A stretch of 64,000 nt of DNA, taken from assembly GCF_963924675.1 (NCBI RefSeq), contig NW_027077394.1, positions 310,001 through 374,000 on the forward strand, given 5' to 3'. Shown here piece by piece: positions 1 through 64,000 of the stretch. The stretch is from Phocoena phocoena (lineage: Eukaryota > Chordata > Mammalia > Artiodactyla > Phocoenidae). Within the stretch, counting starts at the first letter, position 1, and each line of letters starts with the position of its first letter. The position numbers were made by a program, and so were the translations under genes. Below the pieces are notes generated by a model. That model saw only the letters and a list, made by a program, of their open reading frames with translations, was not told where the DNA came from and did not search any database.

Positions 1-896
1 TTCACTGTCTTTGTGTTTTGTTTTCGAAATTTATTTTGATAATGGGATTTATCGGATTTTCACTGCTGCATTTCGGCCGCAGTACACCCGCTTGATTCTC
101 TTACGGAGACATATATATCCATGGGTTTTAAGATTCTTCCTAGTCAGGTATATTCCTAGGCGTTGAATATGTGGTGTTGGGTCCATTTCGTTGAGCAAGG
201 AGTAGGTCTTGTCTATTACATATTTGGCTTATGGAAAGTTATCTGTGCTAATTTCAGTCTCTGGTTTTATGCAGCACCCCAAGGCACCTTTCCCCATAAG
301 CAAGCACTAGTTGGTTTTCTAAATTTGAGACCCTGTTCTGTTTTGTAATTCAGTTCATGTGTAGTCAAGTTTACTTTCCGTGTATTAGTGATATCTTATG
401 ATGTTTCTTTTTCTGTGTGACGTAGTTCACGTAGAATCACCGTACCTGCATCCACTCACTATGCCTCTACGGGCCTGATGACACAGATTTCATTGCTGAG
501 TGATATTGCTTTGCAAGTACGTGCCACAACTTCTTTATCCATTTTTTGCTTTCCGGGATATTTACCTGGTACTGTAGACGAGCTTCTTGTGAACACAGCC
601 GTCCCAAACTTTGGGGTGGCTCTCTGTTTTTGATTTTAATTTCCCTAAGCAATAGGACCATAAGTGCAATTGCCATAGGCTGTGTTGCTTTATTTCTTAC
701 GTGTTTCAGGAAACACCATACACTTCTCCAGGGTGGCTGTTCACAATTTACATCCTGCCAATCAGCATAACAAGGCTCCCTCTTCTCCATATCCTGTCCT
801 ACCTTTCTGGATTTTACACTTTTTTCAGATGGCCCTTTTGGCCGGGGAGCAGTGAGACTTCATTTTAGTGCAGATTTCCTTTACAGGCTTGCTTGG
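1..896. repeat. Partial satellite unit, chimeric
   Basis: Bases 1-465 match 48,704-49,168 without a difference that I can see, including the private variants GCATTTCGG, GCAGTACACCC and AGTTTACTTTCC. From about 472 onward the match switches to 61,402 onward (offset 60,930). The L1-like part is subtype alpha (AATAGGACCATAAGTGCAA). The unit looks like the product of an exchange between two units seven repeats apart. Confidence 0.8.
370..800 (-). mobile_element. L1 3'-end-derived segment inside the satellite unit (representative)
   Basis: Read on the plus strand, this stretch follows the layout of the antisense 3' end of a mammalian L1: a TTAGTGATATCTTATGATGT block, then TTTCATTGCTGAGTGATATT, CACAACTTCTTTATCCATTT, CATAAGTGCAATTGCC and TCTCCAGGGTGGCTG. 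The same order is seen, better preserved, in the real L1 at 11,288-12,003. The minus-strand translation of 467-790 includes KKWIKKLWHV and YHSAMKS, which match the ORF2p C-terminal motif WIKKMWHIYTMEYYSALK seen in the L1 at 18,907-19,119. The segment recurs in every full satellite unit, about 100-530 bp before each palindrome. It is too diverged to be functional. My inference is that an ancient L1 fragment was built into the satellite founder. Confidence 0.75.
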
Positions 897-968
897 TTGG
901 CCAAAAAGGGCGTATGCGATTTTTCCTGAATATATTCAGGAAAAAACGCATACGCCCTTTTTGGCCAA
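897..968. repeat. 72-bp palindrome (representative of one per satellite unit)
   Basis: The arms are TTGGCCAAAAAGGGCGTATG... and its reverse complement, around a self-complementary centre CCTGAATATATTCAGG flanked by T6/A6. This copy has one arm mismatch (GCGATTTTT). Many units are perfect over all 72 bp, including 2,644, 24,370, 44,360, 49,600, 51,346, 53,093 and 63,574. Imperfect copies start at 4,393, 6,131, 12,730, 20,879, 22,624, 26,119, 27,857, 34,463, 42,614, 46,106, 47,853, 54,840, 58,336, 60,083 and 61,827; 56,586 is symmetric with a base change in both arms. Right-arm remnants alone lie at 18,493 and 40,227. The DNA could extrude a cruciform and any transcript would fold into a long hairpin. 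The outer TTGGCCAAAAAG resembles, from memory, the end of a cetartiodactyl mariner element. Confidence 0.92.
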
Positions 969-2643
969 GTGCATCATTGTCGACGTTCTGCCTCTTTTCC
1001 TATGCTTTCAGGGCAATTCCAGTCTACCCCCTGCAATCGTTTTCCTGAAATTCTGCCCCGCTTTCAAGTCCCCTTCGCAGGCTTTCTTCAATATACTTTT
1101 GGAAGATAGCTGTCATTTATAACTCTGCAGGTTTGTGAATTACAGTGCCCCTGAGCTCCTTTCTTCAACTCGCTTTCTTGTGAGCTGGGCACAAAACCGC
1201 AGGATTGCTTCAGGCCCTAATCTGTTTCCAGCAGGGCACGCTGAGCCTTTGGTTAATTCCTCTTCCTGGTGGGAAATGAGCGTTACACTTGCCCGTGCAG
1301 ACACCTACAGCTAGTCTCTCATTGGTTCTCCCTATTCCTGTTCGTCTTGCACAGAAATTGCAAGCTGTGCCAAAGAGGAGATTAAAGGCACTGACTCTCC
1401 AATTGAGGAGAGTGTTAGTAAAGCATTTGGAATGGTGAACCCGAGGACCAGGATACGAAAATTGACATGCATTTTAAATCGTTTTCCAATCACACGGTGG
1501 ACGATACTCTGGGTTTCCCATGAATGTTTTAGCTGGAGGAAGAATCCCTTGAACCTGGAGAGTTGGGACCCATGGAATGGGTACCATGTAGTATGACTTC
1601 AAAGGGTCTGCATTTGCTCACCGAAACTCACCAATGCTATCAGCCTGAAGTGTCCAGCCTTATGTCTCAACCAGCTCTGGGTGTAGATGTGGTCAATCCC
1701 CGTTGCATCACATGCTCTGAGTGAATTATTTAAGAATTGCTCTCTATTTCACTGTCTTTGTGTTTTGTTTTCGAAATTTATTTGGATAATTGGATTTATC
1801 GGATTTTCACTGCTGCGTTTCGGCCGTTGTACACACGCTCGATTCTCTTATGGAGACATATATATCCATGGGTTTTAAGATTCTTCCTAGTCAGGTATAT
1901 TCCTAGGCGTTGAATATGTGGTGTTGGGTCCATTTCGTTGAGCAAGGGGTAGCTCTTTTCTATTACATATTTGGCTTATGGAAAGTTATCTGTGCTAATT
2001 CCAGTCTCTGGTTTTATGCAGCACCCCAACGCACCTTTCCCCATAAGCAAGCACTAGTTGGTTTTCTAAATTTGAGACCCTGTTCTGTTTTGTAATTCAG
2101 TTCATGTGTAGTCAAGTTTACATTCCGTGTATTAGTGATATCTTATGATGTTTCTTTTTCCGTGTGACATATTTCACGTAGAATCACCATACCTGCATAC
2201 ATTCACTATGCCACTATGGGCCTGATGACACAGATTTCATTGATGAGTGATATTGCATTGTACGTACGTGCCACAACTTCTTTATCCATTTTTTGCTTTC
2301 TAGGATATTTACCTGATACTGTAGACGAGCTTCTTGTGAACACAGCCGTCCCAAATATTGGGGTGGCTGTCTGTTTTTGATTTTAATTTCTGTAAGCTAT
2401 AGGACCATAAGTGGAAGTGCCATAGGCTGTGTTGCTTTGTTTCTTATGTGTTTCAGGAAACACCATACACTTCTCCAGGGTGGCTGCTGGCAATTTACAT
2501 CCTGCCAATCAGCATAACAAGGCTCCCTGTTTTCCATATCCTGTCCTACCTTTCTGGATTTTACGCTTTTTTCAGATGGCCCTTTTGCCTGGGGGGCAGT
2601 GAGACTTCATTGTAGTGCAGATTTCCTTTACAGGCTTGCTTGG
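897..2643. repeat. Satellite unit, 1,747 bp
   Basis: Full-length unit counted from palindrome to palindrome. It is almost identical to 61,827-63,573. The L1-like part is subtype beta (CTATAGGACCATAAGTGGAA). From about 2,218 onward its right-hand part also matches 23,944 onward, which marks the left edge of the duplicated module. Confidence 0.85.
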
Positions 2644-4392
2644 TTGGCCAAAAAGGGCGTATGCGTTTTTTCCTGAATATATTCAGGAAAAAACGCATAC
2701 GCCCTTTTTGGCCAAGTGTATCATTGTTGTCGTTGTGCCTCTTTTCCTATGATTTCAGGGCAATTCCAGTCTACCCCCTGCAATCGTTTTCCTGAAATTC
2801 TGCCCCGCTTTCAAGTCCCCTTCGCAGGCTTACTTCAATATATTTTTGGAGGATAGCTGTCATTTATAACTCTGCAGGTTTGTGAATTACAGTGCCCCTG
2901 AGCTCCTTTCTTCAACTCGCTTTCTTGTGAGCTGGGCACAAAACCGCAGGATTGCTTCAGGCCTTAATCTGTTTCCGGCAGGGCACGCTGAGCCTTTGGT
3001 TAATTCCTCTTCCTGGTGGGCAATGAGCGTTACATTTGCCCGTGCAGACACCTATAGCTAGTCTCTCATTGGTTCTCTCTATTCCTGTTCATCTTGCACA
3101 GAAATTGCAAGCTGTGCCAAAGAGGAGGTTAAAGGCACTGACTCTCCAAGCGGGGAGAGTGTTAGTAAAGCATCTGGAATGGTGAACCCGAGGACCAGGA
3201 TACGAAAACTGAGATGCATTTTAAATCGTTTCCCAATCACACGGTTGACGATACTCTGGGTTTCCGATGCATGTTTTAGCTGGAGGAAGAATCCCTTGAA
3301 CCTGGAGAGTTGGGATCCATGGAATGGGTACCATGCAGTATGACTTCAAAGGGTCTGCATTTGCTCACCGAAACTCACCAATGCTATCAGCCTGAATTGT
3401 CCAGCCTTATGTCTCAACCAGCTCTGGGTGTAGATGTGTTAAATCCCGGTTGCATCACATGCCCTGAGTGAATTATTTAAGAATTGCTCTCTATTTCACT
3501 GTCTTTGTGTTTTCTTTTCGAAATTTATTTTGATAATGGGGATTATCGGATTTTCACTGATGCGTTTATGCCACTGTACACTGGCTTGATTCTCTTACGG
3601 AGACATATAAATCCATGGGTTTTAAGATTCTACCTAGTCAGGTATATTCTTAGGCGTTGAATATGTGGTGTTGAGTCCATTTCGTTGAGCAAAGAGTAGG
3701 TCTTGTCTATTACATATTTGGCTTATGGAATGTTATCTGTGCTAATTTCAGTCTCTGTTTTTATGCAGCACCACAACGCACCTTTCCCCATAAGCAAGCA
3801 CAAGTTGGTTTTCTAAATTTGCGACCCTGTTCTGTTTTGTAATTCAGTTCATGTGTAGTCAAGTTTACATTCCGTGTATTAGTGATATCTTATGATGTTT
3901 CTTTTTCTGTGTGACGTAGTTCACGTAGAATCACCGTACCTGCATCCACTCACTTTGCCGCTACGGGCCTGATGACACAGATTTCATTGCTGAGTGATAT
4001 TCCTTTGTACGTACCTACCACAAACTCTTTATACAGTTTTTGCCTTCTGCAATATTTACCTGGTAGTGTAGACGAGCTTCTTGTGAACACAGCCGTACCA
4101 AACTTTGTGGTGGCTGTCTGTTTTTGATTTTAATTTCCCTAATCTATAGGACCATAATTGGAAGTGTCATAGGCTGTGTTGCTTTGTTTCTTACGTTTTT
4201 CAGGAAACACCATACACTTCTCCAGGGTGGCTGTTGGAAATTTACATCCTGCCAATCAGCATAACAAGGCTCCCTGTTCTCAATGTCCTGTCCTGCCTTT
4301 CTGGATTTTACACTTTTATCAGGTGGCCCTTTTGCCAGGTAGGGGCAGTGAGACTGCATTTTAGTGCAGATTTCCTTTATAGGCTTGCTTGT
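2644..4392. repeat. Satellite unit, 1,749 bp
   Basis: Nearly identical to 24,370-26,118. Its L1-like part carries a third variant (CTATAGGACCATAATTGGAA), found only in this unit and its duplicate. Confidence 0.85.
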
Positions 4393-6130
4393 TTGACACA
4401 AAAGGGCGTATGCATTTTTTCCTGAATATATTCAGGAAAAAACGCATACGCCCTTTTTGGCCAAGTGCATCATTGTCCACGTTCTGCCTCTTTTCCTGTG
4501 CTTTAAGGGCAATTCCAGTCTACCCCCTGCAATCGTTTTCCTGAAATTCTGCCCCGCTTTCAAGTCCTCTTCGCAGCCTTAGTTCAGTATATTTTTGGAC
4601 GATAGCTTTCATTTATAACTCTGAACGTTTGTGTATGACAGTGCCCCTCAGCTACTTTTTTCAACCCCCCTTCTTGTGAGCTGGGCACAAAACCGCAGTA
4701 TTGCTTCAGGCCCCAATCTGTTTCGGGCAGGGCACTCTGATCCTTTGGCTAATTCCTCTTCCTGGTGGGAAATGAGTGTTACATTTGCCCATGCAGACAG
4801 CTACTGCTTGTCTCTCATTGTTTCTCCCTATTCCTATTCATCTTTTGAAGAAATTGTGAAATATGCCAAACAGGAGTTTAAGCGCACTGTCTCTCCAAGT
4901 GGGCAGAGTGTTAGTAAAGCATCTGGAATGGTGAACCTGTGGACCAGGATACGAAAACTGAGATGCATTTTTAATCGTTTCCCAATCACATGGTGGACCA
5001 TACTCTGGGTTTCCCAATCATGCTGTAGCTGAATAAAGAATCCCTTGAACCTGGAGAGTTGGGACCCATGGAATGGGTACCATGCAGTATAACTTCAAAG
5101 GGTCTGCATTTGCTCACAGAAACTCACCAATGCTATCAGCCCCATGTGTCCAGCCTTATGTCTCACCCAGATCTGGGTGTTGATGTGGTAAATCCAGGTT
5201 GCATCACAAGCCCTGAATGAATTATTTAAGAATTGCTCTCTATTTCACTTTCATTGTGTTTTGTTTTTGTAGTTTATTTTGATAACAGTATTTATCGGAT
5301 TTTCACTGCTTCGTTTATGCCGCTGTACACACGCTTGATTCTCTTATGGAGACATATAAGTTCATGGGTTTTAAGATTCTTACTAATCAGGTATATTCCT
5401 AGGCATTGAATATCGCGTGTTGAGTCCATTTCGTTGAGCAAGGAGTAGGCCTTGACTATTACATATTTGGCTTATGGAACGGTATCTGTGCTAATTTCAA
5501 TCTCTGGTTTTATGCAGCACCCCAACTCACCTTTCCCCTTAAGGAAGCATAAGTTGGTTTTCTTAATTTGAAACCCTCTTCTCTTTTGTAATTCAGTTCA
5601 TATGTAGCCATGTTAACATTCCATGTATTAGTAATATCTTATGTCTTTTTCTTTTTGAATTATATGACATCGAATGATCACACGTAACTCCTCTGGAGTT
5701 GTTACAACTGGCCGTATTTCATTGATTTCCAGGCTGAGTAATATTCCACTCTACATAAGCACCACATCTCTATCCATTTTTTCTCTGCAGAAACATTTAA
5801 GTTATATACTAGTCGAGGATCTTTTAAACAGAGAGGTGGTAAACATTGGGGTGCCTGTGTCCTCTCGATTTTTGTTTTTCCCAAGATATACTTCCATGAG
5901 TGCAAGTGCCCTGTGCTCGGTAGCTCATTTTTTAGATGCTTTAGTAAACACAATAGACTTATCCAGAGTGACCGTTGGCAATATACATTTCCACTATAAG
6001 TCTCACAGGGCTCCCTTTTCTCCTTGCCCTGTCCTGCATTTCTGGTGTTTACACTTTATGAGGACGGCTCTTCTGACTGATGCAAAGTGATATGTTTTGT
6101 AGAATTGATTTCCAGTGCCCACCTGTTTTG
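4393..6130. repeat. Diverged satellite unit, 1,738 bp
   Basis: The left palindrome arm is damaged (TTGACACAAAAGGGCG instead of TTGGCCAAAAAGGGCG). From about 5,650 the sequence is strongly diverged, but the minus-strand translation at 5,702-5,953 still carries the L1 ORF2-like stretch KKWIEMW...VEYYSAWKS. Duplicate at 26,119-27,856. Confidence 0.75.
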
Positions 6131-6836
6131 TTGGCTAAAAAAGTGTATGCCCTTTTCTTGAATATATACAGAAAAAGACGCATACACCCTTTTTGGCCAA
6201 CTGCAATGTTGGCAATGTTCAGCCCCTTTTCTTGTGCTTAATGGCGAGTCCTTTCTACCTCTTCCAATCCCTTTCCTGCCATTCTCCGTTGCTTACAAGT
6301 CCTTTTCTCTGACTTTCCTCAAGACATTTTTCAGTGATAGATATTTTCAACTCTGCAGTTTCGTGAATTTTAGTGCCCCTGAGTTCCATTTTCCAACTTG
6401 TGTTTATGGGAACCGGCCACAAAGCATCAGGATTCCTCAAGCCCTATTCTGTTTCCATGGGCAACCCTAGCCTTTGGTCAATTCGTCTTCCTGATTGGAA
6501 ATTAGAGTGACATGTGCCTGTCCGAACACCTAGGACTTGTCTCTCATTGTTCCTCCTCCTTCCGCTTCATCCTCTGCACAAATTCCATACTGTATGCAAC
6601 AGGATGTTGACAGTGCTGACATCTCCAAGTGGGGAGACTCTTAGTAAAGACGCTGGAGTGGTGAACCCTAGCACCAAGAGATGAGGAGATGAGATGCCTT
6701 TTCCAAACTTTTCCCGATCAGACCGTATACCATTCTCTGGGTGTGACAGGTATGTTTTAGGTGTAGGAAGGGTCCCATTCATGTGAGGAGAACACCAGGG
6801 GATTTTCAATATCAGTGTCTCTCCGCAACCCAAACT
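6131..6836. repeat. Degenerate satellite unit, partial (array edge)
   Basis: A 70-bp imperfect palindrome at 6,131-6,200 is followed by recognisable but degraded satellite landmarks: a GTGAATTTTAGTGCCCCTGAG block, CCAAGTGGGGAGA, and GGTATGTTTTAGGTG. The satellite match fades between about 6,780 and 6,840. Duplicate at 27,857-28,562. Confidence 0.65.
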
Positions 6837-6989
6837 GGGGAATTTTTTAAGCTACGGCTACACACATGTTCATTAAGGGCCTTGGGAAGTAGGCAGAGTC
6901 CAAACTTTAGATGATTGAAGTCTTCAGGGTCAGAAGCACTCACCACTGTCTTCCCTTAGGTTCCATTTTTACTGTCATTGATGGATGAT
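6837..6989. other. Captured island, left edge: no recognisable feature
   Basis: Ordinary AT-rich mammalian sequence between the last degraded satellite and an L1 scrap. I see no coding or repeat signature. Duplicate at 28,563-28,715. Confidence 0.4.
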
Positions 6990-7180
6990 GTCAATAAAAA
7001 TATCTATTCTTTTTCAGATCATTTCCCCTTATAGGTTATTGCAAAATATTGAGTGTAGTTCCCTGTGCTATACAGTAGTTCCTTGCTGATGATTTCATAC
7101 ATAGCAGTGTGTATGTGTTAATCCCAAACTGTTAATTTATCCCTCCTCCTACCATTTCCCTTTGTTAATAATAAATTATA
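6990..7180 (-). mobile_element. Old L1 3' fragment, antisense
   Basis: The phrases GTTATTGCAAAATATTGAGT, GTTCCCTGTGCTATACAGTA, GTGTGTATGTGTTAATCCCA and AATTTATCCCTCCTCC match a widespread mammalian L1 3'-region text that I know in this order. It is diverged and bounded by unrelated sequence. Family assignment is from memory. Duplicate at 28,716-28,906. Confidence 0.55.
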
Positions 7181-7226
7181 AGATTTTATGCTTCTCAGAA
7201 ATGGGGGAGCTGAAAGAGAGGTATCA

Positions 7227-7250
7227 TTTTAAATGCAAAAGCATTTAAAA
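7227..7250. repeat. Small perfect hairpin (10-bp arms, 4-base loop)
   Basis: TTTTAAATGC, AAAA, GCATTTAAAA. It lies in otherwise featureless sequence, and its AT-rich arms make chance plausible. Duplicate at 28,953-28,976. Confidence 0.6.
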
Positions 7251-8459
7251 CAAGATTGAAGCTTTAACCAAGATTATTAGATGTACATCCTTGGAAAGAA
7301 GTCACTTTGTTTCTCTAATATTGACCTGACAAAGAAGACAGACCTTTTCACTGAACTTGCTTATAATAAAGTAATGGAAATATCAAATGGAAGTGTTCGA
7401 AACATCTTATTTTACCCGAGCCTTATACACTGTTCTATGTTAATTACAGTTTGGCTCACACATCTGTTCATTGAAGTTACAATGTTCTCAATTTCTGTTA
7501 CTGATCCTCCAGAGTGGACGCCAACAAGTGTCCCCCTGCCCAGTGTCATTGGAGCCAATAGATCGAGACTGAGTTTGGTTCAAAAGCAAAGGAAACTTTA
7601 TATTTTGATCAGAGAATGGAGAGGTGCTACCCTGTGGGCTGTGGGCTGGGCTGCTGTGTAGAGATCCTGTCAGAGTCACTGGGAGGGAGGGGGCTGAGCT
7701 CTCGAGGACCTGGTTGGCTGCAGCTCAGGCTCTATGTCACGGAGTCTGAACTGGGCTCCAGGAGCTGAAGTGTCATCGAGCCATTCTGCTCTAGGAAATC
7801 TGGTCTGAAGTGCCGGGTGTGGAACCTCTGTATGCGAGACCCTAGGAGCACCTGAAATTAGACAAAGCACAAAGGATAAAAAAGGTTAGACTTTATTTTA
7901 TTGCCCAGATTCTATTTTTATCTCCCAGGCATTTTTAAGGGGCTTTGCCTGGGACAAACTCCTCTTCTGCCTTTTGTCCCTTTCCTCATTCTTGGAGTGC
8001 TGCGGGTGCAGACCCTTCTTCTCTAACTGCTGAGTGCTGAGTTAGGAGGCCTCATACCCGTGGGCGAGGGTCAGAACTTCTCCCCAGCAGCCTCCAGGTG
8101 ACGTTGATTGTCCCCAGGCCTCCTGCCTCCCTGCTCGTCCGCCTGAGCACCAGTATTGGAAGTGTTATAGATTCTAATGACCTTTAAGGGTCCAGAAAGG
8201 AGATGTGCAGTGGCGCTGTGAGGTCCAGTTTCACCCCGCCCCACATTTGTTCAGCCACCTTAGGCTGACCATTTCTGCCAGCCTAGATGCTCTGACTGAC
8301 CGTTTCTGCCAGCCTAGATGCTCTGACCAACAGTCTGTGCTTTCTTCCATTAGGCCCCTGAATTAACGTAAAAACAGCACCAGGTGTCAGGACCCTGCCC
8401 GCTCAGCTCCCAGACAGTCCAGGGTTAGTGGTGATGAAGGATCATGATGGTCACTGAGT
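7251..8459. other. Captured island, middle: unassigned sequence
   Basis: No satellite, no recognised L1 and no convincing long reading frame. The base composition shifts from AT-rich (to about 7,600) to GC-richer (7,680-8,150). The longest plus-strand frame (7,281-7,661) shows no motif that I recognise, and a stretch of that length without stops is expected by chance. The right part could belong to the 3' portion of the ERV whose pol lies at 8,460-9,785 on the minus strand, but I see no LTR ends. Duplicate at 28,977-30,185. Confidence 0.35.
8265..8326. repeat. Tandem 31-bp duplication
   Basis: A 31-bp segment starting CTGACCATTTCTGCCAGCC is followed directly by a second copy with one substitution (CTGACCGTTTC). 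Duplicate at 29,991-30,052. Confidence 0.85.
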
Positions 8460-9785
8460 CAAGAGCCTTTGGAAGTAAACAGGAGTCCAGCCAGTCTTAT
8501 TGGCCACCATCATCAGGGTGTCTGTAGGCTTTTCTATGGTGACAGCATGATATACGGTTCCCCCGCCAAGATTATTAGCTCCCCTCTGGGTACAGTAAGT
8601 ACTGCAAGCAGTAGTCTACTCTTTTGGGACACACTCTTGTTGTTTTATGAGAGAAACTCCAGGTCAAGTGATGGTCACACGGGTCGTCATGGTGCCCCGT
8701 TGCCCCCGGTTATCTCTCTGGAGGTTGGAGTTGGAGGGCCTCCTCAATCGAGGTCAGTGTGCCCACGGAGCAAACCCTGCAACTTCAGGGCATGGTTGGG
8801 GGTTAGGATCACCACGTGGGGTCCGTTTCCCTTAGAAGGGAGGTGGCCTTTTGGGCTGCTGATTTCCAGGTTTTCAGATACCACCAGTATCTTGGCCAGT
8901 TATGGCAGTGGGCCAAGCCCGTTGGTGACCATAGTTTATCCTACCTGGATGGCATTCTTGCATTGTTCCATTTCAAGTGGTCCCAGTTTTTGCACTAATG
9001 CTCCAATGGCGATTCACCTTTCACCAGGAATGTAAAGGTCAAAGGGTTTAGCTAAATTAGGGAGTTCCAGGGCAAGGGTCTGAATTGACTGCTCTTTCCA
9101 TTCTTGAAAGGCCACTTCTGGATTCTATTCAAAAGGATCATCATCTTTTCCTTTCAGTGTTTCATATAGAGGCCCAGCTAGTAGACTGTAGTTAGGGATC
9201 CAGAGGCAGGAAACCCTGGCTTCCCCAGGAACCCCTAAGCTGTCTTCTAGTTTCAGAAAGGGGTAAGGCTATAAATTGTTTCTTCCCTTTCCTGGGATGG
9301 GCTTCTCCGACCTTCTGTGAGAATGAAGCCCAGGCAGGTCACCGTAGTCTGTGATATTTGAGCTTTTTCGTGGACAACTTCTATCCTTTATTGGCTTGGT
9401 AGTTCTGAGGCCTCCTTAGTAGGGCTGGCGATCAGAATGTTGTCTGAATATTGAAGGAGTGTTTCCTTTTCCAGAGGTAGAAGTTTTAGGTCTTTAGCTG
9501 AGCTTTCCCCAAAGATGGTGTGGGAATTTTTGAACCCTTGGGGCAAGACAGCCTGGAAGTATTGTTTTAGTTGTATGTTGAGTCCTGTCACTGACAAGCC
9601 AAAATTTCTTGTGACTCTGGGACTAATGGAATACAAAAGAAGGCATCATTGAAGAGTAATACAGAATACCAAGTCCTGGTGGTTGGTAGAATGACCAGCA
9701 GGGTGTAGGATTTAGGAACTACTGGAGGTATATCCTCAGTGGCTTCACTGACTGTCCTGACATCCTTTACCAGGACTCCAGCAGC
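8460..9785 (-). pseudogene. Broken endogenous retrovirus pol fragment (gammaretrovirus-like RT and downstream region)
   Basis: Read on the minus strand from about 9,785 down, successive short frames resemble class I (gammaretrovirus-like) reverse transcriptase. They include EDIPPVVPKSYTLL, then DAFFCIPLVPESQ near 9,650 (the A-motif region), VLPQGFKNS, and LLQYSDNILIA in place of the usual YxDD catalytic box. Further down, near 8,940-9,110, ALELPNLAKPFDLYIP and GALVQKLGP match the connection region after RT. The frame changes between the A motif and LPQG. In-frame stops follow, for example after DDPFE near 9,115 and just after the stretch ending at 9,388. The second catalytic aspartate is replaced (YSDN). 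No gag, env or LTR was recognised. The copy is dead and antisense to the window. It is the most gene-like piece in the captured island. Duplicate at 30,186-31,511. Confidence 0.8.
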
Positions 9786-9983
9786 CCATGGGGCTCTCGA
9801 GGTCAGGCCAATCCCAGGATATGGAGCTCACCTGGGCAGGTACCCTACCCCCACCCCAGCCCACGGGGCTCTCGTGTTCAGGCCCCTCCCAGGATATGGG
9901 ATTCCCTGGGCAGGTCCTCTGCAGTCCATGGGGCTCCCGTGGTCAGGCCCCTCCCAGGATACAGAGCTACCCTTGCAGGTACC
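9785..9983. repeat. Three-copy minisatellite (65-75 bp)
   Basis: Copies start at 9,785, 9,860 and 9,925. Each runs CC(A/C)TGGGGCTC.CG.GGTCAGGCC, then TCCCAGGATA, and ends in a GCAGGT-like phrase. A C-rich filler lengthens the first interval. The long plus-strand frame across 9,739-10,299 arises from this repeat and is not a credible gene. Duplicate at 31,511-31,709. Confidence 0.75.
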
Positions 9984-10430
9984 TTGGCAGGGCTGGGCAC
10001 ACAGTAACCGTGCACATAGCCCTCATTGCAGAGCACTCCCAGCTCACCTGTCGCTCAGATCTGACACAGAGCACCTCAGAGCAGGACTTGAACTAACAAA
10101 CAGCAGCTCTGACAGGTCTGTGACCCTGGGCATCACTCTGTGCGGCCTCCTCCACCTGGTCTTCCAGAGACTTCCACTGCACCCGGGGCACCAGGCCTCT
10201 GTCTCCAACCACCACCCACCCCTCCTCTCCCTGACTCCTGGGTTCCTCTCATTAGGAGAGGGTTTTCTTGAAGTTGTCTCCCACTCATGGGCCAGATAAT
10301 ATAATTAGAAAACAAGCCAGAGCTGCAGCCCCTTGTCTATCCTGACTCTCAGGAGCCCACACCTGTTCCTTGGACCTGGCCAATTCAGCAAGTTCCATTT
10401 TCTGCAACTGTGAGCCCCTGAGGGGTGATT
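9984..10430. other. Captured island: unassigned GC-rich sequence
   Basis: Unique-looking sequence with no repeat or motif that I recognise. It leads into the promoter-like stretch to its right. Duplicate at 31,710-32,156. Confidence 0.35.
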
Positions 10431-10734
10431 ATTGGCTGGCCTGGGAAGCCTGACCGTGCCGGCCAGCCCTCCCCAGGTGTGCCTGGGTTGAGATCAATAT
10501 AAACACCGCTCCAGGCAGCAAGAGCCCCTGCAGCTGTGCCTGACGCCATTTTCTCTGCCCTGTCAGCAGTCTCGGGGCTGGGCTGGTGGGAGGGAGTGAG
10601 AGGCCACGGCTTTGTGGGTGTCCCAGTGTGAGTGGGGCTCTGCTGGACTTTCTGCAGCAGTTGCCAAGATGCTACCTGCTAAAGAAGAGGATGTGTCACC
10701 CACACCTGCTGCTGGAATTTCTCCCTGGGCACAG
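10431..10734 (+). promoter_or_regulatory. Promoter/first-exon-like stretch (candidate)
   Basis: An inverted CCAAT box (ATTGGCTGG, 10,431) lies about 67 bp before a TATA-like box (TATAAA, 10,498-10,503), the usual spacing for a TATA promoter. Downstream, an ATG at 10,669 has A at -3 and opens 22 codons that run in phase into CAG|GTGAGG, a good splice-donor match, at 10,735. I recognise neither the peptide nor a second exon. Alternatives are a captured 5' end of a host gene, part of an ERV LTR, or chance. Duplicate at 32,157-32,460, also intact. Confidence 0.25.
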
Positions 10735-11287
10735 GTGAGGAAGGAAGAAAGCAGTGGGGGCCGGGACAGCAGGGGTATCTCAGGCAGGGAAATGGAGAGC
10801 TTCCAGAAGAGCACCCAGGGCCAGGACCATCCTGGCTGGCCTGCAGGCACCAAGTCGGCTGGCATGCTGTCCCTCATGTGGCTCCATGGCCCTTCCTCTA
10901 GGTTTTCAAGTCCTTGTACATATTCAGGTGTTTAGCCTTGGAAGGGTGGGGACATTTCAGCAGCAGCTGGCCTGGGGCTCGGCCCACGTTTACTCACAGA
11001 TACCTCGGCACGGTCCCCCAGCTTTGCAGTGAGGACGCTTGTTGCGAGGAGCATGCTGGCTGAATGGGAGATGATTCCCCACCACTGACCAACTTCAGAA
11101 TTGTTTGCAATTGGAGCAAGTGCCCTGAAACGGTTTTCCTCTGTGTAACTGGTGGGTTCTGTTCTTTTTTATCTTTTTTTCGTTTTTGGTTCAAGGTAGA
11201 TTTTATTCCTCTTTTGTGTATTTACAGATATAAGCATGGAAATAATTTATTCATATAAATACATGTATGTGAAGGGAAGAATATTTT
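10735..11287. other. Captured island, right edge: unassigned
   Basis: GC-rich to about 11,050, then T-rich. The frames here (both strands at 10,563-11,258) overlap one another without any recognised motif, and I do not call them genes. Duplicate at 32,461-33,013. Confidence 0.35.
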
Positions 11288-12003
11288 CTCTGTTTTACTT
11301 TTTTTAATTTTATTTTTTTATTTTGAATTTAATTTTATATTTTTATACAGCAGGGTTTTTGGTTATCTACTTTATACATATAAATGTATGCATACCAATC
11401 CCAATATCTCAACTCCTCCCACCACCAACAGCTTTCCCCCCTTGTTGTCCATACGTTTGTTGTATACATGTGTTGCTCTATTTCTGCCTTGCAAAACGGT
11501 TCATCTGTACAATTTTTCTAGGTTCCACATATATGCATTAATATACAAGATTTGTTTTTCTCTTTCTGACTTACTTCACTCTGTATGACTTTCTCTAGAT
11601 CCATCAACGTCTCTACAAATGTCCCAATTTCATTCCTTTTTATGGCTTAGTAATATTCCATTTTATATATGTACCACATCTTTATGCATTCGTCTGTCTG
11701 TGGGCATTTAGGTTGCTTCCATTACCTGGATAGTGTAAATAGTGATGCAATGAATATTGTGGTGAATGTCTCTTTTTGATTTATGGTTTTGTCTGGGTAT
11801 ATGCCCAGTAGAGGGATTGCTGTATCATATGGTAATTCTATTCTTAGTTTTATAAGAAACTCCATAATGTTCTCCACAGTGACTGTATCAATTTACATTC
11901 CCAACAATAGTGGAAGAGGATTCCTTATCTCCACACCATTTCCAGCATTTGTTGTTTGTAGATTTTCTGATGATGCCCATTCTAATAGGTGTGAGGTGAT
12001 ACA
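11288..12003 (-). mobile_element. Truncated L1, antisense, between unique sequence and satellite
   Basis: The plus strand reads as the antisense 3' end of a cetartiodactyl-type L1: T-rich tract, TATACAGCAGGGTTTTTGG, CCATACGTTTGTTGTATAC, GGTTCCACATATATGCATTA, TTTCTGACTTACTTCACTC, TTTAGGTTGCTTCCATTACC, GGGTATATGCCCAGTAGAGG and GATTTTCTGATGATGCCCAT, ending at GTGAGGTGATAC. That is about 0.7 kb of 3' UTR and ORF2 C-terminus, and the element is 5'-truncated. Satellite resumes immediately (GAGTCTATTTCGTTGAGC). The A-rich 3' end faces the captured island on the left. I found no clear target-site duplication. It is dead. Duplicate at 33,014-33,736, with a 6-bp insertion in the CCACC tract. Confidence 0.85.
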
Positions 12004-13131
12004 CCATGGATGAGTCTATTTCGTTGAGCAAAGAGTAGGTCTTGTTTATTACGTATTTGGCTTATGGAATGGTATGTGTGCTAATTTCAATCTGTTTTTA
12101 TACAGCAGCCCAACTCAACTTTCCCCTTAAGCAAGCATAAGGTTTTTATCTAAATGTGAGACTCTGTTCGGTTTTGTAATTCAGTTTATGTGTAGCCAAG
12201 TTTACACTCCCTCTATTAGTGATATCTTATGATAATTATCTTTCTTTGTGTGACATATTTCTCTTAGAATCATCATAATTAAATCCACTCAATTTGCTGC
12301 TACAGGCCTGATGACATTGATTTCACTGCTGAGTGATATTCCGTTGTACGTAAGTAGCACAACTTCTTTATCCATTTTTTTCTTTCTGGGATATTTAATT
12401 TGTACTGGACTCGAGGTTCTTGTAAACACAGCAGCCCTAAATTTTGTGTTGGCTGTGTCTTGTTGATTTTAATTTTCCTAAGCTATAGGGCCAAAAGTGG
12501 AAGTGCCCTAGGCTCTGTAGCTTTGTTTTTTAGATGTTTCAGGATACACCATGAACATCTCCAGAGTGTCTGTTGGCAATTTACATCCCGCCCATCAGCA
12601 TAACACGGCTCCCTGTTCTCCATGGCCTGTCCTGTGTTTCTGGTTTTTACACTTTATTCAGATGGCCTTTTTGACGAATGGGAAATGTGACTTCATTGTA
12701 GTGTGGATTTCCATTGCTGGAGTGCTTGGTTGGCCAAAATGTTCATATGCGTTTTTTCCTGAATATATTCAGGAAAAATGTATACACACTTTTTGTCCAT
12801 GTGCATCACTGTCAAAGATCTGCCGCTTTTCATATGCTTTAAATGCAATTCCAATCTACCTCTTGAAATATGATTCCTGCAATTCTGCCTCGTTTTCAAG
12901 TCCTCTTTGCAGACTTACTTCGATATATTTTTGCCAATAGCTGTCATTTATCTCTGCAGGTTTGTGAATTACAGTGCCCTTGAGCTCCTTTCTTAACTCG
13001 CTTCCTTGTAAGCTGGCCACAGAACTGCAGGTTTGCTTCAGGTCATAATCAGGGTCCGGCACGGCACTCTGAGCTTTTGGTTAATTCCTCTTCCTGGTGG
13101 GAAATTAGAGTTAAATGTGCCCCTCCAGATA
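12004..13131. repeat. Diverged satellite segment (parts of two units)
   Basis: It resumes in the ATTTCGTTGAGC phase and includes the L1-like part, an imperfect palindrome at 12,730-12,800 (arms TTGGCCAAAATGTTCATATG and a mismatched partner), and the downstream block to GAAATTAGAGTTAAATGTGC. It is clearly older than the homogenised units on the right side of the window. Duplicate at 33,737-34,864. Confidence 0.8.
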
Positions 13132-16100
13132 CCTGCCTCACTCCCAGCCACATGGTGATGTGTGTCCTCAGGTTTGAGGCCATATGTGATGGGTTCCTCA
13201 TCTTTTGATGATGTGGCCCCACTGGTGTGTGCACACTCCTGCCTGGTTCCCATCCCCTTGGTGATGTGGGCCCTCTGGTGAGACTCTGATCCTGGTTGGG
13301 TTCCTCACACATCCGTGAGGTGAGCCCTCTTCTCTGAGGTCACTCCTGCCTGGCTGGCACAACCCGCCTTTTGGACTTCGGCACCCTGGTGGCAGTTGGA
13401 GCCTGCTGGGAGCCTCCTTCCCTCGGTGATGAGGCCCTCTGGCGTCAGGCCCTAACGGCAGGGTTCCCACATTTTCTGATACGAGCTAAGTGGTGCGAGA
13501 GCACTCCTGCCAGGTTCCCATCCTCATGAGCGTGTGGGCCTTCTGTTCTGAGGTCCTAACGGCTGGGTTGCTCACACTTTCATGATGTGGGCCCTCTGCT
13601 GTGAGGTCAATCCTGCCTGGCTGGTGCACGTCGCCTTGGCGACGTGGACCCTCTGGTGGCAGTTGGAGCGTGCTGGGGCCTCCTCCCCTCAGTGATGAGG
13701 GCCTTCTGGTGTCAGGCCCTAAGTGCTGGGCTCCACACATTTTCTGATGTGTGCCCAGTGGTGCGAGTCACTCCTGCCAGGTTCCCATCCCCATGGGCAT
13801 GTGGGACTTCTGTTCTGTGGTCCCAACTGCTGGGTTGCTCACAGTTTCATGATGTGGGCCCTTTGCTGTGTGTTCACTCTGGCCTGTATCCCATAGTGTC
13901 AGTGCTCTGGGCCTCCCGCTTGGAGTTTCCTACTTCTCGATTCCTCACATTTTTTATTCTATGGGCCCTCGGTTGTGCGTCTCCTCCTGCATGCCTCACT
14001 CCCAGCCCCTTCGTGATGTGTGTCCCCTTGTTTGAGGCCACATGTGCTGTGTTCCTCACCTTTCTATAATGTGGCCACACTGGTGTGAGGACACTCTTGC
14101 CTGGTTCCCATTCCCTTGGTGATGTTGGCCCCACTGGTGTTAGGACAGTCTTGCCTGGTTCCCATCACCTTGTTAATGTTGGCCCTCTGGTGAGAGTCTG
14201 ATCCTGGTTAGGTTCCTCACCCTTCTGTGAGGTGGGCCCTCTGCTCTGAGGTCACTCCTGCCTGGCTGGCACACCCCGCCTTGGCAACGTCGGCCATATG
14301 GTGGCAGTTGGAGCCTGCTGGGAGCCTCCTCCCCTCGGTGATGAGGGCCCTCTGGCCTCAGGCCCTAACTGCTGGGTTCCCACATTTTCTGATTCGTGCT
14401 AAGTGGTGCAAGGACACTCCTGCCAGGTTCCCATCCCCATGGGGATGTGAGCCTTCTGCTCTGAGGTCCCAATGGCTGTGTTTCTCACAGTTTCATGATG
14501 AGGGCCCTCTGGTGTGAGTTCACTCCGGCCTAGATCCCATAGCCTCGCTGCTCCTGGCTGCCTGCCGGAGGTTCCAACTGTGGGATTCCTCACCTTTTTT
14601 ATTCTATGTTCCCTCTGTTTTGAGGATCCTCTGGCCTGCCTCACTCCCAGCCCCTTGGTGATGTGTGTCCTCAGGTTTGAGGCCACGTGTGCTGGGTCCC
14701 TCAAATTATGGTGATGTAGCCCCACTGGTGTGAGGACACTCCTGCCTGGTTCCCATTCCCTTGGTGATGTTGGCCCTCTGGTGACAGTCTGATCCTTGTT
14801 GGGTTCCTCACACTTCTGTGAGGTGGGCTTTCTGCTCTGAGGTCACTCCTGCCTGGCTGGCATACCCCGCCTTGTTGACATCGGCCTTATGGTGGCAGTT
14901 GGAGCCTGCTGGGAGCCTCCTCCCCTCGGTGATGAGGGTCCTCTGGCCTCAGGTCCTAACTGCTGGGTTCCCACATTTTCTGATTCGTGGAAGTGGGCCG
15001 AGGACACTCCTGTCAGGTTCCCATCCCCATAGGGATGTGGGCCTTCTGCTCTGAGGTCCCATCCGCTGGGTTGCTCACAGTTTCATGATGTGGGACCTCT
15101 GCTGTGAGTTCGCTGTGGCCTGGATCCCATAGACTCTGTGCTCTGGGCGGCCTACTGGCCGGTTCCAACTGCTGGATTCCTCACAACTTTTATTCTGTGG
15201 GCTCTGTTTTGTGAGGATACTCCTGCTTGCCTCACTCCTAGCCCCTTGGAGATGTGGGTCCCCTGTTTTAGGCCACATGTTCTGGGTTCCTCACCTTTCT
15301 ATAATGTGGCCACACTTGTGTGAGGACCCTCCTGCCTGGTTCCGATCCCCTTGGTGATGTGGGCCCTCTGGTGAGAGTCTTATCCTGGCTGGTTTCCTCA
15401 CCCTTCTGTGAGGTAGGCCCTCTGCGGTGAGGTCACACCTGCCTGGCTGGCACACATCACCTTGGTGCCGTGGGCCCTCAGTTGGGAGTTAGTGTCTGCT
15501 GCGAGTCTCCGTCCGTCAGTAATGAGGGCCCTCTTGCGTCAGACCCTAACTCCTGGGCTCCCAAAATTTGCGGATGTGCGACCTGTGGTGCGAGTACACT
15601 CCTGTCAGGTTCCCAACCCCATGGGAATTTGGGCCTTCTGCTCTGAGGTCCCAACGGCTGGGTGCTCACAGTTTCATGATGAGGGCCCTCTGATGTGCGT
15701 TCATTCCGGCCTAGATCCCATAGGCTTGCTGCTCCTGGGCGCCTGCTGGGAGGTTCCAACTGCGGGATTCCTCACCTTTTTTATTCTATGGGCCCTCTGT
15801 TTTGAGGCTCCTCCTGCCTGCCTCAATCCCAGCCCCGTTGTGATGTGTGTCCTCTGGTGTGAGGCCACGTGTGCTGGGTCCCTCACCTTTCGATGATGTG
15901 GCCCCAATGGTGTGAGGACACTCGTGCCTGTTTCCCAGCCCCTTGGTGATGTGGCCCCTCTGGTGAGAGTCTGATCCTGGCTGGGTTCCTTACCGTTCTG
16001 TGAGGTGGGCCCTGTGCTCTGAGGTAACTCCTGCCTGGCTTGCTCCCATTGCCTTGGTGATGTCGGCCCTCTGGTGGCAGTTGGATCCTTTTGGAGACTC

Positions 16101-18492
16101 CTGTCCTCGGTGATGAGGTCCCTCTGGCGTCAGGCTCTAACTGCTGGGCTCCCCAGGTTTTCTGATGTGAGCCCAGTGATGCCAGGACACTCGTGAAATG
16201 TTCCCATCCCCATGGTGATATGGGCCTTCTGCTCTGAGGTTCCAAAGACTGGGTTGCTCACAGTTTCCTGATGTTAGCTCTCTGGTGTTAGTTCACTCAT
16301 TCCTAGATCCCATAGCCTCTGTACTCTGGGCCGCCTGCTGGGAAGTTCCAACTGCTGGGTTCCTCACCTTTTTTATTCTTTGGGCCCTGTGTTGGGAGGC
16401 TCCTCCTGCCTGTGTCACTCCCAGCCCCTTGATGATGTAGGTCCTCTGGTTTGTGGCCACATGTGCCAGTTTCCTCATCTTTTAGTGATGTGGCCCCACT
16501 GGTGTGAGGACACTCGTGCCTGGTTCCCGTCCCCTTGGTGATATGGGCCCTCTGGTGAGAGTCTGATCCTGGTTGGGTTCCTCACACTTCTTTGAGGTGG
16601 GCCGTCTGCTGTGAGGTCACTCCTGCCTGGCTGGCACACCCCGCCTTGGCGCCGTGGGCCCTCTTGTGGTAGTTGGAACATGCTGGGAGCCTCCTCCCCT
16701 CAGTGATGAGGGCCCTCTGGCGTCAGGCCCTAACTGCTGGGTACCCACATTTTCTGATATGTGCTAAGTGGTGCGAGGACACTCCTGCCATGCTCCCAAC
16801 ACCTTGGGGATGTGGACCTTCTGCTCTGAGGTCCAAATGGCTGGGTTGCTCGCAGTTTCATGATGTGGACCCTCTGCTGTGAGTTTACTGCGGCCTGAAT
16901 CGCATAGACTTGGTGCTCTTGGTCGCCTGCTGGGAGGTTCCCATTGCTGGATTCCTCAGCTTTTTTATTCTATGGGCCCTGTGTTGTGAGGCTACTCCTG
17001 CCTGCCTCATTCCGAGCCCCTTGGAGATGTGGGTCTTCTGGTTTAGGCCACATGTGCTGGGTTCCTCACCTTTCTATGATGTGGCCACACTGGTGTGAAG
17101 ACTCTCCTGCCTGGTTCTGATCACCTTGGTGATGTGGGCCCTCTGGTGAGAGTCTTATCCTGGCTGTGTTCCTCACCCTTCTGTGAGGTAGGCCCTCTGC
17201 GGTGAGGTCACTCCTACCTGGCTGTCACACGTCACCTTGGCGACGTGGGCCCTCAGTTGGGTGTTGGTGCCTGATTGGAGTCTCCTCCCCTTGGTAATGA
17301 GGGCCCTCTGGCGTCAGGCCCTAACTCCTGGGTTCGCTAAATTCTCTGCTGTGTGCCCTGTGGTGCGAGTACACTTCTGACAGGTTCCCAACCCCATGGG
17401 AATGTGGGCCTTCTGCTCTGAGATCCCAACGCCTAGGTTGCTCACAGTTTCATGATGACGGCCCTCTGGTGTGAGATCACTCTGGCCTGGATCCCATAGT
17501 CTCGCTGCTCCTGGCCGCCTGCTGGGAGGTTCCAACTGCGGGATTCTTCACCTGTTTAATTCTATGGTCCCTCTGTTTTGAGGCTCCTCCTGCCTGCCTC
17601 AATCCCAGCTCCCTTGTGATGTGTGTCCTCTGGTTTGAGGCCACGTGTGCTGGGTCCCTCACTTTTCGGTGATGTGGCCCCACTAGTGTGAGGACACTCC
17701 TGCCTGGTTCCCATTCCCTTGGTGATGTGGGCCCTCTGGTGAGAATCTGATCCTCTTTGGTTCTTCACACTTCTGTGAGGTTGACCCTCTGCTCTGAGGT
17801 CACTCCTGCCTGGTTGTCGCACTCCGCATTGGCGACGTCGCCCCTCTGGTAGCAGTCGGAGCTGGCTGGGAGCCACCGCCCCTCGGTGATGAGGGCCCTC
17901 TGGCATCAGGCACTAATTGCTGGGCTCCCCACATTTTTTCATGTGTGCCCACTCTTGCGATGACACTCCTGCTTGTTTCCCTTCCCCATGGGGATGTGGG
18001 CCTTCTGCTCTGAGGTCACAACGGCTGGGTTGCTTACAGAATCACAATGAGGGCCCTCTGTTGTGAGTTCATGCCGGCCTGGATCTCATAGCCTCAGTGC
18101 TCTGGGCCGCCTGCTAGGAAGATCCAACTGCTGGTTTCCACACCTTTTGTATACAATGGGACATGTGTTGTGAGGTTAATCCTGCCTGCCTCACTCCGAA
18201 ACCCATGGTGATGTGGGTCCTCTGGTTTGAGGCCACATGTGCTGGGTACCTCAACTTTTGATGATGTGGCCCCACGGGTGTGAGGACACTCCTGCCTGGT
18301 TCCCATCACCTTGGTGATGTGGGCCCTCTGGGGAGAGTCTGATCCTGGCTGGGTTCCCTACCATTCTGTGAGGTGGGCCCTCTGATGTCAGGTCACTCCT
18401 GCCTGGCTAGCTCACATCGCCTTGGCGACGTGGGCCCTCTGTTGGCCACTGGAGCATGCTGGGAGCCTCCTACTCCCGTGAATGATGGCCCT
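13132..18492. repeat. Second satellite: 592-bp higher-order unit of 11 x ~54-bp monomers (copy A)
   Basis: The landmark GGTGAGAGTCTGATCC (or close variants) lies near 13,274, 14,184, 14,778, 15,369, 15,961, 16,552, 17,143, 17,736 and 18,330. The spacing is 591-594 bp, except for the first interval of 910 bp. Inside each unit a shorter motif, roughly GATGTGGGCCCTCTGGTGTGAGG then CCTGCC...GGTTCC, recurs every 52-58 bp. In the unit from 14,177 the monomers lie near 14,177, 14,233, 14,291, 14,343, ~14,395, 14,448, 14,501, ~14,553, 14,607, 14,663 and 14,716. The 910-bp interval equals 17 monomers (11 + 6), which fits whole-monomer exchange. GC-rich, stop-containing in all frames over any length, and not coding. 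The family is unknown to me. Confidence 0.88.
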
Positions 18493-18853
18493 GGAAAAAA
18501 TGCATATGCCCTTTTTGGCCAAGTGCTTCATTGACGAGGTTCTGCCACTTCTCTTATGCTTTCAGAGCAATTCACGTCTACCTCCTGAAATCGGATTCCA
18601 GCAATTCTGCCCCACTGTCAAGTCCTCTTCGCAGCCTTAATTCAATATATTTTTGTACGATTTCTGTCATTTATAAGTCTGCAGGTATGTGAATGACAGT
18701 GCCCCTGAGCTCCTTTCCTCAACTCGCTTTCTTGTGAGCTGGCCACAAAACCGCAGGATTGCTTCAGGCCCTAATTTTGTTCCAGCACGGCATACTGAGC
18801 CTTTGGTTAATTCCTATTCCTGATGGGAAATGAGTGTTAAAATTGCCCGTGCA
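18493..18853. repeat. Satellite resumes at the palindrome's right half
   Basis: Starts with GGAAAAAATGCATATGCCC, the right arm only; the left arm and centre are missing. It runs in normal order to TTGCCCGTGCA, where an L1 interrupts it. With the L1 and its duplicated target removed, the distance to the next palindrome at 20,879 gives a normal unit of about 1,745 bp. Confidence 0.85.
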
Positions 18854-19525
18854 TACTGGGCATATACCCTGAGAAAACCAAAATTCAAAAAGAGTCATGT
18901 ACCAAAATGTTCATTGCAGCTCTATTTACAATAGCCCGGAGATGGAAAGAACCTAAGCGCCCATCATCGGACGAATGGATAAAGAAGATGTGGCACATAT
19001 ACACAATGGAATATTACTCAGCCTTAAAAAGAAATGAAACTGAGTTATTTGTAATGAGATGGATAGACCTAGAGTCTGTCATACAGAGTGAAGTAAGTCA
19101 GAAAGAAAAAGACAAATAGCGTATGCTAACACATATATATGGAATTTAAAGGAAAAAAATGTCATGAAGAACCTAGGGATAAGACAGGAATAGAGGCGCA
19201 GACCTACTGGAGAACGGAATTGAGGATATGGGGAGGGGGAATGGTGAGTTTTGACAGGGCGAGAGAGAGTCATGGACATATACACACTAACAAATGTAGT
19301 AAGGTAGATAGCAAGGGGGAAGCAGCCGCAAGGCACAGGGATATTAGCTCGGGGCATTGGGACAGCCTGGAGGGGTGGAAGGGGGACAGAGGAAGGGAGG
19401 GAGACACAAGAGGGAAGACACAGGGAGCATATGTATATGTATAGCTGATTCACTTTGTTATAAAGCAAAAACTAACACACCATTGTAAAGCAATTATACC
19501 CCAATAAAGATGTTAAAAAAAATAT
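18854..19525 (+). mobile_element. 5'-truncated L1 with A-rich tail and 11-bp target-site duplication
   Basis: Begins within ORF2 at TACTGGGCATATACCC and ends in CCCCAATAAAGATGTT followed by an A-run. The target-site duplication TTGCCCGTGCA lies at 18,843-18,853 and 19,526-19,536; the unbroken satellite has CATTTGCCCGTGCAGAC at this point, so the insertion site is clear. About 670 bp long. Truncation, A-tail and target duplication are the hallmarks of target-primed reverse transcription. The same insertion with the same duplicated target is in copy B, so it predates the module duplication. Confidence 0.93.
18907..19119 (+). pseudogene. L1 ORF2p C-terminal remnant
   Basis: About 70 codons remain open to the natural stop. 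The translation shows ALFTIARRWKEPKRPSSD and then WIKKMWHIYTMEYYSALK, the conserved C-terminal text of mammalian ORF2p. The endonuclease and reverse transcriptase domains are absent because the element is 5'-truncated, so it cannot function. Duplicate at 40,641-40,853. Confidence 0.85.
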
Positions 19526-20878
19526 TTGCCCGTGCACACACCTACAGATAGTCTCCCATTGGTTCTCCGTATTCCTGTTCATCTTGCGCAGAAATTGCAA
19601 ACAGTGCCAAACAGGAGGTTAAAGACACTGACTCTCCAAATGGGGAGAGTGTAAGTAAAGGGTCTGGAATGGTGAACCTGAGTACCAGGGGACGAAAACA
19701 GACATGCATGTAAAAAGGTTTCCCAGTCACACGGTGGAGCATACTCTGGGTTTCCCATGCATGTTTTAGCTGGAGGAAGAATCCCTTGAACCTGGAGAGT
19801 TGGGAACCATGGAATGTGTACCAGGCAGTATGACATCAAAGGGTCTGCATTTGCTCACTGAACCTCACCAATGCTATCAGCCCAAAGGGTCCAGCCTTAT
19901 CTCTCACCCAGCTCTGGTTGTAGATGTGGTAAACCAGGTTGCATCACATGCCCTGTGTGAGTTATTTAAGAATTGCTCTCTATTTCACTGTCATTGTGTT
20001 TTGTTTTTGAAATTCTTTTTTGACACTGGGATTTATCGGATTTTCACTGCTGCGTTAATGCTGCTGTAAACACTCTTGATTCTCTTACGGAGACATATAA
20101 ATCCATGGGTTTTAAGATTCTTCCTCGTCAGGTATATTCCTAGGCGTTGAATATGTGGTGTTGAGTCCATTTCGTTGAGCAAGGAGTAGGTCTTGTCTAT
20201 TACATATTTGGCTTATGGAACGGTATCTGTGCTAATTTCAGTCTCTGGTTTTATGCAGCACTCCAACGCACCTTTCTCCACAAGCAAGCACAAGTTGGTT
20301 TTCTAAATTTGAGACTGTTCTGTTTTGTAATTCAGTTCATGTGTAGTCAAGATTACATACTGTGTATTAGTGATATTTTATGATGTTTCTATTTATGTGT
20401 GACTTATTTCACGTAGAATCACCATACCTGAATCCACTCACTTTGCCTCTATGGGCCTGAAGACACAGATTTCATTGCTGAGTGATATTCCATTGTACGT
20501 ACGTACCACAACTTCTTTATCCATTGTTTGCTCTCTGAGATATTTGCCTGGTACTGTAAACGAGGTTCTTGTGAACAGAGAGGTCCCAAACTTTGAGGTG
20601 GCTGGGTGTTTTTGATTTTAATTTCCCTAAGCTGTAGGACCATAAGTGGAAGTGCCATAGGCTGTGTTGCTTTGTTTCTTACGTGTTTCAGGAAACACAT
20701 AACACTTCTCCAGAATGGCTGTCGGCAATTTACATCATATGCATCAGCATAATAAGGATCCCTGTTCTCCATTGCCTGTCCGCCGTTTCTGGATTTTACA
20801 ATTTTTTTAAATGGCCCTTTTGCCCTGGGGGACACTGAGACTTCAGTTGAGTGCAGATTTATTTACAAGCTTGCTTGG
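19526..20878. repeat. Satellite, remainder of the L1-interrupted unit
   Basis: Continues from the target-site duplication through CACACCTACAGATAGTCTCC to the next palindrome. Moderately diverged from the homogenised units. The minus-strand L1-like frame at 20,449-20,835 differs from its copy-B counterpart at several residues. Confidence 0.85.
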
Positions 20879-22623
20879 TTGGCCAAAGAGTGCGTATGCG
20901 TTTTTTGCTGAATATATTTAGGGAAAAAAGCATCCGCACTTTTTGGACAAGTGCATCATTATCGACGTTCTGCCTCTTTTCCTATTCTTTAAGTGCAATT
21001 CCAGTTTAACCCTTAAATCGTTTTCCTGAAATACTGCCCCGCTTTCAAGTCCCCTTTGCAGGCTTACTTCAATATATTTTTGGAGGATAGCTGTCATTTA
21101 TAACTCTGCAGGTTTGTGAATTACAGTGCCCCTGAGCTCCTTTCTTCAACTCGCTTTCTTGTGAGCTGGGCACAAAACCGCAGGATTGCTTCAGGCACTA
21201 ATCTGTTTCCAGCAGGGCACGCTGAGCCTTTGGTTAATTCCACTTCCTGGTGGGAAATGAGCATTATATTTGCCCGTGCAGACAACTACAGCTAGTCTCT
21301 CATTGGTTCTCCCTATTCCTGTTCATCTTGCACAGAAATTGCAAGATATGCCAAAGAGGAGGTTAAAGGCACTGACTCTCCAAGCGGGGAGAGTGTTAGT
21401 AAAGCATCTGGAATGGTGAACCCGAGGACCAGGATACAAAAACTGAGATGCATTTAAATCGTTTCCCAATCACACAGTGGACGATACTCTGGGTTCCCCA
21501 TGCATGTTTTAGCTGGAGGAAGAATCCCTTGAACCTGGAGAGTTGGGACCCATGGAATGGGTACCATGCAGTATGACTTCAAAGGGTCTGCATTTGCTCA
21601 CCGAAACTCACCAGTGCTATCAGCCTAAAGTGTCCAGCCTTATGTCTCAACCAGCTCTGGGTGTAGATGTGGTCAATCACGGTTGCATCACATGCCCTGA
21701 GTGAATTGTTTAAGAATTGCTCTCTATTTCACTGTCTTTGTGTTTTGTTTTCGAAATTTATTTTGATAATGGGATTTATCGGATTTTCACTGCTGCGTTT
21801 AGGCCGCTGTACACATGCTTGATTCTCTTACGGAGACATATATATCCATGGGTTTTAAGATTCTTCCTAGTCAGGTATATTCCTAGGCGTTGAATATGTG
21901 GTGTTGGGTCCATTTCGTTGAGCAAGGAGTAGGTCTTGTCTATTACATATTTGGCTTATGAAAAGTTATCTGTGCTAATTTCAGTCTCTGGTTTTATGCA
22001 GCACCCCAACGCACCTTTCCCCATAAGCAAGCACTAGTTGGTTTTCTAAATTTGAGACCATGTTCTGTTTTGTAATTCAGTTCATGTGTAGTCAAGTTTA
22101 CATTCCGTGTATTAGTGATATCTTATGATGTTTCTTTTTCTGTGTGACGTAGTTCACGTAGAATCACCGTACCTGCATCCACTCACTATGCCGCTATGGG
22201 CCTGATGACACAGATTTCATTGCTGAGTGATATTGCATTGTACGTACGTGCCACAACTTCTTTATCTATTTTTTGCTTTCTGGGATATTTACCTGGTACT
22301 GTAGACGAGCTTCTTGTGAACACAGCCGTCCCAAACATTGGGGTGGCTGTCTGTTTTTGATTTTAATTTCCCTAAGCTATAGGAGCATAAGTGGAAGTGC
22401 CATAGGCTGTGCTGCTTTGTTTCTTAGGTGTTTCAGGAAACACCATACACTTCTCCAGGGTGGCTGCTGGCAATTTACATCCTTCCAATCAGCATAACAA
22501 GGCTCCCTGTTCTCCATATCCTGTCCTACCTTTCTGGATTTTACACTTTTTTCAGTTGGCCCTTTTGCCCGGGGGGCAGTGAGATTTCATTGTAGTGCAG
22601 ATTTCCTTTACAGGCTTGCTTGG
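20879..22623. repeat. Satellite unit, 1,745 bp
   Basis: The palindrome is imperfect (GGCCAAAGAGTGCG ... AGCATCCGCACTTTTTGGAC). The copy A/copy B correspondence stops within this unit, after about 21,065. The rest is ordinary homogenised satellite with a beta-like L1 part. Confidence 0.85.
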
Positions 22624-24369
22624 TTGGCCAAAATGGGCGTATGCGTTTTTTCCTGAATATATTCAGGAAAAAACGCATATGCACTTTTTGGCCAAGTGCA
22701 TCATTGTCGACGTTCTGCCTCTTTTCCTATGCTTTCAGGGCAATTCCAGTCTACCCCCTGCAATCGTTTTCCTAAATTCTGCCCCGCTTTCAAGTCCCCT
22801 TCGCAGGCTTACTTCAGTATACTTTTGGAAGATAGCTGTCATTTATAACTCTGCAGGTTTGTGAATTACAGTGTCCCTGAGCTCCTTTCTTCAACTCGCT
22901 TTCTTGTGAGCTGGGCACAAAACCGCAGGAATGCTTCAGGCCCTAATCTGTTTCCAGCAGGGCATGCTGAGCCTTTGGTTAATTCCTCTTCCTGGTGGGA
23001 AATGAGCGTTACATTTGCCCGTGCAGACACCTACAGCTAGTCTCTCATTGGTTCTCCCTATTCCTGTTCATCTTGCACAGAAATTGCAAGCTGTGCCAAA
23101 GAGGAGGTTAAAGGCACTGACTCTCCAAGTGGGGAGAGTGTTAGTAAAGGAACTGGAATGGTGAACCCGAGGACCAGGTTACGAAAACTGAGATGCATTT
23201 TAAATCTTTTCCCAATCACACGGTGGACGATACTCTGGGTTTCCCATGCATGTTTTAGCTGGAGGAAGAATCCCTTGAACCTGGAGAGTTGGGACCCATG
23301 GAATGGGTACCATGCAGTATGACTTCAAAGGGTCTGCATTTGCTCACCTAAACTCACCAATGCTATCAGCCTGAAGTGTCCAGCCTTATGTCTCAACCAG
23401 CTCTGCGTGTAGATGTGGTCAATCCCGGTTGCATCACAATCCCTGAGTGAATTATTTAAGAATTGCTCTCTATTTCACTGTCTTTGTGTTTTGTTTTCGA
23501 AATTTATTTGGATAATGGGATTTATCGGATTTTCACTGCTGCGTTTCGGCCGGTGTACACATGCTTGATTCTCTTACGGAGACATATATATCCATGGGTT
23601 TTAAGATTCTTCCTAGTCAGGTATATTCCTAGGCGTTGAATATGTGGTGTTGGGTCCATTTCGTTGAGCAAGGAGTAGGTCTTGTCTATTACATATTTGG
23701 CTTATGAAAAGTTATCTGTGCTAATTTCAGTCTCTGGTTTTATGCAGCACCCCAACGCACCTTTCTCCATAAGCAAGCACTAGTTGGTTTTCTAAATTTG
23801 AGACCATGTTCTGTTTTGTAATTCAGTTCATGTGTAGTCAAGTTTACATTCCGTGTATTAGTGATATCTTATGATGTTTCTTTTTCTGTGTGACGTAGTT
23901 CACGTAGAATCACCGTACCTGCATCCACTCACTATGCCGCTACGGGCCTGATGACACAGATTTCATTGATGAGTGATATTGCATTGTACGTACGTGCCAC
24001 AACTTCTTTATCCATTTTTTGCTTTCTAGGATATTTACCTGATACTGTAGACGAGCTTCTTGTGAACACAGCCGTCCCAAATATTGGGGTGGCTGTCTGT
24101 TTTTGATTTTAATTTCCGTAAGCTATAGGACCATAAGTGGAAGTGCCATAGGCTGTGTTGCTTTGTTTCTTATGTGTTTCAGGAAACACCATACACTTCT
24201 CCAGGGTTGCTGCTGGCAATTTACATCCTGCCAATCAGCATAACAAGGCTCCCTGTTTTCCATATCCTGTCCTACCTTTCTGGATTTTACGCTTTTTTCA
24301 GATGGCCCTTTTGCCTGGGGGGCAGTGAGACTTCATTGTAGTGCAGATTTCCTTTACAGGCTTGCTTGG
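22624..24369. repeat. Satellite unit, 1,746 bp
   Basis: The palindrome has arm mismatches (AAAATGGGCG; right arm GCATATGCAC). The left edge of module copy B falls inside this unit at about 23,944. Beta subtype. Confidence 0.85.
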
Positions 24370-26118
24370 TTGGCCAAAAAGGGCGTATGCGTTTTTTCCT
24401 GAATATATTCAGGAAAAAACGCATACGCCCTTTTTGGCCAAGTGTATCATTGTTGACGTTGTGCCTCTTTTCCTATGATTTCAGGGCAATTCCAGTCTAC
24501 CCCCTGCAATCGTTTTCCTGAAATTCTGCCCCGCTTTCAAGTCCCCTTCGCAGGCTTACTTCAATATATTTTTGGAGGATAGCTGTCATTTATAACTCTG
24601 CAGGTTTGTGAATTACAGTGCCCCTGAGCTCCTTTCTTCAACTCGCTTTCTTGTGAGCTGGGCACAAAACCGCAGGATTGCTTCAGGCCTTAATCTGTTT
24701 CCGGCAGGGCACGCTGAGCCTTTGGTTAATTCCTCTTCCTGGTGGGCAATGAGCGTTACATTTGCCCGTGCAGACACCTATAGCTAGTCTCTCATTGGTT
24801 CTCTCTATTCCTGTTCATCTTGCACAGAAATTGCAAGCTGTGCCAAAGAGGAGGTTAAAGGCACTGACTCTCCAAGCGGGGAGAGTGTTAGTAAAGCATC
24901 TGGAATGGTGAACCCGAGGACCAGGATACGAAAACTGAGATGCATTTTAAATCGTTTCCCAATCACACGGTTGACGATACTCTGGGTTTCCGATGCATGT
25001 TTTAGCTGGAGGAAGAATCCCTTGAACCTGGAGAGTTGGGACCCATGGAATGGGTACCATGCAGTATGACTTCAAAGGGCCTGCATTTGCTCACCGAAAC
25101 TCACCAATGCTATCAGCCTGAATTGTCCAGCCTTATGTCTCAACCAGCTCTGGGTGTAGATGTGTTAAATCCCGGTTGCATCACATGCCCTGAGTGAATT
25201 ATTTAAGAATTGCTCTCTATTTCACTGTCTTTGTGTTTTCTTTTCGAAATTTATTTTGATAATGGGGATTATCGGATTTTTACTGATGCGTTTATGCCTC
25301 TGTACACTGGCTTGATTCTCTTACGGAGACATATAAATCCATGGGTTTTAAGATTCTACCTAGTCAGGTATATTCTTAGGCGTTGAATATGTGGTGTTGA
25401 GTCCATTTCGTTGAGCAAAGAGTAGGTCTTGTCTATTACATATTTGGCTTATGGAATGTTATCTGTGCTAATTTCAGTCTCTGTTTTTATGCAGCACCAC
25501 AACGCACCTTTCCCCGTAAGCAAGCACAAGTTGGTTTTCTAAATTTGCGACCCTGTTCTGTTTTGTAATTCAGTTCATGTGTAGTCAAGTTTACATTCCG
25601 TGTATTAGTGATATCTTATGATGTTTCTTTTTCTGTGTGACGTAGTTCACGTAGAATCACCGTACCTGCATCCACTCACTTTGCCGCTACGGGCCTGATG
25701 ACACAGATCTCATTGCTGAGTGATATTCCTTTGTACGTACCTACCACAAACTCTTTATACAGTTTTTGCTTTCTGCAATATTTACCTGGTAGTGTAGACG
25801 AGCTTCTTGTGAACACAGCCGTACCAAACTTTGTGGTGGCTGTCTGTTTTTGATTTTAATTTCCCTAATCTATAGGACCATAATTGGAAGTGTCATAGGC
25901 TGTGTTGCTTTGTTTCTTACGTGTTTCAGGAAACACCATACACTTCTCCAGGGTGGCTGTTGGAAATTTACATCCTGCCAATCAGCATAACAAGGCTCCC
26001 TGTTCTCAATGTCCTGTCCTGCCTTTCTGGATTTTACACTTTTATCAGGTGGCCCTTTTGCCAGGTAGGGGCAGTGAGACTGCATTTTAGTGCAGATTTC
26101 CTTTATAGGCTTGCTTGT
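24370..26118. repeat. Satellite unit, 1,749 bp (copy B of 2,644-4,392)
   Basis: Perfect palindrome at 24,370-24,441. Nearly identical to its counterpart, with a few substitutions such as ATTGTTGACG versus ATTGTTGTCG. Confidence 0.85.
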
Positions 26119-28562
26119 TTGACACAAAAGGGCGTATGCATTTTTTCCTGAATATATTCAGGAAAAAACGCATACGCCCTTTTTGGCCAAGTGCATCATT
26201 GTCCACGTTCTGCCTCTTTTCCTGTGCTTTAAGGGCAATTCCAGTCTACCCCCTGCAATCGTTTTCCTGAAATTCTGCCCCGCTTTCAAGTCCTCTTCGC
26301 AGCCTTAGTTCAGTATATTTTTGGACGATAGCTTTCATTTATAACTCTGCACGTTTGTGTATGACAGTGCCCCTCAGCTACTTTTTTCAACCCCCCTTCT
26401 TGTGAGCTGGGCACAAAACCGCAGTATTGCTTCAGGCCCCAATCTGTTTCGGGCAGGGCACTCTGATCCTTTGGCTAATTCCTCTTCCTGGTGGGAAATG
26501 AGTGTTACATTTGCCCATGCAGACAGCTACTGCTTGTCTCTCATTGTTTCTCCCTATTCCTATTCATCTTTTGAAGAAATTGTGAAATATGCCAAACAGG
26601 AGTTTAAGCGCACTGTCTCTCCAAGTGGGCAGAGTGTTAGTAAAGCATCTGGAATGGTGAACCTGTGGACCAGGATACGAAAACTGAGATGCATTTTTAA
26701 TCGTTTCCCAATCACATGGTGGACCATACTCTGGGTTTCCCAATCATGCTGTAGCTGAATAAAGAATCCCTTGAACCTGGAGAGTTGGGACCCATGGAAT
26801 GGGTACCATGCAGTATAACTTCAAAGGGTCTGCATTTGCTCACAGAAACTCACCAATGCTATCAGCCCCATGTGTCCAGCCTTATGTCTCACCCAGATCT
26901 GGGTGTTGATGTGGTAAATCCAGGTTGCATCACAAGCCCTGAATGAATTATTTAAGAATTGCTCTCTATTTCACTTTCATTGTGTTTTGTTTTTGTAGTT
27001 TATTTTGATAACAGTATTTATCGGATTTTCACTGCTTCGTTTATGCCGCTGTACACACGCTTGATTCTCTTATGGAGACATATAAGTTCATGGGTTTTAA
27101 GATTCTTACTAATCAGGTATATTCCTAGGCATTGAATATCGCGTGTTGAGTCCATTTCGTTGAGCAAGGAGTAGGCCTTGACTATTACATATTTGGCTTA
27201 TGGAACGGTATCTGTGCTAATTTCAATCTCTGGTTTTATGCAGCACCCCAACTCACCTTTCCCCTTAAGGAAGCATAAGTTGGTTTTCTTAATTTGAAAC
27301 CCTCTTCTCTTTTGTAATTCAGTTCATATGTAGCCATGTTAACATTCCATGTATTAGTAATATCTTATGTCTTTTTCTTTTTGAATTATATGACATCGAA
27401 TGATCACACGTAACTCCTCTGGAGTTGTTACAACTGGCCGTATTTCATTGATTTCCAGGCTGAGTAATATTCCACTCTACATAAGCACCACATCTCTATC
27501 CATTTTTTCTCTGCAGAAACATTTAAGTTATATACTAGTCGAGGATCTTTTAAACAGAGAGGTGGTAAACATTGGGGTGCCTGTGTCCTCTCGATTTTTG
27601 TTTTTCCCAAGATATACTTCCATGAGTGCAAGTGCCCTGTGCTCGGTAGCTCATTTTTTAGATGCTTTAGTAAACACAATAGACTTATCCAGAGTGACCG
27701 TTGGCAATATACATTTCCACTATAAGTCTCACAGGGCTCCCTTTTCTCCTTGCCCTGTCCTGCATTTCTGGTGTTTACACTTTATGAGGACGGCTCTTCT
27801 GACTGATGCAAAGTGATATGTTTTGTAGAATTGATTTCCAGTGCCCACCTGTTTTGTTGGCTAAAAAAGTGTATGCCCTTTTCTTGAATATATACAGAAA
27901 AAGACGCATACACCCTTTTTGGCCAACTGCAATGTTGGCAATGTTCAGCCCCTTTTCTTGTGCTTAATGGCGAGTCCTTTCTACCTCTTCCAATCCCTTT
28001 CCTGCCATTCTCCGTTGCTTACAAGTCCTTTTCTCTGACTTTCCTCAAGACATTTTTCAGTGATAGATATTTTCAACTCTGCAGTTTCGTGAATTTTAGT
28101 GCCCCTGAGTTCCATTTTCCAACTTGTGTTTATGGGAACCGGCCACAAAGCATCAGGATTCCTCAAGCCCTATTCTGTTTCCATGGGCAACCCTAGCCTT
28201 TGGTCAATTCGTCTTCCTGATTGGAAATTAGAGTGACATGTGCCTGTCCGAACACCTAGGACTTGTCTCTCATTGTTCCTCCTCCTTCCGCTTCATCCTC
28301 TGCACAAATTCCATACTGTATGCAACAGGATGTTGACAGTGCTGACATCTCCAAGTGGGGAGACTCTTAGTAAAGACGCTGGAGTGGTGAACCCTAGCAC
28401 CAAGAGATGAGGAGATGAGATGCCTTTTCCAAACTTTTCCCGATCAGACCGTATACCATTCTCTGGGTGTGACAGGTATGTTTTAGGTGTAGGAAGGGTC
28501 CCATTCATGTGAGGAGAACACCAGGGGATTTTCAATATCAGTGTCTCTCCGCAACCCAAACT
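26119..28562. repeat. Diverged satellite units and array edge (copy B of 4,393-6,836)
   Basis: Palindrome relics at 26,119-26,190 and 27,857-27,926, with the same damage as copy A (TTGACACAAAAGG in the first left arm). Confidence 0.8.
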
Positions 28563-30185
28563 GGGGAATTTTTTAAGCTACGGCTACACACATGTTCATT
28601 AAGGGCCTTGGGAAGTAGGCAGAGTCCAAACTTTAGATGATTGAAGTCTTCAGGGTCAGAAGCACTCACCACTGTCTTCCCTTAGGTTCCATTTTTACTG
28701 TCATTGATGGATGATGTCAATAAAAATATCTATTCTTTTTCAGATCATTTCCCCTTATAGGTTATTGCAAAATATTGAGTGTAGTTCCCTGTGCTATACA
28801 GTAGTTCCTTGCTGATGATTTCATACATAGCAGTGTGTATGTGTTAATCCCAAACTGTTAATTTATCCCTCCTCCTACCATTTCCCTTTGTTAATAATAA
28901 ATTATAAGATTTTATGCTTCTCAGAAATGGGGGAGCTGAAAGAGAGGTATCATTTTAAATGCAAAAGCATTTAAAACAAGATTGAAGCTTTAACCAAGAT
29001 TATTAGATGTACATCCTTGGAAAGAAGTCACTTTGTTTCTCTAATATTGACCTGACAAAGAAGACAGACCTTTTCACTGAACTTGCTTATAATAAAGTAA
29101 TGGAAATATCAAATGGAAGTGTTCGAAACATCTTATTTTACCCGAGCCTTATACACTGTTCTATGTTAATTACAGTTTGGCTCACACATCTGTTCATTGA
29201 AGTTACAATGTTCTCAATTTCTGTTACTGATCCTCCAGAGTGGACGCCAACAAGTGTCCCCCTGCCCAGTGTCATTGGAGCCAATAGATCGAGACTGAGT
29301 TTGGTTCAAAAGCAAAGGAAACTTTATATTTTGATCAGAGAATGGAGAGGTGCTACCCTGTGGGCTGTGGGCTGGGCTGCTGTGTAGAGATCCTGTCAGA
29401 GTCACTGGGAGGGAGGGGGCTGAGCTCTCGAGGACCTGGTTGGCTGCAGCTCAGGCTCTATGTCACGGAGTCTGAACTGGGCTCCAGGAGCTGAAGTGTC
29501 ATCGAGCCATTCTGCTCTAGGAAATCTGGTCTGAAGTGCCGGGTGTGGAACCTCTGTATGCGAGACCCTAGGAGCACCTGAAATTAGACAAAGCACAAAG
29601 GATAAAAAAGGTTAGACTTTATTTTATTGCCCAGATTCTATTTTTATCTCCCAGGCATTTTTAAGGGGCTTTGCCTGGGACAAACTCCTCTTCTGCCTTT
29701 TGTCCCTTTCCTCATTCTTGGAGTGCTGCGGGTGCAGACCCTTCTTCTCTAACTGCTGAGTGCTGAGTTAGGAGGCCTCATACCCGTGGGCGAGGGTCAG
29801 AACTTCTCCCCAGCAGCCTCCAGGTGACGTTGATTGTCCCCAGGCCTCCTGCCTCCCTGCTCGTCCGCCTGAGCACCAGTATTGGAAGTGTTATAGATTC
29901 TAATGACCTTTAAGGGTCCAGAAAGGAGATGTGCAGTGGCGCTGTGAGGTCCAGTTTCACCCCGCCCCACATTTGTTCAGCCACCTTAGGCTGACCATTT
30001 CTGCCAGCCTAGATGCTCTGACTGACCGTTTCTGCCAGCCTAGATGCTCTGACCAACAGTCTGTGCTTTCTTCCATTAGGCCCCTGAATTAACGTAAAAA
30101 CAGCACCAGGTGTCAGGACCCTGCCCGCTCAGCTCCCAGACAGTCCAGGGTTAGTGGTGATGAAGGATCATGATGGTCACTGAGT
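28563..30185. other. Captured island, left and middle (copy B)
   Basis: Matches 6,837-8,459 with almost no changes. Contains the old L1 scrap at about 28,716-28,906, the small hairpin at 28,953-28,976 and the 31-bp tandem duplication at 29,991-30,052. Nothing coding recognised. Confidence 0.6.
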
Positions 30186-31511
30186 CAAGAGCCTTTGGAA
30201 GTAAACAGGAGTCCAGCCGGTCTTATTGGCCACCATCATCAGGGTGTCTGTAGGCTTTTCTATGGTGACAGCATGATATACGGTTCCCCCGCCAAGATTA
30301 TTAGCTCCCCTCTGGGTACAGTAAGTACTGCAAGCAGTAGTCTACTCTTTTGGGACACACTCTTGTTGTTTTATGAGAGAAACTCCAGGTCAAGTGATGG
30401 TCACACGGGTCGTCATGGTGCCCCGTTGCCCCCGGTTATCTCTCTGGAGGTTGGAGTTGGAGGGCCTCCTCAATCGAGGTCAGTGTGCCCACGGAGCAAA
30501 CCCTGCAACTTCAGGGCATGGTTGGGGGTTAGGATCACCACGTGGGGTCCGTTTCCCTTAGAAGGGAGGTGGCCTTTTGGGCTGCTGATTTCCAGGTTTT
30601 CAGATACCACCAGTATCTTGGCCAGTTATGGCAGTGGGCCAAGCCCGTTGGTGACCATAGTTTATCCTACCTGGATGGCATTCTTGCATTGTTCCATTTC
30701 AAGTGGTCCCAGTTTTTGCACTAATGCTCCAATGGCGATTCACCTTTCACCAGGAATGTAAAGGTCAAAGGGTTTAGCTAAATTAGGGAGTTCCAGGGCA
30801 AGGGTCTGAATTGACTGCTCTTTCCATTCTTGAAAGGCCACTTCTGGATTCTATTCAAAAGGATCATCATCTTTTCCTTTCAGTGTTTCATATAGAGGCC
30901 CAGCTAGTAGACTGTAGTTAGGGATCCAGAGGCAGGAAACCCTGGCTTCCCCAGGAACCCCTAAGCTGTCTTCTAGTTTCAGAAAGGGGTAAGGCTATAA
31001 ATTGTTTCTTCCCTTTCCTGGGATGGGCTTCTCCGACCTTCTGTGAGAATGAAGCCCAGGCAGGTCACCGTAGTCTGTGATATTTGAGCTTTTTCGTGGA
31101 CAACTTCTATCCTTTATTGGCTTGGTAGTTCTGAGGCCTCCTTAGTAGGGCTGGCGATCAGAATGTTGTCTGAATATTGAAGGAGTGTTTCCTTTTCCAG
31201 AGGTAGAAGTTTTAGGTCTTTAGCTGAACTTTCCCCAAAGATGGTGTGGGAATTTTTGAACCCTTGGGGCAAGACAGCCTGGAAGTATTGTTTTAGTTGT
31301 ATGTTGAGTCCTGTCACTGACAAGCCAAAATTTCTTGTGACTCTGGGACTAATGGAATACAAAAGAAGGCATCATTGAAGAGTAATACAGAATACCAAGT
31401 CCTGGTGGTTGGTAGAATGACCAGCAGGGTGTAGGATTTAGGAACTACTGGAGGTATATCCTCAGTGGCTTCACTGACTGTCCTGACATCCTTTACCAGG
31501 ACTCCAGCAGC
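30186..31511 (-). pseudogene. Broken ERV pol fragment (copy B)
   Basis: Same defects as 8,460-9,785: the frame change before LPQG, in-frame stops, and YSDN in place of the catalytic box. Only scattered substitutions separate the two copies, for example GCTGAACTT here versus GCTGAGCTT. Confidence 0.8.
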
Positions 31512-31709
31512 CCATGGGGCTCTCGAGGTCAGGCCAATCCCAGGATATGGAGCTCACCTGGGCAGGTACCCTACCCCCACCCCAGCCCACGGGGCTCTCG
31601 TGTTCAGGCCCCTCCCAGGATATGGGATTCCCTGGGCAGGTCCTCTGCAGTCCATGGGGCTCCCGTGGTCAGGCCCCTCCCAGGATACAGAGCTACCCTT
31701 GCAGGTACC
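31511..31709. repeat. Three-copy minisatellite (copy B)
   Basis: Counterpart of 9,785-9,983, with the same three degenerate copies. Confidence 0.75.
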
Positions 31710-32156
31710 TTGGCAGGGCTGGGCACACAGTAACCGTGCACATAGCCCTCATTGCAGAGCACTCCCAGCTCACCTGTCGCTCAGATCTGACACAGAGCAC
31801 CTCAGAGCAGGACTTGAACTAACAAACAGCAGCTCTGACAGGTCTGTGACCCTGGGCATCACTCTGTGCGGCCTCCTCCACCTGGTCTTCCAGAGACTTC
31901 CACTGCACCCGGGGCACCAGGCCTCTGTCTCCAACCACCACCCACCCCTCCTCTCCCTGACTCCTGGGTTCCTCTCATTAGGAGAGGGTTTTCTTGAAGT
32001 TGTCTCCCACTCATGGGCCAGATAATATAATTAGAAAACAAGCCAGAGCTGCAGCCCCTTGTCTATCCTGACTCTCAGGAGCCCACACCTGTTCCTTGGA
32101 CCTGGCCAATTCAGCAAGTTCCATTTTCTGCAACTGTGAGCCCCTGAGGGGTGATT
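31710..32156. other. Captured island: unassigned GC-rich sequence (copy B)
   Basis: Counterpart of 9,984-10,430. Nothing recognised. Confidence 0.35.
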
Positions 32157-32460
32157 ATTGGCTGGCCTGGGAAGCCTGACCGTGCCGGCCAGCCCTCCCC
32201 AGGTGTGCCTGGGTTGAGATCAATATAAACACCGCTCCAGGCAGCAAGAGCCCCTGCAGCTGTGCCTGACGCCATTTTCTCTGCCCTGTCAGCAGTCTCG
32301 GGGCTGGGCTGGTGGGAGGGAGTGAGAGGCCACGGCTTTGTGGGTGTCCCCGTGTGAGTGGGGCTCTGCTGGACTTTCTGCAGCAGTTGCCAAGATGCTA
32401 CCTGCTAAAGAAGAGGATGTGTCACCCACACCTGCTGCTGGAATTTCTCCCTGGGCACAG
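32157..32460 (+). promoter_or_regulatory. Promoter/first-exon-like stretch (candidate, copy B)
   Basis: The CCAAT-like box, the TATAAA, the ATG at 32,395, the 22 open codons and the GTGAGG donor are all kept. A substitution lies between TATA and ATG (CCCCGTGTG versus CCCAGTGTG). Preservation in both copies is expected for a recent duplicate and does not itself show function. Confidence 0.25.
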
Positions 32461-33013
32461 GTGAGGAAGGAAGAAAGCAGTGGGGGCCGGGACAGCAGGG
32501 GTATCTCAGGCAGGGAAATGGAGAGCTTCCAGAAGAGCACCCAGGGCCAGGACCATCCTGGCTGGCCTGCAGGCACCAAGTCGGCTGGCATGCTGTCCCT
32601 CATGTGGCTCCATGGCCCTTCCTCTAGGTTTTCAAGTCCTTGTACATATTCAGGTGTTTAGGCTTGGAAGGGTGGGGACATTTCAGCAGCAGCTGGCCTG
32701 GGGCTCGGCCCACGTTTACTCACAGATACCTCGGCACGGTCCCCCAGCTTTGCAGTGAGGACGCTTGTTGCGAGGAGCATGCTGGCTGAATGGGAGATGA
32801 TTCCCCACCACTGACCAACTTCAGAATTGTTTGCAATTGGAGCAAGTGCCCTGAAACGGTTTTCCTCTGTGTAACTGGTGGGTTCTGTTCTTTTTTATCT
32901 TTTTTTCGTTTTTGGTTCAAGGTAGATTTTATTCCTCTTTTGTGTATTTACAGATATAAGCATGGAAATAATTTATTCATATAAATACATGTATGTGAAG
33001 GGAAGAATATTTT
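32461..33013. other. Captured island, right edge (copy B)
   Basis: Counterpart of 10,735-11,287. One noticed change is TAGGCTTGG versus TAGCCTTGG. Nothing coding recognised. Confidence 0.35.
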
Positions 33014-33736
33014 CTCTGTTTTACTTTTTTTAATTTTATTTTTTTATTTTGAATTTAATTTTATATTTTTATACAGCAGGTTTTTTTGGTTATCTACTTT
33101 ATACATATAAATGTATGCATACCAATCCCAATATCTCAACTCCTCCCACCACCATCCCCAACAGCTTTCCCCCCTTGTTGTCCATACGTTTGTTGTATAC
33201 ATGTGTTGCTCTATTTCTGCCTTGCAAAACGGTTCATCTGTACAATTTTTCTAGGTTCCACATATATGCATTAATATACAAGATTTGTTTTTCTCTTTCT
33301 GACTTACTTCACTCTGTATGACTTTCTCTAGATCCATCAACGTCTCTACAAATGTCCCAATTTCATTCCTTTTTATGGCTTAGTAATATTCCATTTTATA
33401 TATGTACCACATCTTTATGCATTCGTCTGTCTGTGGGCATTTAGGTTGCTTCCATTACCTGGATAGTGTAAATAGTGATGCAATGAATATTGTGGTGAAT
33501 GTCTCTTTTTGATTTATGGTTTTGTCTGGGTATATGCCCAGTAGAGGGATTGCTGTATCATATGGTAATTCTATTCTTAGTTTTATAAGAAACTCCATAA
33601 TGTTCTCCACAGTGACTGTATCAATTTACATTCCCAACAATAGTGGAAGAGGATTCCTTATCTCCACACCGTTTCCAGCATTTGTTGTTTGTAGATTTTC
33701 TGATGATGCCCATTCTAATAGGTGTGAGGTGATACA
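33014..33736 (-). mobile_element. Truncated antisense L1 (copy B)
   Basis: Same breakpoints as 11,288-12,003. It is 7 bp longer through a 6-bp gain in the CCACCACC tract and a longer T-run after CAGCAGG. Confidence 0.85.
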
Positions 33737-34864
33737 CCATGGATGAGTCTATTTCGTTGAGCAAAGAGTAGGTCTTGTTTATTACGTATTTGGCTTATGG
33801 AATGGTATGTGTGCTAATTTCAATCTGTTTTTATACAGCAGCCCAACTCAACTTTCCCCTTAAGCAAGCATAAGGTTTTTATCTAAATGTGAGACTCTGT
33901 TCGGTTTTGTAATTCAGTTTATGTGTAGCCAAGTTTACACTCCCTCTATTAGTGATATCTTATGATAATTATCTTTCTTTGTGTGACATATTTCTCTTAG
34001 AATCATCATAATTAAATCCACTCAATTTGCTGCTACAGGCCTGATGACATTGATTTCACTGCTGAGTGATATTCCGTTGTACGTAAGTAGCACAACTTCT
34101 TTATCCATTTTTTTCTTTCTGGGATATTTAATTTGTACTGGACTCGAGGTTCTTGTAAACACAGCAGCCCTAAATTTTGTGTTGGCTGTGTCTTGTTGAT
34201 TTTAATTTTCCTAAGCTATAGGGCCAAAAGTGGAAGTGCCCTAGGCTCTGTAGCTTTGTTTTTTAGATGTTTCAGGATACACCATGAACATCTCCAGAGT
34301 GTCTGTTGGCAATTTACATCCCGCCCATCAGCATAACACGGCTCCCTGTTCTCCATGGCCTGTCCTGTGTTTCTGGTTTTTACACTTTATTCAGATGGCC
34401 TTTTTGACGAATGGGAAATGTGACTTCATTGTAGTGTGGATTTCCATTGCTGGAGTGCTTGGTTGGCCAAAATGTTCATATGCGTTTTTTCCTGAATATA
34501 TTCAGGAAAAATGTATACGCACTTTTTGTCCATGTGCATCACTGTCAAAGATCTGCCGCTTTTCATATGCTTTAAATGCAATTCCAATCTACCTCTTGAA
34601 ATATGATTCCTGCAATTCTGCCTCGTTTTCAAGTCCTCTTTGCAGACTTACTTCGATATATTTTTGCCAATAGCTGTCATTTATCTCTGCAGGTTTGTGA
34701 ATTACAGTGCCCTTGAGCTCCTTTCTTAACTCGCTTCCTTGTAAGCTGGCCACAGAACTGCAGGTTTGCTTCAGGTCATAATCAGGGTCCGGCACGGCAC
34801 TCTGAGCTTTTGGTTAATTCCTCTTCCTGGTGGGAAATTAGAGTTAAATGTGCCCCTCCAGATA
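33737..34864. repeat. Diverged satellite segment (copy B)
   Basis: Counterpart of 12,004-13,131, with the imperfect palindrome at 34,463-34,533. Confidence 0.8.
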
Positions 34865-37800
34865 CCTGCCTCACTCCCAGCCACATGGTGATGTGTGTCC
34901 TCAGGTTTGAGGCCATATGTGATGGGTTCCTCATCTTTTGATGATGTGGCCCCACTGGTGTGTGCACACTCCTGCCTGGTTCCCATCCCCTTGGTGATGT
35001 GGGCCCTCTGGTGAGACTCTGATCCTGGTTGGGTTCCTCACACATCCGTGAGGTGAGCCCTCTTCTCTGAGGTCACTCCTGCCTGGCTGGCACAACCCGC
35101 CTTGTGGACTTCGGCACCCTGGTGGCAGTTGGAGCCTGCTGGGAGCCTCCTTCCCTCGGTGATGAGGCCCTCTGGCGTCAGACCCTAATGGCGGGGTTCC
35201 CACATTTTCTGATACGAGCTAAGTGGTGCGAGAGCACTCCTGCCAGGTTCCCATCCTCATGAGCGTGTGGGCCTTCTGTTCTGAGGTCCTAACGGCTGGG
35301 TTGCTCACACTTTCATGATGTGGGCCCTCTGCTGTGAGGTCAATCCTGCCTGGCTGGCGCACGTCGCCTTGGCGACGTGGACCCTCTGGTGGCAGTTGGA
35401 GCGTGCTGGGGCCTCCTCCCCTCAGTGATGAGGGCCTTCTGGTGTCAGGCCCTAAGTGCTGGGCTCCACACATTTTCTGATGTGTGCCCAGTGGTGCGAG
35501 TCACTCCTGCCAGGTTCCCATCCCCATGGGCATGTGGGACTTCTGTTCTGTGGTCCCAACTGCTGGGTTGCTCACAGTTTCATGATGTGGGCCCTTTGCT
35601 GTGTGTTCACTCTGGCCTGTATCCCATAGTGTCAGTGCTCTGGGCCTCCAGCTTGGAGTTTCCAACTTCTCGATTCCTCACCTTTTTTATTCTATGGGCC
35701 CTCGGTTGTGCGTCTCCTCCTGCATGCCTCACTCCCAGCCCCTTCGTGATGTGTGTCCCCTTGTTTGAGGCCACATGTGCTGTGTTCCTCACCTTTCTAT
35801 AATGTGGCCACACTGGTGTGAGGACACTCTTGCCTGGTTCCCATTCCCTTGGTGATGTTGGCCCCACTGCTGTTAGGACAGTCTTGCCTGGTTCCCATCA
35901 CCTTGTTAATGTTGGCCCTCTGGTGAGAGTCTGATCCTGGTTAGGTTCCTCACCCTTCTGTGAGGTGGGCCCTCTGCTCTGAGGTCACTCCTGCCTGGCT
36001 GGCACACCCCGCCTTGGCAACGTCGGCCATATGGTGGCAGTTGGAGCCTGCTGGGAGCCTCCTCCCCTCGGTGATGAGGGCCCTCTGGCCTCAGGCCCTA
36101 ACTGCTGGGTTCCCACATTTTCTGATTCGTGCTAAGTGGTGCAAGGACACTCCTGCCAGGTTCCCATCCCCATGGGGATGTGAGCCTTCTGCTCTGAGGT
36201 CCCAACGGCTGTGTTGCTCACAGTTTCATGATGAGGGCCCTCTGGTGTGAGTTCACTCCTGCCTAGATCCCATAGCCTCGCTGCTCCTGGCTGCCTGCCG
36301 GAGGTTCCAACTGTGGGATTCCTCACCTTTTTTATTCTATGGTCCCTCTGTTTTGAGGATCCTCTGGCCTACCTCACTCCCAGCCCCTTGGTGATGTGTG
36401 TCCTCAGGTTTGAGGCCACGTGTGCTGGGTCCCTCAAATTATGGTGATGTAGCCCCACTGGTGTGAGGACACTCCTGCCTGGTTCCCATTCCCTTGGTGA
36501 TGTTGGCCCTCTGGTGACAGTCTGATCCTTGTTGGGTTCCTCACACTTCTGTGAGGTGGGCTTTCTGCTCTGAGGTCACTCCTGCCTGGTTGGCACACCC
36601 CGCCTTGGTGACATCGGCCTTATGGTGGCAGTTGGAGCCTGCTGGGAGCCTCCTCCCCTCGGTGATGAGGGTCCTCTGGCCTCAGGTCCTAACTGCTGGG
36701 TTCCCACATTTTCTGATTCGTGGAAGTGGGCCGAGGACACTCCTGTCAGGTTCCCATCCCCATAGGGATGTGGGCCTTCTGCTCTGAGGTCCCATCCGCC
36801 GGGTTGCTCACAGTTTCATCATGTGGGACCTCTGCTGTGAGTTTGCTGTGGCCTGGATCCCATAGACTCTGTGCTCTGGGCGGCCTACTGGCCGGTTCCA
36901 ACTGCTGGATTCCTCACAACTTTTATTCTGTGGGCTCTGTTTTGTGAGGATACTCCTGCTTGCCTCACTCCTAGCCCCTTGGAGATGTGGGTCCCCTGTT
37001 TTAGGCCACATGTTCTGGGTTCCTCACCTTTCTATAATGTGGCCACACTGGTGTGAGGACCCTCCTGCCTGGTTCCGATCCCCTTGGTGATGTGGGCCCT
37101 CTGGTGAGAGTCTTATCCTGGCTGGTTTCCTCACCCTTCTGTGAGGTAGGCCCTCTGCGGTGAGGTCACTCCTGCCTGGCTGGCACACATCACCTTGGTG
37201 ATGTGGGCCCTCAGTTGGGAGTTGGTGTCTGCTGCGAGTCTCCGTCCCTCGGTAATGAGGGCCCTCTTGCGTCAGACCCTAACTCCTGGGCTCCCAAAAT
37301 TTGCAGATGTGCGACCTGTGGTGCGAGTACACTCCTGTCAGGTTCCCAACCGCATGGGAATTTGGGCCTTCTGCTCTGAGGTCCCAACGGCTGGGGTGCT
37401 CACAGTTTCATGATGAGGGCCCTCTGATGTGCGTTCATTCCGGCCTAGATCCCATAGGCTTGCTGCTCCTGGGCGCCTGCTGGGAGGTTCCAACTGCGGG
37501 ATTCCTCACCTTTTTTATTCTATGGGCCCTCTGTTTTGAGGTTCCTCCTGCCTGCCTCAATCCCAGCCCCGTTGTGATGTGTGTCCTCTGGTGTGAGGCC
37601 ACGTGTGCTGGGTCCCTCACCTTTCGATGATGTGGCCCCAATGGTGTGAGGACACTCGTGCCTGTTTCCCAGCCCCTTGGTGATGTGGCCCCTCTGGTGA
37701 GAGTCTGATCCTGGCTGGGTTCCTTACCGTTCTGTGAGGTGGGCCCTGTGCTCTGAGGTAACTCCTGCCTGGCTTGCTCCCATTGCCTTGGTGACGTCGG

Positions 37801-40226
37801 CCCTCTGGTGGCAGTTAGATCCTTTTGGAGACTCCTGTCCTCGGTGATGAGGTCCCTCTGGCGTCAGGCTCTAACTGCTGGGCTCCCCAGGTTTTCTGAT
37901 GTGAGCCCAGTGATGCCAGGACACTCGTGAAATGTTCCCATCCCCATGGCGATATGGGCCTTCTGCTCTGAGGTTCCAACGACTGGGTTGCTCACAGTTT
38001 CCTGATGTTAGCTCTATGGTGTTAGTTCACTCATTCCTAGATCCCATAGCCTCTGTACTCTGGGCCGCCTGCTGGGAAGTTCCAACTGCTGGGTTCCTCA
38101 CCTTTTTTATTCTTTGGGCCCTGTGTTGGGAGGCTCCTCCTGCCTGTGTCACTCCCAGCCCCTTGGTGATGTAGGTCCTCTGGTTTGTGGCCACATGTGC
38201 CAGTTTCCTCATCTTTTAGTGATGTGGCCCCACTGGTGTGAGGACACTCGTGCCTGGTTCCCGTCCCCTTGGTGATATGGGCCCTCTGGTGAGAGTCTGA
38301 TCCTGGTTGGGTTCCTCACACTTCTTTGAGGTGGGCCGTCTGCTGTGAGGTCACTCCTGCCTGGCTGGCACACCCCGCCTTGGCGACGTGGGCCCTCTTG
38401 TGGTAGTTGGAACATGCTGGGAGCCTCCTCCCCTCAGTGATGAGGGCCCTCTGGCGTCAGGCCCTAACTGCTGGGTACCCACATTTTCTGATATGTGCTA
38501 AGTGGTGCGAGGACACTCCTGCCATGCTCCCAACACCTTGGGGATGTGGACCTTCTGCTCTGAGGTCCAAATGGCTGGGTTGCTCGCAGTTTCATGATGT
38601 GGACCCTCTGCTGTGAGTTTACTGCGGCCTGAATCGCATAGACTTGGTGCTCTTGGCCGCCTGCTGGGAGGTTCCCATTGCTGGATTCCTCAGCTTTTTT
38701 ATTCTATGGGCCCTGTGTTGTGAGGCTACTCCTGCCTGCCTCATTCCGAGCCCCTTGGAGATGTGGGTCTTCTTGTTTAGGCCACATGTGCTGGGTTCCT
38801 CACCTTTCTATGATGTGGCCACACTGGTGTGAAGACTCTCCTGCCTGGTTCTGATCACCTTGGTGATGTGGGCCCTCTGGTGAGAGTCTTATCCTGGCTG
38901 TGTTCCTCACCCTTCTGTGAGGTAGGCCCTCTGCGGTGAGGTCACTCCTACCTGGCTGTCACACGTCACCTTGGCGACGTGGGACCTCAGTTGGGTGTTG
39001 GTGCCTGATTGGAGTCTCCTCCCCTTGGTAATGAGGGCCCTCTGGCGTCAGGCCCTAACTCCTGGGTTCCCTAAATTCTCTGCTGTGTGCCCTGTGGTGC
39101 GAGTACACTTCTGACAGGTTCCCAACCCCATGGGAATGTGGGCCTTCTGCTCTGAGATCCCAACGCCTAGGTTGCTCACAGTTTCATGATGACGGCCCTC
39201 TGGTGTGAGATCACTCCGGCCTGGATCCCATAGTCTCGCTGCTCCTGGCCGCCTGCTGGGAGGTTCCAACTGCGGGATTCTTCACCTCTTTAATTCTATG
39301 GTCCCTCTGTTTTGAGGCTCCTCCTGCCTGCCTCAATCCCAGCTCCCTTGTGATGTGTGTCCTCTGGTTTGAGGCCACGTGTGCTGGGTCCCTCACTTTT
39401 CGGTGATGTGGCCCCACTAGTGTGAGGACACTCCTGCCTGGTTCTCATTCCCTTGGTGATGTGGGCCCTCTGGTGAGAATCTGATCCTCTTTGGTTCTTC
39501 ACACTTCTGTGAGGTTGACCCTCTGCTCTGAGGTCACTCCTGCCTGGTTGTCGCACTCTGCATTGGCGACGTCGCCCCTCTGGTAGCAGTCGGAGCTGGC
39601 TGGGAGCCACCGCCCCTCGGTGATGAGGGCCCTCTGGCATCAGGCACTAATTGCTGGGCTCCCGACATTTTTTCATGTGTGTCCACTCTTGCGATGACAC
39701 TCCTACTTGTTTCCCTTCCCCATGGGGATGTGGGCCTTCTGCTCTGAGGTCACAACGGCTGGGTTGCTTACAGAATCACAATGAGGGCCCTCTGTTGTGA
39801 GTTCATGCCGGCCTGGATCTCATAGCCTCAGTGCTCTGGGCCGCCTGCTAGGAAGATCCAACTGCTGGTTTCCACACCTTTTGTATACAATGGGACATGT
39901 GTTGTGAGGTTAATCCTGCCTGCCTCACTCCGAAACCCATGGTGATGTGGGTCCTCTGGTTTGAGGCCACATGTGCTGGGTACCTCAACTTTTGATGATG
40001 TGGCCCCACGGGTGTGAGGACACTCCTGCCTGGTTCCCATCACCTTGGTGATGTGGGCCCTCTGGGGAGAGTCTGATCCTGGCTGGGTTCCCTACCATTC
40101 TGTGAGGTGGGCCCTCTGATGTCAGGTCACTCCTGCCTGGCTAGCTCACATCGCCTTGGCGACGTGGGCCCTCTGTTGGCCACTGGAGCATGCTGGGAGC
40201 CTCCTACTCCCGTGAATGATGGCCCT
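34865..40226. repeat. 592-bp / 11-mer satellite (copy B)
   Basis: Same order and number of higher-order units as copy A, including the 910-bp irregular first interval. It differs by about 1% by eye, clearly more than the island to its left. Its two junctions with the main satellite are the same as in copy A. Confidence 0.88.
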
Positions 40227-40587
40227 GGAAAAAATGCATATGCCCTTTTTGGCCAAGTGCTTCATTGACGAGGTTCTGCCACTTCTCTTATGCTTTCAGA
40301 GCAATTCACGTCTACCTCCTGAAATCGGATTCCAGCAATTCTGCCCCACTTTCAAGTCCTCTTCGCAGCCTTAATTCAATATATTTTTGTACGATTTCTG
40401 TCATTTATAAGTCTGCAGGTATGTGAATGTCAGTGCCCCTGAGATCCTTTCCTCAACTCGCTTTCTTGTGAGCTAGCCACAAAACCGCAGGATTGCTTCA
40501 GGCCCTAATCTTGTTCCAGCACGGCATGCTGAGCCTTTGGTTAATTCCTTTTCCTGTTGGGAAATGAGTGTTAAAATTGCCCGTGCA
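40227..40587. repeat. Satellite from palindrome right half to L1 insertion (copy B)
   Basis: Counterpart of 18,493-18,853. Unusually diverged from it: eight substitutions in roughly 210 bp by eye (for example CTAGCC versus CTGGCC, GAGATCC versus GAGCTCC). Confidence 0.85.
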
Positions 40588-41259
40588 TACTGGGCATATA
40601 CCCTGAGAAAACCAAAATTCAAAAAGAGTCATGTACCAAAATGTTCATTGCAGCTCTATTTACAATAGCCCGGAGATGGAAAGAACCTAAGCGCCCATCA
40701 TCGGACGAATGGATAAAGAAGATGTGGCACATATACACAATGGAATATTACTCAGCCTTAAAAAGAAATGAAACTGAGTTATTTGTAATGAGATGGATAG
40801 ACCTAGAGTCTGTCATACAGAGTGAAGTAAGTCAGAAAGAAAAAGACAAATAGCGTATGCTAACACATATATATGGAATTTAAAGGAAAAAATTGTCATG
40901 AAGAACCTAGGGATAAGACAGGAATAGAGGCGCAGACCTACTGGAGAACGGAATTGAGGATATGGGGAGGGGGAATGGTGAGTTCTGACAGGGCGAGAGA
41001 GAGTCATGGACATATACACACTAACAAATGTAGTAAGGTAGATAGCAAGGGGGAAGCAGCCGCAAGGCACAGGGATATTAGCTCGGGGCATTGGGACAGC
41101 CTGGAGGGGTGGAAGGGGGAGAGAGGGAGGGAGGGAGACACAAGAGGGAAGACACAGGGAGCATATGTATATGTATAGCTGATTCACTTTGTTATAAAGC
41201 AAAAACTAACACACCATTGTAAAGCAATTATACCCCAATAAAGATGTTAAAAAAAATAT
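40588..41259 (+). mobile_element. 5'-truncated L1 with target-site duplication (copy B)
   Basis: Same truncation point, A-tail and TTGCCCGTGCA duplication (40,577-40,587 and 41,260-41,270) as the copy at 18,854-19,525. It holds the ORF2p C-terminal remnant at 40,641-40,853. Confidence 0.93.
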
Positions 41260-42613
41260 TTGCCCGTGCACACACCTACAGATAGTCTCCCATTGGTTCT
41301 CCGTATTCCTGTTCATCTTGGGCAGAAATTGCAAACAGTGCCAAACAGGAGGTTAAAGGCACTGAGTCTCCAAATGGGGAGAGTGTAAGAAAAGGGTCTG
41401 GAATGGTGAACCTGAGTACCAGGGGACGAAAACAGACATGCATGTAAAAAGGTTTCCCAGTCACACGGTGGAACATACTCTGGGTTTCCCATGCAAATTT
41501 TAGCAGAAGGAAGAATCCCTTGAACCTGGAGAGTTGGGAACCATGGAATGGGTACCAGGCAGTATGACATCAAAGGGTCTGCATTTGCTCACTGAACCTC
41601 ACCAATGCTATCAGCCCAAAGGGTCCAGCCTTATCTCTCACCCAGCTCTGGGTGTAGATGTGGTAAACCAGGTTGCATCACATGCCCTGTGTGAGTTATT
41701 TAAGAATTGCTCTCTATTTCACTATCATTGTGTTTTGTTTTTGAAATTTTTTTTTTGCCACTGGGATTTATCGGATTTTCACTGCTGCGTTAATGCCGCT
41801 GTACACACTCTTGATTCTCTTATGGAGACATAAATATCCACGGGTTTTAAGATTCTTCCTAGTCAGGTATATTCTTAGGCGTTGAATATGTGGTTTTGAG
41901 TCCATTTCGTTGAGCAAGGAGTAGGTCTTGTCTATTACATATTTGGCTTATGGAACGGTATCTGTGCTAATTTCAGTCTCTGGTTTTATGCAGCACTCCA
42001 ACGCACCTTTCTCCATAAGAAAGCACAAGTTGGTTTTCTAAATTTGAGACTGTTCTGTTTTGTAATTCAGTTCATGTGTAGTCAAGTTTACATACTGTGT
42101 ATTAGTGATATTTTATGATGTTTCATTTTATGTGTGACTTATTTCACGTAGAATCACCATACCTGAATCCACTCACTATGCCGCTACGGGCCTGATGACA
42201 CAGATTTCATTGCTGAGTGATATTCCATTGTACGTACGTACCACAACTTCTTTATCCATTGTTTGCTCTCTGAGATATTTACCTGGTACTGTAAACGAGG
42301 TTCTTGTGAACAGAGAGGTCCCAAACTTTGAGGTGGCTGGGTGTTTTTGATTTTAATTTCCCTAAGCTGTAGGACCATAAGTGGAAGTGCCATAGGCTGT
42401 GTTGCTTTGTTTCTTATGTTTTTCAGGAAACACAAAACACTTCTCCAGAATGACTGTCGGCAATTTACATCATATGCATCAGCATAATAAGGATCCCTGT
42501 TTTCCATTGCCTGTCCTCCGTTTCTGGATTTTAAAATTTTTTTAAATGGCCCTTTTGCCCTGGGGGACACTGAGACTTCATTGTAGTGCAGGTTTATTTA
42601 CAAGCTTGCTTGG
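41260..42613. repeat. Satellite, remainder of the L1-interrupted unit (copy B)
   Basis: Counterpart of 19,526-20,878, with several substitutions (for example GCAAATTTTAGC for GCATGTTTTAGC). Confidence 0.85.
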
Positions 42614-44359
42614 TTGGCCAAAAAGTGCGTATGCGTTTTTTCCTGAATATATTTAGGGAAAAAAGCATCCGCACTTTTTGGACAAGTGCATCATTATCGA
42701 TGTTCTGCCTCTTTTCCTATTCTTGAAGTGCAATTCCAGTTTAACCCTTCAATCGTTTTCCTGAATTTCTGCCCCGCTTTCAAGTCCCCTTTGCAGGCTT
42801 ACTTCAATATATTTTTGGAGGATAGCTGTCATGTATAACTCTGCAGGTTTGTGAATTACAGTGCCCCTGAGCTCCTTTCTTCAACTTGCTTTCTTTTGAG
42901 CTGGGCACAAAACCGCAGGATTGCTTCTGGCCCTAATCTGTTTTCAGCAGGGCACGCTGCGCCTTTGTTTAATTCCTCTTCCTGGTCGGCAATGAGCGTT
43001 ACATTTTCCCGTGCAGACACCTACAGCTAGTCTCTCATTGGTTCTCCCAATTCCTGTTCATCTTGCACAGAAATTGCAAGCTGTGCCAAACAGGAGTTTA
43101 AAGGCACTGACTCTCCAAGCGGGGAGAGTGTTAGTAAAGCATCTGGAATGGTGAACCTGAGGACCAGGATACGAAAACTGAGATGCATTTTAAATCGTTT
43201 CCCAATCACACGGTGGACGATACTCTGGGTTTCCCATGCATGTTTCAGCTGGAGGAAGAATGCCTTGAACCTGGAGAGTTGGGACCCATGGAATGGGTAC
43301 CATGCAGTATGACTTCAAAGGGTCTGCATTTGCTCACCGAAACTCACCAATGCTATCAGCCTGAAGTGTCCAGCCTTATGTCTCAACCAGCTCTGGGTGT
43401 AGATGTGGTAAATCCCGGTTGCATCACATGCCCTGAGTGAATTATTTAAGAATTGCTCTCTATTTCACTGTCTTTGTGTTTTGTTTTCGAAATTTATTTT
43501 GATAATGGGATTTATCGGATTTTCACTGCTGCGTTTCGGCCGCTGTACACACGCTTGATTCTCTTACGGAGACATATATATCCATGGGTTTTAAGATTCT
43601 TCCTGGTCAGGTATATTCCTAGGCATTGAATATGTGGTGTTGGGTCCATTTCGTTGAGCAAGGAGTAGGTCTTGTCTATTACATATTTGGCTTATGGAAA
43701 GTTATCTGTGCTAATTTCAGTCTCTGGTTTTATGCAGCACCCCAAGGCACCTTTTCCAATAAGCAAGCACTAGTTGGTTTTCTAAATTTGAGACCCTGTT
43801 CTGTTTTGTAATTCAGTTCATGTGTAGTCAAGTTTACATTCCGTGTATTAGTGATACCTTATGATATTTCCTTTTCTGTGTGACATAGTTCACGTAGAAT
43901 CACCGTACCTGCATCCACTCACTATGCCGCTATGGGCCTGATGACACAGATTTCATTGCTGAGTGATATTGCATTGTACGTACGTGCCACAACTTCTTTA
44001 TCCATTTTTTGCTTTCTGGGATATTTACCTGATACTGTAGACGAGCTTCTTGTGAACACAGCCATCCCAAATATTGGGGTGGCTGTCTGTTTTTGATTTT
44101 AATTTCCGTAAGCTATAGGACCATAAGTGGAAGTGCCATAGGCTGTGTTGCTTTGTTTCTTACTTGTTTCAGGAAACACCATACACTTCTCCAGGGTGGC
44201 TGCTGGCAATTTGCATCCTGCCAATCAGCATAACAAGGCTCCCTGTTCTCCATATCCTGTCCTACCTTTCTGGATTTTACACTTTTTTCAGATGGCCCTT
44301 TTGCCCGGAGGGCGTTGAGACTTCATTGTAGTGCAGATTTCCTTTACAGGCTTGCTTGG
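42614..44359. repeat. Satellite unit, 1,746 bp
   Basis: The palindrome is imperfect on the right arm (AGCATCCGCAC). The copy A/B match ends near 42,800 within it. Beta subtype. Confidence 0.85.
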
Positions 44360-46105
44360 TTGGCCAAAAAGGGCGTATGCGTTTTTTCCTGAATATATTC
44401 AGGAAAAAACGCATACGCCCTTTTTGGCCAAGTGCATCATTGTCGACGTTCTGCCTCTTTTCCTATGCTTTCAGAGCAATTCCAGTCTACCCCCTGCAAT
44501 CGTTTTCCTGAAATTCTGCCCCACCTTCAAGTCCCCTTCGCAGGCTTACTTCAATATATTTTTGGAGGATAGCTGTCATTTATAACTCTGCAGGTTTGTG
44601 AATTACAGTGCCCCTGAGCTCCTTTCTTCAACTTGCTTTTTTTGAGCTGGGCACAAAACCGCAGGATTGCTTCTGGCCCTAATCTGTTTTCAGCAGGGCA
44701 CGCTGAGCCTTTGTTTAATTCCTCTTCCTGGTCGGCAATGAGCGTTACATTTGCCCGTGCAGACACCTACAGCTAGTCTGTCATTGGTTCTCCCTATTCC
44801 TGTTCATCTTGCACAGAAATTGCAAGCTGTGCCAAACAGGAGTTTAAAGGCACTGACTCTCCAAGCGGGGAGAGTGTTAGTCAAGCATCTGGAATGGTGA
44901 ACCCGAGGACTAGGATACGAAAACTGAGATGCATTTTAAATCGTTTCCCAATCACACGGTGGACGATACTCTGGGTTTCCCATGCATGTTTTAGCTGGAG
45001 GAAGAATCCCTTGAACCTGGAGAGTTGGGACCCATGGAATGGGTACCATGCAGTATGACTTCAAAGGGTCTGCATTTGCTCACTGAAACTCACCAATGCT
45101 ATCAGCCTGAAGTGTCCAGCCTTATGTCTCAACCAGCTCTGGGTGTAGATGTGGTCAATCCCGGTTGCATCACATGCCCTGAGTGAATTATTTAAGAATT
45201 GCTCTCTATTTCACTGTCTTTGTGTTTTGTTTTCGAAATTAATTTTGATAATGGGATTTATCGGATTTTCACTGCTGCGTTTCGGCCGCTGTACACACGC
45301 TTGATTCTCTTACGGAGACATATATATCCATGGGTTTTAAGATTCTTCCTAGTCAGGTATATTCCTAGGCGTTGAATATGTGGTGTTGAGTCCATTTCGT
45401 TGAGCAAGGAGTAGGTCTTGTCTATTACATATTTGGCTTATGGAAAGTTATCTGTGCTAATTTCAGTCTCTGGTTTTATGCAGCACCCCAAGGCACCTTT
45501 CCCCATAAGCAAGCACTAGTTGGTTTTCTAAATTTGAGACCCTGTTCTGTTTTGTAATTCAGTTCATGTGTAGTCAAGTTTACATTCCGTGTATTAGTGA
45601 TACCTTATGATGTTTCTTTTTCTGTGTGACGTAGTTCACGTAGAATCACCGTACCTGCATCCACTCACTATGCCGCTACGGGCCTGATGACACAGATTTC
45701 ATTGCTGAGTGATATTGCATTGCACGTACGTGCCACAACTTCTTTATCCATTTTTTGCTTTCTGGGATATTTACCTGGTACTGTAGACGAGCTGCTTGGT
45801 AACACAGCCGTCCCAAACTTTGGGGTGGCTCTCTGTTTTTGATTTTAATTTCCCTAAGGAATAGGACCATAAGTGCAATTGCCATAGGCTGTGTTGCTTT
45901 AGTTCTTACGTGTTTCAGGAAACACCATACACTTCTCCAGGGTGGCTGTTGGCAATTTACATCCTGCCAATCAGCATAACAAGGCTCCCTGTTCTCCATA
46001 TCCTGTCCTACCTTTCTGGATTTTACACTTTTTTCAGATGGCCCTTTTGCCCGGGGGGCAGTGAGACTTCATTGTAGTGCAGATTTCCTTTTCAGGCTTG
46101 CTTGG
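44360..46105. repeat. Satellite unit, 1,746 bp
   Basis: Perfect palindrome. Alpha subtype (GGAATAGGACCATAAGTGC) at about 45,860. It shares GGTCGGCAATGAGCG with the neighbouring units at about 42,985 and 46,478. Confidence 0.85.
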
Positions 46106-47852
46106 TTGGCCAAAAAGTGCGTATGCGTTTTTTCCTGAATATATTCAGGAAAAAACGAATACGCCCTTTTTGGCTAAGTGCATCATTGTCGACGTTCTGC
46201 CTCTTTTCCTATGCTTTCAGGGCAATTCCAGTCTAAACCCTGCAATCGTTTTCCTGAAATTCTGCCCCGCTTTCAAGTCCCCTGCGCAGGCTTACTTCAA
46301 TATATTTTTGGAGGATAGCTGTCATTTATAACTCCGCAGGTTTGTGAATTACAGTGCCCCTTAGCTCCTTTATTCAACTCGCTTTCTTGTGAGCTGGGCA
46401 CAAAACCGCAGGATTGCTTCAGGCCCTAATCTGTTTCAGGCAGGGCACACTGAGCCTTTGTTTAATTCCTCTTCCTGGTCGGCAATGAGCGTTACATTTG
46501 CCCGTGCAGACACCTACAGCTAGTCTCTCATTGGTTCTCCCTCTTCCTGTTCATCTTGCACAGAAATTGCAGGCTGTGCAAAAGAGGAGGTTAAAGGCAC
46601 TGACTCTCCAAGCGGGGAGAGTGTTAGTCAAGCATCTGGAATGGTGAACCCGAGGACCAGGATACGAAAACTGAGATGCATTTTAAATCGTTTCCCAATC
46701 ACACGGTGGACGATACTCTGGGTTTCCCATGCATGTTTTAGCTGGAGGAAGAATCCCTTGAACCTGGAGAGTTGGGACCCATGGAATGGGTACCATGCAG
46801 TATGACTTCAAAGGGTCTGCATTTGCTCACCGAAACTCACCAATGCTATCAGCCTGAAGTGTCCAGCCTTATGTCTCAACCAGCTCTGGGTGTAGATGTG
46901 GTCAATCCCGGTTGCATCACATGCCCTGAGTGAATTATTTAAGAATTGCTCTCTATTTCACTGTCTTTGTGTTTTGTTTTCGAAATTTATTCTGATAATT
47001 GGATTTATCGGATTTTCACTGCTGCGTTTCGGCCGCTGTACACACGCTTGATTCTCTTACGGAGACATATATATCCATGTGTTTTAAGATTCTTCCTAGT
47101 CAGGTATATTCCTAGGCATTGAATATGTGGTGTTAGGTCCATTTCGTTGAGCAAGGAGTAGGTCTTGTCTATTACATATTTAGCTTATGGAAAGTTATCT
47201 GTGCTAATTTCAGTCTCTGGTTTTATGCAGCACCCCAAGGCACCTTTCCCCATAAGCAAGCACTAGTTGGTTTTCTAAATTTGAGACCCTGTTCTGTTTT
47301 GTAATTCAGTTCATGTGTAGTCAAGTTTACATTCCGTGTATTAGTGATATCTTATGATGTTTCTTTTTCTGTGTGACGTAGTTCACGTAGAATCACCATA
47401 CCTGCATCCACTCATTATGCCGCTACGGGCCTGATGACACAGATTTCATTGCTGAGTGATATTGCATTGTACGTACGTGCCACAACTTCTTTATCCATAT
47501 TTTGCTTTCTGGGATATTTACCTGATACTGTAGACGAGCTTCTTGTGAACACAGCCGTCCCAAATATTGGGGTGGCTGTCTGTTTTTTATTTTAATTTCC
47601 GTAAGCTATAGGACCATAAGTGGAAGTGCCATAGGCTGTGTTGCTTAGTTTCTTACGTGTTTCAGGAAACACCATACACTTCTCCAGGGTGGCTGCTGGC
47701 AATTTACATCCTGCCAATCAGCATAACAAGGCTCCCTCTTCTCCATATGCTGTCCAATCTTTCTGGATTTTACACTTTTCTCAGATGGCCCTTTTGCCCG
47801 GGGGCCAGTGAGATTTCATTGTAGTGCAGATTTCCTTTACAGGCTTGCTTGG
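46106..47852. repeat. Satellite unit, 1,747 bp
   Basis: The palindrome arms carry independent changes (AAAAAGTGCG left; AACGAATACG and GGCTAAG right). Beta subtype. Confidence 0.85.
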
Positions 47853-49599
47853 TTGGCCAAAAATTGGGTATGCGTTTTTTCCTGAATATATTCAGGAAAA
47901 AACGCATACGCCCTTTTTGGCCAAGGGCATCATTGTCGACATTGTGCCTCTTTTCCTATGCTTTCAGGGCAATTCCAGTCTACCCCCTGCAATCGTTTGC
48001 CTGAAATTCTGCCCCGCTTTCAAGTCCCCTTCGCAGGCTTACTTCAATATACTTTTGGAAGATAGCTGTCATTTATAACTCTGCAGGTTTGTAAATTACA
48101 GTGCCCCTGAGCTCCTTTCTTCAACTCACTTTCTTGTGAGCTGGGCACAAAACTGCAGGATTGCTTCAGGCACTAATCTGTTTCCAGCAGTGCATGCTGA
48201 GCCTTTGGTTAATTCCTCTTCCTGGTGGGAAATGAGCGTTACATTTGCCCGTGCAGACACCTAGAGCTAGTCTCTCATTGGTTCTCCTTATTCCTGTTCA
48301 TCTTGCACAGAAATTGCAAGCTGTGCCAAACAGGAGGTTAAAGGCACTGACTCTCCAAGCGGGGAGAGTGTTAGTAAAGCGTCTGGAATGGTGAACCCGA
48401 GGACCAGGATACGAAAACTGAGATGCATTTTAAATCATTTCCCAATCACACGGTGGACGATACTCTGGGTTTCCCATGCATGTTTTAGCTGGAGGAAGAA
48501 TCCCATGAACCTGGAGAGTTGGGACCCATGGAATGGGTACCATGCAGTATGACTTCAAAGGGTCTGCATTTGCTCACCAAAACTCACCAATGCTATCAGC
48601 CTGAAGTGTCCAGCCTTATGTCTCAACCAGCTCTGGGTGTAGATGTGGTCAATCCCGGTTGCATCACATGCCCTGAGTGAATTATTTAAGAATTGCTCTC
48701 TATTTCACTGTCTTTGTGTTTTGTTTTCGAAATTTATTTTGATAATGGGATTTATCGGATTTTCACTGCTGCATTTCGGCCGCAGTACACCCGCTTGATT
48801 CTCTTACGGAGACATATATATCCATGGGTTTTAAGATTCTTCCTAGTCAGGTATATTCCTAGGCGTTGAATATGTGGTGTTGGGTCCATTTCGTTGAGCA
48901 AGGAGTAGGTCTTGTCTATTACATATTTGGCTTATGGAAAGTTATCTGTGCTAATTTCAGTCTCTGGTTTTATGCAGCACCCCAAGGCACCTTTCCCCAT
49001 AAGCAAGCACTAGTTGGTTTTCTAAATTTGAGACCCTGTTCTGTTTTGTAATTCAGTTCATGTGTAGTCAAGTTTACTTTCCGTGTATTAGTGATATCTT
49101 ATGATGTTTCTTTTTCTGTGTGACGTAGTTCACGTAGAATCACCGTACCTGCATCCACTCACTATGCCGCTACGTGCCTGATGACACAGATTTCATTGCT
49201 GAGTGATATTGCATTGTACGTACGTGCCACAACTTCTTTATCCATTTTTTGCTTTCTGGGATATTTACCTGATACTGTAGACGAGCTTCTTGTGAACACA
49301 GCCGTCCCAAATATTGGGGTGGCTGTCTGTTTTTGATTTTAATTTCCGTAAGCTATAGGACCATAAGTGGAAGTGCCATAGGCTGTGTTGCTTTGTTTCT
49401 TACGTGTTTCAGGAAACACCATACACTTCTCCAGGGTGGCTGCTGGCAATTTACATCCTGCCAATCAGCATAACAAGACTCCCTGTTCTCCATATCCTGT
49501 CCTACCTTTCTGGATTTTACACTTTTTTCAGATGGCCCTTTTGCCTGGGGGGCAGTGAGACTTCATTTTAGTGCAGATTTCCTTTACAGGCTTGCTTGG
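47853..49599. repeat. Satellite unit, 1,747 bp
   Basis: The left arm is changed to AAAAATTGGGTATG. Contains the 48,704-49,168 stretch that matches bases 1-465. Beta subtype. Confidence 0.85.
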
Positions 49600-51345
49600 T
49601 TGGCCAAAAAGGGCGTATGCGTTTTTTCCTGAATATATTCAGGAAAAAACGCATACGCCCTTTTTGGCCAAGTGCATCATTGTCAACGTTCTGCCTCTTT
49701 TCCTATGCTTTCAGGGCAATTCCAGTCTACCCCCTGCAATCGTTTTCCTGAAATTCTGCCCCGTTTTCAAGTCCCCTTCGCAGGCTTACTTCAATATATT
49801 TTTGGAGGATAGCTGTCATTTATAACTCTGCAGGTTTGTGAATTACAGTGCCCCTGAGCTCCTTTCTTCAACTCGCTTTCTTGTGAGCTGGGCACAAAAC
49901 CGCAGGATTGCTTCAGGCCCTAATCTGTTTCCGGCAGGGCACGCTGAGCCTTTGGTTAATTCCTCTTCCTGTTCGGCAATGAGTGTTACATTTGCCCGTG
50001 CAGACACCTACAGCTAGTCTCTCATTGGTTCTCCCTATTCCTGTTCATCTTGCACAGAAATTGAAAGCTGTGCCAAACAGGAGTTTAAAGGCACTGACTC
50101 TCCAAGCGGGGAGAGTGTTAGTAATGCGTCTGGAATGGTGAACCCGAGGACAAGGATACGAAACCTGAGATCCATTTTAAATCGTTTCCCAATCTCACGG
50201 TGTACCATACTCTGTGTTTCCCATGCATGTTTTAGCTGAAGGAAGAATCCCTTGAACCTGGAGAGTTGGGACCCATGGAATGTGTACCATGCAGTATGAC
50301 TTCAAAGGGTCTGCATTTGCTCACCGAAACTCACCAATGCTATCAGCCTGAAGTGTCCAGCCTTATGTCTCAACCAGCTCTGGGTGTAGATGTGGTCAAT
50401 CCCGGTTGCATCACATGCCCTGAGTGAATTATTTAAGAATTGCTCTCTATTTCACTGTCTTTGTGATTTGTTTTCGAAATTTATTTTGATAATGGGATTT
50501 ATCGGATTTTCACTGCTGCGTTTCGGCCTCTGTACACACGCTTGATTCTCTTACGGAGACATATATATCCATGGGTTTTAAGATTCTTCCTAGTCAGGTA
50601 TATTCCTAGGCGTTGAATATGTGGTGTTGGGTCCATTTCGTTGAGCAAGGAGTAGGTCTTGTCTATTACATATTTGGCTTATGGAAAGTTATCTGTGCTA
50701 ATTTCAGTCTCTGGTTTTATGCAGCACCCCAACGCACCTTTCCCCATAAGCAAGCACTAGTTGGTTTTCTAAATGTGAGACCCTGTTCTGTTTTGTAATT
50801 CAGTTCATGTGTAGTCAAGTTTATATTCCGTGTATTAGTGATATCTTATGATGTTTCTTTTTCTGCGTGACGTAGTTCACGTAGAATCACCGTATCTGCA
50901 TCCACTCACTATGCCGCTACGGGCCTGATGACACAGATTTCATTGCTGAGTGATATTGCATTGTACGTACGTGCCACAACTTCTTTATCCATTTTTTGCT
51001 TTCTGGGATATTTACCTGATACTGTAGAGGAGCTTCTTGTGAACACAGCCGTCCCAAATATTGGGGTGGCTCTCTTTTTTGATTTTAATTTCCGTAAGCT
51101 ATAGGACCATAAGTGGAAGTGCTATAGGCTGTGTTGCTTTGTTTGTTACGTGTTTCAGGAAACACCATACACTTCTCCAGGGTGGCTGCTGGCAATTTAC
51201 ATCCTGCCAATCAGCATAACAAGGCTCCCTGTTCTCCATATCCTGTCCTACCTTTCTGGATTTTACACTTTTTTCAGATGGCCCTTTTGCCTGGGGGGCA
51301 TTGAGACTTCATTGTAGTGCAGATTTCCTTTACAGGCTTGCTTGG
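49600..51345. repeat. Satellite unit, 1,746 bp
   Basis: Perfect palindrome. Carries the private variant AATCTCACGGTGTACC at 50,191, shared with the unit four repeats away. Beta subtype. Confidence 0.85.
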
Positions 51346-53092
51346 TTGGCCAAAAAGGGCGTATGCGTTTTTTCCTGAATATATTCAGGAAAAAACGCAT
51401 ACGCCCTTTTTGGCCAAGTGCATCATTGTCGACGTTTTTCCTCTTTTCCTATGCTCTCAGGGCAATTCCAGTCTACCCCCTGCAATCGTTTTCCTGAAAT
51501 TCTGCCCCGCTTTCAAGTCCCCTTCGCAGGCTTACTTCAATATATTTTTGGAGGATAGCTGTCATTTATAACTCTACAGGTTTGTGAATTACAGTGCCCC
51601 TGAGCTCCTTTCTTCAACTCGCTTTCTTGTGAGCTGGGCACAAAACCGCAGGATTGCTTCAGGCCCTAATCTGTTTCCGGCAGGGCACGCTGAGCCTTTG
51701 GTTAATTCCTCTTCCTGGTGGGAAATGAGCATTACATTTGCCCGTGCAGAAACCTATAGCTAGTCTCTCATTGTTTCTCCCTATTCCTGTTCATCTTGCA
51801 CAGAAATTGCAAGCTGTGCCAAAGAGGAGGTTAAAGGCACTGACTCTCCAAGCAGGGAGAGTGTTAGTAAAGCATCTGAAATGGTGAACCCGAGGACAAG
51901 GATACGAAAACTGAGATGCATTTTAAATCGTTTCCCAATAACACGGAGGACGATACTCTGGGTTTCCCATGCATGTTTTAGCTTGAGGAAGAATCCCTTG
52001 AACCTGGAGAGTTGGGACCCATGGAATGGGTACCATGCAGTATGACTTCAAAGGGTCTGCATTTGCTCACCGAAACTCACCAATGCTATCAGCCTGAAGT
52101 GTCCAGCCTTATGTCTCAACCAGCTCTGGGTGTAGATGTGGTCAATCCCGGTTGCATCACATGCCCTGAGTGAATTATTTAAGAATTGCTCTCTATTTCA
52201 CTGTCTTTGTGTTTTGTTTTCGAAATTTATTTTGATAATGGCAGTTATCAGATTTTCACTGCTGCGTTTCGGCCGCTGTACACACGCTTGATTCTCTTAC
52301 GGAGACATATATATCCATGGGTTTTAAGATTCTTCCTAGTCAGGTATATTCCTAGGCGTTGAATATGTGGTGTTGGGTCCATTTCGTTGAGCAAGGAGTA
52401 GGTCTTGTCTATTAGATATTAGGCTTATGGAAAGTTATCTGTGATAATTTCAGTCTCTGGTTTTATGCAGCACCCCAACGCACCTTTCCCCATAAGCAAG
52501 CCCTACTTGGTTTTCTAAATTTGAGACTCTGTTCTGTTTTGTAATTCAGTTCATGTGTAGTCAAGTTTACATTCCGTGTATTAGTGATATCTTATGATGT
52601 TTCTTTTTCTGTGTGACGTAGTTCACGTAGATTCACCGTATCTGCATCCACTCACTATGCCGCTACTGGCCTGATGACACAGATTTCATTCCTGAGTGAT
52701 ATTGCATTGTACTTACGTGCCACAACTTCTTTATCCATTTTTTGCTTTCTGGGATATTTACCTGATACTGTAGACGAGCTTCTTGTGAACACAGCCGTCC
52801 CAAATATTGGGGTGGCTGTCTGTTTTTTATTTTAATTTCCGTAAGCTATAGGACCATAAGTGGAAGTGCCATAGGCTGTGTTGCTTTGTTTCTTACGTGT
52901 TTCAGGAAACACCATACACTTTTCCACGGTGGCTGCTGGCAATTTACATCCTGCCAATCAGCATAACAACCGTCACTGTTCTCCATATCCTGTCCTACCT
53001 TTCTGGATTTTACACTTTTTTCAGATGGCCCTTTTGCCCGGGGGGCAGTGAGACTTCATTGTAGTGCAGATTTCCTTTACAGGCTTGCTTGG
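51346..53092. repeat. Satellite unit, 1,747 bp
   Basis: Perfect palindrome. Shares private variants with the next unit (GTGATAATTTCAG, CACGTAGATTCACC, CTACTGGCCTG). Beta subtype. Confidence 0.85.
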
Positions 53093-54839
53093 TTGGCCAA
53101 AAAGGGCGTATGCGTTTTTTCCTGAATATATTCAGGAAAAAACGCATACGCCCTTTTTGGCCAAGTGCATCATTGTCGACGTTCTGCCTCTTTTCCTATG
53201 CTTTCAGGGCAATTCCAGTCTACCCCCTGCAGTGGTTTTCCTGAAACTCTGCCCCGCATTCTAGTCCCCTTCGCAGGCTTACTTCAATATATTTTTGGAG
53301 GATAGCTGTCATTTATAACTCTGCAGTTTTGTGAATTACAGTGCCCCTGAGCTCCTTTCTTCAACTCGCTTTCTTGTGAGCTGGGCACAAACCTGCAGGA
53401 TTGCTTCAGGCCCTAATCTGTTTCCGGCAGGGCATGCTGAGCCTTTGGATAATTCCTCTTCTTGGTGGGAAATGAGCATTACATTTGCCCGTGCAGAAAC
53501 CTATAGCTAGTCTCTCATTGGTTCTCCCTATTCCTGTTCATCTTGCACAAAAATTGCAAGCTGTGCCAAAGAGGAGGTTAAAGGCACTGACTCTCCAAGC
53601 GGGGAGAGTGTTAGTAAAGCATCTGGAATGGTGAACCCGAGGACCAGGATACGAAAACTGAGATGCATTTTAAATCGTTTCCCAATCACACGGTGGACGA
53701 TACTCTGTGTTTCCCATGCATGTTTTAGCTGGAGGAAGAATCCCTTGAACCTGGAGAGTTGGGACCCATGGAATGGGTACCATGCAGTATGACTTCAAAG
53801 GGTCTGCATTTGCTCACCGAAACTCACCAATGCTATCAGCCTGAAGTGTCCAGCCTTATGTCTCAACCAGCTCTGGGTGTAGATGTGGTCAATCCCGGTT
53901 GCATCACATGCCCTGAGTGAATTATTTAAGAATTGCTCTCTATTTCACTGTCTTTGTGTTTTGTTTTCGAAATTTATTTTGATAATGGCATTTATCAGAT
54001 TTTCACTGCTGCGTTTCGGCCGCTGTACACACGCTTGATTCTCTTACGGAGACATATATATCCATGGGTTTTAAGATTCTTCCTAGTCAGGTATATTCCT
54101 AGGCGTTGAATATGTGGTGTTGGGTCCATTTCGTTGAGCAAGGAGTAGGTCTTGTCTATTACATATTTGGCTTATGGAAAGTTATCTGTGATAATTTCAG
54201 TCTCTGGTTTTATGCAGCACCCCAACGCACCTTTCCCCATAAGCAAGCCCTAGTTGGTTTTCTAAATTTGAGACCCTGTTCTGTTTTGTAATTCAGTTCA
54301 TGTGTAGTCAAGTTTACATTCGGTGTATTAGTGATATCTTATGATGTTTCTTTTTCTGTGTGACGTAGTTCACGTAGATTCACCGTATCTGCATCCACTC
54401 ATTATGCCGCTACTGGCCTGATGACACAGATTTCATTCCTGAGTGATATTGCATTGTACTTACGTGCCACAACTTCTTTATCCATTTTTTGCTTTCTGGG
54501 ATATTTACCTAGTCCTGTAGTGGAGCTTCTTGGGAACACAGCTGTCCCAAATATTGGGGTGGCTGTCTGTTTTTGATTTTAATTTCCCTAAGGAATAGGA
54601 CCATAAGTGCAATTGCCATAGGTTGTGTTGCTTTATTTCTTACGTGTTTCAGGAAACACCATACACTTCTCCAGGGTGGCTGTTCAAAATTTACATCCTG
54701 CCCATCAGCATAACAAGGCTCCCTGTTCTCCCTATCCTCTCCTTCCTTTCTGGATTTTACACTTTTTTCAGATGGCCCTTTTGCCCGGGGGGCAGTGAGA
54801 TTTCATTGTAGTGCAGATTTCCTTTACAGGCTTGCTTGG
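53093..54839. repeat. Satellite unit, 1,747 bp, chimeric
   Basis: Follows its left neighbour's private variants to about 54,500, then switches to the alpha subtype (GGAATAGGACCATAAGTGC at about 54,595). This indicates exchange within the L1-like part. Confidence 0.85.
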
Positions 54840-56585
54840 TTGGCCAAAATTGCGTATGCGTTTTTTCCTGAATGTATTCAGGAAAAAATGCATACGCCCT
54901 TTTTGGCCAAGTGCATCATTGTCGACGTTGTGCCTCTTTTCCTATGCTTTCAGGGCAATTCCAGTCTACCCCCTGCAATCGTTTTCCTGAAATTCTGCCC
55001 CGCTTTCAAGTCCCCTTCGCAGGCTTACTTCAATATACTTTTGGAAGATAGCTGTCATTTATAACTCTGCAGGTTTGTGAATTACAGTGCCCCTGAGCTC
55101 CTTTCTTCAACTCGCTTTCTTGTGAGCTGGGCACAAAACTACAGGATTGCTTAAGGCCCTAATCTTTTTCCAGCAGGGCACACTGAGCCTTTGTTTAATT
55201 CCTCTTCCTGGTGGGCAATGTGGGTTACATTTGCCCGTGCAGACACCTCCAGCTAGTCTCTCATTGGTTCTCCCTATTCCTGTTCATCTTGCACAGAAAT
55301 TGCAAGCTGTGCCAAAGAGGAGGTTAAAGGCACTGACTCTCCAAGCGGGGAGAGTGTTAGTAAAGCATCTGGAATGGTGAACCCGAGGACCAGTATACGA
55401 AAAGTGAGATGCATTTTAAATCGTTTCCCAATCACATGGTGGACGATACTCTGGGTTTCCCATGCATGGTTTAGCTGGAGGAAGAATCCCTTGAAACTGG
55501 AGAGTTGGGACCCATGGAATGGGTACCATGCAGTATGACTTCAAAGGGTCTGCATTTGCTCACCGAAACTCACCAATGTTATCAGCCTGAAGTGTGCAGC
55601 CTTATGTCTCAATCAGCTCTGGGTGTAGATGTGGTCAATCCCGGTTGCATCACATGCCCTGAGTGAATTATTTAAGAATTGCTCTCTATTTCACTGTCTT
55701 TGTGATTTGTTTTCGAAATTTATTTTGATAATGGGATTTATCGGATTTTCACTGCTGCGTTTCGGCCGCTGTACACACGCTTGATTCTCTTGCGGAGACA
55801 TATATATCCATGGGTTTTAAGATTCTTCGTAGTCAGGTATACTCCTAGGCGTTGAATATGTGGTGTTGGGTCCATTTCGTTGAGCAAGGAGTAGGTCTTG
55901 TCTATTACATATTTGGCTTATGGAAAGTTATCTGTGCTAATTTCAGTCTCTGGTATTATGCAGCACCCCAAGGCACCTTTCCCCATATGCAAGCACTAGT
56001 TGGTTTTCTAAATTTGAGACCCTGTTCTGTTTTGTAATTCAGTTCATGTGTAGTCAAGTTTACATTCCGTGTATTAGTGATATCTTATGATGTTTCTTTT
56101 TCTGTGTGACGTAGTTCACGTAGAATCACCGTACCTGCATCCACTCACTATGCCGCTACGGGCCTGATGACACAGATTTCATTGCTGAGTGATATTGCAT
56201 TGTACGTACGTGCCACAACTTCTTTATCCATTTTTTGTTTTCTGGGATATTTACCTGATACTGTAGACGAGCTTCTTGTGAACACAGCCGTCCCAAATAT
56301 TGGGGTGGCTGTCTGTTTTTTATTTTAATTTCCGTAAGCTATAGGACCATAAGTGGAAGTGCCATAGGCTGTGTTGCTTTGTTTCTTACGTGTTGCAGGA
56401 AACACCATACAATTCTCCAGGGTGGCTGCTGGCAATTTACATCCTGCCAATCAGCATAACAAGGCTCCCTGTTCTCCATATCCTGTCCAACTTTTCTGGA
56501 TTTTACACTTTTTTCAGATGGCCCTTTTGCCCGGGGGGCAGTGAGACTACATTTTAGTGGAGATTTCCTTTACAGGCTTGCTTGG
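54840..56585. repeat. Satellite unit, 1,746 bp
   Basis: The palindrome is one base shorter (54,840-54,910), with an off-centre change (TGAATGTATTCA). Beta subtype. Confidence 0.85.
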
Positions 56586-58335
56586 TTGGCCAAAAAGGGC
56601 GTATGCATTTTTTCCTGAATATATTCAGGAAAAAATGCATACGCCCTTTTTGGCCAAGTGCATCATTGTCGACGTTCTGCCTCTTTTCCTATGCTTTCAG
56701 GGCAATTCCAGTCTACCCCCTGCAATCGTCTTCCTGAAATTCTGCCCCGCTTTCAAGTCCCCTTCGCAGACTTATGTCAATATATTTTTGGAGGATAGTT
56801 GTCACTTATAACTCCGCAGGTTTGTGAATTACAGTGCCCCTGAGCTCCATTCTTCAACTCGCTTTCTTGTGAGCTGCGCACAAAACCGCAGGATTGCTTC
56901 AGGCCCTAATCTGTTTCCGGCAGGGCATGCTGAGCCTTTGTTTAATTCCTCTTCCTGGTGGGAAATGACTGTTACATTTGGCCATGCAGACACCTACAGC
57001 TAGTCTCTCATTGGTTCTCCCTATTCCTGTTCATCTTGCACAGAAATTGCAAACTGTGCCAAACAGGAGGTTAAAGGCACTGACTCTCCAAGCGGGGAGA
57101 GTGTTAGTAAAGCATCTGGATTAGTGAACCCGAGGACAAGGATACGAAAACTGAGATCGATTTTAAATCGTTTCCCAATCTCACGGTGTACCATACTCTG
57201 TGTTTCCCATGCATGTTTTAGCTGAAGGAAGAATCCCTTGAACCTGGAGAGTTGGGAGCCATGGAATGGGTACCATGCAGTATGACTTCAAAGGGTCTGC
57301 ATTTGCTCACTGAAACTCACCAATGCTATCAGCCTGAAGTGTCCAGCCTTATGTCTCAACCAGCTCTGGGTGTAGATGTGTTAAATCCCGGTTGCATCAC
57401 ATGCCCTGAGTGAATTATTTAAGAATTGCTCTCTATTTCACTGTCTTTGTGTTTTGTTTTTGAAATTTATTTTGATAATGGGATTTATCGGATTTTCACT
57501 GCTGCGTTTATGCCGCTGTACACACGCTTGATTCTCTTATTGAGACATATAAATCCATGGGTTTTAAGATTCTTCCTAGTCAGGTATATTCCTAGGCGTT
57601 GAATATGTGGTGTTGAGTCCATTTCGTTGAGCAAGGAGTAGATCTTGTCTATTACATATTTGGCTTATGGAATGTTATCTGTGCTAATTTCGGTCTCTGG
57701 TTTTATGCAGCACCCCAAGGCACCTTTCCCCATAAGCAAGCACTAGTTGGTTTTCTAAATTTGGGATCCTGTTTTGTTTTGTAATTCAGTTCATGTGTAG
57801 TCAAGTTTACATTCCGTGTATTAGTGATATCTTATGATGTTTCTTTTTCTGTGTGACGTAGTTCACGTAGAATCACCGTACCTGCATCCACTCACTATGC
57901 CGCTATGGGCCTGATGACACAGATTTCATTGCTGAGTGATATTGCATTGCACGTACGTGCCACAACTTCTTTACCCATTTTTTGCTTTCTGGAATATTTA
58001 CCTGGTACTGTAGACGAGCTTCTTGGGAACACAGCCGTCTCAAACTTTGGGGTGGCTCTCTGTTTTTGATTTTAAGTTCCCTAAGCAATAGGACCATAAG
58101 TGCAATTGCCATAGGCTGTGTTGCTTTATTTCTTACGTGTTTCAGGAAACACCATACACTTCTCCAGGGTGGCTGTTCACAATTTACATCCTGCCAATCA
58201 CCATAACAAGGCTCCCTGTTCTCCATATCCTGTCCTACCTTTCTGGATTTTACACTTTTTTCAGAGGGCCCTTTTGCCTGGGTGGGGGCAGTGAGATTTC
58301 ATTGTAGTGCAGATTTCCTTTACAGGCTTGCTTGG
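56586..58335. repeat. Satellite unit, 1,750 bp, symmetric palindrome change
   Basis: Both arms carry the mirrored change: GTATGCATTTTTT on the left and AAAAAATGCATAC on the right. The palindrome therefore stays perfect while differing from the consensus. Alpha subtype at about 58,085. Confidence 0.85.
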
Positions 58336-60082
58336 TTGGCCAAAAAGGACATATGCGTTTTTTCCTGAATATATTCAGGAAAAAACGCATACGCCCTTTT
58401 TGGCCAAGTGCATCATTGTCGACGTTCTGCCTCTTTTCCTATGCTTTCAGGGCAATTCCAGTCTACCCCCTGCAATCGTTTTCCTGAAATTCTGCCCCGC
58501 TTTCAAGTCCCCTTCGCAGGCTTACTGCAATATACTTTTGGAAGCTAGCTATCATTTATAACTCTGCAGGTTTGTGAATTACAGTGCCCCTGAGCTCCTT
58601 TCTTCAACTCGCTTTCTTGTGAGCTGGGCACAAAACCGCAGGATTGCTTCAGGCCCTAATCTGTTTCCGGCAGGGCACGCTGAGCCTTTGGTTAATTCCT
58701 CTTCCTGGTGGGAAATGAGCGTTACATTTGCCCGTGCAGACACCTACAGCTAGTCTCTCATTGGTTCTCCCTATTCCTGTTCATCTTGCAGAGAAATTGC
58801 AAGCTGTGCCAAAGAGGAGGTTAAAGGCACTGACTCTCCAAGCGGGGAGAGTGTTAGTAAAGCATCTGGACTGTTGAACCCGAGGACCAGGATACGAAAA
58901 CTGAGATGCATTTTAAATCGTTTCCCAATCACACAGTGGACGATACTCTGGGTTTCCCATGCATGTTTTAGCTGGAGGAAGAATCCCTTGAACCTGGAGA
59001 GTTGGGACCCATGGAATGGGTACCATGCAGTATGACTTCAAAGGGTCTGCATTTGCTCACCGAAACTCACCAATGCTATCAGCCTGTAGTGTCCAGCCTT
59101 ATGTCTCAACCAGCTCTGGGTGTAGATGTGGTCAATCCCGGTTGCATCACATGCACTGAGTGAATTATTTAAGAATTGCTCTCTATTTCACTGTCATTGT
59201 GTTTTGTTTTCGAAATTTATTTTGATAATGGGCTTTATCGGATTTTCACTGCTGCGTTTCGGCCGCTGTACACACGCTTGATTCTCTTACGGAGACATAT
59301 ATATCCATCGGTTTTAAGATTCTTCCTAGTCAGGTATATTCCTAGGCGTTGAATATGTGGTGTTGGGTCCATTTCGTTGAGCAAGGAGTAGGTCTTGTCT
59401 ATTACATATTTGGCTTATGGAAAGTTATCTGTGCTAATTTCAGTCTCTGGTTTTATGCAGCACCCCAAGGCACCTTTCCCCATAAGCAAGCACTAGTTGT
59501 TTTTCTAAATTTGAGACCCTGTTCTGTTTTGTAATTCAGTTTATGTGTAGTCAAGTTTACATTCCGTGTATTAGTGATATCTTATGATGTTTCTTTTTCT
59601 GTGTGACGTAGTTCACGTAGAATCACCGTACCTGCATCCACTCACTATGCCGCTACGGGCCTGATGACACAGATTTCATTGCTGAGTGATATTGCTTTGT
59701 ACGTACGTGCCACAACTTCTTTATCCATTTTTTGCTTTCTGGGATGTTTACCTGATACTGTAGACGAACTTCTTGTGAACACAGCCGTCCCAAATATTGG
59801 GGTGGCTGTCTGTTTTTGATTTTAATTTCCGTAAGCTATAGGACCATAAGTGGAAGGGCCATAGGCTGTGTTGCTTTGTTTCTTACGTGTTTCAGGAAAG
59901 ACCATACACTTCTCCAGGGTGGCTGCTGGCAATTTACATCCTGCCAATCAGCATAACAAGGCTCCCTGTTCTCCATATAATGTCCTACCTTTCTGGATTT
60001 TACACTTTTTTCAGATGGCCTTTTTGCCCGGGGGGCAGTGAGACTTCATTGTAGTGCAGATTTCCTTTACAGGCTTGCTTGG
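58336..60082. repeat. Satellite unit, 1,747 bp
   Basis: The left arm is changed (AAAAAGGACATATGCG) and the right arm is consensus. Beta subtype. Confidence 0.85.
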
Positions 60083-61826
60083 TTGGCCAAAAAGGGCGTA
60101 TGCATTTTTTCCTGAATATAATCAGGAAAAAACGCATACGCCATTTTTGGCCAAGTGCATCATTGTCGACGTTGTGCCTCTTTTCCGATGCATTCACGGC
60201 AATTCCAGTCTACCCGCTGCAAACTTTTTCCCGAAATTCTGCCCCGCTTTCAAGTCCTCTTCGCAGGCTTTCTTCAATATACTTTTGGAAGATAGCTGTC
60301 ATTTATAACTCTGCAGGTTTGTGAATTACAGTGCCCCTGAGCTCTTTTCTTCAACTCGCTTTCTTGTGAGCTGGGCACAAAACCGCAGGATTGCTTCAGG
60401 CACTAATCTGTTTCCAGCAGGGCATGCTTACCCTTCGGTTAATTCCTCTTCCTGGTGGGAAATGAGCGTTACATTTACCCGTGCAGACACCTACAGCTAG
60501 TCTCTCATTGGTTCTCCCTATTACTGTTCATCTTGCACAGAAATTGCAAGCTGTGCCAAACAGGAGGTTAAAGACACTGACTCTCCAAGCGGGGAGAGTG
60601 ATAGTAAAGCATCTGGAATGGTGAACCCGAGGACCAGGATACGAAAACTGAGATGCATTTTAAATCGTTTCCCAATCACACGGTGGACGATACTCTGGGT
60701 TTCCCATGCATATTTTAGCTGGAGGAAGTATCCCTTGAACCTGGAGAGTTGGGACCCATGGAATGGGTACCATGCAGTATGACTTCAATGGGTCTGCATT
60801 TGCTCACCGAAACTCACCAATGCTATCAGCCTGAAGTGTCCAGCCTTATGTCTCAACCAGCTCTGGGTGTAGATGTGTTAAATCCCGGTTGCATCACATG
60901 CCCTGAGTGAATTATTTAAGAATTGCTCTCTATTTCACTGTCTTTGTGTTTTGTTTTCGAAATTTATTTTGATAATGGGATTTATCGGATTTTCACTGCT
61001 GCGTTTCGGCCGCTATACACACGCTTGATTCTCTTACGGAGACATATAAATCCATGGGTCTTAAGATTCTTCCTAGTCAGGTATATTCCTAGGCGTTGAA
61101 TATGTGGTGTTGAGTCCATTTCGTTGAGCAAGGAGTAGGTCTTGTCTATTACATATTTGGCTTCTGGAATGTTATCTGTGCTAATTTCAGTCTCTTGTTT
61201 TATGCAGCACCCCAACCCTTTCCCCATAAGCAAGCACTAGTTGGTTTTCTAAATTTGCGACCCTATTCTGTTTCGTAATTCAGTTCATGTGTAGTCAAGT
61301 TTACATTCCGTGTATTAGTGATATCTTATGATGTTTCTTTTTCTGTGTGACGTAGTTCACGTAGAATCACCGTACCTGCATCCACTCACTATGCCGCTAC
61401 GGGCCTGATGACACAGATTTCATTGCTGAGTGATATTGCTTTGCAAGTACGTGCCACAACTTCTTTATCCATTTTTTGCTTTCCGGGATATTTACCTGGT
61501 ACTGTAGACGAGCTTCTTGTGAACACAGCCGTCCCAAACTTTGGGGTGGCTCTCTGTTTTTGATTTTAATTTCCCTAAGCAATAGGACCATAAGTGCAAT
61601 TGCCATAGGCTGTGTTGCTTTATTTCTTACGTGTTTCAGGAAACACCATACACTTCTCCAGGGTGGCTGTTCACAATTTACATCCTGCCAATCAGCATAA
61701 CAAGGCTCCCTCTTCTCCATATCCTGTCCTACCTTTCTGGATTTTACACTTTTTTCAGATGGCCCTTTTGGCCGGGGAGCAGTGAGACTTCATTTTAGTG
61801 CAGATTTCCTTTACAGGCTTGCTTGG
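60083..61826. repeat. Satellite unit, 1,744 bp
   Basis: Palindrome centre altered (GAATATAATCAGG). Short deletion near 61,214 (CACCCCAACCCTTTCC). From about 61,402 onward it matches the window start from base 472. Alpha subtype. Confidence 0.85.
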
Positions 61827-63573
61827 TTGGCCAAAAAGGGCGTATGCGATTTTTCCTGAATATATTCAGGAAAAAACGCATACGCCCTTTTTGGCCAAGT
61901 GCATCATTGTCGACGTTCTGCCTCTTTTCCTATGCTTTCAGGGCAATTCCAGTCTACCCCCTGCAATCGTTTTCCTGAAATTCTGCCCCGCTTTCAAGTC
62001 CCCTTCGCAGGCTTTCTTCAATATACTTTTGGAAGATAGCTGTCATTTATAACTCTGCAGGTTTGTGAATTACAGTGCCCCTGAGCTCCTTTCTTCAACT
62101 CGCTTTCTTGTGAGCTGGGCACAAAACCGCAGGATTGCTTCAGGCCCTAATCTGTTTCCAGCAGGGCACGCTGAGCCTTTGGTTAATTCCTCTTCCTGGT
62201 GGGAAATGAGCGTTACACTTGCCCGTGCAGACACCTACAGCTAGTCTCTCATTGGTTCTCCCTATTCCTGTTCGTCTTGCACAGAAATTGCAGGCTGTGC
62301 CAAAGAGGAGATTAAAGGCACTGACTCTCCAATTGAGGAGAGTGTTAGTAAAGCATTTGGAATGGTGAACCCGAGGACCAGGATACGAAAATTGACATGC
62401 ATTTTAAATCGTTTTCCAATCACACGGTGGACGATACTCTGGGTTTCCCATGAATGTTTTAGCTGGAGGAAGAATCCCTTGAACCTGGAGAGTTGGGACC
62501 CATGGAATGGGTACCATGTAGTATGACTTCAAAGGGTCTGCATTTGCTCACCGAAACTCACCAATGCTATCAGCCTGAAGTGTCCAGCCTTATGTCTCAA
62601 CCAGCTCTGGGTGTAGATGTGGTCAATCCCCGTTGCATCACATGCTCTGAGTGAATTATTTAAGAATTGCTCTCTATTTCACTGTCTTTGTGTTTTGTTT
62701 TCGAAATTTATTTGGATAATTGGATTTATCGGATTTTCACTGCTGCGTTTCGGCCGTTGTACACACGCTCGATTCTCTTATGGAGACATATATATCCATG
62801 GGTTTTAAGATTCTTCCTAGTCAGGTATATTCCTAGGCGTTGAATATGTGGTGTTGGGTCCATTTCGTTGAGCAAGGGGTAGCTCTTTTCTATTACATAT
62901 TTGGCTTATGGAAAGTTATCTGTGCTAATTCCAGTCTCTGGTTTTATGCAGCACCCCAACGCACCTTTCCCCATAAGCAAGCACTAGTTGGTTTTCTAAA
63001 TTTGAGACCCTGTTCTGTTTTGTAATTCAGTTCATGTGTAGTCAAGTTTACATTCCGTGTATTAGTGATATCTTATGATGTTTCTTTTTCCGTGTGACAT
63101 ATTTCACGTAGAATCACCATACCTGCATACATTCACTATGCCACTACGGGCCTGATGACACAGATTTCATTGATGAGTGATATTGCATTGTACGTACGTG
63201 CCACAACTTCTTTATCCATTTTTTGCTTTCTAGGATATTTACCTGATACTGTAGACGAGCTTCTTGTGAACACAGCCGTCCCAAATATTGGGGTGGCTGT
63301 CTGTTTTTGATTTTAATTTCTGTAAGCTATAGGACCATAAGTGGAAGTGCCATAGGCTGTGTTGCTTTGTTTCTTATGTGTTTCAGGAAACACCATACAC
63401 TTCTCCAGGGTGGCTGCTGGCAATTTACATCCTGCCAATCAGCATAACAAGGCTCCCTGTTTTCCATATCCTGTCCTACCTTTCTGGATTTTATGCTTTT
63501 TTCAGATGGCCCTTTTGCCTGGGGGGCAGTGAGACTTCATTGTAGTGCAGATTTCCTTTACAGGCTTGCTTGG
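61827..63573. repeat. Satellite unit, 1,747 bp (near-identical to 897-2,643)
   Basis: I saw only a few substitutions relative to 897-2,643 (for example GCAGGCTGTGCC versus GCAAGCTGTGCC). It precedes the predicted third module copy. Confidence 0.85.
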
Positions 63574-64000
63574 TTGGCCAAAAAGGGCGTATGCGTTTTT
63601 TCCTGAATATATTCAGGAAAAAACGCATACGCCCTTTTTGGCCAAGTGTATCATTGTTGACGTTGTGCCTCTTTTCCTATGATTTCAGGGCAATTCCAGT
63701 CTACCCCCTGCAATCGTTTTCCTGAAATTCTGCCCCGCTTTCAAGTCCCCTTCGCAGGCTTACTTCAATATATTTTTGGAGGATAGCTGTCATTTATAAC
63801 TCTGCAGGTTTGTGAATTACAGTGCCCCTGAGCTCCTTTCTTCAACTCGCTTTCTTGTGAGCTGGGCACAAAACCGCAGGATTGCTTCAGGCCTTAATCT
63901 GTTTCCGGCAGGGCACGCTGAGCCTTTGGTTAATTCCTCTTCCTGGTGGGCAATGAGCGTTACATTTGCCCGTGCAGACACCTATAGCTAGTCTCTCATT
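63147..64000. repeat. Start of a probable third composite-module copy (copy C)
   Basis: Matches 2,217-3,070 and 23,943-24,797. It shares some variants with copy A (AATTTCTGTAAG) and others with copy B (ATTGTTGACG), and has its own change (TTTATGCTTTT). The window ends before the point where captured sequence would begin, so the continuation is a prediction. Confidence 0.7.

What the first reader, a model, noticed from the sequence alone, without database searches (positions are those of the whole stretch)
2218..42800. An 18.8-kb composite module spreads inside the satellite array
Satellite, captured ERV/unique island, antisense L1, a second satellite and an L1-bearing satellite unit recur together at an offset of 21.73 kb, with a third start at 63.15 kb. 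The array is amplifying blocks that carry non-satellite cargo as well as 1.75-kb units. I do not know this composite as a described repeat.
Basis: seen in the sequence. Interest (0 to 1): 0.75.

Follow-up and report, generated by a model that had tools for sequence, protein, structure and literature searches.

The report
Cargo block spreading within a satellite
A 12.75-kb block of retroelement debris and a second satellite is caught inside a 1.75-kb L1-derived satellite and sits in more than 1,400 places in this genome assembly, an arrangement that resembles great-ape heterochromatin.

Summary
The window holds two copies of a composite block (2218-21030 and 23944-42766); a third starts at 63148, its island just beyond the window. 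The non-satellite island (6771-19523) carries a broken antisense retroviral pol, antisense L1, aged satellite, a second 592-bp satellite and a sense L1 with an 11-bp target-site duplication. The block is not local: in the 2.51-Gb assembly the satellite/island junction occurs 1,437 times and the L1/satellite junction 1,037 times (controls 0). Junction-to-junction length was 12,724-12,763 bp in 21 pairs. Twenty hand-picked copies on seven large contigs differ by 0.97% on average, and same-contig copies are no more alike than others. Two older copies (about 5% diverged) share the left junction; one lacks the L1, in the other the L1 site was not seen. Best explanation: an island trapped in the satellite long ago, hit once by L1, then multiplied by in-register unequal exchange and moved between chromosomes by ectopic exchange or conversion. 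Closest known system: great-ape subterminal caps (pCht satellite plus spacers). Seven answered paper searches (five with cetacean terms) listed no description. Read depth, other cetaceans, species and allelism with contig C334 remain untested.

The parts
1..6770 (+). Left flank: 1747-bp satellite units ageing toward the island (95.7, 96.0, 92.1, 77.7% to a reference unit); high identity to copy B begins at 2218
6771..19523 (+). Island A, from the satellite/island junction to the L1/satellite junction
   Evidence: junctions counted genome-wide
8440..9720 (-). Broken retroviral pol; RT piece 9391-9645. The wider bounds are judged by eye from short antisense frames
   Evidence: RVT_1 E=1.3e-4, 22.1 bits, below Pfam's curated cut-off of 29.6; MMLV RT entry 1mml E=2.3e-4; frames
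11181..12010 (-). Antisense L1 3' region
   Evidence: L1 ORF2 E=1.6e-8 for 11725-11892
12011..13134 (+). Aged satellite piece (82%) inside the island
   Evidence: its left junction counted 1,372 times
13141..18492 (+). Second satellite, GC-rich, periods about 54, 592 and 1775 bp
18493..18856 (+). Satellite piece (86%), left part of the unit hit by L1
18854..19525 (+). 5'-truncated sense L1 with AATAAA and poly-A; the 11-bp repeat TTGCCCGTGCA lies at 18843-18853 and 19526-19536
   Evidence: ORF2 C-terminus E=5.4e-29; flanks printed; copy without the L1 at C62 edge1
19524..28496 (+). Five satellite units joining block A to block B in unbroken phase (starts 19524, 21268, 23013, 24760, 26509)
28497..41257 (+). 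Island B, same order of parts
41258..64000 (+). Satellite array of 13 unit starts; third block begins at 63148

Best explanation
It is a composite heterochromatic repeat: arrays of an L1-derived 1747-bp satellite punctuated by one recurrent 12.75-kb non-satellite island. Shown: near-constant junctions and length where examined, more than 1,400 junction copies, unbroken satellite phase between islands A and B, island spacings that follow the satellite lattice in part, and an older copy without the L1. Inferred: the island formed once by insertions at an ageing satellite edge; an L1 then landed in one copy; that lineage was multiplied. Local multiplication would be unequal homologous exchange between satellite units on either side of an island, which copies the island together with a whole number of units. 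Spread between chromosomes would be ectopic exchange, conversion or break-induced copying among heterochromatin blocks. The cargo is a passenger, perhaps also a long high-identity substrate that helps exchange.
For: Junction counts 1,437 / 1,372 / 1,037, island 31-mer 1,311, reversed-pattern controls 0. Junction-to-junction distance 12,724-12,763 bp in 21 plus-strand pairs that I picked where both lists held the copy; 12,751 and 12,759 in the window. Plus-strand share of islands 0.408 and of satellite 0.412, so their relative orientation is kept. Satellite phase unbroken from A to B. 84 spacings: Rayleigh R=0.385, p about 4e-6 at 1746.7 bp; the best period, 582 bp (R=0.51), is one third of it and near the 592-bp second satellite. 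Copies on one contig no more alike than on others: 1.09% vs 0.98% shuffled, 20 copies. A and B are mosaic: 7 differences in 6,600 bp left of 13370, 60 in 6,153 right, while A and edge2 differ evenly, 73 and 70 (Fisher p=3.7e-9). Old copy without L1.
Against: Four spacings of 14.95-14.96 kb on C1 are off the 1747-bp lattice. Over all 28 non-edge copies same-contig pairs are closer (0.92% of 25 pairs vs 1.16% of 353), driven at least partly by the window's subfamily. The four-gamete test is weak: 32 incompatible pairs against a simulated mean of 18.9 (maximum 68); 7 homoplasic sites against a mean of 2.2 (maximum 7) in 300 simulations. Transfer between chromosomes is inferred from likeness, and scaffolding of heterochromatin may be wrong. 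No reads were examined.
Confidence: 0.75

Rival explanations
1. Assembly artefact: A and B are two haplotypes of one locus laid in tandem, or a tangle in the repeat graph, so that the local repetition is false.
For: The core of A and B differs by only 0.1%, which heterozygosity could give. C334 holds a pair at nearly the same spacing (21,732 bp). Orientation flips inside several blocks could be scaffold joins.
Against: The junction occurs 1,437 times; the 40 best places lie on 28 contigs. A and B differ by about 1% right of 13370 and by 3% at 19524-21030. C is a third copy whose left flank agrees with A but not with B.
Confidence: 0.08
2. Rolling-circle (extrachromosomal circle) amplification and reinsertion by homology, rather than unequal crossing-over, made and spread the blocks.
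For: It would also give in-phase joins and rapid spread between chromosomes. The run of four steps of 14,949-14,960 bp on C1 looks like one burst.
Against: Elsewhere spacings vary widely (14.9-198 kb, median 40 kb over 84 intervals), not runs of equal steps. Nothing here tests for circles.
Confidence: 0.12
3. The island is a mobile element (a large composite retroelement) that inserts itself into the satellite.
For: It contains pol and L1 sequence.
Against: The pol is broken and antisense to the later L1. Copies share the same satellite junctions, whereas an element would land at many satellite positions. The old isolated copy on C4 brings its satellite flank along.
Confidence: 0.03

Closest known systems
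Great-ape subterminal heterochromatic caps: pCht/StSat satellite with segmental-duplication spacers (PMC12758386: abstract and sections 4, 6 and 8 seen)
   Same: Satellite arrays of variable length interrupted by one recurrent non-satellite spacer; hundreds of copies on many chromosomes; near-identical copies on different chromosomes; older and younger spacer lineages.
   Different: There the unit is 32 bp, spacers are 32-34 kb, number about 413-700 per haplotype, come from euchromatic duplications and sit at chromosome ends. Here the unit is 1747 bp, the island 12.75 kb with more than 1,400 junction copies, it is largely retroelement and satellite debris, and many blocks lie far inside large contigs.
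Common cetacean satellite (Kapitonov et al. 1998; seen only as cited in passages of PMC9659126 and PMC6947457)
   Same: Long unit of about 1.75 kb (length recalled) derived from the L1 3' end; the unit here carries an antisense L1 ORF2 remnant.
   Different: The passages seen describe the satellite alone, without a recurrent island. No deposited satellite sequence was compared.
Composite repeats of telomere-to-telomere ape genomes (PMC11168930, passages; definition recalled)
   Same: A repeating unit made of transposable elements, satellite and other pieces.
   Different: Here the copies are separated by variable numbers of units of another satellite.

Membership tests
Ape-type subterminal cap (satellite plus spacer) | Satellite arrays interrupted by one recurrent non-satellite spacer | tested here: met
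Ape-type subterminal cap (satellite plus spacer) | Near-identical spacers on different chromosomes | tested here: met
   Pairs down to 0.11% between C1 and C4; assumes that large contigs are different chromosomes
Ape-type subterminal cap (satellite plus spacer) | Subterminal position | tested here: not met
   Blocks at C1 121.8-122.6 of 187 Mb, C2 94.3-94.9 of 178, C3 135.6-136.3 of 174, C5 51.1-52.0 of 140; some are terminal (C4 0-1.8 Mb, C1 186.9 of 187.3)
Ape-type subterminal cap (satellite plus spacer) | Spacer derived from a euchromatic segment | tested here: inconclusive
   About 4.4 kb of 6771-11180 is partly unassigned; no source locus found. Isolated old copies on C4 are satellite-linked (L049) or unread (18.78 Mb)
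Ape-type subterminal cap (satellite plus spacer) | Reduced methylation of spacers | not testable with these tools
   Only CpG observed/expected: island 0.22, satellite 0.48, which gives no hint of it
Common cetacean satellite | Tandem unit of about 1.75 kb (recalled) | tested here: met
   1747 bp
Common cetacean satellite | Derived from the L1 3' part | tested here: met
   Antisense frame 20449-20859 matches L1 ORF2 at E=4.2e-5
Common cetacean satellite | Sequence identity to deposited satellite | not tested
   No cetacean reference was available
Local segmental duplication | Copies confined to one locus | tested here: not met
   1,437 places; 28 contigs among the 40 best places

The most novel reading that the evidence does not exclude
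Cetacean and great-ape heterochromatin converged on one architecture: a satellite plus a hyperexpanded non-satellite spacer. The spacer is not mere cargo but the long, high-identity substrate through which chromosomes exchange heterochromatin, and an L1-marked lineage of it replaced older spacers across the chromosome set.
Probability: 0.3. Interest if true: 0.82.

Novelty: new member of a known kind. Interest (0 to 1): 0.62.

Why it matters
It would be an independent mammalian case of spacer-in-satellite heterochromatin, in a group whose karyotype is described as very uniform (PMC10815390, passage). It comes with an order of events readable in the copies (no L1, L1, amplified) and with variants that make exchange between chromosomes countable. 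It also warns that a 12.75-kb sequence that fills about 18 Mb of this assembly can confound alignment, duplication calls and read-depth work.

Tried and rejected
Haplotig or tandem mis-assembly as the whole story: rejected by the genome-wide counts. Island as a mobile element: rejected by shared junctions. Faster mutation of the second satellite as the cause of the uneven A-B identity: rejected, because A and edge2 differ evenly. Higher-order repeat of the 1747-bp unit: not seen; identity is flat near 95.8% over lags 1-10 among 11 units. Rfam search of the window: 0 families at the gathering score. Pfam on 10 chosen frames: 1 match, RVT_1, below its curated cut-off. Satellite 28-mer in IMG/VR viral contigs: 0 matches. 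Count of the second satellite genome-wide: the same request was sent seven times and never answered, so whether that satellite also exists on its own is unknown.

Full report
WHAT IS THERE. The window is C62:310001-374000 (+) of a 2,512,610,734-base assembly in 439 contigs. Self-comparison finds one long collinear match, 1-28496 with 21728-50245. In 500-bp steps identity is 94.4-97.8% up to 2500 and then 98.4-100% to 19.5 kb. The mismatch list puts the left edge after 2217, and 2218-19523 holds 79 mismatches. From 19524 to 21030 the two copies share an aged unit (49 mismatches in 1,507 bp) whose pieces match other units at 86.5-94.7% at best. After that only array background remains. Copy C starts at 63148 and its island is at C62:377680.

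ANATOMY. The array is a 1747-bp satellite. The last units before the island are aged (92.1% and 77.7%) and break off at 6770. The island then holds, in order: mixed sequence with broken antisense pol (RVT_1 E=1.3e-4, below the curated cut-off; an entry named MMLV reverse transcriptase at E=2.3e-4 and other RTs); antisense L1 to 12010 (ORF2 E=1.6e-8); an 82% satellite piece, 12011-13134; the second satellite, 13141-18492, with periods of about 54, 592 and 1775 bp; an 86% satellite piece; and a sense L1 (ORF2 C-terminus E=5.4e-29) with poly-A, flanked by TTGCCCGTGCA on both sides. The unit itself carries an antisense L1 ORF2 remnant (E=4.2e-5), as reported for the common cetacean satellite (Kapitonov 1998, seen only as cited in passages of PMC9659126, and PMC6947457).

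GENOME-WIDE. Left junction 44-mer (up to 3 mismatches): 1,437 places. Right junction 50-mer (up to 3): 1,037. Internal junction 46-mer (up to 3): 1,372. Island 31-mer (exact): 1,311. Satellite 28-mer (exact): 45,495. Reversed-pattern control: 0 for each of the five. Counts are whole; the printed lists stop at 100 places. The 1 kb piece 7000-8000 had 1,140 first-look candidates; the 40 scored lie on 28 contigs at 99-100%. By arithmetic this is about 79.5 Mb of satellite and 18.3 Mb of island, 3.9% of the assembly, with about 32 units per island. These are assembly counts, and the satellite 28-mer was chosen because it was found 76 times in about 80 units examined. The plus-strand share is 0.408 for left junctions and 0.412 for satellite (chi-square p=0.80).

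HISTORY. I fetched 200 kb of the 755 kb of C62 outside the window. From its left end: about 38.5 kb of TTAGGG-derived satellite; then common satellite with an old module, edge1, whose island pieces are 92.3% and 94.9% like the window's and whose satellite runs on where the L1 should be; then a module, edge2, at 98.8% with the L1. A second old copy lies apart from the block on C4, at 36.58 Mb: 4.98% from the window and 4.30% from edge1, with the same left junction. Its L1 site lies outside the 9.9 kb fetched. So the junction is older than the L1, and the L1 is older than the main amplification. With a recalled rate of 0.5-1e-9 per site per year, 5% is some 25-50 million years and 0.1-1% some 0.5-10 million; these dates are inference.

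SPREAD. I picked 20 copies on C1, C2, C3, C4, C5, C7 and C12 by hand from the list (at most 1 mismatch to the junction pattern, so biased toward the common form) and compared 1.77 kb of island. Mean difference is 0.97%, range 0.11-2.38%. Same-contig pairs average 1.09%, shuffled labels 0.98%; 95% of 5,000 shuffles were at or below the observed value. Against this, over all 28 non-edge copies same-contig pairs are somewhat closer (0.92%, 25 pairs, against 1.16%, 353 pairs); that set includes the window's own subfamily, taken from the best-40 list and so chosen for likeness. Members of that subfamily (C62, C118, C264, C304, C334) differ from copy B by 0.06% or less in that piece. Copies A and B differ at 7 sites in 6,600 left of 13370 and at 60 in 6,153 right of it, while A and edge2 differ at 73 and 70 (Fisher p=3.7e-9). 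One duplication event with even mutation would not give that, so copies have been recombined or converted. The four-gamete test points the same way but is weak: 7 homoplasic sites among 23 non-CpG sites against a simulated mean of 2.2 and maximum of 7; incompatible pairs are not unusual (32 against a mean of 18.9, maximum 68; 300 simulations).

MECHANISM. Of the 100 places listed I used 97 (3 on C6 left out). Of their 91 intervals I dropped 7 with a strand change or over 300 kb, leaving 84. They run from 14,949 to 198,050 bp, median 39,966; some must skip copies that lack the exact 31-mer. They cluster on the satellite period (R=0.385 at 1746.7 bp), and more strongly on 582 bp (R=0.51; the 95% point of 200 randomised sets is 0.32), as expected if whole satellite units and whole 592-bp units of the second satellite come and go. 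Four steps of 14.95-14.96 kb on C1 do not fit the 1747-bp lattice and may be a separate burst. The satellite is in phase across the A-B join. This is what unequal homologous exchange between satellite units gives. Transfer between chromosomes is inferred from likeness, not observed.

COMPARISON. Great-ape caps (PMC12758386: outline with abstract, sections 4, 6 and 8) work alike: about 413-700 spacers per haplotype, 32-34 kb, proposed to drive ectopic exchange. The present family fails the subterminal-location test, so I do not file it as that system, only as one that works like it. Seven paper searches were answered, five of them with cetacean or whale terms; their listings showed no description of such an island in a cetacean satellite. 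The library lacks most subscription papers, so this is weak evidence of novelty. The blue whale paper (PMC10919930, 12 of 19 passages) reports a recent burst of segmental duplications; none of the passages seen names this repeat. Passages of PMC10815390, PMC5615363 and PMC10153287 do not mention it either.

LIMITS. No reads, no other cetacean genome and no species name. The count of the second satellite did not complete. C334 holds two copies 21,732 bp apart with a left flank like copies A and C and a middle piece closer to A (6 differences) than to B (16).

Noticed in passing
G000:C62:1-38500 (L009-L012): Satellite built of degenerate TTAGGG repeats (periods 162, 168 and 330 bp), CpG observed/expected 1.56, directly abutting the common satellite array at about 38.56 kb.
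   Followed up: partly
G000:C62:118026-122772 (L020-L021): A lone retroviral insertion of about 4.7 kb in an ordinary satellite unit, whose satellite flanks overlap by 8 positions as in a target-site duplication. Not studied further.
   Followed up: no
C1 122.22-122.34 Mb, C2 94.76-94.78, C3 135.83-136.09, C5 51.51-51.61, C7 19.47-19.58, C12 72.23-72.33: Island orientation flips once inside each of these blocks; on C1 the satellite flips too. Either scaffold joins or real inverted arrays.
   Followed up: no
G000:C1:122120021-122179849: Five islands in four steps of 14,949-14,960 bp, off the 1747-bp lattice: a local burst of one short block.
   Followed up: partly
G000:C4:36582028 (L049) and C4:18780051: Isolated copies far from the C4 block at 0-1.8 Mb. 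The first is old (about 5% diverged) and keeps the satellite/island junction; the second was seen only as an internal-junction match.
   Followed up: partly
window 8265-8327: A 31-bp sequence is present twice in the island; edge1, L049, C1 186.86 Mb and C2 94.33 Mb align as if with a different number of copies there.
   Followed up: no
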